From Morinoia aosen (lineage: Eukaryota > Arthropoda > Malacostraca > Amphipoda > Talitridae): DNA of 64,000 bases. The position numbers were made by a program, and so were the translations under genes. How positions within the stretch are numbered: position 1 is the stretch's first letter; every line of letters begins with the position of its first letter. Positions 1-64,000 of the stretch are shown here, in pieces. The notes beneath the pieces were generated by a model that worked only from the letters and a program-made list of their open reading frames with translations, did not search any database and was not told the DNA's origin. The DNA lies in contig CM059568.1 of the NCBI GenBank assembly GCA_030386875.1, positions 29,072,120 to 29,136,119 of the forward strand. The letters run 5' to 3'.

Positions 1-603
1 TTGCGAAAAATTGCAGCCTGTGTTGCCGTAGCTGAGGGATTTCTCAGAGAAGTGTACCTGAGCAAAGTACCACCTAATGTGAGACCCTTCTTATCAATGA
101 TAGGTCCGAACGAAACTCTAGAGACCCTGGCTCAGGCCACGGAGACAGTGATGCGCAATCTAAACATGTCACAAGCACCGCAGGTAGCTTCCTTGAACGC
201 ATCAGCTGCGAATTTTAGCCCGTCAAATACTGCTAATAATCAATCCTCAGCAACAATAGAAACGATGCAGCGAGAAATCGCAGAGCTGAAGCAAGCTTTC
301 CAGAATTGCCAGTTAGGTCAGAGTGTAGCTCATATCCAGCCAGACCCAAGGGATGTCTCACGTTACCATGCCTACGACTATCCCTATGACTATCATCCTT
401 TTCCTCCTCATCAACGTTTCGATAGAGGTAGATCTTATGATAGGTCAAATCAAAACCGCTACTCTAGATCGCGCTCTCGCGATGCTAATAGTAATTTATG
501 TTGGTACCATCATAAGTTTGGCGACCAAGCACGAAAGTGCGGGTCCCGATTCTGTCCTCGTTATACCGAAATGACTTCGGGGAACGCCGACAGCGACGCA
601 TAG
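1..603 (+). CDS. gag: Gag of A1, C-terminal 200 residues
   Basis: Gag is the capsid/nucleocapsid protein that packages retrotransposon RNA in cytoplasmic particles. This is only the C-terminal part, as the window opens inside the gene; it aligns with A2 Gag from about residue 121 on. An R/S- and Y/P-rich linker precedes a CHCC knuckle (CWYH, then C-x4-C) at residues about 167-185. The frame stays open to a TAG at 601-603. The last codons contain G GGG AAC (579-585) where A2 has the better slippery G GGA AAC, so frameshifting into pol is probably weaker here. The gene is open, but the element is dead because pol is broken. Confidence 0.88.
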   Translation: MRKIAACVAVAEGFLREVYLSKVPPNVRPFLSMIGPNETLETLAQATETVMRNLNMSQAPQVASLNASAANFSPSNTANNQSSATIETMQREIAELKQAFQNCQLGQSVAHIQPDPRDVSRYHAYDYPYDYHPFPPHQRFDRGRSYDRSNQNRYSRSRSRDANSNLCWYHHKFGDQARKCGSRFCPRYTEMTSGNADSDA

Positions 604-3600
604 TAGCGAGTACTACGTTGCCTAACTCCCAGACTACTTGCCTCTTAACTATATTAGATCCCACTACCAAATATCGATTCCTCATCGACACAGGTTCAAG
701 TGTGTCCATTATCCCAGCCACGGCTAAAGATTAAAACAATAATAATTTAGTGGCGACACTACGCGCCGCAAATGGCACGCCAATAGCTTGTTATGGAGAG
801 AGAGTACTAGAGTGCAGTCTGGGATTGAGGCAAAATTTTCCCTTCACCTTCCTCATCGCGGAAGTCCAAGAGCCCATAATTGGCGCGGATTTCCTAGCGA
901 AGTATGGGATCGTTGTAGATGTTAAAAACCGTAGAATTAGGGACGAGGAGACACAGATCTCAATTCCCGCTTGTGGCATAACTAGAGCTAATATCTTGCA
1001 TTCCTTCTCTATTGCTTTCAAGAAAGAGTGCATGTTCGAGCAGGTTCTCGCAGAATACCCTGCATTAACAAACTCTAACTTAGCTTTTAAAAATATGCAG
1101 ACGAGCACAAAACATTTCATTGAAACAACTGGACCGCCAGTTTACTCCAGAGCTAGACGCTTACCGCCTGGTCGATTGGCTTTAGCCAAGAAAGAATTCG
1201 CTAGGATGTTAGACAATGGCATCATCCGCAGTTCCAAAAGCCCTTGGGCTAGCCCTCTCTTGCTAGTACCCAAGGCTAACGGTGAATTCAGATCGTGCGG
1301 GGATTTCCGCAGGTTGAATGCCGTTACTCTACCTGACCGCTACCCTATTCCTTACCTACATGATTTCAGTGCAAATTTAGAGGGAGCACAAATTTTCTCA
1401 AAAATAGACCTCCAACACGCCTTCCATCAAATACCACTTAAGGAAAGCGCAATACCTAAGACCGCGGTAATCACTCCGTTTGGTCTCTTTGAATTCCTCA
1501 AGATGCCGTATAGTCTGCGTAATGCTCCGCAGACTTTCCAACGCCACATGGCTGAGATCTTCTCGGATCTCACCTTTGCCTATGTGTATCTGGACGACAT
1601 TTTGGTGGCATCCGCAACCCCGGAGCTACATAAAGACCATCTTAGGGTCGTGTTTGAAAGACTGTCCGACAATGGACTCCTGGTAAATCCTGCCAAATGT
1701 GAGCTCGGAAAGCCATCTCTGATTTACTTAGGTCATGAAATCTCTAGCCTAGGCCTAAAACCTTTGCCTTCCAAAGTAGAGGTAATCAAAAACTTTCCTC
1801 TTCCACAGACCCAGAAGGAACTGAGAAGGTTCCTAGGTTCTGTTAATTTCTATCATAGATTCATCAGAAATTGCGCACAAACTTTAGCCTCCTTGTCAGA
1901 TTTGCTGGAACCAAAGCGTAAAGGTAAATCTACCGATGTCAAGTGGACGGATGCAGCGCGCAAAGCTTTTGACGAGATTAAGCACAAGCTAGCTACCGCG
2001 ACTGAATTATCCTACCCTATTGCCAATGCTGACTTCAGTTTAGTGGTTGATGCCTCCAGTACTGCCGTAGGTGCTGTTTTGCAACAAAAAGTAGGTACTA
2101 ATATCTCTCCTCCTGCCTTCTTTTCCAAAAAGCTATCGCCCACTGAGCGTTCTTACAGCGCGTTCGGTATGGAACTCCTTGCTATCTATCTGTCTGGGAG
2201 ACACTTTCGCTATGCTCTAGAGGCAAGGGAGTTCGTGATCTACACAGACCACAAACCCTTGACCTCGGCGATCAACATGCCTTGTGAGCGACACTCGCCA
2301 AGAGAAGCTCGACACCTGTCCTTCATTAGTCAGTTTACCACTGACATCCGCTTTATTAAAGGATTGGAGAATACAGTGGCTGACTGTCTATCTAGAATTA
2401 ATTCTGTCCAAAACAGTGGTGAAATCACTTTCGGAAATATAGCAAATGCAAAGAAGGAGGATCTTGAACTCCAGGATCTTCTCAAACCTTCTAACACTAC
2501 CTCTTTGAAATTAACCTTGGTTGACGGCGTGTACCGTGATGCTGAGCGACTTTCTCGTTTGTCTCTTCCTGCGACTCTCCGCAGAGTAGCTATTCTTCAC
2601 TATCATTCTCTATCACATCCTGGTATTAACCGTACATTGCGTTTTATTTCCGATCGTTTCGTCTGGCCAGCGATGCGTAATGAGGTCAAGCAAATTGTGC
2701 AAAATTGCCATGCATGTCAGAGTAGCAAAGTTGTGAAACATAATCGTGCAGCGCTACAGAGTTGTGCATTTGCTGGACACAAATTCGACTCCGTACACCT
2801 AGATTTGGTGGGTCCGTTGCCTTTGTCGCGCGGTCATTCTTATTTGTTAACCATAATTGATATATTCTCTAGATGGGTTGAGGCCATGCCTCTTACTGAT
2901 ACCCAAACTGAGACTGTAGCTCGCGCTTTCATGAGTAATTGGATTTCCAGATTTGGGGTTCCCTTAAGTGTCACGCATGCATGACCGGGGATCACAATTT
3001 ACCTCCAAATTCTGGAGTGAGCTTAGCACCGCTTTAGGTTGTGCAAACACCAGCACTACCGCATATCATCCGCAGTCGAATGGACTTATTGAGAGAGTCC
3101 ACAGAGATTTAAAGAGTGCATTGCGTTGCCTTAATTGCAGTCACGAGTGGACTGACAGACTTCCAGTAGTGTTATTGAGTATTAGGAATTTGCATAGGCA
3201 GGATCAGCAGTGCACAGCAGCAGAAATGTTGTATGGAAAGACGCTTCGCCTCCCGGGCGACATTGTTGACCCAAAACCGTTGCCTGAATTTTCATCTGCT
3301 GATCGTTCCGCATATGTAACCTGTCTCAAGGATTGCATGCGTCAGATCAAGTATGTTGCTCCACGAATGCCTCACTCAAAAGAGAAATTAGATCCTGCAT
3401 TGCAACATTGCACACATGTGTATGTTCGCATAGACGCTATAAAGCCAACCCTCACACGTCCTAATGATGGCCCATTCAAAGTACTAAAACGGACGCCAAA
3501 GTATTTCGTCCTTGATAGATTTGGTTCACCCGACCCTGTGAGCATAGATCGATTAAAGGTCGCGTATACCTCCGATAATAGTGTGATTTCTAACTCTTCA

Positions 3601-3948
3601 TTCTCTCCACAGAACTTCCTTTCCACTGAGACTCGATCATATCGTCCATCTCAGCTTCCACAGTTGGCGGCATTGTTGACTAGTCAACTTGAGTGTAATC
3701 CGTTCTTTGTGCCTGTACCTTCAAACCCTATCCCTAAGCCTATCGTAGACACTAATTCTAGCTCTCTTAGTGAAACAGCGACAAGTCTGGAGAGACCAGA
3801 CGAGACCGCTGCAGTAACTCCTGTTCCTAGAACTCTTGCCGATCTAAATTTGCAGACCCGTTTGGTGAAACTTCCCCGCTCAGTAACATTTTCCGACCGC
3901 CAAACCCGGCATGGTCGCGTAGTTCGAACTCCTTCCCGCTACAAATGA
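585..3948 (+). pseudogene. pol: Pol of A1, disabled
   Basis: Pol would supply protease, reverse transcriptase, RNase H and integrase. It lies in the -1 frame relative to gag. In order there are protease LIDTGSS (about 688), RT with [11 protein letters not shown] (about 1580-1612), RNase H VVDASS (about 2045) and YTDHKP (about 2240), integrase HHCC (about 2600-2720), and integrase DRGSQF and NGLIERVH after about 2984. There are two lesions. TAA at 732-734 replaces a Lys codon present in A2, and about 4 extra bases near 2972-2980 (a GCAT duplication) shift the frame in the integrase core. Three residues near 735-746 also differ from A2. Everything else stays alignable, so decay is mild. Confidence 0.93.
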
Positions 3949-3960
3949 TTGCAGCGGGTG

Positions 3961-3989
3961 GACCTTTCGGTCTGCGCCTTGGGGGGTAA
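3961..3989 (+). promoter_or_regulatory. A1 pre-LTR hairpin and polypurine tract
   Basis: GACCTTTCGGTC (3961-3972) is a self-complementary 12-mer (GACC stem, TTTC loop). It is followed by TTGGGGGG and TAA immediately before the LTR. The G-run is the expected plus-strand primer. The same hairpin occurs at the same place in A2, C and E. Confidence 0.75.
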
Positions 3990-4623
3990 TGTAGCATTAG
4001 CTCCAGAGTGTAAAATTATAAAAATTCTCATTCGCACTTAAATAAAATAATTATTGACGTTAAAAATCTTACTCTAAATTACTATTAATAATTTTCTATT
4101 TATAATTAGTAATCCTTGAAGTTTTTGTGTAAATGCATGAGAGATAAAATAACGATCGACATTCTCGAGTCTAAAGCCTCTCTGAGTTGGCAATACTGCA
4201 CGGGACGCTTGGTTTGCCGCGCCACCCTCTCTAGTGCCTCTCTAGCGTGTGCGTACACCATCTTGTAAGTGAAAGAAATTAAGTGTTTATATATAGCAAA
4301 TCTGGTAAAGTATATTGTATTATCTCTCATTATGCATTGTGTTCAAGTTTTAAGGATTTGGTCAGTGTTATAATATAAATAAACATGTAAATGATCGTGG
4401 AAGTCGTAACATAGCATAGTTCATTCCAAGTGCTATCTCAACATGACGTAGCGTAAATTTTACGTGTGGTGGTGTGTCTGCACCTGTGGTGGTATGAACA
4501 CACACCACCACAACCTTCGCACGCTTCAATACACCGCGCGGTCCGACGTGAAAGTAAACAGGCGTTCCCTCGCACGCTTCAATACACCGCGCAGTCCGAC
4601 GTGAAAGTAAACAGGCGTTTCCA

Positions 4624-4675
4624 CCAATCAGAGACCCAGACGAGTAGAGTCAACCTCCAGCGAGGCCTATATAAA
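4624..4675 (+). promoter_or_regulatory. B LTR core promoter (CCAAT and TATA boxes)
   Basis: CCAAT at 4624-4628 lies about 40 bp upstream of TATATAAA at 4668-4675. A GC-rich start region (AGCGGAGTTCACTCGCAG) follows about 20-35 bp downstream. The copy in the 3' LTR has TATATAAA at 6106-6113. The spacing fits an RNA polymerase II promoter at the U3/R border. Confidence 0.7.
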
Positions 4676-4757
4676 CAGCCGCGCAGCCAGCGGAGCGGAG
4701 TTCACTCGCAGCGTCCCTGGTGTTTACAACAAAGTCTCGACGCTCAGCAAGCACCAC

Positions 4758-5415
4758 CTCTGCTACCGTCACCGCCTCCTCGACAGCCAGCCGCCACGTC
4801 TGGTGGCTGGCTAGTCGCACCAGCGTTTCCCCGACAACCGTCGGTCCGCAGCAGCCTCACCGGTCTGCTCTCGTCCCTCAACCACGCAGCGTCTCCCCGA
4901 CAACCGTCGGTCCGCAGCAGCCTCACCGGTCTGCTCTCGCCCCTCAACCACGCAGCGTCTCCCCGACAACCGTCGGTCCGCCACGCAGCAGCCTCACCGG
5001 TCTGCTCTCGCCCCTCAACCACGCAGCGTCTCCCCGACAACCGTCGGTCCGCAGCAGTCTCACCGGTCTGCTCTCGCCCCTCAACCCTCTGCTACCGTCA
5101 CCGCCTCCTCGACAGCCAGCCGCCACGTCTGGTGGCTGGCTAGTCGCACCAGCGTTTCCCCGACAACCGTCGGTCCGCAGCAGCCTCACCGGTCTGCTCT
5201 CGTCCCTCAACCACGCAGCGTCTCCCCGACAACCGTCGGTCCGCAGCAGCCTCACCGGTCTGCTCTCGCCCCTCAACCACGCAGCGTCTCCCCGACAACC
5301 GTCGGTCCGCCACGCAGCAGCCTCACCGGTCTGCTCTCGCCCCTCAACCACGCAGCGTCTCCCCGACAACCGTCGGTCCGCAGCAGTCTCACCGGTCTGC
5401 TCTCGCCCCTCAACA
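4758..5415 (+). repeat. Duplicated 329-bp block with 66-bp tandem units
   Basis: The block 4758-5086 is followed directly by a second copy at 5087-5415. Each copy contains several 66-bp units and one slightly longer variant. The 3' LTR has a single block, and 1204 minus 875 is exactly 329. Confidence 0.9.
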
Positions 5416-5669
5416 ACGCAGCGTCTCCCCGACAACCGTCGGTCCGCCAAGACGTCATCTGTCACTGTATTACTCGACTGTAATATTCCCTTGTGCCATT
5501 ATTGTCGGCGATCTTCATAATAATACGGCGTTTATTCCAGTTGTGTTTTCCTCACCTTGCCGGTTCGTTTGCACCTCAGGCACTCACTTCGGGCATAGAT
5601 ACCACAAAGTCTAAAGATATTTACATAGTCTGCCCGGAGTGTAAAGCAGCCTGAGGAAGAACACCACAC

Positions 5670-5688
5670 TGGTGACCCCAGAGTGACC
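5670..5688 (+). other. B primer binding site, tRNA-Trp type
   Basis: TGGTGACCCCAGAGTGACC follows the 5' LTR after one base. The first ten bases are the complement of a 3' end GGGGTCACCA, which from memory is that of insect tRNA-Trp, the primer reported for CsRn1-lineage elements. The match weakens after ten bases. Confidence 0.65.
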
Positions 5689-5701
5689 GGCAGGTGGAAG
5701 C

Positions 5702-5935
5702 ATGGCTGGGAGAGATGTCCGGTTACCCGCCTTCAGTGGTGACATCAAGGGATGGCTCCTTCACTGCGATGTTTTTCTCGCACAAATCCCGAACCTGGAC
5801 GACGCTGCGAAGTTCGGGGCGCTCCTGGGAGGGCTACCTACGCACATCATCACCGGAGTACAAGAGATACTCGGAAACTTAAAAAAACAACGGGGGGGCA
5901 CCTGTGGTGGTGTGTCTGCACCTGTGGTGGTATGA
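5702..5935 (+). pseudogene. gag: Truncated Gag N-terminus of B
   Basis: The ATG at 5702 opens a frame starting MAGRDVRLPAFSGDIKGW. It has the RLP-F-G/D-W pattern of CsRn1-like Gag N-termini (compare [15 protein letters not shown] in A2). After about 60 residues the frame runs into the purine tract and then the 3' LTR, so only the first part of capsid survives. It has no zinc knuckle and no pol. It may be retained because packaging signals lie in the first gag codons; this is inference. Confidence 0.7.
5880..5902 (+). other. B polypurine tract
   Basis: A run of A residues, CAAC, then seven G residues ends two bases before the 3' LTR TG. This is the expected plus-strand priming site. Confidence 0.7.
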
Positions 5936-6777
5936 ACACACACCACCACAACCTTCGCACGCTTCAATACACCGCGCGGTCCGACGTGAAAGTAAACAGG
6001 CGTTCCCTCGCACGCTTCAATACACCGCGCAGTCCGACGTGAAAGTAAACAGGCGTTTCCACCAATCAGAGACCCGGACGAGTAGAGTCAACCTCCAGCG
6101 AGGCCTATATAAACAGCCGCGCAGCCAGCGGAGCGGAGTTCACTCGCAGCGTCCCTGGTGTTTACAACAAAGTCTCGACGCTCAGCAAGCACCACCTCTG
6201 CTACCGTCACCGCCTCCTCGACAGCCAGCCGCCACGTCTGGTGGCTGGCTAGTCGCACCAGCGTTTCCCCGACAACCGTCGGTCCGCAGCAGCCTCACCG
6301 GTCTGCTCTCGTCCCTCAACCACGCAGCGTCTCCCCGACAACCGTCGGTCCGCAGCAGCCTCACCGGTCTGCTCTCGCCCCTCAACCACGCAGCGTCTCC
6401 CCGACAACCGTCGGTCCGCCACGCAGCAGCCTCACCGGTCTGCTCTCGCCCCTCAACCACGCAGCGTCTCCCCGACAACCGTCGGTCCGCAGCAGTCTCA
6501 CCGGTCTGCTCTCGCCCCTCAACAACGCAGCGTCTCCCCGACAACCGTCGGTCCGCCAAGACGTCATCTGTCACTGTATTACTCGACTGTAATATTCCCT
6601 TGTGCCATTATTGTCGGCGATCTTCATAATAATACGGCGTTTATTCCAGTTGTGTTTTCCTCACCTTGCCGGTTCGTTTGCACCTCAGGCACTCACTTCG
6701 GGCATAGATACCACAAAGTCTAAAGATATTTACATAGTCTGCCCGGAGTGTAAAGCAGCCTGAGGGAGAACACCACA
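5903..6777 (+). repeat. B 3' LTR (875 bp)
   Basis: It starts TGTGGTGGTG and ends ACACCACA, followed by the TACG duplication at 6778-6781. It holds one copy of the 329-bp block and the second TATA box at 6106. Confidence 0.92.
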
Positions 6778-7893
6778 TACGTGTCATGTGCATTTCTTGT
6801 GTCAAGATTTTATATTAGATATTCAACTACGTCCTTTCTTACTACAATAATTATGTACTTGCAGCTGTCATTATGATATTGAAATTCGCTCATCAAATTA
6901 CTTCGTGAGAGCGTACGGTGGATTACCGGCGTTCTTTTGAAAATGGCGGAGCACAAAACTGCTGTGTCATTTCATTTTTATGTTCACTGTATTATGTTTT
7001 AGAATATATTTCTCTTTTGTTGCAAGAGATACGTTTAGTGTTTCTTTTTCAGTATGATTGACATGGATGAATTTGGGACTTTCTTTTTATTTCTCGTACG
7101 GATATAGAGATATTATAGAGTACAGAATTCAGGCATGCATATTCTTGCAAAAGTTTTAGCTGTGTGGATATTTCATTAAATTCCATAAATTGTGTGCTTA
7201 ATCGCAGTTAGTTTTCAATATGAATAACAATTATGTCATTTACCAAAAATTCTTGTAAAATTCATGCTCTTATTTTTAAAGCAAGGGCAGTAGTGAAAGA
7301 GCTTGCCAGCTGTTAAAAATCTATCCTATTTCATGAGCTTGACAAAAGGAGAACAGTCATTGCCAGTTTCTAACCTTTCGATATATTTCTTCCTGAGCCT
7401 TTAATGGAACTAAAGCTTTGAGTAAATCTATGGAAGAGGTTCAGGTTTTCTCCGTGATGGGAAAATTTATCTTTGCAGTGTAGGGATTGTCAGTTGTGGA
7501 ATTTTTCTTTGATGCCTCTTCGAGAACCTTCTCATTCCGCGTCTTCGATTAATTGCAGATCCTCGACGGCACCAAACACCACAACACACATTCCTTGGGT
7601 TTTTTTGAGCTTCACAAGTTAAATTCTTGTGGCCTAATATCTCTCACTAAACCATCGAGATCCACCACTTAAAGTGCTTATTTGTGACGTGAGTCGGACT
7701 CTTGACTCGACCTCAGTTGCTTTGCATTCTCCTCGGTTTTCGAGTGATCTTCAGCCTGATATATTATCAAAGTACTGGCTAAGATATTAACTGCTCCAAC
7801 CCTGGATTCTCGTCGCCAGCATTTAACGATCTTAACATCCGACATAAATAAAAGATCGATATCTCAACATCAATCACGTTTCCAAAATTGCTT

Positions 7894-10637
7894 TGTAGTG
7901 AACCCCCATCCCGCAACTCAGTCGAAATTTCGGAAATTCTCAGAATGATCATTTAAAAATTCAGTAAAATAAATTCAACCATTAGCATAAAAACACATTA
8001 CGAAATTCACTAATCTCTATCCTCAATTTTATTAAAATTGTGTAACGAAAAATTCAATCTCTAAGAATTCACTTTCGAGTCTTAACGAAACTTCCCATGG
8101 CTGCGCGATAGCAACATCTTATTCGGCCAAGCGGCCACTTTTCTCAAATCATTCAGAGTGTGCACATCGCGGTGTTTCTGGCTGGTGAGACTAAAATTCT
8201 GGTTTTTGTGTGTGCTGATCTACGGGTAACTATATATATACATTATATGTAAATTGTCGATAATATTATTGTGTAAATATTAAGTAGAATTGCCTCAACT
8301 TACCAGTGTGCTAAATGTTGTAGGATTTCTTGCCCAGAACTTGTGGTTCTCACAGGGCATTTTCCCTTGTGTATTGTTGTATACCCTATTTAAAAGCTTT
8401 TGGCAAACAATTCACTCCTGGCCTTACAGAGATTCTGAACCTAGTTCTTCCAAGAAGCAATTCTTAGAAGTATCCGAGAATTTAACTAGAAGCAACTGGT
8501 TGGACTAACCAGGAGAATTATTCTCTTCAGCATGAGTAGTAGCTATCTAGTTGCTGTCAGTATTTTCAGATTAATGAAATTGTCAACTCACTATTTAATG
8601 TAAAGCCATTATAAGGGAAAATTTCCCCCCTTTGTTTTAAAATAATTTTTATATGCCAATATTTCAATATGTGTTATTTTTATCAAGTTAGAGTTGCATC
8701 AATTACCATTTATCATAATTTTTACAGCTGTATCCTCTTAATCAAGTTAAGCTTTACACCAATTACCATTCTTAATTTTTACAGCTATATATATATTTTT
8801 TATTTAAGTAGGTTTTGGAAATGATTACAATTGTGTTAGTTTTTTTTACAAGTCAACGTTAAAACCCATTCATGACCAATTTTTAAGTGAATCTCTGTTT
8901 ATGATGGTTGCTCAGAACTATCCTTATAAATACCCAATTACAATTAACAAGTTTTCTTAATAAGAATCAGTATTGTATATCTAAAATATTAGTGAGGTTT
9001 TGAAGAATAGTTAGTTAGTGAATTTAATTAAGTAGTCATTGTACATGGATTCCTAGCGTGAATAACACTTAAGTTATTCCACGTAAAACTCAAACTAGTT
9101 ATTACTACTTCAGTTATGAAACAGGGAAACATTTTCCAGTTCAATTAGTACTAACATTTGCCTGATGTGTTGGATAAGACAGGCAATTCTTGTAAGCCAG
9201 CCGCTGTTTTCTTGAAGGTGGCTAGGTGCTAAGCTGAGATAGTTCTAATCTTACTCCGGAACTTCTTATATAGAGGTTTTCCCTTCTTCATTTTTATTGT
9301 TTAGAAATTACTTATTAATTTGCATTAGCAGATGCTGTAGATATTTTTTTACCATAGTTAATTAATTAATTGAGACGTTAGGCTCAGTTGCCACTGCTTT
9401 TGCCATTGTAGTTTTGCCTTTTTATGTTGTTCTTATTTCAAAAAGAAAAACATATGTGTATTTTGTAGTACCTGTACAGTTATTATTATGCTCCAAAACA
9501 GGCAAAGTTTTGCCTGTGCATCTACTAGTATAAAGTGTAGCTTCATGCCGTTAAAAATATTAAGATTAATATTTGGCTCCGAGCAAATTGTCAGTGCTCC
9601 GAAGTTGATCCCCGCTTGCACTCCGGCGCCAGAGTGCTGGTGGGGGTCGTTTTTCGAAGAGACTCCTCGCTTTGAGGCGGCATGTTAATGCCAGATTGTT
9701 TGCAGCATAGCTTGTGTTGATATGTGGTTTCCCTAAAAACACCGTGTGCATTCTCATCCAGCCTTGTGTCCCGTACAGGAATCCACGAGACACTTTACAC
9801 CCCACTGTCACGTCATCTACCTTGCCACTCTTATTGAGGGGGTAAATTAAACCGGTAGCCAGACTTGGCAGAGGACAAAAAGAACTGCCTCCTTCTCCTT
9901 TGTTCTTATCACTCAATTACTGGACGGTGAATGCAGTTTCCTCATTCCCCATCAACCATCGAATTGAGACCCTTGGGTTGCATCTAAGTCAATTGCTGCT
10001 TACCCAACAATTCAATATTCAATCAAACTTGTGGGAATAGAGCTTTTTACCGTCCTCATTTATCAGTGACGCTATTTGCCGTCTCTAGCCATTGGGATTA
10101 CCATGCACACGACCCTCTCCACAAATACACTCACCACATAACCAACGCAGCTGTGAGCCGGTTGCAGTCCTACTCAAGATCGGACCTCAACATCAGCTCA
10201 TCCTGAAGAGACAAATCTGCCAGACACCAAATAAAGGCCAGACAATTAAAACCATATCTCCTTTCTTTTCCTTCTGCTTGGTCCAGTCCGTGGTAAAGTT
10301 CGTTGTTAGGTTTGATTAAACAGAGGCATAAAGCCAAGAACACCCTTGCAACTCCTTCTGAGTTAGTGGCCATACGTCATCCATTTGCAATTCATTGCGC
10401 GTTCCTACGCGCTGGTGACCTCGCCTTTTCAAGAACACCAATCTTGTTCACTTGCTAAATTAAGAATAATTTTAACCCTTAACCTTAAAAACTAGAACAT
10501 CCAACCGTTCTAATCGATCGCTATTCAATCTTCAAATTCAATTTATCTAACTGAACTCCCCCACTTTGGGAGCAGTTTAAATTAGTGACCCTGTCCAAAA
10601 TAAAACTTGAATTACGCCCATCAGGCTAAAGTTTAAA
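7894..10637 (+). repeat. C 5' LTR (2744 bp)
   Basis: It starts TGTAGTGAACCC and ends AGTTTAAA, so the usual CA end is missing; the related E 5' LTR has AGTTTACA, so the family end is probably CA. Near 8228 there is an AT-rich TATATATA patch, and near 10227 an AATAAA. No conserved protein is visible; open frames here recur in the 3' copy only because the LTR is duplicated. Confidence 0.92.
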
Positions 10638-10638
10638 T

Positions 10639-10655
10639 TGGTGAATCCCCAAAGT
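10639..10655 (+). other. C primer binding site
   Basis: TGGTGAATCCCC follows the LTR after one base. It shares TGGTGA with the B and E sites but departs from the tRNA-Trp complement after six bases, so the primer is only inferred by analogy. Confidence 0.5.
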
Positions 10656-10840
10656 AGTTTAATCAGATATAAATGCTTATAAATACGAAATACTTACCCG
10701 GACCACCATCGGAAGGATTAGGAGCGCATGTCTAGTGCTGTCAACTTCTGTGCATGGCTGACCTTGAAGGAGGTAGTTTCTTTCCCTACTCTCAGTAGTC
10801 AAACATAGTATTTCCTCTCCAAACTCTTCCCTAATAATAA

Positions 10841-11048
10841 GTTATTGCTACTGCAGCCTATTCTCACAAATTCTTCATGTTGTTCCATTGCTACTGAAGC
10901 CACCTTTTACAAAACTCTTCATGCATTTCCATTGCTACTGAAGCAAACCATAGGAGACCTTATAGGACAACCTCCATTGCTACTGAAGCTCCTTACTAAT
11001 AACCTTCTCAATTTCCATTGCTACTGCAGCAACATTGCTACTGAAGCA
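10841..11048 (+). repeat. Leader repeats (ATTGCTACTGAAGC motif)
   Basis: Six copies of ATTGCTACTG(A/C)AGC lie irregularly spaced between the primer site and gag, the last two back to back. The same motif in similar spacing recurs in the leader of E (57249-57415). The position is right for an RNA packaging or dimerisation signal, but that function is inference. Confidence 0.75.
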
Positions 11049-11132
11049 CAAAAGTAAAATAAAACTTGTACGAAACCAAAAGCTATTGCAACGCGCGTTA
11101 TCAATAATTCTTTGGGGAACATCAGAAGCATT

Positions 11133-12050
11133 ATGTCTCCAAACGTTAGTAACGACAGTCAGGCGGTTTCTGTTAAACTAACGCCGTTCGCGATTCAAAG
11201 TTTGGACTCTTGGTTCTTCCTAACCGAAGAACATTTCGAATGCCTATCCATCAATTGCGAAAAAATCAAATATTACTCGTTATTAAGGGCCCTGCCCACG
11301 ACTTGCCTAGACGACCTCTCTGGGGTTTGTAACGCTAACTCAACCGAACCTTATTCCACCCTCAAAGATCATATTTTAAAACGTTACAGCAAGGATAGAG
11401 CCCAAAGAATCCAGGCTTTGACGAGTAATCTCACCACCTACAATAGCCAAACACCTTTAGAGTTACTTAAAGAAATGCGGAAATTGGCGAAGGGGGTGAT
11501 GGATGACAATACCCTTAAGACATTGTACATCCAACGCTTGCCCGTACGCCTGCAACCATTCCTCCATACACAGGATTCCTCCGTGAATCTGGACGTTCTC
11601 GCAGAATTAGCCGAGAAAATTCTTGCCTGTGAAACCCAGACACCGAATAGCTCTGCCGCTACTCCAATGGTCAGTCAAACCAGCCCAAACGAAACGGATA
11701 GATTATTGCGCGAGTTAGTTCAGCGAGTTGGAGCACTAGAAGTTGCTACCCAGCAAGCCGAACACGCGGAAAGAGTTCATGGGGTCGCACACCAAACAGC
11801 GGCGTATCAGCAAGCCGATAATTCCACACACACCGTTCCGTTTGACAGACACAAGAGAGTGAATCGTTCATTTAAACATCAGAGGGCCGGTTGTTCAAAT
11901 ACCGTTCAGGGCCAGGATTCACGAGACAATCTGGAGGAGGAATGGTGCTGGTATCACAGAAAGTACTTGCACAAGGCTCGTAAATGTGAGTCGCCGATGT
12001 GCCCACTTTACGTACTACTTTACCGAAAAAACGGGAACAGCGCGGCGTAA
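11133..12050 (+). CDS. gag: Gag of C
   Basis: Gag forms the particle and binds element RNA. I take the ATG at 11133 because it is the first ATG of the open frame, after the leader repeats. The 305-residue protein has a capsid-like helical region with the LKEMRKLAKGV and LPVRLQPF blocks also seen in A2 ([20 protein letters not shown]). A basic linker follows, then a CHCC knuckle (CWYH, KC, C) close to the C-terminus. The frame ends with TAA at 12048-12050 and overlaps pol. It is intact, though pol of the same copy is broken. Assignment to the CsRn1 lineage rests on the knuckle type. Confidence 0.9.
   Translation: MSPNVSNDSQAVSVKLTPFAIQSLDSWFFLTEEHFECLSINCEKIKYYSLLRALPTTCLDDLSGVCNANSTEPYSTLKDHILKRYSKDRAQRIQALTSNLTTYNSQTPLELLKEMRKLAKGVMDDNTLKTLYIQRLPVRLQPFLHTQDSSVNLDVLAELAEKILACETQTPNSSAATPMVSQTSPNETDRLLRELVQRVGALEVATQQAEHAERVHGVAHQTAAYQQADNSTHTVPFDRHKRVNRSFKHQRAGCSNTVQGQDSRDNLEEEWCWYHRKYLHKARKCESPMCPLYVLLYRKNGNSAA
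12026..12032 (+). promoter_or_regulatory. -1 ribosomal frameshift heptamer, C
   Basis: A AAA AAC in gag frame phase fits the X XXY YYZ rule exactly. Pol is open in the -1 frame on both sides of it, and gag stops 18 bases further on. No stimulatory structure was worked out. Confidence 0.75.
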
Positions 12051-15000
12051 ATGCGAGTCAGACGCCAGCGCAAAACAAAACAAACGCCACTCGCTGTTTA
12101 TTCCTTTCCGATCCGGCTACCGGCTTTCGATTATTGATCGATACCGGGAGTTCGGTAAGCCTAATCCCGGCAACTGACAGAGACAAAAGTACCACGGGTA
12201 TTCCAAACTTGCGTGCTGCAAATGGCACTCCTATATTATGTTACGGCACGAAAACGTTGTCGTGCTCTCTAAATCTCAAACGTTCCCTGAGCTTCGAATT
12301 CATAGTGGCTGATGTGGACACGCCCATCATTGGTGCCGATTTCCTTCAGAAGTTTGCATTGGTGGTGGATGTGAGAAACGGATGCTTGTATGATAGCGAA
12401 ACCCGAGTGCTAAGACCCCTTAGTGCCGTCGATATGGTGAACGTTACGTCAAGCGTCTCCCCTAATCTAGAGAGTACATGCCCCTACCAACGAGTTTTGC
12501 TCGAATTCCCCTCACTCTTTCAACCTAACGTAACGTTGCAAAATAACACGCTGACGCAACACCACATATCGACGAGCGGTCCTCCTGTTTACGCGAAAGT
12601 TAGACGTTTGCCCCATGATCGACTGCAGGAAGTAAAAGCGGAGTTTTCAAAAATGGTCCAAGAAGGGACAGTTCGCGTTTCGAAAAGTCCCTGGGCCTGT
12701 CCCTTGTTGATTGTTCCGAAAAGCAACGGCGAGTTGCGTATTTGCGGCGATTACCGCCAACTCAATTCCGTAACTGTACCCGACAGATTCCCCATTCCCC
12801 ATCTTCATGATTTTACTGCAAATCTGTCAGGGGCAAAAATCTTCTCTACAATTGACCTGAAGAGAGCTTTCCACCTGATTCCAATGGAGGAAAGCTCTAT
12901 TCAGAAGACCGCTGTCTGCACGCCGTTTGGTTTGTACGAGTATCTTCGTATGCCGTATGGCTTGCGAAATGCTCCGCAAACCTTTCAGCGGCACATGACT
13001 GAAGTCCTTTCCGACCTCCCGTTTTTGTATGGTTACCTCGATGATGTGCTTGTGGCTTCGGGGACACCTGAGGAGCACGTGCATCATTTGAGAGAGCTGT
13101 GCAAACGACTAGCGTCGCACGCTCTGCTGATTAATCCAGCAAAGTGTGTACTGGGAAAGAAGGAACTGACTTTTCTAGGTCACTACATCTCAGATAAAGG
13201 CATTAGGCCACTTCCCGACAAGGTAGAAGCTATCCGAAATTTTCCAAAACCCTCTACACAGAGAGAGTTGCGCAGGTTCTTGGGATCGGTGAATTTTTAC
13301 CACCGATTCCTAAGGAACTGTGCGGCGACTCTGGCACCACTCTCCTCACTCATTAGAGCGAAGAAACGAGGGAAGTCTGTACTGATAAAGTGGAACGGTG
13401 AGGCAGAGGAGGCATTCACAGCAATTAAAGAGGAACTCGCTAATGCGACGGAGTTGGCTTACCCACACCCGAACGCAAAACTTAATCTAGTAGTAGATGC
13501 GTCAGATCTTGCTGTCGGCGCGGTGCTACAGCAAACCGTTCAAAATGACACGTAACCATTGGCGTTCTTTAGTCGGAAACTTTCTCCCACCGAACAACGC
13601 TATAGCACGTTCGGGAGAGAGCTTCTGGCGATCTATCTTGCCATAAAACACTTCCGCTATACCCTGGAAGCGCGTCAGTTTACGGTGTTTACCGATCACA
13701 AACCTCTCATTAATGCCATAAGAATGCCTCTTGACCGCCATTCCCCTCGAGAAAGTCGGCACCTGAGTTACATAGCACAGTTCACTAACGATCTCAGGCA
13801 CATTAAGGGGGACGAGAACACGGTCGCCGACTGCTTATCGCGTGTGCACAACGTGGTATTAAACCCGTTGGCGCCCGAGTTCCGACCTTCTGTGCACATG
13901 ATTTCGTTGGCTGATATCATCACCGAACAAAAAAACGACACGGAGATCCAATCTTTGATTGAGTCTCCTAGCTCGTCTCTAAAGCTGTCACTCAGAGAGG
14001 GCGTTTACTGTGACGCTGACCGGCCTAACCGATACTACTTGCCTAACAATTTGCGTTTGCCCACCATTAAACATTACCATGCACTTTCCCATCCTGGGAC
14101 AGATAGAACTTTCCGCCTAATGGCAGATCGTTTTGTCTGGACCGGGATGCGTAGGGCCATAAGAGAGTTCGTTCGCAATTGCCCAGATTGCCAAGCTAGC
14201 AAAGTCACTCGACACAACAAAGCCGCAATTCAACCTTGTGCTTTCTCAGGCGGAAAATTTGACGCGGTCAACATAGATATTGTCGGCCCGCTTCCAAACT
14301 CTCGCGGGTTCTCGTATTTACTTACTATGATAGACCGTTTCTCTAGGTGGGTCGAGGCTGTTCCCATTGCTAACATAACGGCAGAAACTGTAGCTCGAAC
14401 TTTCGTAGAGACGTGGATCTCCCGCTTTGGGGTTCCTTTGAGCATCACGCACGATCGTGGTGCTCAGTTTACTTCCGCCTTGTGGTTGGAGATCTCCAAA
14501 ATCCTAGGTAGTGACAACATCGCGACCACCGCGTTCCACCCCCAATCAAATGGACTCATTGAGAGAGTCCACCGGGATCTCAAAGCGTCACTACGTTGTT
14601 TAAAATGCCACGACGATTGGGCGGACCGATTGCCTGTCGTCTTACTTACTCTACGTAACTTGTTTCGTCAGGACCAAAAGTGCACGTCCTCCGAATTGCT
14701 TTACGGGAAGTCCTTAAGATTGCCCGGAGATGTTATTGATCCCGATTACAAAATTGACGACTCCTTCAGTCGAATCACTGATTACGCGGCACGTCTCAAA
14801 CGCGCCATGCGCGAATTGGTTTACCAACCGCCTCGCCTGCCTTTACCATCTGACAGCCTTGATCCATTGTTGAACACCTGTACACATGTTTACGTCCGGG
14901 TGGACGGAGTAAAAACCCCCTTACGACGTCCCTATGATGGCCCCTACAGGGTTCTAAAGAGGACGCCGAAATATTTTATAATCGAAAGGGGTACCAAGAG

Positions 15001-15643
15001 CGACAGTGTTAGCATAGATAGACTGAAGGCAGCATATGTGTCCTTTCCTGATGATCGTTCTACCAACACTCATGAGCCGCAACCCAGGTTGCAAATTACC
15101 CCCAGGTCAACACCTGTCGAGGCCACTGGGTTGCACTTGTCTGTTTTGGCTAGGAACCTTCCTCCCACTATGGAGTGCAATGAGTTCGTCGTTCCCTTGA
15201 AGACCGTTCAAAGAACGCTGTCGGAACCTCGTAATTCGGGTGCTTCCAATTCGGCTGATGTTTCTGTTGCTGTTGTTCCCCATCACAAAATAGCCTCAGA
15301 TACCCTTTCGTTGTCCCAGTTGGGAATCCGAACGTCAACTTTCACAGCTCCACAGCTTAACCTTTCTATTGTCCCCGAGCGCTGTAGCAGTTTTGGCAGA
15401 CCTAGTCGTCCGCCAGCTCGTTACGCGCAGACTTATAGGGTGGTGACTTCTGATCTGACAAATTTTTCTTCTATTTCCTCCTGTCAAGCCTTCTGTTGGG
15501 ATTTTCCTTTCTTGATCCTTTCGGGCATCTTACAGGTAACAGCTTCACTGTTACCAGACCTTTCGGTCCACATGCGTTGGGGGGTAGCTGTAGTGAACCC
15601 CCATCCAGCAACTCAGTCGAAATTTCGGAAATTCTCAGAATGA
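12032..15643 (+). pseudogene. pol: Pol of C, one nonsense codon
   Basis: Pol would be translated by -1 frameshift from gag. In order there are protease [14 protein letters not shown] with YGYLDDVLVAS (about 13027-13062), RNase H VVDASD, GRELLA and FTDHKP, integrase HHCC, then the integrase DDE residues in the contexts [15 protein letters not shown] and NGLIERVH, and a GPY-type tail. TAA at 13553-13555 replaces a codon that is Ser in A2 (before PLAFFS) and cuts RNase H. Downstream the frame is open to 15643, where it has already entered the 3' LTR; the original stop may have been lost. No env follows. A single lesion suggests recent death. Confidence 0.93.
15557..15588 (+). promoter_or_regulatory. 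C pre-LTR hairpin and polypurine tract
   Basis: GACCTTTCGGTC (15557-15568) precedes GTTGGGGGGTAGC and the 3' LTR. The hairpin is identical to those of A1, A2 and E although the neighbouring bases differ. Confidence 0.75.
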
Positions 15644-15880
15644 TCATTTAAAAATTCAGTGAAATAAATTCAACCATTAGCATAAAAACACATTACGAAA
15701 TTCACTAATCTCTATCCTCAATTTTATTAAAATTGTGTAACGAAAAATTCAATCTCTAAGAATTCACTTTCGAGTCTTAACGAAACTTCCCATTGCTGCG
15801 CGATAGCAACATCTTATTCGGCCAAGCGGCCACTTTTCTCATATCATTCAGAGTGTGCACATCGCGGTGTTTCTGGCTGG

Positions 15881-16292
15881 TATTATAGATTGGATAGCCC
15901 TACACTAGAGCACAGCGCAGGTTCCACATAGACACCAAATAGTTATAGTACTGAACACAATACCATGCAATGACACAGCAAGTTAGGTAAATAGTTCACT
16001 CACCTCTTGGATACCTTAACTTAATACTCCATTTTCAATACTGTGGCTAGCAAGAGTAGAGCGGAGATAGACGGGAAATGTATAGTATAGGGTAGAATAG
16101 AATTAGTACATTAGTTTAGAACTTAAGAAGTTAGATACCAACCACAGTATGGTAATTATTTACACACTCGGTCAACATGTACTTGTTGTTGAACCCGTGG
16201 CCAATCGCAGACTGGCTTGCGAGTGTTGCTCTCTCGAGCGTTGCCAACTTATGGTCTCTCTAACTAGAACTTACACTACTCGCTATATTACA
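15881..16292 (-). repeat. D 3' LTR (left on the + strand)
   Basis: It is 412 bp, runs from TATTATAG to TATTACA on the + strand, and is bordered by GCTGG on the left and the purine tract complement on the right. It differs from the other LTR by three substitutions. Confidence 0.93.
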
Positions 16293-16303
16293 CCCCTCCC
16301 TCC
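16293..16303 (-). other. D polypurine tract
   Basis: On the minus strand this reads GGAGGGAGGGG directly before the LTR start TG, the expected plus-strand primer. Confidence 0.75.
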
Positions 16304-16358
16304 TTAATTAGAAACCCTCCCCCTGTATCCCCAGTCCCCTTATTCAATATAGTCAATC

Positions 16359-17690
16359 CTAAAGGTCCATTCTCACCACAGGCTTCCGAGCCCGGGTAGA
16401 CCTGCGTGAGATGTTAGCACTTGGAGGCTCGTGCATCCTAGCCTCCTGGGTGGGAGTCGGGTAATCAGGTGTTCCGGTGTCAGGTTCATTGGTCGGAGGT
16501 GGTGGGTATGAATTTTGAGCAGGTTGTGGAAACAAGACGGTTTCCTCCGTAGGTTGTTCCAAGGGTTCAGGGATGGTGTTCGAGCAGGTAATAACTTGGT
16601 CCTGGTGTCGACGAACGACCTCTCCCCCCTTCAGTTGGCACTTGTAGGATACCGGGCCTGTTTTCTCAATGGTGGTAGCAGGGGTCCATTTTGGGGAACC
16701 CGGCGTGTATTGACGGACCATCACAGGAGACTCCGGCGGAATATCAACCGCGCGAGACCCTGGGTGGTATCTTTTCTGAGCGTCCTGGCGTTGAGCAACT
16801 TTGGACGCGATTGCTTCTGACGGCCAAAGCAGATCAAGACGAGAGCGAACTTTTCTGCCTAACATCAGTTCGGCGGGCGTAACACCTGTTGTCGTGTGGG
16901 GTGTCAGCCGATAGTTGAACAGAAACCTGTCTAGTGCTAGGCGTAGGGGTTCCGTTGACTTTCGTATATTCTTCTTGAAAGTTTGTACCATGCGCTCTGC
17001 CAGTCCATTAGTTGAAGGGTGGTATGGTGCGCTCGTAATATGTCGCATACCACATGCCTTCACAAATTCTTGGAATTCGGCCGATGTGAAACACGTTGCA
17101 TTGTCAGAAACAATTGTTACTGGAAATCCAAATGTCGCAAAAGTGTGTTTCAGGCACGAGATCGTTTTGCTAGAGGTTGTAGTAGATGTGGGAAAAATTT
17201 CAACCCACTTAGAGTGTGCATCCACGATCACTAGATAGTATTTTCCATCCATTGGGCCCGCGTAGTCAATGTGTATGCGATGCCAAGGCTTCGCAGGCCA
17301 TTCCCACGGATGGAGTTCAGCTTTCGTTGGTGCAGCTCGAGTGCTCAGGCACTCGCTGCATTACTTAGTCGTTTCTTCTAGATCTTTGTCCAGCAGCGGC
17401 CACCATACATAGCTGCGAGCTAACTCCTTCATCCTGGATGATCCAGCATGGCCAGAGTGCAGTTCGTCCACAATGGCTTGTCTGAGAGCTTGGGGTACAA
17501 TAATTCTTGCTCCCCAGAGTACACAGCCATTTTGTGTGGACAATTCGTCTCGCCTCCTAGTAAACGGAGCGAGATCAGGATCACCAATTACCGTCGAAGG
17601 CCAGCCTACTTGGCAGTATTTGTATACCTTTGAAAGTACTGGGTCCCTTAGGGTGCCGTCGCGGATGTGGGTGCTATGACTGGAGCTGAC
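16359..17690 (-). pseudogene. pol: Integrase end of D Pol, stop and frameshift
   Basis: This is the Pol portion that would insert element DNA in the nucleus. It shows a linker beginning RDPVLSKVYKYC, zinc-binding HSGHAG with a later C-x2-C, then catalytic residues in HIDYAGP, IVSDNATCF and NGLAERMVQTF. The tail is P/T-rich. A TAA at about 17370 interrupts the zinc domain just after EETTK. The link to the upstream frame is lost through a frameshift near 17660-17690, since gag-RT ends in a different frame at 17648. Downstream of the stop 297 codons stay open. Confidence 0.9.
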
Positions 17691-20374
17691 TCAAGGAAAT
17701 TAACTAAGGACGTCCATTCCGCAGGAATAGGTGTGGCTTCCTCGGGAGTTGTCAAAGGTAGACGACTGAGAGCATCAGCTGTGCCCAACAGCACGCCGGA
17801 CCGGTGACGCAAGGTGAACTTGTAGGACTGCAGTAGTAAAGCCCACCTTTGAATGCGCCCGGATGCCATCGGAGGAATGCTTCTACCCGGATCAAAAAGT
17901 CCCAACAAAGGTTTGTGGTCCGTAACCACAGTGAAATCCTGTCCCCACAGGTAGCAATGAAATTTTCGAAGTGCGAACACCATAGCTAGGGCTTCTTTCT
18001 CAGTTTGAGAGTAGTTGCGTTCTGTTGCTGTTAGAGTTCGGGAGGCAAAATAGGCGGGGCGTTCCATCCCATCAATAAGGTGACACAGCACCGCTCCCAC
18101 ACCATACGCACTACTGTCCGCCACTACCACTATGGGTTTCTGAGGGTCAAAATGGACTAGAGTCTGAGAGTCCAGGAGGGCTTGTTTAGATTTCTGGAAA
18201 GCTCTCTCCTGACTTGCATCCCATTTCCAATGGGTTTTGTCTCTCAGTAAGGTATTTAGGGGCTCCAGCATAGTTGCAGATGATTTTAGAAATTTCCTAT
18301 AGAAATTTAGCAGCCCAAGGTAGGCTCTCAGTTGAGTTACATTAGTAGGAGCTGGTGCATTCTGGATTGCTGCTACCTTCTCTGCAGTGGGGTGCAATCC
18401 ATCCTTGTCAATTTGGTATCCAAGGTAGGATACCTGTGGCACTCCAATTTGGCATTTATCCGTTTTCAGTTTTAGTCCTGCCGCCTGTAGTTTAGATAAG
18501 ACTTGATAGAGACGCTTGTTGTGCTCTTGCTCATTAGTGGCACTCACCAGGACGTCATCCAGGTAGCAGAACACTCCTGGGAGGCCCTGCAATAGTCCTT
18601 CCATGGCACGCTGAAAGATTCCAGGTGCGGACGCAATTCCAAAACTGAGACGGTTGTAGGCAAATAAACCTCTGTGGGTGTTTATTACCGTGAGTTCCTT
18701 GGAGTCTTCATCCAAGGGTAGTTGAGCGTATGCCTGAGACATATCTAGCTTGGAGTATATAACTCCTCCTGCTAACCCGCTAAATAGATCTTCCACTCTG
18801 GGTATAGGGTAGGTATCCTGCCTAGTGGCTCTGTTGACTGTTAATTTGTAGTCCCCACAGATGCGGATGCTTTGATCAGCCTTGAGCACAGGGACGATCG
18901 CCGCTGCCCATCTCGAGTATTGTACAGGGGTGAGGATACCTTCCTGCACCAGTCTATCAAGTTCTGCCTCCACCTTAGGTCTCAGTGTGTAAGGCACGTT
19001 CCTGGCCTTAAAAAACTTTGGTGGTACGGCTGGATCCACTTCTATTTTGAAATTCCTTCCCTTAAAGCAACCTAGACCTGGTTGAAAAAGGTCAGGGAAT
19101 TTATTTGCTAACTCTTCAGGGCAGGTAGTCAATTTGTTGACATTATTTGATACTATAGTTAGCCCAAGGGAATCAATCAGGTCCCTACCCAGCAAAGCTG
19201 GCCCCTCCCTGTCTACAATCACAATAGTTGCTAGTTGAGGAACCATATTACCAGATTCACGCTGGATGTTAGCCCTAATCTCTCCGCAAACTACTAGCTC
19301 CGCTCCCCCATAAGTCCTAAGCTTAACATCAGAAGGTCTCAGCTCGGGTCTTGACTTAGCTAGTATTTTAGAGTAGGTGGCCATTGAAAGGATAGACCTG
19401 GCAGCACCTGTATCTACCTCCATCTCTAATGGCACACCATTTAGTAACAATTTTATTTTGATTGGGGGTTTCATTTCCTCGGCTATTGAGAAAATCTCTC
19501 CATAACAGCCTAGATTAGCAACTGGATAGTCTGCACAGGCTGCATTGTTAGTTCTATTAGGGTTAGGGTGGTGTTCCCTCCCCCTTTTCTCATGCATAGC
19601 ATGCACAAAATTATTTTTGTTGTCTTTAGCAGAATTTTGCTTTTTCAATTTAAAGCAACACTTCTTAAGATGGCCTTTTTGGCCACAACCATGACAAACA
19701 CTGTCTTCATAGGGGCAATCTCTACGCCAGTGCAGATTACCACAGCCGCTGCATGCTGATTTAGGGCTAGCTTGAGCCTGAGTTTTGCCCTGAGGCTTAA
19801 TAGCAGTTTGCTTTACTCTATGCTGGCCCACATTTAGTATGGAATTAGGTTGCCTTAACACAACCGTCTCCCTCAGTTGAGTTTCTTTGGCAGTTGCCAG
19901 ATCCACGGCTTTTTTCCATGTGAGGTCATTTTCATTGAGCAAACAATTTTGAACATCATTACTGGCCACACCCAGTATGAACCTATCAAGAAGCGTCTCT
20001 TCCAGAACTTCCTGTTTGAAATTACAGGTGTCTGACAGGGCCTTTAAGCTAGCCACAAAATCAGCAATGCTCTCCCCTTGTTTCTGGTTCCGCTTATGGA
20101 ACCTAAACCTTTCAAAGATCTGGTTGCGTGTCGGCTTAAAATGCCGTCTTAACGCTTCCATGATCTCCTCATAGGTAGCATCTAAAAGTCTTTTAGGTGA
20201 CAGTAGGTCTTTGGCTAACCTAACAATTTTAGGACCCACCAGAGCAATAAATGTTTTAGCTTTATTTGAATCTTCCACTTTATTAATACTAAGGAAGCAG
20301 TTTAGCCTGACTTCATATTCTGGGAATTCTTCCTCTAAAGGATTGAATTCTCCCACTGAGCCTAGCATTGGCAT
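17648..20374 (-). CDS. gag-pol: Gag-protease-RT-RNase H of D
   Basis: One 908-residue frame starts at MPMLGSVGEF (ATG at 20374). Residues 1-170 are a retrotransposon Gag domain. Two CCHC knuckles (CSGCGNLHWRRDC and CHGCGQKGHLKKC) lie at about 208-242. The protease has VDTGAARSIL at about 320. RT has FCYLDDVLVSA at about 608-618. RNase H shows VVADSSAYGVGAVL, TEKEALAMV and VVTDHKPLLG. The frame ends prematurely at 17648, where the linker to integrase should continue in another frame. All RT and RNase H catalytic motifs look intact. Confidence 0.92.
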   Translation of the reverse strand: MPMLGSVGEFNPLEEEFPEYEVRLNCFLSINKVEDSNKAKTFIALVGPKIVRLAKDLLSPKRLLDATYEEIMEALRRHFKPTRNQIFERFRFHKRNQKQGESIADFVASLKALSDTCNFKQEVLEETLLDRFILGVASNDVQNCLLNENDLTWKKAVDLATAKETQLRETVVLRQPNSILNVGQHRVKQTAIKPQGKTQAQASPKSACSGCGNLHWRRDCPYEDSVCHGCGQKGHLKKCCFKLKKQNSAKDNKNNFVHAMHEKRGREHHPNPNRTNNAACADYPVANLGCYGEIFSIAEEMKPPIKIKLLLNGVPLEMEVDTGAARSILSMATYSKILAKSRPELRPSDVKLRTYGGAELVVCGEIRANIQRESGNMVPQLATIVIVDREGPALLGRDLIDSLGLTIVSNNVNKLTTCPEELANKFPDLFQPGLGCFKGRNFKIEVDPAVPPKFFKARNVPYTLRPKVEAELDRLVQEGILTPVQYSRWAAAIVPVLKADQSIRICGDYKLTVNRATRQDTYPIPRVEDLFSGLAGGVIYSKLDMSQAYAQLPLDEDSKELTVINTHRGLFAYNRLSFGIASAPGIFQRAMEGLLQGLPGVFCYLDDVLVSATNEQEHNKRLYQVLSKLQAAGLKLKTDKCQIGVPQVSYLGYQIDKDGLHPTAEKVAAIQNAPAPTNVTQLRAYLGLLNFYRKFLKSSATMLEPLNTLLRDKTHWKWDASQERAFQKSKQALLDSQTLVHFDPQKPIVVVADSSAYGVGAVLCHLIDGMERPAYFASRTLTATERNYSQTEKEALAMVFALRKFHCYLWGQDFTVVTDHKPLLGLFDPGRSIPPMASGRIQRWALLLQSYKFTLRHRSGVLLGTADALSRLPLTTPEEATPIPAEWTSLVNFLESAPVIAPTSATAP

Positions 20375-20585
20375 TTTTACCCAGCTTTACAGCTAATTGT
20401 CAGATATCTACCTGAAATAGTAGTAGCAACAATATCAGTTGCAAGAGTGGCCAATTCAAGAGGCTGTAATAATACCCCTTGTTAAAAAAAAATCAGAAAT
20501 TTACAGCATCAATACTCTAGTCACTGAATAATATAAATTCTGAGTTCCTTCATTATTCTAGCCTCTCCCAATAGTTCTACAAAAA

Positions 20586-20602
20586 ATAATCCTCGTCGCC
20601 AG
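20586..20602 (-). other. D primer binding site
   Basis: On the minus strand the LTR end TATAATA is followed by CTGGCGACGAGGATTATT. TGGCGAC implies a tRNA ending GTCGCCA; I could not name the tRNA securely. Confidence 0.55.
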
Positions 20603-21014
20603 TATTATAGATTGGATAGCCCTACACTAGAGCACAGCGCAGGTTCCACATAGACACCAAATAGTTATAGTACTGAACACAATACCATGCAATGACACAG
20701 CAAGTTAGGTAAATAGTTCACTCACCTCTTGGATACCTTAACTTAATACTCCATTTTCAATACTGTGGCTAGCAAGAATAGAGCGGAGATAGACGGGAAA
20801 TGTATAGTATAGGGTAGAATAGAATTAGTACATTAGTTTAGAACTTAAGAAGTTTGATACCAACCACAGTATGGTAATTATTTACACACTCGGTCAACAT
20901 GTACTTGTTGTTGAACCCGAGGCCAATCGCAGACTGGCTTGCGAGTGTTGCTCTCTCGAGCGTTGCCAACTTATGGTCTCTCTAACTAGAACTTACACTA
21001 CTCGCTATATTACA
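20603..21014 (-). repeat. D 5' LTR (right on the + strand)
   Basis: It is 412 bp and nearly identical to 15881-16292, followed by the GCTGG duplication at 21015-21019. Confidence 0.93.
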
Positions 21015-23854
21015 GCTGGTGAGACTAAAATTCTGGTTTTTGTGTGTGCTGATCTACGGGTAACTATATATATACATTATATGTAAATTGTCAATAATAT
21101 TATTGTGTAAATATTAAGTAGAATTGCCTCAACTTACCAGTGTGCTAAATGTTGTAGGATTTCTTGCCCAGAACTTGTGGTTCTCACAGGGCATTTTCCC
21201 TTGTGTATTGTTGTATACCCTATTTAAAAGCTTTTGGCAAACAATTCACTCCTGGCCTTACAGAGATTCTGAACCTAGTTCTTCCAAGAAGCAATTCTTA
21301 GAAGTATCCGCAGAATTTAACTAGAAGCAACTGGTTGGACTAACCAGGAGAATTATTCTCTTCAGCATGAGTATTAGCTATCTAGTTGCTGTCAGTATTT
21401 TCAGATTAATGAAATTGTCAACTCACTATATAATGTAAAGCCATTATAAGGGAAAATTTCCCCCCTTTGTTTTAAAATAATTTTTATATGCCAATATTTC
21501 AATATGTGTTATTTTTATCAAGTTAGAGTTGCATCAATTATCATTTATCATAATTTTTACAGCTGTATCTTCTTAATCAAGTTAAGCTTTACACCAATTA
21601 CCATTCTTAATTTTTACAGCTATATATATATTTTTTAATTAAGTAGGTTTTGGAAATGATTACAATTGTGTTAGTTTTTTTTACAAGTCAACGTTAAAAC
21701 CCATTCTTGACCAATTTTTAAGTGAATCTTTGTTTATGATGGTTGCTCAGAACTATCCTTATCAATACCCAATTACAATTAACAAGTTTTCTTAATAAGA
21801 ATCAGTATTGTATATCTAAAATATGAGTGAGGTTTTGAAAAATAGTTAGTTAGTGAATTTGATTAAGTAGTCATTGTACATGGATTCCTAGCGTGAATAA
21901 CACTTAAGTTATTCCACGTAAAACTCAAACTAGTTATTACTACTTTAGTTATGAAACAGGGAAACATTTTCCAGTTCAATTAGTACTAACATTTGCCTGA
22001 TGTGTTGGATAAGACAGGCAATTCTTGTAAGCCAGCCGCTGTTTTCTTGAAGGTGGCTAGGTGCTAAGCTGAGATAGTTCTAATCTTACTCCGGAACTTC
22101 TTATATAGAGGTTTTCCCTTCTTCATTTTTATTGTTTAGAAATTACTTATTAATTTGCATTAGCGGATGCTGTAGATATTTTTTTACCATAGTTAATTAA
22201 TTAATTGAGACGTTAGGCTCAGTTGCCACTGCTTTTGCCTTTGTAGTTTTGCCTTTTTATGTTGTTCTTATTTCAAAAAGAAAAACATATGTGTATTTTG
22301 TAGTACCTGTACAGTTATTATTATGCTCCAAAACAGGCAAAGTTTTGCATGTGCATCTACTAGTATAAAGTGTAGCTTCATGCCGTTAAAAATATTAAGA
22401 TTAATATTTGGCTCCGAGCAAATTGTCAGTGCTCCGAAGTTGATCCCCGCTTGCACTCCGGCGCCAGAGTGCTGGTGGGGGTCGTTTTTCGAAGAGACTC
22501 CTCGCTTTGAGGCGGCATGTTAATGCCAGATTGTTTGCAGCATAGCTTGTGTTGATATGTGGTTTCCCTAAAAACACCGTGTGCATTCTCACCCAGCCTT
22601 GTGTCCCGTACAGGAATCCACGAGACACTTTACACCCCACTGTCACGTCATCTACCTTGCCACTCTTATTGAGGGGGTAAATTAAACCGGTAGCCAGACT
22701 TGGCAGAGGACAAAAAGAACTGCCTCCTTCTCCTTTGTTCTTATCACTCAATTACTGGACGGTGAATGCAGTTTCCTCATTCCCCATCAACTATCGAATT
22801 GAGACCCTTGGGTTGCATCTAAGTCAACTGCTGCTTACCCAACAATTCAATATTCAATCAAACTTGTGGGAATAGAGCTTTTTACCGTCCTCATTTATCA
22901 GTGACGCTATTTGCCGTCTCTAGCCATTGGGATTACCATGCACACGACCCTCTCCACAAATACACTCACCACATAACCAACGCAGCTGTGAGCCGGTTGC
23001 AGTCCTACTCAAGATCGGACCTCAACATCAGCTCATCCTGAAGAGACAAATCTGCCAGACACCAAATAAAGGCCAGACAATTAAAACCATATCTCCTTTC
23101 TTTTCCTTCTGCTTGGTCCAGTCCGTGGTAAAGTTCGTTGTTAGGTTTGATTAAACAGAGGCATAAAGCCAAGAACACCCTTGCAACTCCTTCTGAGTCA
23201 GTGGCCATTCGTCATCCATTTGCAATTCATTGCGCGTTCCCACGCGCTGGTGACCTCGCCTTTTCAAGAACACCAATCTTGTTCACTTGCTAAATTAAGA
23301 ATAATTTTAACCCTTAACCTTAAAAACTAGAACATCCAACCGTTCTAATCGATCGCTATTCAATCTTCAAATTCAATTTATCTAACTGAACTCCCCCACT
23401 TTGGGAGCAGTTTAAATTAGTGACCCTGTCCAAAGTAAAACTTGAATTACGCCCATCAGGCTATAGTTTAAAGCTTCTCATTCACCTGCTAAAATTAAGC
23501 AGAAATGAAGCCTATGTCTTAAAGCCAACGAATTTCTTGGGATTGTTAAATTGTCAGCAGTCTGAAAGTAACCGCCACAAAAACACGCTCACTTACACCT
23601 GGACCACGTCCTCGCTCTCCGGACCTCGCCTGCACGGAGTTTCCCATCTAAGAGAAGATCTTCAGAAGCCAAGCACGCCATCGCTCATCACGGCTTCCTT
23701 CAATAAAGAAATCTAAGCTGAGTTCCCATGCTTTATTATCCCTCTCTTACGATTTCAAAAAACACTGTCGAACAAAACGATTAGGATTGGATGTTGATAC
23801 ATATCTTGAATCTAACTCATCACCACCAAACCTAACAACTATTACAATACCTAC

Positions 23855-23855
<1 letters not shown>

Positions 23856-23908
<53 letters not shown>
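23856..23908. repeat. (TA)n microsatellite
   Basis: A pure run of about 26 TA units sits immediately beyond the last recognisable part of the A1 LTR. Confidence 0.95.
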
Positions 23909-23911
<3 letters not shown>

Positions 23912-24404
23912 CTAAAGATTTTTGCTGTCATTTTAAAATCGGATGTTTTAAATTTTATCTAACAGCTTTATTAGAAATAAACTCTAATGCTTCTCTATTT
24001 TATTTTCTGTGAGAAGGCAATAGAAAATAGAGCAAAAATAACTCGAATTCAACATACTCATGAGATTAATTCGGGCATTGCATGTATTTATATCGCAAAG
24101 TTACATGTATTTGATCTTCGATAAGTCAAAAGTCAGAAGCACAAAGATATGTGGGCTTTAGCATGAAAACATAAAATTTTAATTGCTCGAAGTAAAGCTT
24201 GGATTGAATTTCTTAGATAGCAATAACTCCGTTATTCAGTTATTTTGAGCAATAAATGAAAAAAGCCACATTTTCTAGGTTGAGTGTTAAATAGTTAGGG
24301 CATTATATCTATTTTATACTGAATTATGATTTATAAAGATAGGGTCAACAGACAACAAAATACTTTCGATTTTAAGAGTTCTAGCAGCAGGAGCATATAA
24401 CTGC
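23909..24404. other. Unassigned DNA left of the large transposon
   Basis: AT-rich sequence with no coding signal, LTR match or repeat that I recognise. It ends at the 10-bp target duplication. Confidence 0.6.
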
Positions 24405-24414
24405 GCTGCAAGGG
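24405..24414. other. Left target site duplication, GCTGCAAGGG
   Basis: The same ten bases stand at 61339-61348, directly outside the other terminus. Ten bases is within the 8-11 bp range of MULE elements. Confidence 0.88.
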
Positions 24415-24476
24415 ACCGGCGCGCCATTTCATAGAACCCATCTTAGATCCTTACCGAGTTACCCTAACGAAAAGGG

Positions 24477-25025
24477 TAATTTCTAAACTATAAGACGTAC
24501 AATCTTGAAATTAGTACCAAATTAATGGGCGTGACGAGTACAATTTATTTGTGCAATTCAAAAATTTTTTACGCCCCTGTGGGGGGCAGGAAGAAGGCCT
24601 CTCGTGGCCCGTCAATCGTCGGCCGATTTTCTCTATAAGCCTCATTTTGGACTCCTCATAGTTGCTGTTAATATTGCACCTAACAATTTGAAAGTAGTCT
24701 CATTATTAAGATCGATTAATTCTCCAAATGTGAGTGTATAATAAAACTGTCATACGCTCCCTGGAGGAAGATGAAGAGCAAGTTTCTCCTAGCCTCGGAA
24801 TGGTCGACCGATTTCTCAAAAGGCTCATTTTGGACCACTCATAATTTCTAAACTATTGCACCTAAAAATTTAAAAGTCGGTTCATTTTAAGCGTCAATTC
24901 ATTCTCCAAATGTGAGTGTATAATAAAAATCTCATACGCCCCTTGGGGGATGACAGAGACCAAGGTTTCTCCAGCTTCTATTTGCCTCGTAATCCGCCCT
25001 GCCGAAGGGCGCGCTCACCTAAGTT
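24477..25025 (+). repeat. Three 183-bp subterminal tandem repeats
   Basis: Units start at 24477, 24660 and 24843, exactly 183 bp apart. They share AATTTCTAAACTATTGCACC-like starts, CTCCAAATGTGAGTGTATAATAAAA, a GCCCCTGTGGGGG-like block and CTCATTTTGGACTCCTCAT. The first unit is the most diverged. The array is mirrored in the right arm. Subterminal arrays like this often serve as transposase binding sites; here that is inference. Confidence 0.75.
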
Positions 25026-25877
25026 ATGAAGTACTGTTGAAATGCTGGTCGTTCGCTGGTCGTTTTGCCTTGCGTTCTAGGGGCTCTCACAATCACATCG
25101 TGGGTCTTCGAATCCCGCAGGTGATGAACTTTTTTCTTAGCGATCACTTTCATGTTTTTCTTACTGATGTAGACTTTTGTCAGGCAATATTATAAGTAGA
25201 GCTGAGCCAATGCATAACTTGCATATATGCACTCAGAGAGATATGCAGAACGTGTTATGCAATGCAAAAAATTGTCTTGTGCATTTGCAAAATCACATAT
25301 GCAATTACGCATATACACTACAACAGATGTAATATGCAAAGTGCTTTTTTCATATGCACAATATCATAGTACATATGGTCTCATGCGAGTTGTGCAATTT
25401 GATCGTCCTGTTGTTAATGTAAAACTGCAAAATTGTTCCTTCATCCAGAAATTTTCTACATTGATGGCACCTCTCGCATACATACTCTCAGTTGCAAGCA
25501 ACATCACAAGTTTTACCTGGTGCACTGTCGTCAGTGCCTGATCCCCAGGTCACCTTCTTGACCTGTTGTTCAGTTTTTAAATATGGTTCATCAACCAAAT
25601 ACAATAGAGGTGTCCGAACTGAAATTAATGTACTTTCAAGTTCTTAGGAATATGATAGTGTGATAGTTTTGTACATCTAGTGATAGTTTTCTTGTTCTCT
25701 TCTACACATAGGCCTAACTATACTTACAAAAGTCTTCAAGTGAAAAGACAACTGTGAAATTAGTATCAATTTCCGATACATACGCTATAGTGAAGTAATA
25801 ATCAATACCTCTGTTGTGCTCTGCCTGTTCAGTAACAAATGAGGAGGAACTCAACAAATCAACTTTCGGTGCTCGCA

Positions 25878-25930
25878 TCACCAACTTCCCTTCCCTCAAG
25901 GTGTCACGGGTTCAAATCCCATCGCTGCGC
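25878..25930 (+). other. tRNA-like T-arm / B-box sequence
   Basis: ACGGGTTCAAATCCCAT has a 7-nt TTCAAAT loop and a mostly paired stem, matching a Pol III B box. A similar but looser copy (GTGGGTCTTCGAATCCCGC) lies at about 25098-25117. I find no complete cloverleaf, so these are probably tRNA-derived SINE remnants. Both recur inverted in the right arm (about 39560-39600 and 40365-40390). Confidence 0.45.
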
Positions 25931-26213
25931 ATGACTTTTTGCATGGCTATCCATCGTTATCACATGCGTTAAGCCCTGTTTTACTCTGGAATCCAGTGAA
26001 TATTTTCATGTTTCAGTGAATATTTTCTTGTTTCTTCACTATCAGCAAATGCATGATATTTTAAATATTGAAGACTGTCGTAAAGGATCATTACTTTACG
26101 GTTCAATATATGAAATATCGCACAAGTTCCAACTAACTTAAGTCCTTCATTCAGCAGTGCATCTGTAAGACTTAGTTGCATATTGCTTGCATATAAATGC
26201 GAGTACTGTGCAT

Positions 26214-29200
26214 ACGACACTCCGCAATCGCAATATATCTATCCTGAAGCCGCGCTGACGATTTCATATACGCGTCCATTGGCACAGCTGTGCATATTGG
26301 CACAGCTCTAATTATAAGCATGGAAATGTTATAATTGCGTTGCATTATGTAAAAAACTCTCTTCGTGTCCCCCATAGCAAAACCAGATCATACGTAGGAA
26401 TGAAAATATATTTCTGAATGCCAACGTTGCTGCCGTAGACGCAGAATTATTTCGATCCACCCGTTTTACTTTGAACAAATTACCAATACCCCAAATCACA
26501 AAGCTCGGATTTCATTGCCAGTGTGCAGCAAAAAGTATTATGTATATACCGAGCCTTTTTTTCTCTTCATAGTAAGTAGTGGGTGGCTGAGCATCATCGA
26601 CATAATACTTTACAGGGAGTGTTCATGATAGGGGCTACCCAGGACCCTACGCACGTCCGAACTTTAAATTAAGGCCTTATTTCCTCTCGTTTAGTGCTCA
26701 CGTAACATTCCTTGAGGACATTGACCACACTGCAGGCAACGGCCCTGATTTGGCGCACGTACCAGCGTTTTCTCACCAACTGCCACGTACTGGGCTCGAA
26801 CCAACCAACCGAAAAAAGTATTCCTAGATATGTATTGTGATGGAAATCGTGTTTTCTTTTTAAGCTGTACAAGAGATACATTGTCCTCCATCATGTTTTT
26901 CGACTAGCCACATGGGTATTTCAATACTCATGTGCGTGCATCACACATGAGTGTATTTCCAAACTTAAGATTATTTTAAGAACAATAATGTTGTGTACCA
27001 TCTCTGTTGTAAATAAACTGTTCTTATTTTTTTGCAGTTGCACTACAGAACTACTTATTTAGTGAGCTTCCCCAATTTTTGCTATTTTTTCTACTTTGTA
27101 CGTTTCGTTTTCTTCGAAATCAAGCAAAAACTGTTCTAAATCTAAAGTAAAGTTAAATCTCTACCAATGACTGTCTTCCAATCAAAGATTCCTAATCCTC
27201 GTTTCTGCCTTTCCTTTTGCTTTCTCTACTTTTCTGGGTTGAATGAGAGCGCTACTTTATTATGCCTATCACGAGCTCATTTTCCCAATTCTCGTACAAT
27301 GTTCTTGTTACAGTCATCATGCCCCGACAGTAAATTCTTTTGTGCCAGTATTACCAGCGTAGGTAGGAAATATTCTAAATTTGTTTTGTGATAAAAATTT
27401 TTATTCCCTTCGAGCTCATTGTTGATTTGGCGAACTATTCAATACGTTATAACGAAAAGAAAAATTTCCTTAATGTCAACCTCATAATCTTTGACGCAAA
27501 ATGATGTATATTTGCCCAATTTACTCTCAACATTTATCCCTGCAATCACGGGCTCCTGTGTTCGTTTGCTTATATTCCAATACAAGTGCGCCCCAACGAG
27601 AGTGTTGTACAACTATGCGTTAGGAAGATTATGTTTTATTAGTTAATAATATTTCAATGCACTGTCAAAATCACATTACGCAACGAAAGGAATTGATTTT
27701 TCTTGTGCGTGTTTGTTTCGACATTTAACATGGGTATTACGATACCGATGTCTAATTATCAACCAAGAATGTTAATATGCAGATATTTTGAAAACCAACG
27801 TTAAACATTTCATCTTTTAACTCTATTGTCAATTAACTGGTTTTCTTTTCCATTTTCACTGGGGTAGCAATTGCACAGTAAATTTACAGGAGTTCCTGTA
27901 TTAGTTTTCACGTTCATTAACTTTAAGCCTTTCTTGTTCATGAACTTAATTTTAAGACTATAAGTAATTTTTAATAAACCATTAATAGCCCTTCAAACCT
28001 TTAAATGTAATTTAGTCCCAGATAATTTAGCAAATTTAATAACTTCAATACGTAAAAATTTTCTATAACCCAGCTCTAGGCTTGTCTTTGGTTCTTGAAC
28101 TTTGATTTACTGTCCTGAATACAACCTAATGAATACACTATTTGAGCCAAGCCGCACTTACCTCGTATATTTTCTGGATGCAGATTCAGATCGCCTCCAA
28201 CCTCCACTAAGCAAACATCTTCCATCAACTTTATTACTTATACAACCTTGAGCCTACTCAGCCTTCGTCTCGAACACCGTGCGGAACCTGCCTGCAACCA
28301 GCCCAGGGACGCCGGTGGGTTAACGTCAGCTTCTTCCGAGGACCGAGGACCGAGCATCGGTCCCTTCTTCCGAGGACCGAGCGGACAGAAGATGAGAGGC
28401 TGAGGCGCCTTCCTTGCTGCTGACCTGCACCACTCACCGTCCACTCGCCTGACTGCGCTTCCTGGCCTCCTGAAGCTCACGAGTACTTGTGGAGGTTCGT
28501 AAACTGTAAGTTTAGGACCAAATACTTGCCATGCCGTGAGCTTGGTACTTAGGACTACGTTTCCCCATGTATTCCTAATAACTATAACTTATAACAAGGA
28601 ACTAGAAACTTAAAAACTATAACTTACCTTATAACTTAAAACTATAACGAGAACTGTATTAAACCTAATATTTACTCTGTATCATAACCAACCGCAACTA
28701 ACTCCACAGAGCACGGCTTGCTTCCTATGACGGCACAGGCGCAGACCGCAAGTCCAACGCCCGCCTGCCTACCTGAAGTCCGGCTCTGAGAAGTTCTTAA
28801 TCTGTTGCCCTGAGTTTTAGTGGTTTAATCTTCTCATTCAAATATCGTTAGGAAATTCATCTTAATAAATTGAAGCAATTTTTCCCGTTACGGAACTCAG
28901 ACTATTAACTTTCCAATACTTGATATTAATAAATTTTTTTTTTCTTTAGCAATAATTCTCGTTTGAAGCAACAAGCTAATGTAATCTGCCTAATGTGATA
29001 TATAGTTCGTCCTTATTAAAGGTTCAGTGCTAAATATTATCAGAGCATTAATCTTCATGACTCTAGGATTTAGTTTCCTTGACCCAAAAATCATATATGA
29101 AAACACAAGTAAAGAAAATAGGCTAAAAATCGCAATAACGCAAATGACCGTCGCCCTGCTATATCGAACTGACGGTTATGTTGCTCACAATATTCGACAA

Positions 29201-29839
29201 GAATATTTTTGTTTTCAATTTTAATGACTTATGAAACGTAAAAATTAGTTCATTTCCAATCTTCTAACAGGATTTATATGGAAATCAATTCACAGTATAA
29301 GAGCAACCACTTTTTCATCCTGTCAGTATTCTCATTAACAAGCAAGAAACAGATATGGGTAGGTAGGGTAAAATAGAGGTACCGTAATCAATTGATATTT
29401 CACTAATAGAACATTGCGACTCTACCTAGGATTCACCTCATGATAATGAACCAGATCGCCTCCTCCGACTCCACCACACTCGAAAAAGCGACCCTGACTC
29501 CATCTCCACTGTATAACATGTGACTCCAACTCCATGACTCCAACTTGGCTACACTGCCTTCATCTCATGGCAGGGCAGTGTTTACGATCGTTATGGTTTG
29601 TTGTGATCATGACATTAGAATAGCTGTGCTTACGTCGCACTCACACACACACACTGTTTAGGTCTCGTGAAAGCGGTCGGTGACATCTTTGAGAGAGCAT
29701 TTAATGTCTAGTATAGTTAAAGCTGCCTTCGTGTCAGGTTCAAGTTCTATTAGCTACTGTAATTTTTCATACTAAAACAGTGCCGCACAATGTTCAAAGG
29801 GAAAAAGACAATCTGAAAAGTGACAAATGAACAATAAAA
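26214..29839. other. Transposon interior without recognised gene
   Basis: Mostly AT-rich DNA with only short open frames. About 28240-28480 is a GC-rich island with a short repeat of TTCCGAGGACCGAG. About 29455-29545 holds a degenerate GACTCCAACTCC minisatellite. A region near 28680-28960 looks like an old LTR tail, but I cannot place it. Confidence 0.55.
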
Positions 29840-30209
29840 ATGGAGAATGAAATTAACTATCTGAAAACGCTTGAAGGCAATAGTGTCGATTTCAAAGCAG
29901 AAATTTACAGGAAACTCATTGAGAAATTCTGTTATAGAAGATCTACTAAAGAAATAACTAGATTCAAGAGGTTAGAAAAATCCAGCGCAGAATTCAACTT
30001 CCAGATTCAGAGAATTTTACGCGTGAGTATTACCATTGATAGCTTATAATTCAATTTTGAACATAATAATTCAATAAATAATTCAATAATTCAATAATAA
30101 TAAATAATTCAATTTTAACAATATAAATATACTGATTTCATTAAAAATATTTTCGTTTTAGACGTGTGAGCAACGCTGTGTTTTTGGCCGACCCCTCTGC
30201 ACTTCATAA
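29840..30209 (+). CDS. Candidate two-exon small protein, unknown
   Basis: The ATG at 29840 (context AAAAATGG) opens 61 codons ending at a clear donor, CGC then GTGAGT (30023). An acceptor TTTCGTTTTAG ends at 30161. Joining in phase 0 adds 15 codons and a TAA at 30207-30209, giving about 76 residues. The first exon is charged and probably helical (starts MENEINYLKTLEGN) and the second is Cys-rich. I do not recognise it. It may be an accessory gene of the transposon, an old captured exon or chance; the 138-bp intron size is reasonable for an insect. Confidence 0.3.
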
Positions 30210-30497
30210 ATCATTTTTTTATGACTTGCATTCTCTCACATTTTTAAGTTTTAATTCGGGCTGATGTCGCTCTCTTCATCCTAAACGTGCGTATTGAGCA
30301 CTTGAATGTTGTAAGTTACATCGGTGAACCCAGTAGCAAGTCTATATGAATGACACACGCTAGCACGACTGACGAATTTATAGACCCCGGCCAGCCCCGA
30401 TAATTTTTGCAGACCCCAGCCCCGGCCGGCCCCGGCAAAATAGTGCCCTAAACCGGGGTTTTGGCCGGGGTTTTTAGTTTTTTACTCCACCTTTTTC

Positions 30498-31956
30498 ACT
30501 TCAAATTAATCCGAGTCAAGGTCAATTTAATCCAAGATAAGTTCAATTTAATCCAAGTCAGATTAAAATTAATCCGAGTCAGATTCAAATTAATCCGTCA
30601 AGTTCAAATTAATGCAAGTCAAATTCAAATTAAACGTGCTAAGTATCCAGCATCAGGAGGCAGAATGTGATGCAGATCTTTGAGGGGAGTAACATATAGA
30701 AATCAATTACAAAGACTTCGTATTAACTATTCATAAATTTTTTTTCAATTCTACATTAATGGCAGTGTGCATCCACTCAAATATTTATGTTCAAAGACAA
30801 TTTTATGTTACACATGCACATACGCATAGTAGTATCGAGGATTTAATTACTCATATAGAGATTTATATGCGTGAAATTTCGTTCGTCTGCATGCAACTAC
30901 GAAAGATTACCATTTGATGATCTGTAGATTTTACCTTTAAAAGAAATTTAGCAACGAAGTCTGCTTTTGCTTGTTCAAACGATTTTTGTAAAAACAGGTT
31001 TCAACTTTTTTCACCGGTCGAGATGATATATTTGCCTAGGCCTATTCATTTGAAGGGATGGCCCAATTTTTATTGCTATTAGAGAATTGTATCTTTGTAG
31101 TAATGTACTCATATAAATTGTAATCAAATGGTATCGTACATAAGTACTCAGGGAATCTCATTTGCTCATTTCTTTTAAAGGGTAAATCTACACATCGTCC
31201 AGTGGCAATCATTTGTAATTGCATGCACATTTGATTTCCAAAATGTGAAGAAGTGGAATTTCAGGCATGTAAATCTTTATATGAGTGTAAATAAATCCTC
31301 GATACTATGTGTATCTGTAACATAAAAGTAGCTATGAACATAATTATTTGAATGGATGCATACTACCATCAATTTAGAATTATAAAACAACTTTAATGTG
31401 TAGTATAATAGGAAGTTTTTATAATTGTCTTCTAACTGTTACTCCGCCCAAAGATCTGAATCACACTCTGCCTCCTGATGCTGGATACTTTGTACATTTT
31501 CTGACTGCTTGTTTTAACACTGCAGAAATTTTATGTATTCCTTGCTTGAAAGGAAAAACGTTTTTCTTGCTCATCACATCCAACAGATACATTTTTACTC
31601 CAAAAAAACGCTCAAATTAACGAGGGATTTATGTAAATTCTAAATTCAACTTGGAGCTTGATTAATTTGAACTTGATTTGAATTAATTTAAACTTGACTT
31701 GGATTAATTTTAACTTGACTTGGTCTAATTTGAACTTTCCTTGGATTGATATGAACTTGATTTGGATTCATATGAACTTGACGTGGATTCAATTTAGTTT
31801 GAACTTGACTTGGATTAATTTTAACTTGACTTGGATTGATATGAATTTGATTTGGATTAATTTGAACTTGACTTGGATTAAATGGAAGTTGATTTAGATT
31901 AATTTGAACTTGACTTGGATTAATTTGAACTTGACTTGGACTAATAGTTTGAAGTG
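30498..31956. repeat. Foldback repeat I with 21-bp tandem units
   Basis: The left arm 30498-30950 is the imperfect reverse complement of the right arm 31165-31956. For example AAGTATCCAGCATCAGGAGG near 30640 pairs with 31475-31495. Outer parts of both arms consist of 21-bp units (AACTTGACTTGGATTAATTTG), about 14 on the right (31648-31953) and about six on the left. The spacer is about 31000-31160. No protein is coded; it is probably a non-autonomous foldback element. Just left, 30385-30475 is a CCGGCC-rich patch. Confidence 0.8.
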
Positions 31957-32024
31957 AATAAAGCGTAGTGTGCCCGGCTACCCGCACGTGAAAAATTCAT
32001 CATTCTCGAGACTGGAAATCATCA

Positions 32025-33169
32025 TCAGCAAAAAAACAAATTTAAGTGAAAAGACATGAAATGAATTACATTGATGATAAATTGAAAAAATAACCCTAAA
32101 AACTACCGCTTAACGCTTGATAACGGAAAAGAACTAAAGTGGTTGTTTAGAATTGGAATAATTTTTAGAATGAATTAAGACTCTAAAATTCTGAAATCGG
32201 TGGCAAATTAAGATCTGGTGAGGATTTTAAAATCTAGTCTTCGTACTCAGCTGCTAAGCGGCCCATACACGATCAATTATACTGCGCAACATCATTGTCA
32301 ATACCCTCAATTGTCAATTAAATTGACCGTGTATGGGCGATATTGAGGACTTGCGCGACTGTATTGAGTAAATCAAGTTCCGCTTGATATCTTTTGCGCA
32401 AGTCTCTAGCATTGCGCAATTATTTGACTGTGTATGCTGCCCTTCAATGGTATTGTGCAAGCTAAAATATTTTCTGTTTCACATTGAGTAAGTAGCCTAC
32501 AATTATAATGTATGGAATAGAAGACAGGCAATTCGTATTTGAAGGTTTACAAGTTCATAAAACTTTACCACTTTTATCGAAAGTAAAATGTGATAGTTAC
32601 TCAAACAGGCCGAAGAAAGATGCAGTATATGCTGTCTTTGTTGAAAACTTCCAGGACAAATACTCAAATTCCATGAGAGGAGATATAAAAAAAGATAATA
32701 GCATATAGGACCAACTATCGCAAAGAACTCAGAACAGTTTTGGATTTAGAAATATCTGGCGCTGGAGCGGACCAGGTATATCAGCCAACTTTGTAGCAGA
32801 ACAAACTGCCTTTTTTACGCATGTATATTGATCGTGTGCGGCTAACTGAAAGTTGTCAATTACGTTGTGCAAGCCAGACTTGCACAATACAATTGATCGT
32901 GTATGTGCCGCTTTAGGGATCATTGAGAGCATTGTAATAGCCCATTTGACATCAGTGATTTTAAAATTCTTACCAGATTTGAATTTGCCACCGATTCGAC
33001 AATTTTGGAGTCTTTACTATTTATTCATTTTCAAATATAAACCGATTTCAGATAACCAGCTTAGTTGTTTTCCGTTATCAATAGTTAACTAGCAGTTTTT
33101 AAGTTTTTTTCAATTGATCATCAATCTAAATCATTGCATGTCTTTTTAGGTGAATTTGTTTTTTGCTGA
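32025..33169. repeat. Foldback repeat II
   Basis: The arm 32025-32235 is the imperfect reverse complement of 32957-33169; both contain ACCAGAT, AATTTGCCACCGATT and TTTTCCGTTATCAA in order. The outer edges run TTTGTTTTTTGCTGA(A/T)GATGA. A separate TIR element occupies the middle. Confidence 0.75.
32257..32912. mobile_element. Small TIR element within foldback II
   Basis: Ends AGCGGCCCATACACGATCAA and the reverse complement of AGCGGCACATACACGATCAA are inverted and about 30 bp long. Flanking trinucleotides are CTA and TTA, close to the TWA target of PIF/Harbinger elements but not identical. Inside, GTGTATGGGC and TGCGCAA words recur. A 66-codon open frame at 32508-32708 has no recognisable motif. 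The superfamily is uncertain. Confidence 0.55.
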
Positions 33170-34307
33170 AGATGAACGAATGGTCTAAACGTCATATTTT
33201 ATGTTTACTTGTAATTTTTACTTAGAGTAAGTATTTTATATGGTATTTTTATTTACCTCCTCTTTACTTAAGATTAGGAAGCCTCCCGATAACTTTTTAA
33301 CAATTTTGAGTATGTAAGTGACATGAATCAGCTCTGTTAGGCCGTTGACGCAGTTGGCGTTTTGTTTTTGATTGGATTTTTCACCGTTGCGGCCGTACCA
33401 GAAGCAGCGCGTAGGATTTGATTGTTTCGGACACATTGAGCTGAAAAATTAACATTGGTAACATTACAGTACTGCCATCGGCTTGTTTGTGGAGTGTGTT
33501 TGCGCGCGTCTGTTTGTTAGGTTCCCATGTGTAAATGTATGGATGTATGTACTGGTATAATGGTGGGTGAATGAGCCGATGGGAATGATCGTTTTTACTG
33601 TAGTTGAATCATCAGTAGGATTAAAGTTTTATAGATGTTTGTATGCTATAAATTTATTTTTTATATAGTTTTTTAACATGTATGAACTTTATGTAGTTTG
33701 AGTTTTTTCATCTTTTTGACCTTTTTGTATGTTTTTCTGCACTGAAGATGGAACTGAAATATTTCGAAACGTTTGCCATTAAAATAAATAAATAGATATG
33801 TATATTTGTACGTTGGTTCTCCTTTTTATCTTACGCGTGAGATTCCCTAAGAATCGACCCATTGGAAATATATCATGATTTTTTGCTGTACCGCAGAAAC
33901 AATCACTTAACAACTTTTACGAGCGTGAAAGGGAGAAACACCAAGCAAGACGGACTAACCAATGTCATTTATTCAATGAAATTTCCATTGTAATAAGATA
34001 GGAGAAATTATGAACAGTAAAACCCTAAATCTATTTATGAAATTATTTGTTTAAGGAAACACTTTGTATTTTATTGTATAAGAATTTTCGACGGGTACTA
34101 TGCACTCGTAATATTAGAACTTCATTTTTGAACTTCTGTTGCCTATTTAAAATTAGAAGAAAAAATAAATTGGGGTAAACATATGTACACATTGCAACAC
34201 ATACAAACATTGAGAAATAAAATAGTCATACTATAGATTGTGAATAGGTAGAGTTTAAGTCGCAAAATTATGAAGATGTGCAGTCTCAGTTAGAGCCGGA
34301 ATCGTTC
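33170..34307. other. No gene seen
   Basis: AT-rich DNA. At 33741-33795 CTGAAGATGGAACTG is followed by TTTCGAAACGT and AATAAATAAATA, the kind of tail seen in several animal repeat families, but not enough to name one. Confidence 0.5.
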
Positions 34308-34315
34308 GTGTAGAC

Positions 34316-34626
34316 CATTGGTTCCCAACCTGGGGGTAAATAACCCCCTGGGGGTAATTTAGCAATTTTTCGGGGGTAATGGAGGGGTGATAGAAAAATG
34401 TAAATGCTTCAAATATGCAACTCCAACCATCTCACTGATGCTCTTGACATATCGGTAAGTCATTAGAGATGCAAAATGTACTAATACAATAAGTAAAATA
34501 AATTTTCTCTAGTGTTTTAGTTTAGCCATATATATATTAATGTTGACAACATTTTGTGAAAGGGGTAACATGCTTAATGTGGCATGCTAAATTGGGTAAC
34601 AAGCTGAAAAAGGTTGGGAACCACTG
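34316..34626. mobile_element. hAT-type MITE (311 bp)
   Basis: Termini CATTGGTTCCCAACCT and AGGTTGGGAACCACTG are inverted with two mismatches. They are flanked by an 8-bp duplication GTGTAGAC (34308-34315 and 34627-34634). Eight-base duplications and CAGTGGTTCCCAACC ends are typical of hAT non-autonomous elements. It has no coding capacity. Confidence 0.92.
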
Positions 34627-34634
34627 GTGTAGAC

Positions 34635-34899
34635 AAATCAGATCGGAAACGAAACTCCGAGTGTGTCACCGGCATGAGGAATACCATGCATTTATTTAGT
34701 CGTGAGCATTCTTCACTTCATCGTACGACTTCCACAATTTCGCTCTCTCGCTCTATCTCTCCCCTCCCTCACTCCCTCCTTCTGTCTCTTCGTTTCCCTC
34801 CCTCTCGCTTTCTCTTTACGCTTGATACACCGAAGACTCACAAATGAAGACCGTTCTTAAAGCTGTACGTTACTAGTGTTCTGTCCTTTTCCTCTTCAG
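34635..34899. other. Presumed 5' region of the transposase gene
   Basis: A strong pyrimidine stretch (CTCTCTCGCTCTATCTCTCC and following, about 34740-34815) precedes a good acceptor, TTTTCCTCTTCAG, ending at 34899. The start exon of the transposase was not found here; the frame of the exon at 34900 has a TAA at 34858 and no ATG after it. Confidence 0.45.
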
Positions 34900-37800
34900 C
34901 GCCAATGCAAGACTCTCCCAGACCCCCCTGCAGGGGCGGTCCCTCTGAATGAATTCTTCCACGCCGAATTTGCAGCAGCAGCAGTAGCTACGAAGAAATC
35001 ATCATATGTGAGTTCCTATAATCTATAGAGCTTGGAGAATTGTTTACTTATATATGTAAATAAGTGTTAACAATTGTACCAATGATGGACTCCAAAATGA
35101 GCAATACAAATGTTTCTTTGATTACAATCCCACTTTTGTACATCCATTGCAGATAGCTGAAAATGAGTACGAGAGTAACGACGGCGAGGAAAGTGAAGAG
35201 CACTCCTACCGCTCAAAAAATTCCGACGACGACTTCCAGAATAGAATCTCGGAAAATGAGTACGAGAGTAACGACGGCGAGGAAAGTGAAGAGCACTCCT
35301 ACCGCTCAAAAAATTCCGACGACGACTTCCAGAATAGAATCTCGGAAAATGAGTACGAGAGTAACGACGGCGAGGAAAGTGAAGAGCACTCCTACCGCTC
35401 AAAAAATTCCGACGACGACTTCCAGTATGAAATGTCCTCCGGAAAATGCGAACGAAAGTACGAAAGTACGACAGATAACGTTTTTATGGAATGGCAACTA
35501 GCAGCGCAAAGAAGAACCGTCGAAGAAAATTTCGAAAGCTTCATGACAGCAAAGAAAAATAAGATTTATCGTTTGAAAGAACGGTTTAGTGTAAGGCTTC
35601 ACGGTTGCAATAATAAACATATTTATGAACGAGGACATGAAAGGCACATTGCTCTGTTGAAAGGCATAGCAAATCTCAACCAAGAGTGTGATTGCACATT
35701 TTATAAGAGAAAATTATATCCGAGCTCCCTTCTTGCAGGACGACCCTTGTTCAGTTTCCTAGTTCGCTGCCAAGACCCGCTCTGCGGCCTCAAGCAAAAA
35801 ATTGTCTGTTTCAACGGGCAGGAAGAAATAGCGGGAAGATGTACAGTGTTCTTGTTAGAAGCAAAGGAAGCGAATATTAATCATAAAATGAGTAAGAGAC
35901 AGGCAAAAGTTGAGGAAAAACAACGCATTGGACAGGCTGTCTTACTGGAAGGCGCGGCGAGTGTTTACTATAAACAATTTGCCAATACGGGAAATGGTAC
36001 GGATACCACGAAAATTTCGTCCCTCGATCGTGTCAGGAAACTTGGACAGATGGAGAAGAACCGCAATAAACTTGCTAAGGATGACAAGTCGGACTTAGAG
36101 TTAACCATCCAAGGCTTGAAAGCCTTTGACAAGGCCAACAAAAAAATTATCCCCACTTTTGTGCAAGAATACGATACGATCAACTCGAAAATAATACTTC
36201 AGACCGAAGAAGAGCTGCGCGAGCTTGCCAGAACCCCGGATGCCACTCTCCATTTGGATTCCACTGGAGGAATCGTACAAGGTGACGAATCGAACAAATA
36301 CCTCTATCATGCAGCAGTTTTTCAAAGAAAAAAAGGTGATTCGCCATTATCAGCCATCTCTATGGTATGTCAAAAAAGTTCTACAAGCTACATCGAAGGT
36401 ATGCTCGCAATCCTCGTACAGAACTATAGAGAAGTCAACGGCAAAGACTTCAAACCGAAGTGCATAGTAGTCGACCACAGTTTCGCATACTTACATGCGA
36501 TCACTGCTGCCCTGAAATTGGGCGAACTACCATCTTATCTTGACCGCCTGTGGATGACTCCCGATCAGGCGGAGCTCAATTATACACAGGTGAAGCTTTG
36601 CCACGCGCATTTTATGAAGACAATTGCTGGCAAATCTAAGAAGTTCTTCCCAAAACTGAAGCCTCAGGAACGCAGTATAATAAACCAGTATTTTGCCGAT
36701 ATGGCGCAAGCTCCTTCAAAACAGCATATCTACGCAATCTTTAGGAACCTTTGCCAACTTATGCTCACTCCTTTCCTTGGAGAGGGAATTGAACATCTCA
36801 TGAGTAGGGATGTTTCCATCGACGTTGACCCTGACGATGTCGAGCCTACTAACGCAATGATAGTAGAAGACACCGGGAGATACCGCGATAAGTGTGCCGT
36901 GGGTAAGAAATTCGTGGCTATCGCGGCAGACGTTCAAAAAAACATGACTATTGAAGGAAAAATCCCTAATCCTTTGTATTCCCCTGAGATGCTGGAGGAC
37001 GTATTGACGTTTTCCATGCCATTCACTCCACTCTGGTGTGGAGTGCATGGTGGAACTAAGACAAATGGATTAGTAGAAGGGTGGCATAAAATTGTGAAGC
37101 ATGATATACTTCAAGGAGATCGAAAAACACTAGCAGAGTTCATTCGTACTATGAAGACACAAGCGGAGGGTAGAGCGAAAGAAGCATCGCTCGATTACAA
37201 GGAACGCAATAAGAAGGCCGTGAAAGAAGTGAAAGAAGGCGAAAACGAGTATGAAGAGCGCTGGGGGGGAAAGCGATCAAAGCGATCTCGGCCACAATCT
37301 GTAACTGAGAAAGCTCGAGAGAAATTAAATCAAATTCTGCAGGGTCGACCCCAAGAGGGTACTAAGACGATCAAAACGAAATTGAAAAGTGTCCATTCAA
37401 TTTTGAAACTTCAAACAATCCGTGTTAGTAGAGCGCTTTCGATTTCTCCCCAAAAAAAGACTGCACAAAAAAAAGTGAAATTCACCAATGACACGCAACA
37501 CGAAAGCATTGTACAAAACCTGGCCCCTGTATTCTCTCTTGATAATCGAAGTAAATGCATTACAGGAAAACAAGGTTCTGATACATGTCTTAGCACTCAG
37601 CAGGGAATAATAACAGTTGATCTCATCTCCGAGCTTCCTAATGCGAAACAAAATGAAGGAAAAATATCTAGCATTAAGTGTGAATCCTATACGGATCATG
37701 AGCAAAAAACAAATACAAAAGACCTCCTATGTGTCGGGACTTGTGAATCGGAAGACAGAAGTACATTAAGCAAGATTTGGTGGCTCAAAGATTTGAACCT

Positions 37801-38488
37801 GGAAACTAAACACAAACAAAATATCATGAAACGAACCAGTTGGCTTTCGAGTGACGAGATTGAACCCTTTTGTATTCTTATTCGCAGGGAGAACCAACAA
37901 TACAGAGTTCACTCCCCCCTCACGGTTTTCCAACCGAACCCGCTGAGTTGTCACGCAGAGCTGTTTGTGCAAATATTAAATACCTCGTATTTGCAATGTG
38001 CGGTAAAGGTCCGTGAAGAAGGTTACAAAAAAGCTAGCGACACCGGAAGTCATTGGATCGTCGTGACTAACGCACTGTGTCGAGACCGCCGAGCTCAAGA
38101 AGGCGTAGCGCGCGTCCAGTACCTGTGCTCTTTGAATGGTAATCCCAGTTATGATGTGATAAAGTACTTGAAAAATTTATACGCGAACGTGAAGAACATA
38201 AGACACATTCTGATAGAGTGTCTAGGAGTACAACACCAAGAAGATGGAGCGAGTTGCGGTCCATTCTCACTGGCATTTATGACGTCCGTGGTAAATGGAG
38301 AAAACCCGTGCCTCGTCACATATGTGAAGGAGGAAATGCGTTCCCACATCATAGAGTGCCTCGAAGGAGGGTCTATAACACCCTTCCCTTCGTTGATAAA
38401 AGAGAAAAATTTCACGATGGAAGGGGGCAAACCAATTGGACTGCACGGACCCGAAGTTATTAGGCGTCGAACAATTAGCCTAGAATAA
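34900..38488 (+). CDS. MULE-like transposase with C-terminal Ulp1-like protease domain
   Basis: Two exons are supported: 34900-35007 (donor GTGAGT) and 35153-38488 (acceptor TTGCAG), joined in phase 0; an upstream exon with the ATG is missing. Counting from 35147 there are three acidic 31-residue repeats (5-97), a Cys-rich region (about 181-232), and a DDE core with D371 in LHLDSTGG, D443 in CIVVDHSFAY, C485-x2-H488 in LCHAH and E644 in TNGLVEGWHK. A basic KRSKRSRP stretch (about 711) could be a nuclear signal. The C-terminal domain has H969 in SHWIVV, Q1031 and C1037 in SCGPF, with Q six residues before C as in Ulp1/C48 proteases. The usual Asp position looks like Cys (YLCSL), so proteolysis is uncertain. 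There are no internal stops over 1,113 codons. It should cut and move the element in the nucleus. Confidence 0.85.
35159..35428 (+). repeat. Three in-frame 93-bp repeats in the transposase gene
   Basis: Units start at 35159, 35252 and 35345. The first two are identical and the third is identical until near its end. Each encodes 31 acidic residues beginning ENEYESNDGEESEEH. The length keeps the frame. Confidence 0.95.
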
Positions 38489-39297
38489 TAACTTGGATGT
38501 CTCCATAAGCGTAGGTTATTTCGTGCGGCTATTAAAACTATGTTACGAGACTATCTAAAACTATCTTAACCCGCTGCGTCATTGCGAGTTTTATAAAATT
38601 TGCTATGCTTGTGTTTTTCTATATGATTTGTTGTCATGTTTGTGTTTGACATGTTTCTGGAAACATATTTTATTGCCATCTATAAGATGAGCAAGCTGTG
38701 AAACTCATTTTTGAGGCTTAAGTGTGTGCTTGTTTCTTGATGTGCGACGTTTAGTATAGCTCATTTTTGGCTAACATTGTTTTTAAGTTATCTAGTAGCG
38801 TTTTGTGATATAACTGTTTTAGAAAGATTTTATGATTTCATAAAATACTGGCCCCTAATAAATGAGGCGTAATTCGTATACTAACATATTTACGTAGCAG
38901 GATCTGAGGAACCGTAGACAACTGCAACTTTCTATTGTTAAGCATGGAATGAATCTACTTTGCTTTCTCAAATAAAGGCTGAGAGCGGCCCAAATTTTAG
39001 CCTCACTATTACGGCCAGCTGATTTCTGCTAGCTTGCCTAAATAGTGGGGTTAGAAATAAAGCCTACTCACAACACGAGAAGAGAACTGGATTTTAAACA
39101 TTTACAACGACGACCTTCGGAAAACGAGCGGCAGATATGAAAACGGACACGCGATCAACTCGTCTCGGATGTTGAAGGAAGGAAGAAATTTTAATTTCGT
39201 CGTCGATGACCAGTGCTATTTGAAGTTCGAAGGTGCGATAGTTTAGAAATTCGACTCAGCGGAAAATGAAACTTATTAGCCGACTTCCCTGCCTGCG
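38489..39297 (+). other. Transposase 3' region
   Basis: No further gene. AATAAA occurs at 38857-38862 and again at 38971-38976, the likely poly(A) signals of the transposase mRNA. A short CCTCACTATT...AATAGTGGGG inverted pair lies at about 39000-39050. The inner edge of the right terminal repeat follows. Confidence 0.6.
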
Positions 39298-40697
39298 TGC
39301 TGTACTCTCATTTATATGCAAGCAATCTGCGACTGCTGAATGAAGGACTTCAGTTAGTTGGAACTTGTGCGATATTTCAAATATTGAACCGTAAAGTAAT
39401 GATTCTTTACGATAGTCTTCAATATTTAAAATATCATGCATTTGCTGATAGTGAAGAAACAAGAAAATATTCACTGAAACATGAAAATATTCACTGGATT
39501 CCAGAGTAAAACAGGGCTTAACGCATGTGATAACGATGGATAGCCATGCAAAAAGTCATGCGCAGCGATGGGATTTGAACCCGTGACACCTTGAGGGAAG
39601 GGAAGTTGGTGATGCGAGCACCGAAAGTTGATTTGTTGAGTTCCTCCTCATTTGTTACTGAACAGGCAGAGCACAACAGAGGTATTGATTATTACTTCAC
39701 TATAGCGTATGTATCGGAAATTGATACTAATTTCACAGTTGTCTTTTCACTTGAAGACTTTTGTAAGTATAGTTAGGCCTATGTGTAGAAGAGAACAAGA
39801 AAACTATCACTAGATGTACAAAACTATCACACTATCATATTCCTAAGAACTTGAAAGTACATTAATTTCAGTTCGGACACCTCTATTGTATTTGATTGAT
39901 GAACCATATTTAAAAACTGAAGAACAGGTCAAGAAGGTGACCTGGGGATCAGGCACTGACGACAGTGCACCAGGTAAAACTTGTGATGTTGCTTGCAACT
40001 GAGAGTATGTATGCGAGAGGTGCCATCAATGTAGAAAATTTCTGGATGAAGGAACAATTTTGCAGTTTTACATTAACAACAGGACGATCAAATTGCACAA
40101 CTCGCATGAGACCATATGTACTATGATATTGTGCATATGCAAAAAGCACTTTGCATATTACATCTGTTGTAGTGTATATGCGTAATTGCATATGTGATTT
40201 TGCAAATGCACAAGACAATTTTTTGCATTGCATAACACGTTCTGCATATCTCTCTGAGTGCATATATGCAAGTTATGCATTGGCTCAGCTCTACTTATAA
40301 TATTGCCTGACAAAAGTCTACATCAGTAAGAAAAACATGAAAGTGATCGCTAAGAAAAAAGTTCATCACCTGCGGGATTCGAAGACCCACGATGTGATTG
40401 TGAGAGCCCCTAGAACGCAAGGCAAAACGACCAGCGAACGACCAGCATTTCAACAGTACTTCATAACTTAGGTGAGCGCGCCCTTCGGCAGGGCGGATTA
40501 CGAGGCAAATAGAAGCTGGAGAAACCTTGGTCTCTGTCATCCCCCAAGGGGCGTATGAGATTTTTATTATACACTCACATTTGGAGAATGAATTGACGCT
40601 TAAAATGAACCGACTTTTAAATTTTTAGGTGCAATAGTTTAGAAATTATGAGTGGTCCAAAATGAGCCTTTTGAGAAATCGGTCGACCATTCAGAGG

Positions 40698-42900
40698 TGT
40701 AGCATACCGCTACATAAGTGTAAAAAGTATAAATTTGCCATTCATACTTAAAGAAATTAAATAGTAGCATTAAAAATATTACTCTAATTTATTATTAATT
40801 ATTTTCTACTTCTAATTCATAATCATTAAAGTTTTTGTGTAAATGCATGAAATAATAAAAACAACACTTAACATTTTTCGAGAGAGAAGCCCTCTGGTGG
40901 CAATACTGCGCAATGCGCGCCTCTGGTTCAAAAAGCCACTCTTTGTTCAGGCGTCCTACCTTGCGGTGTTACAAGCAAATTCTCGTGAGTTTTTAAATGT
41001 GTTAGAAAATTATCGTGTTCCTTGTCGTCGCGTCAGTGAGTATGAATAAGTGACAGTGCAGTATTATTAAGTTGCGTAGTTGTGCGTGGGAATATTGATG
41101 TAGCATTTGTCTCATTCTGTGTTTATCTTTTCTCAGCGTGACTTAGCGTAAAGATATTGCATTTCCGTGTCATGATTTTATTATCAAAGCATAATCATGT
41201 TTGATGTGCATATCATTTCCGTGTCATGAATTTATTATCAAAGCATAATCAGACTCGTTCCTTTTTCATTTCGATAATCTACTAATCCACGATAATTTCT
41301 GCTTGAATGAACGCGGCGAATATTGCCGGCGTTCGTTCGATAGCGTCTTTGTGTAATGGCGAAACCTCGCATCGCCGTCTTTGTCATTACTCTGTGATTA
41401 TAAATACTATAGGCATGTGTATAGTAGCATTTATTCTTTTTTTTTTGTAGTTTAAATTACGAAAAGTATTCATGCCTATGCTTGATAAATTTTGGTATTT
41501 CATTTCTTAATTCCATACTCGTTTGGGAAACCTTTAAGTAAACGCCTTTATTTCAATAGAGAAACATTTCTATGGAATTTAATTTAACTCCTCGCATTCT
41601 TGTGATAAAAGCACCCAACTATCTGCCTATCTTAAGTGTGTGCGAATTGCTGGCGGTTTTGGCTTAGGCCGACGCGTAAGCCGCCGGCTAGATCGCCACG
41701 CGTAACTTCGTGCTTTCGTGTTTTCTTTCTTCGCGTATTTTCCGCTTGTAAAATCAACGTTTAGGTTTCCCCCTTTCTTTCATCATTGGAGATACATATT
41801 ATTATTTAATTCCTTTATTATTGCATATGATATCTACTAAGATTTTTCAGTAGGATTTATATCCATAAACTTTAGGATTTTTATGTTTTTCTTACTGCTT
41901 TCAAAAGTGCAGTCATTTGATATTTTCACCATTTTTCGTAGATCTCGTGTTTACTTGCCCGTAGTCTCGGTAAGGAATCACGATCTTTATTCTTGGAAAT
42001 TCGTAAGCCATTACTCAGAAATTAAAAGCCAGAGGCACTAGTGATTAAACAATTTATCTCTTGATTAAAAATCTGTCAACCTAAAGTCTGTCCTATCTCT
42101 TTTTGAGTTGCCAAAAGTGAGAATCCCAATGTAGCCGGAGCCAGACCTGTAGGAGTTTTTCAGATTCTCCGTGTGGGAAGAGTTGTCATTATAATTTGGA
42201 TTCAGTGATTGGAATGTCTTGATGTCTCTCCTGGAATGTTTCACCCAGCATCTTGGACCCCTGTGCAGGACCTCTACAGCATCGCCATACACACAAACCA
42301 TTATCCCTGGGCCTTGAGCTTTGCCTTTAACTCAGCCTAGAGTTTCACGTCAACAAAACGCCACAACACCCATTATCCCTGGGTTTTTCATGAGTGCCAT
42401 GCTAAACGCTATTCTCACTTAAGCAGTAACTTTTACTTGCTCCCGTTAACGTGCTAATGTGTTTAATGCGCCAACTTGCTTCTGCTCACATGAGCAAGAT
42501 TTAACTTGCACCCTCAACCTCACCTTATGTTGAGTCATTAGTTCTACCTGCACTAATTCACTGATCTGCGCTCAATCACCTGAAATTGCCTAATTCAACT
42601 TCCCAAATACAACTCACTCACCCTGATTACTCCATCTCGTTCCGGCCTTTGTCGACGCCAGCCTGGTTCTCCGGCGAGGATTGCCCACCTCGACAAGCTT
42701 CCCGAGATCAAGATCCAAGCCAGTCCTCCTTGGTTTTCCTTCAATAAACTACACAGCAGAAAAACAAGCTGAGTCCAGTACCGCTTTTCATTATCCTTCT
42801 CATAATTTTCCCTTACGCTTCGAGAAATCGTTCGAGTTATTCTTGCCGTCAATAATCAATACTTTACATTCAAGCCAACCAACGGCGGAAAAACCCGACA
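40698..42900 (+). repeat. A2 LTR1 (2203 bp)
   Basis: It runs from TGTAGCATACC to CCCGACA. A poly(A) signal AATAAA lies at 42743-42748. It differs from LTR2 at only a few positions (for example GGCGAAACC for GGCGGAACC and one T more in a T-run). Confidence 0.95.
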
Positions 42901-42901
42901 C

Positions 42902-42919
42902 TGGTGCATCGGCCGGGAA
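42902..42919 (+). other. A2 primer binding site, unit 1
   Basis: TGGTGCATCGGCCGGG follows the LTR after one base. Only TGGTG agrees with the tRNA-Trp complement. Unit 2 has the same sequence at 50062. Three GTAGGT words (43149, 43266, 43411) stand in the leader before gag. Confidence 0.5.
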
Positions 42920-43501
42920 ATTATTTTTTAAAATAAAAGAAAGAACTAAAACTCGAAGTGTTCTGGGGGGTTGTGAGAGTATAATGTTGGCGTATCATTG
43001 TAGTGATAAATTTTCCCATGTCGTAGTGGTTTGAGAGATTTCCTGTGGATTTTTGACCATGCTAATGAATTTTCTCTGAGCAGCTTAAAAATTTTTTTTT
43101 TATCTTTCTTTTATGCTGTTTCCCTGTCTTTGTTTGTTTTTGTGCCTCAGTAGGTAGGGAAATATCTTTCCACTATTTCCGTGCTGTGCATTTATTCCTG
43201 ACCACCGCAAAAATTCTCGTCCCATTTTCTCTCTTTCCGTTTTCTTCAACGTATTGATTGATTGAGTAGGTAGAAAAATAATTTTTTTTCTCTCTCCTGC
43301 TTAATTTTGTGCCTACGCAAATTGCCGCATACCGCATAATAATTTTTTTTCTCTTCGTTTCCAATTTCATGTTTCCTGTCTTCTGTTTCAACTTAATTTG
43401 AGTGATTGAGTAGGTGAAGAATTAACGCAACCCCTAGCTACTTAATCCCAAGTCATAGGCACTGATATCTTAATTGCGCATCCCAAAAAGAGACTGCTAG
43501 C

Positions 43502-44479
43502 ATGCCTGACTCCGATAATGAAGATCGAGCACACACAAATCCCATTAGGCTCCCGCCTTTCATTCCAGGGGACGCGCACACCTGGTTCAACCAGGTGGAA
43601 GCAGTGTTTAGGTATAATAGGATAAATCAGGAGATAGACAAATTCTACGCGCTTGTGAGCGCTGCGCCCACAAAACTACTAAATAACTCTAATGACCTAT
43701 TAGAAAACCCTCCAGATCATAACCCTTACGGAATCTTGAAAGGCAAAATCTTGGCAAGGCTTCAGATGTCCGATGCGGACAAATTCCGAAGTCTTGTAGA
43801 TGCCTCAGCAATTCCACCTGTCTCTGCTTCCTTCTCTCCCTCTTCGCTCGTGAAAGAACTTCGGAAACTCGCTACTGGTGTTGCCGTAGCTGAAGGGTTT
43901 CTGAAGGAAGTTTTCATGACAAAGCTGTCACCTAACGTGCGGCCTTTTCTATCGCTAGCAGGGCCCGAGCAAACGTTAGAGAAACTAGCGGAGTCCGCAG
44001 AGACTGTGATTAGAAATATCCATTTGCCTCGAGAACCACAGGTTGCTTCCTTAAATGTAGCAGCTACAACTTTTAGCCCGTCAAATACGGCGCCTAGTGA
44101 ATCCTCAGCCACAATAGATAAGCTGCAGCAGGACATCGCTGAAATAAAGCAAGCTCTTCAAAATTTTCAAATAGGTCAGAGTCAAAGTGTGGCTCACATT
44201 CAGCAAGGCCCAGGGAGATTCCAAAGCCACCAAAATGCCTACGACTATCCCTATGACTATCACTCTAACTATCCTCCTCCTCCTCCTCAACGCTTTGATA
44301 GAGGTAGATCTTTTGATAGGTCAAATCAAGACCGCCGTTTCAGGTCGCGCTCTCGTGATGCTAGTAGCAACTTGTGCTGGTACCACATGAAATTTGGTGA
44401 CCAAGCTCGCAAATGTGCCTCTAGATACTGTCCTCGTTATACCGAAATGACTTCGGGAAACGCCATCAGCGACGCATAG
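43502..44479 (+). CDS. gag: Gag of A2 unit 1
   Basis: It is a 325-residue Gag starting at the first ATG of the frame (AGCATGCCTG). Residues about 17-175 form the capsid-like part ([15 protein letters not shown], then [12 protein letters not shown] and [10 protein letters not shown]). An S/T-rich linker, a heptad-like stretch near 200-220, a Y/P-rich and an R/S-rich segment follow. The CHCC knuckle has C292, H295, C305 and C310. It ends at TAG 44477-44479. Protein sequence is identical to unit 2. It binds and packages element RNA. Confidence 0.95.
44455..44461 (+). promoter_or_regulatory. -1 ribosomal frameshift heptamer, A2 unit 1
   Basis: G GGA AAC in gag phase fits X XXY YYZ. It lies 15 bases before the gag stop, and pol is open in the -1 frame from here. 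Unit 2 has the same at 51614-51620. Confidence 0.7.
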
Positions 44480-47400
44480 TAGCGAGTACTGCGTTGCCTC
44501 ATTCCCAGACTACTCGCCTCTTGACCATTCACGATCCCGTCACCAAGTATCGATTTTTAATTGACACTGGATCCAGTGTATCAATTATCCCAGCCACAGT
44601 GAAAGACAAAAACCAACCATGGTTGGCGACATTACGCGCCGCAAACGGCACGCCAATACCTTGTTTCGGTGAGAGAATTTTAGAGTGCGGTCTGGGATTG
44701 AGGAGAAAATTTGTATTCACCTTCTTGATAGCTGAAGTCCAAGAACCCATAATAGGTGCAGACTTTCTGGCCAAGTATGGCATAGTTGTAGATATTAGGA
44801 ATCGTTGTATTAGGGACGAGGAGACACAGATCTCAATTCCCGCTTGCAGCATAACTAGAGCTAATGTCTTGCATTCCTTCTCGATTGCTTTCAAGGAGGA
44901 GTGCATGTTTGAACAGGAACTTAAAAATTTCCCTGCATTAACAAACCCTAACTTAGTCTCTAACAACATGCAAACATGTACAAAGCACTTCATAGAGACG
45001 CAGGGTCCGCCAGTTTTCTCCCGTGCTAGGCGACTGCCGCCTGATCGATTGGCGTTAGCTAAGAAAGAATTCGCTAGGATGCTCGAAGATGGCATCATAC
45101 GCACTTCCAAAAGCCCTTGGGCTAGCCCTCTTTTGCTAGTACCCAAGGCTAACGGTGAATTCAGACCGTGCGGGGATTTCCGCAGGTTGAACGCCGTTAC
45201 TTTACCTGATCGATATCCTATCCCCTACCTGCACGATTTCAGTGCAAATTTAGAGGGAGCACAAATTTTCTCTAAGATCGACCTTCAGTCCGCCTTTCAT
45301 CAAATTCCCTTGGATGAGTCTGCGATTCCTAAGACCGCGGTAATCACTCCGTTTGGTCTCTTTGAATTCCTAAAGATGCCATATGGTCTCCGGAACGCAC
45401 CTCAAACGTTCCAGAGACACATGGCTGAAATTTTCTCTGACCTCACTTTCGCTTATGTCTATCTAGACGACATCCTTGTGGCGTCCACAACCCCAGAGTT
45501 GCACAAAGACCATCTTCGGGTCGTTTTTCAAAGATTGTCCGACAATGGACTCCTCGTAAACCCTGCAAAATGTGAGCTCGGAAAGCCATCACTGATTTAC
45601 TTAGGCCATGAAATCTCTAGCCTAGGTCTAAAACCTTTGCCTTCCAAAGTAGAAGTGATCAAAAACTTTCCTCTTCCACAGACCCAGAAGGAACTAAGAA
45701 GGTTCCTAGGTTCTGTTAACTTCTACCATCGTTTCATACGCAACTGTGCTCAAACCTTGGCGCCCTTGTCTGACCTCCTCGAACCGAAACGAAAAGGCAA
45801 ATCTATCGAGGTAAAATGGACAGAAGAAGCGCGCCAAGCTTTCGAAGAGATTAAACAAAAGTTAGCTTCCGCGACTGAACTATCCTACCCTCTTGCTAAT
45901 GCTGATTTCAGCCTCGTTGTTGACACATCCAGTACCGCCGTAGGTGCTGTGTTGCAACAACAAGTAGGTACTAATATCTCTCCTCTTGCTTTCTTTTCCA
46001 AAAAGCTGTCGCCCACTGAGCGTGGTTATAGCGCGTTCGGTAGGGAACTTCTTGCTATCTACCTATCTGTGAGACACTTTCGCTATGCTCTAGAGGCGAG
46101 GGAGTTTGTGATCTACACAGATCACAAACCTTTGACCTCAGCGATCAAAATGCCTTCTGAAAGACATTCCCCTAGGGAAGCTCGACACCTGTCATTCATA
46201 AGTCAGTTTACCACTGACCTACGTTACATTAAGGGACTAGACAATACCGTAGCCGATTGTCTCTCCAGAATCAATTCTGTCCAAACCAGTGGTGAAATCA
46301 CCTTCGGCAACATTGCTAATGCTCAGAAGGAGGATCCTGAACTTCAGGACCTTCTCAAACCTTCTAACACTTCCCCTCCAAAACTAACCTTGGTTGACGG
46401 CGTGTACCGTGATGCCGAGCGACCCTCTCGTTTGTATCTTCCTGCGACGCTCCGCAGAGTAGCTGTCCTCCACCTTCATTCCCTCTCTCATCCCGGTATT
46501 AACCGTACATTGCGTTTGGTTTCTGATCGTTTCGTCTGGCCAGCGATGCGTAAGGAGGTCAAGCAAATTGTGCAAAATTGCCATGCGTGTCAGAGTAGTA
46601 AGGTGGTGAAACATAATCGTGCGGCGCTGCAGAGTTGTGCATTCACGGGTCACAAGTTTGACTCTATACACCTAGACTTGGTGGGTCCCTTGCCCTTATC
46701 GCGCGGTTATTCTTATTTGTTGACCATCATCGATAGGTTCACGCGTTGGGTTGAGGCTGTCCCTTTACCTGATACCCAAACTGAGACGGTAGCGCGCGCC
46801 TTCTTATCTAACTGGATCTCTAGATTTGGGGTTCCCTTAAGTGTCACACATGACCGGGGATCACAATTCACCTCCAACTTCTGGAGGGAGCTTAGCTCCG
46901 CCTTAGGGTGTGCAAACACATCCACTACAGCATATCATCCGCAGTCAAATGGACTTATTGAGAGAGTCCACAGAGACCTCAAGTCTGCCTTGCGCTGCCT
47001 TAATTGCAGTCACGATTGGACTGATAGACTTCCAGTAGTACTACTTAGCATTCGAAACCTACACAGACAGGATCAGCAGTGCACAGCGGCTGAAATGTTG
47101 TATGGGAAGACGCTTCGTCTTCCCGGCGACATTGTTGACCCAAAACCTTTGCCTGAATTTTCATCCGCTGACCGTTCCGCTTATGTAACCTGCCTTAAAG
47201 ACTGCATGCGTAAGATCGAGTATGTTGCTCCACGAATGCCTCAGACTCAGGACAAACTAGATGCCGCCCTGCAAGACTGCACACATGTGTATGTCCGCAA
47301 TGATGCTATAAAACCTACACTCACGCGCCCTTATGATGGCCCATTCAAAGTACTTAAACGCAAGCAAAAATACTTCATTCTCGAACGATTCGGTTCACAC

Positions 47401-47817
47401 GATCCCGTGAGCATTGATCGATTAAAAGTCGCATACACTTCTGATCATAGTGTAACTCATAACTCATCCTCCTCTCCGCAGATTTCTCCTTCCACTGAGA
47501 CTCGATCATATCTACCATCTCAGCTTCCTCAGTTGGCTGCCCTGTTGCCTAGTCAACTTGAGTGTAACCCTTTCCACGTGCCTGTACATTCAAACCCTAT
47601 CTCTAACCCTGTCGTAGATTCTAACTCTAGTCCTCTTACTGACACAGCGACAAGTCTGGAGAGACCAGACGAGCCCGCTGCAGTAACTCCTGTTCCTAGG
47701 ACTCTTGCCGATCTAAACTTGCAGACCCGTTTGGTGAAACTGCCCCGCTCAGTATCATTTGCCAATTGCCGAACTCGGCAGGGTCGTGTAGTTCGCCCTC
47801 CTTCCCGCTACAGATGA
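44461..47817 (+). CDS. pol: Pol of A2 unit 1
   Basis: Read in the -1 frame from the gag end. Counting from the TTG at 44494: protease LIDTGSS (D24), RT with YLDD (323-326), RNase H D477, E518 and D543, integrase zinc H662/H666 and C696/C699, integrase D728, D787 and E823 (35 residues between the last two), then a GPF-type module and a P/S-rich tail. It is 1,107 residues to TGA at 47815-47817. Unit 1 has Thr478 next to the RNase H Asp, where unit 2, A1 and C have Ala. All catalytic residues are present. Confidence 0.95.
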
Positions 47818-47829
47818 TTGCAGCGGGTG

Positions 47830-47858
47830 GACCTTTCGGTCTGCGCCTTGGGGGGTAA
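47830..47858 (+). promoter_or_regulatory. A2 unit 1 pre-LTR hairpin and polypurine tract
   Basis: GACCTTTCGGTC (47830-47841) is followed by TTGGGGGGTAA and LTR2. It starts 12 bases after the pol stop. The unit 2 equivalent is at 54989-55017. Confidence 0.75.
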
Positions 47859-50060
47859 TGTAGCATACCGCTACATAAGTGTAAAAAGTATAAATTTGCC
47901 ATTCATACTTAAAGAAATTAAATAGTAGCATTAAAAATATTACTCTAATTTATTATTAATTATTTTCTACTTCTAATTCATAATCATTAAAGTTTTTGTG
48001 TAAATGCATGAAATAATAAAAACAACACTTAACATTTTTCGAGAGAGAAGCCCTCTGGTGGCAATACTGCGCAATGCGCGCCTCTGGTTCAAAAAGCCAC
48101 TCTTTGTTCAGGCGTCCTACCTTGCGGTGTTACAAGCAAATTCTCGTGAGTTTTTAAATGTGTTAGAAAATTATCGTGTTCCTTGTCGTCGCGTCAGTGA
48201 GTATGAATAAGTGACAGTGCAGTATTATTAAGTTGCGTAGTTGTGCGTGGGAATATTGATGTAGCATTTGTCTCATTCTGTGTTTATCTTTTCTCAGCGT
48301 GACTTAGCGTAAAGATATTGCATTTCCGTGTCATGATTTTATTATCAAAGCATAATCATGTTTGATGTGCATATCATTTCCGTGTCATGAATTTATTATC
48401 AAAGCATAATCAGACTCGTTCCTTTTTCATTTCGATAATCTACTAATCCACGATAATTTCTGCTTGAATGAACGCGGCGAATATTGCCGGCGTTCGTTCG
48501 ATAGCGTCTTTGTGTAATGGCGGAACCTCGCATCGCCGTCTTTGTCATTACTCTGTGATTATAAATACTATAGGCATGTGTATAGTAGCATTTATTCTTT
48601 TTTTTTGTAGTTTAAATTACGAAAAGTATTCATGCCTATGCTTGATAAATTTTGGTATTTCATTTCTTAATTCCATACTCGTTTGGGAAACCTTTAAGTA
48701 AACGCCTTTATTTCAATAGAGAAACATTTCTATGGAATTTAATTTAACTCCTCGCATTCTTGTGATAAAAGCACCCAACTATCTGCCTATCTTAAGTGTG
48801 TGCGAATTGCTGGCGGTTTTGGCTTAGGCCAACGCGTAAGCCGCCGGCTAGATCGCCAAGCGTAACTTCGTGCTTTCGTGTTTTCTTTCTTCGCGTATTT
48901 TCCGCTTGTAAAATCAACGTTTAGGTTTCCCCCTTTCTTTCATCATTGGAGATACATATTATTATTTAATTCCTTTATTATTGCATATGATATCTACTAA
49001 GATTTTTCAGTAGGATTTATATCCATAAACTTTAGGATTTTTATGTTTTTCTTACTGCTTTCAAAAGTGCAGTCATTTGATATTTTCACCATTTTTCGTA
49101 GATCTCGTGTTTACTTGCCCGTAGTCTCGGTAAGGAATCACGATCTTTATTCTTGGAAATTCGTAAGCCATTACTCAGAAATTAAAAGCCAGAGGCACTA
49201 GTGATTAAACAATTTATCTCTTGATTAAAAATCTGTCAACCTAAAGTCTGTCCTATCTCTTTTTGAGTTGCCAAAAGTGAGAATCCCAATGTAGCCGGAG
49301 CCAGACCTGTAGGAGTTTTTCAGATTCTCCGTGTGGGAAGAGTTGTCATTATAATTTGGATTCAGTGATTGGAATGTCTTGATGTCTCTCCTGGAATGTT
49401 TCACCCAGCATCTTGGACCCCTGTGCAGGACCTCTACAGCATCGCCATACACACAAACCATTATCCCTGGGCCTTGAGCTTTGCCTTTAACTCAGCCTAG
49501 AGTTTCACGTCAACAAAACGCCACAACACCCATTATCCCTGGGTTTTTCATGAGTGCCATGCTAAACGCTATTCTCACTTAAGCAGTAACTTTTACTTGC
49601 TCCCGTTAACGTGCTAATGTGTTTAATGCGCCAACTTGCTTCTGCTCACATGAGCAAGATTTAACTTGCACCCTCAACCTCACCTTATGTTGAGTCATTA
49701 GTTCTACCTGCACTAATTCACTGATCTGCGCTCAATCACCTGAAATTGCCTAATTCAACTTCCCAAATACAACTCACTCACCCTGATTACTCCATCTCGT
49801 TCCGGCCTTTGTCGACGCCAGCCTGGTTCTCCGGCGAGGATTGCCCACCTCGACAAGCTTCCCGAGATCAAGATCCAAGCCAGTCCTCCTTGGTTTTCCT
49901 TCAATAAACTACACAGCAGAAAAACAAGCTGAGTCCAGTACCGCTTTTCATTATCCTTCTCATAATTTTCCCTTACGCTTCGAGAAATCGTTCGAGTTAT
50001 TCTTGCCGTCAATAATCAATACTTTACATTCAAGCCAACCAACGGCGGAAAAACCCGACA
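47859..50060 (+). repeat. A2 LTR2, shared by both units (2202 bp)
   Basis: It acts as 3' LTR of unit 1 and 5' LTR of unit 2. It has no target duplication beside it. At 48834 and 48858 it has A where LTR1 and LTR3 agree on G and C. Confidence 0.95.
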
Positions 50061-50660
50061 CTGGTGCATCGGCCGGGAAATTATTTTTTAAAATAAAAGA
50101 AAGAACTAAAACTCGAAGTGTTCTGGGGGGTTGTGAGAGTATAATGTTGGCGTATCATTGTAGTGATAAATTTTCCCATGTCGTAGTGGTTTGAGAGATT
50201 TCCTGTGGATTTTTGACCATGCTAATGAATTTTCTCTGAGCAGCTTAAAAATTTTTTTTTTATCTTTCTTTTATGCTGTTTCCCTGTCTTTGTTTGTTTT
50301 TGTGCCTCAGTAGGTAGGGAAATATCTTTCCACTATTTCCGTGCTGTGCATTTATTCCTGACCACCGCAAAAATTCTCGTCCCATTTTCTCTCTTTCCGT
50401 TTTCTTCAACGTATTGATTGATTGAGTAGGTAGAAAAATAATTTTTTTTCTCTCTCCTGCTTAATTTTGTGCCTACGCAAATTGCCGCATACCGCATAAT
50501 AATTTTTTTCTCTTCGTTTCCAATTTCATGTTTCCTGTCTTCTGTTTCAACTTAATTTGAGTGATTGAGTAGGTGAAGAATTAACGCAACCCCTAGCTAC
50601 TTTATCCCAAGTCATAGGCACTGATATCTTAATTGCGCATCCCAAAAAGAGACTGCTAGC

Positions 50661-51638
50661 ATGCCTGACTCCGATAATGAAGATCGAGCACACACAAATC
50701 CCATTAGGCTCCCGCCTTTCATTCCAGGGGACGCGCACACCTGGTTCAACCAGGTGGAAGCAGTGTTTAGGTATAATAGGATAAATCAGGAGATAGACAA
50801 ATTCTACGCGCTTGTGAGCGCTGCGCCCACAAAACTACTAAATAACTCTAATGACCTATTAGAAAACCCTCCAGATCATAACCCTTACGGAATCTTGAAA
50901 GGCAAAATCTTGGCAAGGCTTCAGATGTCCGATGCGGACAAATTCCGAAGTCTTGTAGATGCCTCAGCAATTCCACCTGTCTCTGCTTCCTTCTCTCCCT
51001 CTTCGCTCGTGAAAGAACTTCGGAAACTCGCTACTGGTGTTGCCGTAGCTGAAGGGTTTCTGAAGGAAGTTTTCATGACAAAGCTGTCACCCAACGTGCG
51101 GCCTTTTCTATCGCTAGCAGGGCCCGAGCAAACGTTAGAGAAACTAGCGGAGTCCGCAGAGACTGTGATTAGAAATATCCATTTGCCTCGAGAACCACAG
51201 GTTGCTTCCTTAAATGTAGCAGCTACAACTTTTAGCCCGTCAAATACGGCGCCTAGTGAATCCTCAGCCACAATAGATAAGCTGCAGCAGGACATCGCTG
51301 AAATAAAGCAAGCTCTTCAAAATTTTCAAATAGGTCAGAGTCAAAGTGTGGCTCACATTCAGCAAGGCCCAGGGAGATTCCAAAGCCACCAAAATGCCTA
51401 CGACTATCCCTATGACTATCACTCTAACTATCCTCCTCCTCCTCCTCAACGCTTTGATAGAGGTAGATCTTTTGATAGGTCAAATCAAGACCGCCGTTTC
51501 AGGTCGCGCTCTCGTGATGCTAGTAGCAACTTGTGCTGGTACCACATGAAATTTGGTGACCAAGCTCGCAAATGTGCCTCTAGATACTGTCCTCGTTATA
51601 CCGAAATGACTTCGGGAAACGCCATCAGCGACGCATAG
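50661..51638 (+). CDS. gag: Gag of A2 unit 2
   Basis: The 325-residue Gag is identical in protein sequence to unit 1 (one silent change, CCT to CCC, at 51091-51093). It has the same CHCC knuckle and slippery heptamer. The leader differs from unit 1 by a T-run length change and one substitution near 50603. TAG lies at 51636-51638. Confidence 0.95.
51614..51620 (+). promoter_or_regulatory. -1 ribosomal frameshift heptamer, A2 unit 2
   Basis: G GGA AAC, identical in sequence and phase to unit 1. Confidence 0.7.
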
Positions 51639-54600
51639 TAGCGAGTACTGCGTTGCCTCATTCCCAGACTACTCGCCTCTTGACCATTCACGATCCCGTC
51701 ACCAAGTATCGATTTTTAATTGACACTGGATCCAGTGTATCAATTATCCCAGCCACAGTGAAAGACAAAAACCAACCATGGTTGGCGACATTACGCGCCG
51801 CAAACGGCACGCCAATACCTTGTTTCGGTGAGAGAATTTTAGAGTGCGGTCTGGGATTGAGGAGAAAATTTGTATTCACCTTCTTGATAGCTGAAGTCCA
51901 AGAACCCATAATAGGTGCAGACTTTCTGGCCAAGTATGGCATAGTTGTAGATATTAGGAATCGTTGTATTAGGGACGAGGAGACACAGATCTCAATTCCC
52001 GCTTGCAGCATAACTAGAGCTAATGTCTTGCATTCCTTCTCGATTGCTTTCAAGGAGGAGTGCATGTTTGAACAGGAACTTAAAAATTTCCCTGCATTAA
52101 CAAACCCTAACTTAGTCTCTAACAACATGCAAACATGTACAAAGCACTTCATAGAGACGCAGGGTCCGCCAGTTTTCTCCCGTGCTAGGCGACTGCCGCC
52201 TGATCGATTGGCGTTAGCTAAGAAAGAATTCGCTAGGATGCTCGAAGATGGCATCATACGCACTTCCAAAAGCCCTTGGGCTAGCCCTCTTTTGCTAGTA
52301 CCCAAGGCTAACGGTGAATTCAGACCGTGCGGGGATTTCCGCAGGTTGAACGCCGTTACTTTACCTGATCGATATCCTATCCCCTACCTGCACGATTTCA
52401 GTGCAAATTTAGAGGGAGCACAAATTTTCTCTAAGATCGACCTTCAGTCCGCCTTTCATCAAATTCCCTTGGATGAGTCTGCGATTCCTAAGACCGCGGT
52501 AATCACTCCGTTTGGTCTCTTTGAATTCCTAAAGATGCCATATGGTCTCCGGAACGCACCTCAAACGTTCCAGAGACACATGGCTGAAATTTTCTCTGAC
52601 CTCACTTTCGCTTATGTCTATCTAGACGACATCCTTGTGGCGTCCACAACCCCAGAGTTGCACAAAGACCATCTTCGGGTCGTTTTTCAAAGATTGTCCG
52701 ATAATGGACTCCTCGTAAACCCTGCAAAATGTGAGCTCGGAAAGCCATCACTGATTTACTTAGGCCATGAAATCTCTAGCCTAGGTCTAAAACCTTTGCC
52801 TTCCAAAGTAGAAGTGATCAAAAACTTTCCTCTTCCACAGACCCAGAAGGAACTAAGAAGGTTCCTAGGTTCTGTTAACTTCTACCATCGTTTCATACGC
52901 AACTGTGCTCAAACCTTGGCGCCCTTGTCTGACCTCCTCGAACCGAAACGAAAAGGCAAATCTATCGAGGTAAAATGGACAGAAGAAGCGCGCCAAGCTT
53001 TCGAAGAGATTAAACAAAAGTTAGCTTCCGCGACTGAACTATCCTACCCTCTTGCTAATGCTGATTTCAGCCTCGTTGTTGACGCATCCAGTACCGCCGT
53101 AGGTGCTGTGTTGCAACAACAAGTAGGTACTAATATCTCTCCTCTTGCTTTCTTTTCCAAAAAGCTGTCGCCCACTGAGCGTGGTTATAGCGCGTTCGGT
53201 AGGGAACTTCTTGCTATCTACCTATCTGTGAGACACTTTCGCTATGCTCTAGAGGCGAGGGAGTTTGTGATCTACACAGATCACAAACCTTTGACCTCAG
53301 CGATCAAAATGCCTTCTGAAAGACATTCCCCTAGGGAAGCTCGACACCTGTCATTCATAAGTCAGTTTACCACTGACCTACGTTACATTAAGGGACTAGA
53401 CAATACCGTAGCCGATTGTCTCTCCAGAATCAATTCTGTCCAAACCAGTGGTGAAATCACCTTCGGCAACATTGCTAATGCTCAGAAGGAGGATCCTGAA
53501 CTTCAGGACCTTCTCAAACCTTCTAACACTTCCCCTCCAAAACTAACCTTGGTTGACGGCGTGTACCGTGATGCCGAGCGACCCTCTCGTTTGTATCTTC
53601 CTGCGACGCTCCGCAGAGTAGCTGTCCTCCACCTTCATTCCCTCTCTCATCCCGGTATTAACCGTACATTGCGTTTGGTTTCTGATCGTTTCGTCTGGCC
53701 AGCGATGCGTAAGGAGGTCAAGCAAATTGTGCAAAATTGCCATGCGTGTCAGAGTAGTAAGGTGGTGAAACATAATCGTGCGGCGCTGCAGAGTTGTGCA
53801 TTCACGGGTCACAAGTTTGACTCTATACACCTAGACTTGGTGGGTCCCTTGCCCTTATCGCGCGGTTATTCTTATTTGTTGACCATCATCGATAGGTTCA
53901 CGCGTTGGGTTGAGGCTGTCCCTTTACCTGATACCCAAACTGAGACGGTAGCGCGCGCCTTCTTATCTAACTGGATCTCTAGATTTGGGGTTCCCTTAAG
54001 TGTCACACATGACCGGGGATCACAATTCACCTCCAACTTCTGGAGGGAGCTTAGCTCCGCCTTAGGGTGTGCAAACACATCCACTACAGCATATCATCCG
54101 CAGTCAAATGGACTTATTGAGAGAGTCCACAGAGACCTCAAGTCTGCCTTGCGCTGCCTTAATTGCAGTCACGATTGGACTGATAGACTTCCAGTAGTAC
54201 TACTTAGCATTCGAAACCTACACAGACAGGATCAGCAGTGCACAGCGGCTGAAATGTTGTATGGGAAGACGCTTCGTCTTCCCGGCGACATTGTTGACCC
54301 AAAACCTTTGCCTGAATTTTCATCCGCTGACCGTTCCGCTTATGTAACCTGCCTTAAAGACTGCATGCGTAAGATCGAGTATGTTGCTCCACGAATGCCT
54401 CAGACTCAGGACAAACTAGATGCCGCCCTGCAAGACTGCACACATGTGTATGTCCGCAATGATGCTATAAAACCTACACTCACGCGCCCTTATGATGGCC
54501 CATTCAAAGTACTTAAACGCAAGCAAAAATACTTCATTCTCGAACGATTCGGTTCACACGATCCCGTGAGCATTGATCGATTAAAAGTCGCATACACTTC

Positions 54601-54976
54601 TGATCATAGTGTAACTCATAACTCATCCTCCTCTCCGCAGATTTCTCCTTCCACTGAGACTCGATCATATCTACCATCTCAGCTTCCTCAGTTGGCTGCC
54701 CTGTTGCCTAGTCAACTTGAGTGTAACCCTTTCCACGTGCCTGTACATTCAAACCCTATCTCTAACCCTGTCGTAGATTCTAACTCTAGTCCTCTTACTG
54801 ACACAGCGACAAGTCTGGAGAGACCAGACGAGCCCGCTGCAGTAACTCCTGTTCCTAGGACTCTTGCCGATCTAAACTTGCAGACCCGTTTGGTGAAACT
54901 GCCCCGCTCAGTATCATTTGCCAATTGCCGAACTCGGCAGGGTCGTGTAGTTCGCCCTCCTTCCCGCTACAGATGA
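51620..54976 (+). CDS. pol: Pol of A2 unit 2
   Basis: It is 1,107 residues from the TTG at 51653, with the same domain order and residues as unit 1. The single amino-acid difference I see is Ala478 (VVDASS) against Thr in unit 1; a silent change lies near 52701. Ala is also present in A1 and C, so this unit has the ancestral RNase H sequence. Protease, RT, RNase H and integrase catalytic residues are all present, so this is the best candidate in the window for an active LTR element. Confidence 0.95.
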
Positions 54977-54988
54977 TTGCAGCGGGTG

Positions 54989-55017
54989 GACCTTTCGGTC
55001 TGCGCCTTGGGGGGTAA
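54989..55017 (+). promoter_or_regulatory. A2 unit 2 pre-LTR hairpin and polypurine tract
   Basis: GACCTTTCGGTC at 54989-55000, then TTGGGGGGTAA directly before LTR3. Confidence 0.75.
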
Positions 55018-56592
55018 TGTAGCATACCGCTACATAAGTGTAAAAAGTATATATTTGCCATTCATACTTAAAGAAATTAAATAGTAGCATTAAAAATATT
55101 ACTCTAATTTATTATTAATTATTTTCTACTTCTAATTCATAATCATTAAAGTTTTTGTGTAAATGCATGAAATAATAAAAACAACACTTAACATTTTTCG
55201 AGAGAGAAGCCCTCTGGTGGCAATACTGCGCAATGCGCGCCTCTGGTTCAAAAAGCCACTCTTTGTTCAGGCGTCCTACCTTGCGGTGTTACAAGCAAAT
55301 TCTCGTGAGTTTTTAAATGTGTTAGAAAATTATCGTGTTCCTTGTCGTCGCGTCAGTGAGTATGAATAAGTGACAGTGCAGTATTATTAAGTTGCGTAGT
55401 TGTGCGTGGGAATATTGATGTAGCATTTGTCTCATTCTGTGTTTATCTTTTCTCAGCGTGACTTAGCGTAAAGATATTGCATTTCCGTGTCATGATTTTA
55501 TTATCAAAGCATAATCATGTTTGATGTGCATATCATTTCCGTGTCATGAATTTATTATCAAAGCATAATCAGACTCGTTCCTTTTTCATTTCGATAATCT
55601 ACTAATCCACGATAATTTCTGCTTGAATGAACGCGGCGAATATTGCCGGCGTTCGTTCGATAGCGTCTTTGTGTAATGGCGGAACCTCGCATCGCCGTCT
55701 TTGTCATTACTCTGTGATTATAAATACTATAGGCATGTGTATAGTAGCATTTATTCTTTTTTTTTGTAGTTTAAATTACGAAAAGTATTCATGCCTATGC
55801 TTGATAAATTTTGGTATTTCATTTCTTAATTCCATACTCGTTTGGGAAACCTTTAAGTAAACGCCTTTATTTCAATAGAGAAACATTTCTATGGAATTTA
55901 ATTTAACTCCTCGCATTCTTGTGATAAAAGCACCCAACTATCTGCCTATCTTAAGTGTGTGCGAATTGCTGGCGGTTTTGGCTTAGGCCGACGCGTAAGC
56001 CGCCGGCTAGATCGCCACGCGTAACTTCGTGCTTTCGTGTTTTCTTTCTTCGCGTATTTTCCGCTTGTAAAATCAACGTTTAGGTTTCCCCCTTTCTTTC
56101 ATCATTGGAGATACATATTATTATTTAATTCCTTTATTATTGCATATGATATCTACTAAGATTTTTCAGTAGGATTTATATCCATAAACTTTAGGATTTT
56201 TATGTTTTTCTTACTGCTTTCAAAAGTGCAGTCATTTGATATTTTCACCATTTTTCGTAGATCTCGTGTTTACTTGCCCGTAGTCTCGGTAAGGAATCAC
56301 GATCTTTATTCTTGGAAATTCGTAAGCCATTACTCAGAAATTAAAAGCCAGAGGCACTAGTGATTAAACAATTTATCTCTTGATTAAAAATCTGTCAACC
56401 TAAAGTCTGTCCTATCTCTTTTTGAGTTGCCAAAAGTGAGAATCCCAATGTAGCCGGAGCCAGACCTGTAGGAGTTTTTCAGATTCTCCGTGTGGGAAGA
56501 GTTGTCATTATAATTTGGATTCAGTGATTGGAATGTCTTGATGTCTCTCCTGGAATGTTTCACCCAGCATCTTGGACCCCTGTGCAGGACCT

Positions 56593-57039
56593 TGTAGTGA
56601 TCGCCCTCAGCCGTACTTCAGCCTAATTTCATAAAATATTAAAAAACTAAAATCCTAAAATTAAATTATACAAATGTAGTTATTTTTACAATTCTCGCGA
56701 ACAAGAGTCAAGCCTCGCACTTCGGAGTGCAACCTTCTCCTCAATAAATTCCCCATACCGGCGAGTGAAACTATTCTCTCATTTTCCCCCGGTGTTGGCT
56801 TGTGGTAGTTTGGTTGTTTCATGGATTATTAGACGCTAGATATATTGCGTCCGAGTACCCAGAACTCCTTCGGAGTCAGAGGCCTTAAATCATTCAATTA
56901 GCAATTAAGTGTGCTTGGAAAAGCACTGGTGGCCCTTTTAAATAATAAGAACATTCTCTTTTGAAAACGATAAATCCCTCAATAATCAACATTTAAAAAA
57001 ATCAAATTCTATTAGTCCCCCATTTGGGACAAGTTTACA
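56593..57039 (+). repeat. E 5' LTR, internally deleted (447 bp)
   Basis: It matches both ends of the 2.1-kb 3' LTR but lacks about 1.7 kb. The junction is near 56692 (TTTACAA joined to TTCTCGCGAACAAG). Confidence 0.9.
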
Positions 57040-57248
57040 CTGGTGACCAGAATTCATACCAGAGTTGATAAATAATCCAACAACTGGATTGCCGCAGCCA
57101 TCATTTGGAGGTTTTTGAGCGCATGTCGAGGCTGTTGCAGCTGTTGCATGTTGAACTTTGGAGGAGGTAGTGTTCCTTTCCATCCTTTTCCTCTAATTCT
57201 CAGTAATCAAACATAGTTTTTCCTCTCTAAACTCTTCCCTAATAATAA

Positions 57249-57415
57249 GTTATTGCTACTGCAGCCTATTCTAACAAATTCTTCATGTTTTTTTTCCATT
57301 GCTACTGAAGCCACCTTTTACAAAACTCTTCATGTATTTCCATTGCTACTGAAGCTCCTCACTAATTAACCTTCGCAATTCCCATTGCTACTGCAGCACC
57401 ATTGCTACTGAAGCA
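57249..57415 (+). repeat. E leader repeats
   Basis: Five copies of ATTGCTACTG(A/C)AGC, the last two back to back, in the same arrangement as in C (10841-11048). Confidence 0.75.
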
Positions 57416-57609
57416 CAAAAGTAAACAAAATGTCTGTGTGTGAAACACTACCTTGCCATCCTGAGCAACTTACGGATATAAAAGAACGGCCGTCTGCAGA
57501 CCGGTTGTCCTTTAATAGTTATCCGTATCCCATACGGATATGGAATGCTCAGCGCAAATATTTCACCTTCACTTGACTAAGTCTTTCCTGATATCCCATT
57601 TTTTTTATG

Positions 57610-58135
57610 GCTGCCTGGCCGGTGTGCTGTAGCCTTGGGGACGCCTGAGGAGCACGCACGTTGACTAGGGTGGTTGTGCAAACGACTCACGTCGCACAAT
57701 TGCCGTTGTAACCGGCATATGTGTTTTGGGAAGGAAGGAACTGATTTTTTTTGTACTATGGCATACTATAAAAACCTAGACTGCGACTTCGCATCAGGTC
57801 AACACCTGTCGAGCCAACGAATTCGTACGTCTTAGTTCGCTTTGAATATTCTAAAGTGATGGAAGTCGACCAATTCTAGATTCCACGTTACACCGTTCAA
57901 AGAACGCAGTCGGAGTCGGGAATTCGGGCGCCTCCATTTCGGCGGATACTCTGGCACCGTATGTCCAGTGATGCTAACCTCACAGATTTTTTATGGTCCC
58001 AGTTCGGGATCCGAGCTGAAACTTTCATAGTTCCAGAGTTAACCTTCCACTCTTTTCATCTATTTTCCTCTGTCAATCTTTCTTTTGGGAACTTCCCTTA
58101 GTAACTCCCTCGAGCATCTTACAAGTAACAGCTTC
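57610..58135 (+). pseudogene. pol: Pol remnants in E
   Basis: Short stretches match C pol in order but with large gaps. GGGGACGCCTGAGGAGCACG corresponds to the part after the RT YLDD motif. GGGAAGGAAGGAACTGA is a little further on. GTCAACACCTGTCGAG, CCGTTCAAAGAACGC and a CCCAGTTCGGGATCCGA-like stretch belong to the C-terminal tail. Protease, most of RT, RNase H and integrase are gone. No frame is maintained. The unmatched stretch 57430-57600 may be filler DNA. Confidence 0.75.
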
Positions 58136-58145
58136 AGTGTTACCA

Positions 58146-58177
58146 GACCTTTCGGTCTACATGCGTTGGGGAGTAGC
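58146..58177 (+). promoter_or_regulatory. E pre-LTR hairpin and polypurine tract
   Basis: GACCTTTCGGTC at 58146-58157, then GTTGGGGAGTAGC before the 3' LTR. The hairpin is unchanged although the pol around it is decayed. Confidence 0.75.
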
Positions 58178-60325
58178 TGTAGTGATCGCCCTCAGCCGTA
58201 CTTCAGCCTAATTTCATAAAATATTAAAAAACTAAAATCCTAAAATTAAATTATACAAATGTAGTTATTTTTACAATTTTACAAGACCAAATTAATTCGA
58301 TTAAACTCAAAATTGTACCAAAACTGTGTTTTCGAAAATATTTGCCGATCACGTTTCCGTCAGTCACTTCCGTTGGAAACATTCGCGCAGAACCATTTGG
58401 CAAGCTCGATAGCCATTTTCCAGGCAGACTGCTCATTTCACGTTGTGTGTTCTTCAGATATTAGTCCTTGGGCCCCAGAGGGGCAATTGTAAGTATCAAG
58501 TGTAACGATAAGTGTGTATTATGTCTTAACTTTCCTGTGTTGTGTCTTAACTTGTTCCGTGTTAGGGAGCTCTCGTTATTGTGTCGTAGAAATATTCACT
58601 ATGTTGTCTCTGTGCCAGTGTTAGTTAGTCACCAGCCTCAAGCTCACTGCCACATCTTTGCCATAGTTCTCGTGTTTACTATTCTCCGATGATTCCGTGT
58701 TGTGCTTCAGTGTTAGACGATATTGGCATTAGCTCCTTGGATGTATTTTAGTGCTGAGCAAAGTGTTAAGACACTTTGATGTCCACAGAGATCATTTGTT
58801 AGTGCTCAAATTATTTGTATGTTCCAGCTTCTAATTAATTGTGTCCTCAACTTTTGTATTTTAATTAAGTCGTGATTCAAACAAGTATGGAACCCTTTTT
58901 CACGTTCAACACTCAACGTTTAAAGTCCAAAAATCTTAAGAAATATAATAGGATATTGCAGCAAATCGCGTTTGTATTTTCTGCAGTACTCATTTCAAGT
59001 CAATTCATAAATAATTGTTCCTTATAAATACCTAACTACATTTGACATGACTTTTAGGAATAGAAGCAGCGTTCTTATGTTCAATATTTTTCCATGAATT
59101 AATTGAGCCTTTTTTAAATCACTGTAACTTTGTTCTCAGCTTAGTTGTTGTGACTTTCGTGTCCGTTTATGGGCTGCTCCTTTTTATGTAACTTCTGCTG
59201 CAATTCTTGCTCATCTAAATAATAGAGTATAGAGACTTCACCTTTTCTCATACTTATATTTGTTTTAGTACATTAATTATCTAATACCTCAGTGCTTTAG
59301 CTATTATTTTGGCTATAGCTCATTTAAACTCAGTTGTGTTGCTGCTTGCAATGTCAGGATAGAGCTTGTGACCAGTTGGTCTGGAGCACTGATTCTGGTG
59401 TTGAGATGATTCAGGCTGCGACTCGGGCGCTAGAGTTGCGGACTGATTCTCAGCACCAGACCTCTGCCATTGTTCATCCTGTGAATGTTGCAGTTTTGCG
59501 CAGTCTTGCACATGTGTATGAATAGACTCAAATTTTGTGTTCAAAATAATTCAAGTCACCTGCTCCCTCACATGATCGACGGGACCACACATTCAAGCAC
59601 TCACAAACACGTATGAAACCAAACCCTAACCTCTTAATTTAAGGAGCTTACCTCCTCCGAGTTCTCCTCCAAGTTTCTCCACATATTCAAATTTCACTAT
59701 ACTGGAAAGGCCTGCACCCCTGCAGCTAAGCCGCTAAAATCTCCAGTTGAGACCATTGGGTCGAGAGTCCTCACCATTATTACCGAGTTTTCCCAACCGG
59801 TAACTATTCCCAACACTCATCATTCAACTCACTACTCACTTGGTTTCGGAACCTCCCACACCTACACCACCCTCGACTTCACACTCCAGCACGCGCTTCA
59901 CAAGCCTGAGCTGAACGAATCGTCTGAAGTCCTCCAACCTCCTCTGACTCTCCCCAAGAAGTCTCGCAACAAGAAGTCTCGCGAACAAGAGTCAAGCCTC
60001 GCACTTCGGAGTGCAACCTTCTCCTCAATAAATTCCCCATACCGGCGAGTGAAACTATTCTCTCATTTTCCCCCGGTGTTGGCTTGTGGTAATTTTTGTT
60101 GTTTCATGGATTATTTGACGCTTGAAAAATTGCGTCCGAAGACCCAAACTCCTTCTGAGTCATGATGCAGAGGCCGTAATTCATTCATTTAGCTATTAAG
60201 TGTGCTCTACCCCGAGCACTGGTGACCTCGCCATTAAATGAACATCTTGTGTACTTGATAAATTCCTTGATATTCAACCTTCAAAAATTCAAATCCAGTA
60301 GTCCCCCATTAGGGAGAAGTTTATA
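58178..60325 (+). repeat. E 3' LTR (2148 bp)
   Basis: It starts TGTAGTGATCGCCC and ends AGTTTATA before the ACCT duplication. It is the full-length version of the deleted 5' LTR. AATAAA occurs near 60027 (CCTCAATAAATTCC). Confidence 0.9.
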
Positions 60326-61338
60326 ACCTCTACAGCATCGCCATACACACAAACCATTATCCCTGGGCCTTGAGCTTTGCCTTTAACTCAGCCTAGAGTT
60401 TCACGTCAACAAAACGCCACAACACCCATTATCACTGGGTTTTTCATGAGTGCCATGCTAAACGCTATTCTCACCTAAGCAGTAACTTTTACTTGCTCCC
60501 GTTAACGTGCTAATGTGTTTAATGCGCCAACTTGCTTCTGCTCACATGAGCAAGATTTAACTTGCACCCTCAACCTCACCTTATGTTGAGTCATTAGTTC
60601 TACCTGCACTAATTCACTGATCTGCGCTCAATCACCTGAAATTGCCTAATTCAACTTCCCAAATACAACTCACTCACCCTGATTACTCCATCTCGTGCCG
60701 GCCTTTGTCGACGCCAGCCTGGTTCTCCGGCGAGGATTGCCCACCTCGACAAGCTTCCCGAGATCAAGATCCAAGCCAGTCCTCCTTGGTTTTCCTTCAA
60801 TAAACTACACAGCAGAAAAACAAGCTGAGTCCAGTACCGCTTTTCATTATCCTTCTCATAATTTTCCCTTACGCTTCGAGAAATCGTTCGAGTTATTCTT
60901 GCCGTCAATAATCAATACTTTACATTCAAGCCAACCAACGGCGGAAAAACCCGACAGAGGCTAGGAGAAACTTGCTCTTCATCTTCCTCCAGGGAGCGTA
61001 TGACAGTTTTATTATACACTCACATTTGGAGAATAAATCGATCTTAATAATGAGACTACTTTCAAATTGTTAGGTGCAATATTAACAGCAACTATGAGGA
61101 GTCCAAAATGAGGCTTATAGAGAAAATCGGCCGACGATTGACGGGCCACGAGAGGCCTTCTTCCTGCCCCCCACAGGGGCGTAAAAAATTTTTGAATTAC
61201 ACAAATAAATTGTACTCGTCACGCCCATTAATTTGGTACTAATTTCAAGATTGTACGTCTTATAGTTTAGAAATTACCCTTTTCGTTAGGGTAACTCGGT
61301 AAGGATCTAAGATGGGTTCTATGAAATGGCGCGCCGGT

Positions 61339-61348
61339 GCTGCAAGGG
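61339..61348. other. Right target site duplication, GCTGCAAGGG
   Basis: Identical to 24405-24414 and adjacent to the terminus GGCGCGCCGGT. Confidence 0.88.
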
Positions 61349-61879
61349 TGCTAAATTATTGTTATCCATATTTTCCGGAAGATTCTTGCATGTGTGAAGT
61401 TTTATTGATCTGATCATAAAAATGTGAAATAATGTAGGGGGACATTTTTTTTCATATGCCACTACTCTTTATATAAAGAATTAAATAGTGTAAAATGAAA
61501 ATCGTATAGCATATGAACTTCCTCCGATGTTTCACATTTAAATTTTTTTAAAATAACCCAAATTTTTATAGAAAGGTAATTTACTGAATAATAACAATGC
61601 TAATTTTATTATTAATCATTCCAATTTCTGCAGCTAATTCAGACTAAATTTTTCCCGTTTGTAGTTCAACATCCGCTGATTCAACTAGTTCATAGATCAA
61701 CTTTGACTACAAATATCCAAATTCTGAAATAATCCGGGCAAAAGAAATTTAAATTTTTAATGACTGTATGAATTACAAATTTGATATTAATATCATTTCA
61801 TTTGTGAGGCATTTTGTAGATTTCAAGGGTAACTTCTCACAATAATCGAGAACAGTAAATCGAATGGCAATACTGTATA
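61349..61879. other. Right flank, no gene seen
   Basis: AT-rich sequence outside the large transposon, leading to a candidate coding exon. Nothing identifiable. Confidence 0.5.
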
Positions 61880-62033
61880 ATGGCGTCAGAATCCAATATG
61901 GCGGAAGGTCTCCGAGTGATGGATTCCACAGTTCCTGCAAAACGGCTTCGTTTGGATTATCCAGGCGAAATGCTGGTCAGTGAACAAAAAGAAAATTTTC
62001 AATACTTTATTCGGACTCCAGATATGCTTGCAA
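61880..62033 (+). CDS. Candidate first coding exon of a host gene
   Basis: The ATG at 61880 opens 51 codons (starting MASESNMAEGLRVMD) ending at a consensus donor GTAAGT (62034). The peptide has a basic PAKRLRLD stretch that could be a nuclear signal, then an acidic and aromatic part (ENFQYFIRTPDML). Composition is unlike the transposon DNA. An acceptor TTTTTCCAG ends near 62313; joining there continues in phase for 18 codons to a TAG, which may be a short terminal exon or chance. An overlapping upstream ATG at 61864 is in another frame. I do not recognise the protein. Confidence 0.4.
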
Positions 62034-64000
62034 GTAAGTTATTGGCGGCTTATCCTTTCCAAATTTGTATATTTATGGGAATATTGACTTCGTTGTGCTA
62101 TCTTGCTTCACAATCCAAGATGGCGATCTGTGTAACTTGGTTGATTTTGTTAAATTTAGACTACTGTGTCTTCATATTGTGATTTCTTTTCGTAATTCAT
62201 GTATAAGATGATAGCAAAATGCATTAAAAATTATTTGATTTCGTTTATCTTGATTGTGTTTTGTTATAAAGTACGGTTTTGTATAAACTTCTCATTTCTC
62301 GCCATTTTTCCAGGGTTAACAAATGCCGAGCGAAGTGCGCAACGGACTTGTAAACATTTTTCTTTTTAGAAGACGATTTCATGGGCTAACTAAATAAATC
62401 AAATCTTTTCACTGTTTAGTTTCTTCATTTGAAGAGAATTGTTTATCTTTTTCTATTAATTTTTATACCGTTTTCCATTTTTTCGCGCATATTAAATAAC
62501 ATTCTAGAACAAGTTGTGATGTTTTTTTAAAAATTGCATATTATAGGCTATGAATTGTTGAAAACTGTTGATTGTAAACATCTGATCTTCAAAAATACAT
62601 CAACCGAGTAAAATACTGTGCGCATAGCCTATGTTGCTGATGGTAAACTATATTATGAGGTTGCGTGATAGAGTAAAGGTATAAACCCCCCAAAAAAAAA
62701 TTCTTAGTGTGCTTTTTTTATTGGTCAATGTTCGGCGTGATGCAATGACCAGAGTGTAATTTCAGAATTGAAGAGAACAAATAACAGAAAGTTCTAAAAA
62801 TTTTTGATATTATGTGAAAAAAGTTCACTTTTTTCCAAATCTCTATTTAGGTTTGAAAACTTCCAAATCTGTTCATGAAGAATAGTTTATTTGATTAACT
62901 ATAAACCTTAGACATTATTGAAATAGCAATAGTTGTTAGGTTATTGCCATTGGATAATTTATAACGCTACCTAATAGCAAGCTAATGATTGTAAATTCCT
63001 TAAACGTTTCAATGATTGAATTCAGCTGAGGTTTGAAATAATATAAGCATGCTACAGAACTTGAAATAGCAATTTTGAACCCATATCATTGATATTATCC
63101 TATTGTTACCAAGTTTGGCAGTAACAAATGACAAACCTGTTTAGGAAGCCTATTTTTATAAAAAGTGTTTTTAATCTCCTTGCACTTGGTTAAATTATTG
63201 TGCTTATCTAAATTAGTCTCAAAATTAAATCGCATAAAGTGCAAACTACTGTGACTTGAATATTTTTAATCTTCCTCCTGCAATAGTAATCACTCATTTG
63301 AGTCTATGACCTTCACCATAATGTTCTGGAAAATAAAAACATCTTAGAACAAAGTGAGACCAGCACAGCACTGATTATGCATGAATCTATATGCTGTCTC
63401 TGAATACTCGGCACTCGTGCTTTTCCTGCACTGTCCAACTTAGTCTTTTTTGGGAATCCGGACGAATCGTTCAAAAGATTTCAGCTCTCTCTCATTGTTG
63501 GGTGACGCTCAGTAAAACAAAAATATTTGTATTTATTACAAAAAAACTGATATGTTATTGATAGATAAGCTGTTTATTACAAGAGCTTTTTGAGTCCGAG
63601 AAGACAGAAATTAACTTTTGTGTTAACCCCAACTCATGTGCACAGTTAATCCTATCACAGCAAAATAAAACTATGGAGAGAGTATGGAAAAAATGATATC
63701 TCTAGAATTCAGTTCTCATGATGAAACGCTGTTTCAATGTAACTCAAACTACTACGACTGACAATAATTAGTTAGTAGCGTGCACTCCAAACAGGCCCTT
63801 TACGCGATAATATTTCATTCAAATCCTGTTAAAATATTTTACAGGAATTGAAAGGACTAGCAAGCAAATCCTCATCTGTACTGCATAAGTTACCGGTCAA
63901 ATAGTTTTTAAAACTTATTTTCACTACGGTCCTCAGAATGTTTGACAATACACCGGCATATGTATTTACTTGTTTACTGCCAATCTTTAAACTAGTTACA
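62034..64000. other. No further gene recognised
   Basis: AT-rich sequence, possibly intron of the candidate gene. No LTR, TIR or tandem array is visible, and open frames are short. Confidence 0.5.

Follow-up and report, generated by a model that had tools for sequence, protein, structure and literature searches.

Does the block between positions 24405 and 61348 of the 64,000-nucleotide stretch of Morinoia aosen DNA analyzed here (the window) represent one large transposon, and to which superfamily does its transposase belong? The initial annotation had proposed a Mutator-like element (MULE) whose transposase is fused to an Ulp1-like (C48) protease domain. The following features delimit the element and the sequences lying within it:

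24405..24414, unstranded: left target-site duplication, gctgcaaggg (10 bp, read directly, exact against the right copy)
24415..26158, plus strand: left terminal inverted repeat (1,744 bp, starting with ACCGGCGCGCC; inverted-repeat comparison)
30500..30633, unstranded: 21-bp minisatellite within the element (TRF, 6.5 copies)
31660..31945, unstranded: 21-bp minisatellite within the element (TRF, 13.3 copies)
39332..40697, minus strand: right terminal inverted repeat, inner part (inverted-repeat comparison)
40698..60956, plus strand: nested Gypsy-type LTR retrotransposon block, foreign to the transposon proper
60957..61338, minus strand: right terminal inverted repeat, outer part (inverted-repeat comparison)
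61339..61348, unstranded: right target-site duplication (10 bp, gctgcaaggg, exact match to the left copy)

Both the 10-bp duplication and the inverted arms described earlier were recovered, the latter measuring 1,744 bp and being 99% matched. The arms pair in two segments, 24415-24796 with 60957-61338 and 24793-26158 with 39332-40697, each 99% complementary, and the 4-base overlap between these segments is the 4-bp gagg duplication flanking the LTR block. This block is ordered LTR-internal-LTR-internal-LTR, with LTRs of about 2.2 kb and another insertion within the last LTR. Since it lies inside the right arm, it was subtracted to obtain the element proper, which is 16,661 bp long; the earlier estimate of about 16.7 kb before the nested insertion was accurate, and dozens of copies agree with it. 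No Rfam family reached the gathering score over 24405-40697. The longest ORF of at least 70 aa between the left arm and the gene encodes 111 aa, opposite the gene's repeat, and the others do not exceed 99 aa; these small ORFs were treated as non-coding or intronic.

The initial annotation had suggested searching the genome for the same termini with duplications of 8 to 11 bp, and such copies were indeed found. The terminal 20-mer occurs 46 + 45 times in the 1.99-Gb genome, on many contigs, while the reversed control did not occur. Facing end pairs were 16.0 to 17.2 kb apart in 30 of 40 cases. Exact duplications were present at 29 of 35 examined end pairs (9 bp in 26, 10 bp in 3) and absent from the remaining 6. 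These lengths fall inside the 8- to 11-bp range given for MULE target-site duplications (PMC6446971), and the end pairs and duplications in the window are not due to chance. Within a single copy, the two arms showed only 1 to 6 mismatches per approximately 1,500 bases in 14 of 15 copies; because the left arms of these 15 copies differ from one another by 4.7% on average (0.1 to 15.4%, 105 comparisons), this near-identity may partly reflect conversion. Coding copies were free of internal stops in 35 of 41 scored cases. This transposon family is recently active, autonomous-looking, and abundant in the M. aosen genome.

The single long gene noted in the initial annotation corresponds to an ORF at 35147-38488 encoding 1113 aa (P0001), and it comprises the following parts:

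34900..35007, plus strand: predicted internal exon of 108 nt (open, in phase 0 relative to the main exon; splice sites assigned by eye)
35153..38488, plus strand: transposase main exon with stop codon (ORF reading)
35159..35425, plus strand: acidic head (tandem repeat with a 93-bp, 31-aa unit, three units in the window; TRF)
36179..37126, plus strand: putative DDE catalytic core, residues 345-660 (motifs; residues kept in relatives; PF10551 below threshold)
37757..38485, plus strand: C48/Ulp1-like domain, residues 871-1113 (hhalign to MULE-linked C48 regions; PDB match S273R)

Since no in-frame ATG precedes the acidic repeat, a further 5' exon is expected. The number of repeat units in the acidic head varies from 3 to 10 among 30 loci (L071-L100). 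All residues highlighted previously, namely, D371, D443, C485-x2-H488, E644, H969, Q1031, and C1037, are present in the window ORF, and ten key residues are kept in all 30 aligned rows, one of which is the window's own copy (L071); L077 and L089, which contain stops, were left out. The dN/dS ratio between close copies ranged from 0.58 to 0.92 overall and reached 1.14 in the C48 region, values that are not decisive on constraint.

The putative catalytic core consists of D371, D443, and E644, with C485-x2-H488 between the second D and the E. These DDE and C-x2-H residues are kept in L101 and L102 as well as in two further, more distant families, L104 (46% identical overall) and L105 (54%). For the whole of P0001, Pfam returned nothing at E up to 1, and for the L101 protein (P0020) nothing up to E 10; no family reached the cut-off with P0001 or its pieces, and a 603-aa piece had no MULE match at all. 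In pieces from three related families, the MULE profile PF10551 matched around D443 with E-values of 0.005 to 0.12, each below cut-off, and values of this size can arise by chance, since the unrelated PF13326 (E 0.0039) ranks above MULE in L105. When a six-sequence core alignment was compared with 18 MULE proteins by hhalign, none of 200 shuffles scored as high (P 0.001). With a smaller core alignment, 12 of 200 shuffles reached the score, and residues 355-500 alone did not outperform shuffled columns (71 of 200 as high); the match is weak, its probability varying from 0.3% to 22% with the alignment. The profile alignments nevertheless place the second D and C-x2-H in register with MULE, and a short local one pairs the E motif TN..E...K (E644) with that of MULE. 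The best core alignment puts E566, not E644, near the MULE Glu, but E566 was discarded as the catalytic residue because it is absent from L104 and L105, whereas E644 is kept. Single-sequence AlphaFold models were too poor for a fold search (pLDDT of 36.6 for the core piece and 32.7 for the C-terminal piece). The earlier identification as a MULE is probable and is based on the duplication lengths, the register of the motifs, and profile matches below threshold, although no PF10551 match reached the cut-off and none was obtained with the whole of P0001 or P0020.

The strongest competing reading is that the transposase represents a superfamily of its own, either sister to MULE or only convergent with it (a DDE lineage of Rehavkus, Foldback/NOF, or unnamed type). 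In its favor, PF10551 never reaches the cut-off and the profile match to MULEs is weak. Moreover, a protein search with residues 110-1113 scored 7,996 candidates and gave no relative at E of 0.001 or below, and among the 2,043 candidates obtained with residues 345-660 the only relative was an amphipod gene model. The amphipod gene model P0021 (Trinorchestia longiramus) is 46% identical over 307 aa and has the C-x2-H and E644 motif, but the first two D and the C48 region are missing from the part that matches, and Copia-type pol domains are fused to the model. No confirmed relative emerged from IMG/VR scans with either P0001 or P0021. Tm1, a Mutator/Foldback family, is described with arms of composite, Foldback-like structure and with duplications of 9 bp (PMC3169594), and the left arm of the window contains a stretch of about 125 bp twice (24672-24796 and 24854-24979, 78% alike), that is, a degenerate two-copy repeat. 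Foldback arms are long and consist of internal tandem repeats; the arms studied here are also long, and TRF detected inside them only one 2-copy 20-bp repeat. Rehavkus, for its part, shares the 9-bp duplication, but the PHD finger described in its transposase (PMC6446971) is not among the Pfam matches of our protein. Given the register of the second D and C-x2-H, the pairing of the E motif, and the 9- to 10-bp duplications, we regard a separate superfamily as unlikely.

The C-terminal domain is well supported as a C48 homolog by sequence comparison, as the initial annotation had it. With the C48 region of MULE-linked proteins, hhalign gave probabilities of 92 to 97%, and none of 200 column shuffles reached the score. 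The only sequence match in the PDB was the cysteine protease S273R, which was weak (E 0.025 and 0.045), while Pfam Peptidase_C48 stayed below cut-off (E 0.1) with the unrelated Reprolysin close by (E 0.13). The catalytic-type residues H969, Q1031, and C1037 are present and kept in L101 and L104. The column that usually holds the Asp/Asn of the C48 triad is occupied by C994 in the profile alignments, with N997 three residues further on, and for this reason we call the domain C48-like and not an active C48 peptidase.

This altered column, together with the sub-threshold Pfam score and the indecisive dN/dS between close copies, could also be expected if the domain were a passenger, captured passively and playing no part in transposition. 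The L104 family speaks against this. Its C48-like domain occupies the same position and, except for one stop, the same frame despite only 46% overall identity, and it keeps H, C994, N997, Q, and C. In addition, the L104 C48 region is 57% identical to that of the window protein, close to the core (59%) and well above the linker (36%), and its dN is 0.37 versus 0.64 in the linker, dS being at or close to saturation. Because position, identity, and the H, Q, and C residues are all maintained, the passenger reading was rejected as improbable.

C48 domains also occur in Zisupton-type elements, as the initial annotation stated, which would point to a KDZ/Zisupton-type transposon. Zisupton duplications are 8 bp long, in contrast to 9 to 10 bp here, and no KDZ-named Pfam family appeared up to E 10 with pieces of P0001, L104, and L105 (compared by name only); this identity was rejected as very improbable. 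Lastly, a uniform 16- to 17-kb unit with a long gene might suggest a host gene family or segmental duplications, but this is refuted, with a negligible chance of being correct, by the short duplications, exact at 29 of the 35 sites, and by ends on many contigs.

The fusion itself is not new to animals. Although the initial annotation knew of no such fused animal MULE with long TIRs, Mutators of hydra and lancelet are stated to encode Ulp1 domains (Repbase Reports, cited in PMC2836005), a likeness drawn from their description, and the M. aosen genome itself contains a MULE-Ulp1 fusion with strong Pfam scores (P0002, locus L103). P0002 and its relatives P0003 and P0006 carry a C48 domain C-terminal to their MULE core, the arrangement also proposed for P0001, but unlike P0001 they have canonical PF10551 and Peptidase_C48 scores. 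BLASTP between P0001 and P0002 gave no meaningful match. A PHD domain is annotated in P0003 and P0006 and a weak SWIM in P0002; by eye, P0003 has the CSLN motif of the triad-acid region in common with P0001. Plant Kaonashi elements (KI-MULE) likewise combine MULE and ULP domains, but are described as non-TIR elements in which ULP runs in the reverse orientation (PMC2528002), whereas our element has 1,744-bp arms and one fused frame. Ginger1 transposons, whose animal DNA transposase has a C-terminal Ulp1 (or OTU) domain, differ in their Gypsy-integrase-type core, tabulated lengths of 2.6 to 7.1 kb, and arms of 44 to 270 bp (PMC2836005). Arthropod MULEs in a survey of 4,268 genomes measure 1.4 to 10.0 kb, with arms of 13 to 1193 bp and a single ORF of up to 1136 aa, compared with 16.7 kb and 1,744-bp arms for our element; the terms "peptidase" and "ulp" have no occurrence in the survey's main text (PMC13359780). 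What appears to be new is the divergent lineage, the 16.7-kb size, the long arms, and the length-variable acidic head.

Taken together, the ends, the duplications, the copies, their recency, and the conservation of both domains make it likely that the element is a cut-and-paste Mutator-type transposon of a divergent lineage, with the fused C48-like domain as a maintained working part. In such a mechanism, the transposase would bind the 1.7-kb arms, its DDE core (D371, D443, and E644, with C-x2-H) would cut at the ACCGG ends, and insertion would occur with a 9-bp, sometimes 10-bp, stagger. The C48-like domain would most likely act as a SUMO- or ubiquitin-directed protease, or as a catalytically altered binder, and its targets may be the transposase itself or, where the element inserts, host factors for repair or silencing. 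More than two hundred places in this genome match the lineage. We tentatively propose, as a broader possibility that we would not favor at present, a deep, undescribed crustacean or arthropod lineage of MULE-like giant transposons, of which this family would be the tip and which Pfam and surveys based on known MULEs would hardly detect; in it, an obligatory SUMO-protease-like module with an altered triad (H...C-S-L-N...Q...C) and an acidic head of variable repeat number would enable a 16.7-kb element to move.

Ulp1 or OTU domains are found in transposases of several superfamilies (Ginger, Mutator, and CACTA), and the ubiquitin pathway has been proposed to take part in transposition (PMC2836005). 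Our data suggest that surveys built on known MULE cores can overlook abundant lineages. This young family, in which many coding copies are open and much alike, offers a tractable animal system in which to ask whether transposition requires the protease module and whether that module lets an unusually large element move.

We delimited the element at positions 24415 to 61338 of the window. As the initial annotation had proposed, it is bordered on both sides by the target-site duplication gctgcaaggg, and its long inverted arms do pair. Its features are as follows.

24415-24796 with 60957-61338: outer arm pair, 99% complementary
24793-26158 with 39332-40697: inner arm pair, 99% complementary
40698-60956: nested Gypsy-type LTR block, flanked by gagg, interrupting the right arm
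34900-35007: candidate internal exon of 108 nt, with acceptor and donor, open and exactly in phase

Without the nested block, the element measures 16,661 bp and each arm 1,744 bp. The block has the order LTR-internal-LTR-internal-LTR, with 7.16-kb units that are 99.9% identical, two near-identical internal regions, and three LTRs of roughly 2.2 kb. A 3.7-kb insertion, bounded by end repeats of its own of about 350 bp and 84% similarity, divides the last LTR. Several Gypsy-type pol frames also lie left of the element (window 1-22000), e.g., 750-2984, 13559-15643, and 17648-20374 (minus strand). The arm carries a degenerate two-copy repeat (24672-24796 and 24854-24979, 78% alike), possibly the start of a Foldback-like arm structure. 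Inside the element, a 94-nt inverted repeat (30632-30725 and 31406-31499, 85%) adjoins both 21-bp minisatellites.

The whole genome (1.99 Gb, 29 contigs) was searched for copies. Exact matches to the terminal 20-mer numbered 46 in forward and 45 in reverse orientation (control, 0), and these 91 ends gave 40 facing pairs, five single ends, and six further unpaired ends clustered on one contig (G000:C12:68992390-69013738). At each side of this cluster two ends are 28 bp apart, which suggests that ends were inserted repeatedly or into one another. Thirty of the 40 pairs span 16.0 to 17.2 kb, three span 5.9 to 9.3 kb, and seven, including that of the window, are longer. Flanks were read for 35 pairs; an exact duplication is present in 29 (9 bp in 26, 10 bp in 3) and absent from 6. 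Base preference within the duplications is at most weak: in the 34 pairs other than the window's, 17 of 28 duplications have T as their second base. Arrays of the arthropod telomere repeat TTAGG are plentiful in this genome (6,769 and 8,723 matches; control, 0); taken with the amphipod relative described below, they suggest an arthropod host, perhaps a crustacean.

Of 15 copies measured, 14 show 1 to 6 mismatches between their own two arms per about 1,500 bases, and the fifteenth shows 104. Left arms differ between copies by 4.7% on average (range, 0.1 to 15.4%; 105 comparisons among 15 copies). The family therefore has subgroups, and the near identity of the two arms within a copy may owe something to conversion between them. 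A protein search (2,841 first-look candidates) scored 41 coding copies including the window's, 31 of them 98 to 100% and 10 of them 90 to 94% identical; 35 lack an internal stop. These coding copies are a sign of recent activity.

The single long gene was confirmed as one frame (35147-38488), and the residues listed for its 1,113-aa product, P0001, are all in place: D371, D443, C485-x2-H488, E644, H969, Q1031, and C1037. No in-frame ATG lies upstream of the acidic repeat, and a putative splice acceptor precedes the ATA at 35153. The region 34881-35160 is 98.6 to 100% identical across 30 compared loci, L071 being the window's own copy. The acidic head, a 31-aa repeat, varies from 3 to 10 units among L071 to L100. 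In the 91 to 92% identical copies L101 and L102, the repeats are worded differently, with similar acidity by eye.

The only relative recovered from the protein database was an amphipod gene model (Trinorchestia longiramus; 46% identity over 307 aa), joined to Copia-type domains. With this model as query, the genome of the window yielded 67 scored loci from 2,423 candidates, none coinciding by coordinates with the 41 P0001 copies and 50 with an open frame above 1,000 aa. Nineteen of the 67 open frames form a 32-aa length ladder (1203, 1235, 1299, 1331, 1363, 1395, 1427, 1491, and 1587) covering up to 12 units, and these frame lengths suggest that this second set likewise has a length-variable head. 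Two of the loci were each read in part: L104, which has one in-frame stop, and L105. Over matched stretches, identity to P0001 is 46% for L104 and 54% for L105, and both retain D, D, C, H, and E.

The transposase is probably a MULE, a reading favored by the 9- to 10-bp duplications. Around D443, partial sequences of P0001 (E 0.1, 0.013, and 0.081), L104 (E 0.056 and 0.0052), and L105 (E 0.12) matched the Pfam MULE profile PF10551, all below the 27.6-bit cutoff. In hhalign, a six-sequence core alignment compared with 18 MULE proteins gave P 0.001 (a score equaled by none of 200 column shuffles), placing D443 on the MULE second D and C-x2-H on C-x2-H. Against the assignment, PF10551 matched neither whole P0001, its 603-aa piece, nor the whole protein of L101 (P0020); for L105 the unrelated PF13326 (E 0.0039) outscores it; and no P0001 copy coincides by coordinates with any of the genome's 87 listed PF10551 matches. 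With fewer core sequences 12 of 200 shuffles reached the hhalign score, and the 355-500 piece alone did not rise above shuffles (71 of 200). The highest probability for a match of the core to MULEs was 22%, with E566 near the MULE Glu in the same alignment.

The genome's best PF10551 match, L103 (G000:C21:40583000-40586400), encodes P0002 (PF10551, 2.2e-11; Peptidase_C48, 3.2e-19; SWIM, subthreshold), which by these profiles is a second, canonical MULE-Ulp1 fusion in the same genome. Its relatives in the database number 17; P0003 and P0006 carry MULE, C48, and PHD annotations, and P0008 (Mytilus edulis) carries MULE and PHD. The C-terminal 244 residues of P0001 aligned at 97% hhalign probability (0 of 200 shuffles) with the P0002 group's C48 region, which was sufficiently covered by 9 of 18 sequences. 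The sole match in a PDB sequence search was cysteine protease S273R (6lj9; E 0.025 with P0001, 0.045 with the alignment of the C48-like region). H969, Q1031, and C1037 agree with the C48 catalytic positions, and the Asp/Asn column is occupied by C994 within a C-S-L-N motif also seen by eye in P0003. Protease activity is plausible.

Identity to P0001 is 59% (L104) and 62% (L105) in the core, 36% (107 of 171 positions aligned) and 39% (109 of 171) in the linker, and 57% and 55% (47 of 210 positions read) in the C48 region, where L104 retains H, C994, N997, Q, and C. For P0001 versus L104, dN reaches 0.64 in the linker, against 0.29 in the core and 0.37 in the C48 region; divergence at synonymous sites is at or close to saturation. 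These values indicate that the C-terminal domain is under constraint much like that on the catalytic core. Among close copies, where the test lacks power, dN/dS is 0.58 to 0.92 overall. The C-terminal domain alone gave 153 genome matches (150 of 846 candidates scored), with at least 83% identity among those listed. Recurrent open-frame lengths are 329 and 351 aa, which suggests upstream stops or frameshifts common to groups of copies, and close inverted pairs occur (C4:74800810 with C4:74805899; C7:40106083 with C7:40112687).

The initial annotation knew of no such fused animal MULE. However, passages of PMC2836005 describe Mutators that encode Ulp1 domains in hydra, lancelet, and plants, with a suggested role in transposition; the animal fusion is therefore already known. 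That paper also cites a Repbase title terming VANDAL20 "monstrous," hence a plant precedent for large MULEs. Unlike the window element, arthropod MULEs in a survey of 4,268 genomes measure 1.4 to 10.0 kb with arms of 13 to 1193 bp, according to portions of PMC13359780; its seeding by tBLASTN with known MULE cores (E up to 1e-20) may overlook this lineage. Portions of PMC6446971 give arms of 14 to 500 bp in the text, and a table there extends the upper limit to 613 bp. No arthropod element of such kind was among the matches listed in the open-access literature that was searched.

The best reading is that the element would move by cut-and-paste, with a 9-bp stagger at the target. The long arms may act as binding-site arrays or promoters, as proposed for other MULEs in parts of PMC13359780 and PMC6446971. 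Because of its kind and conservation, the C48-like part would probably edit the SUMO or ubiquitin modification of the transposase, or that of host factors present at the complex.
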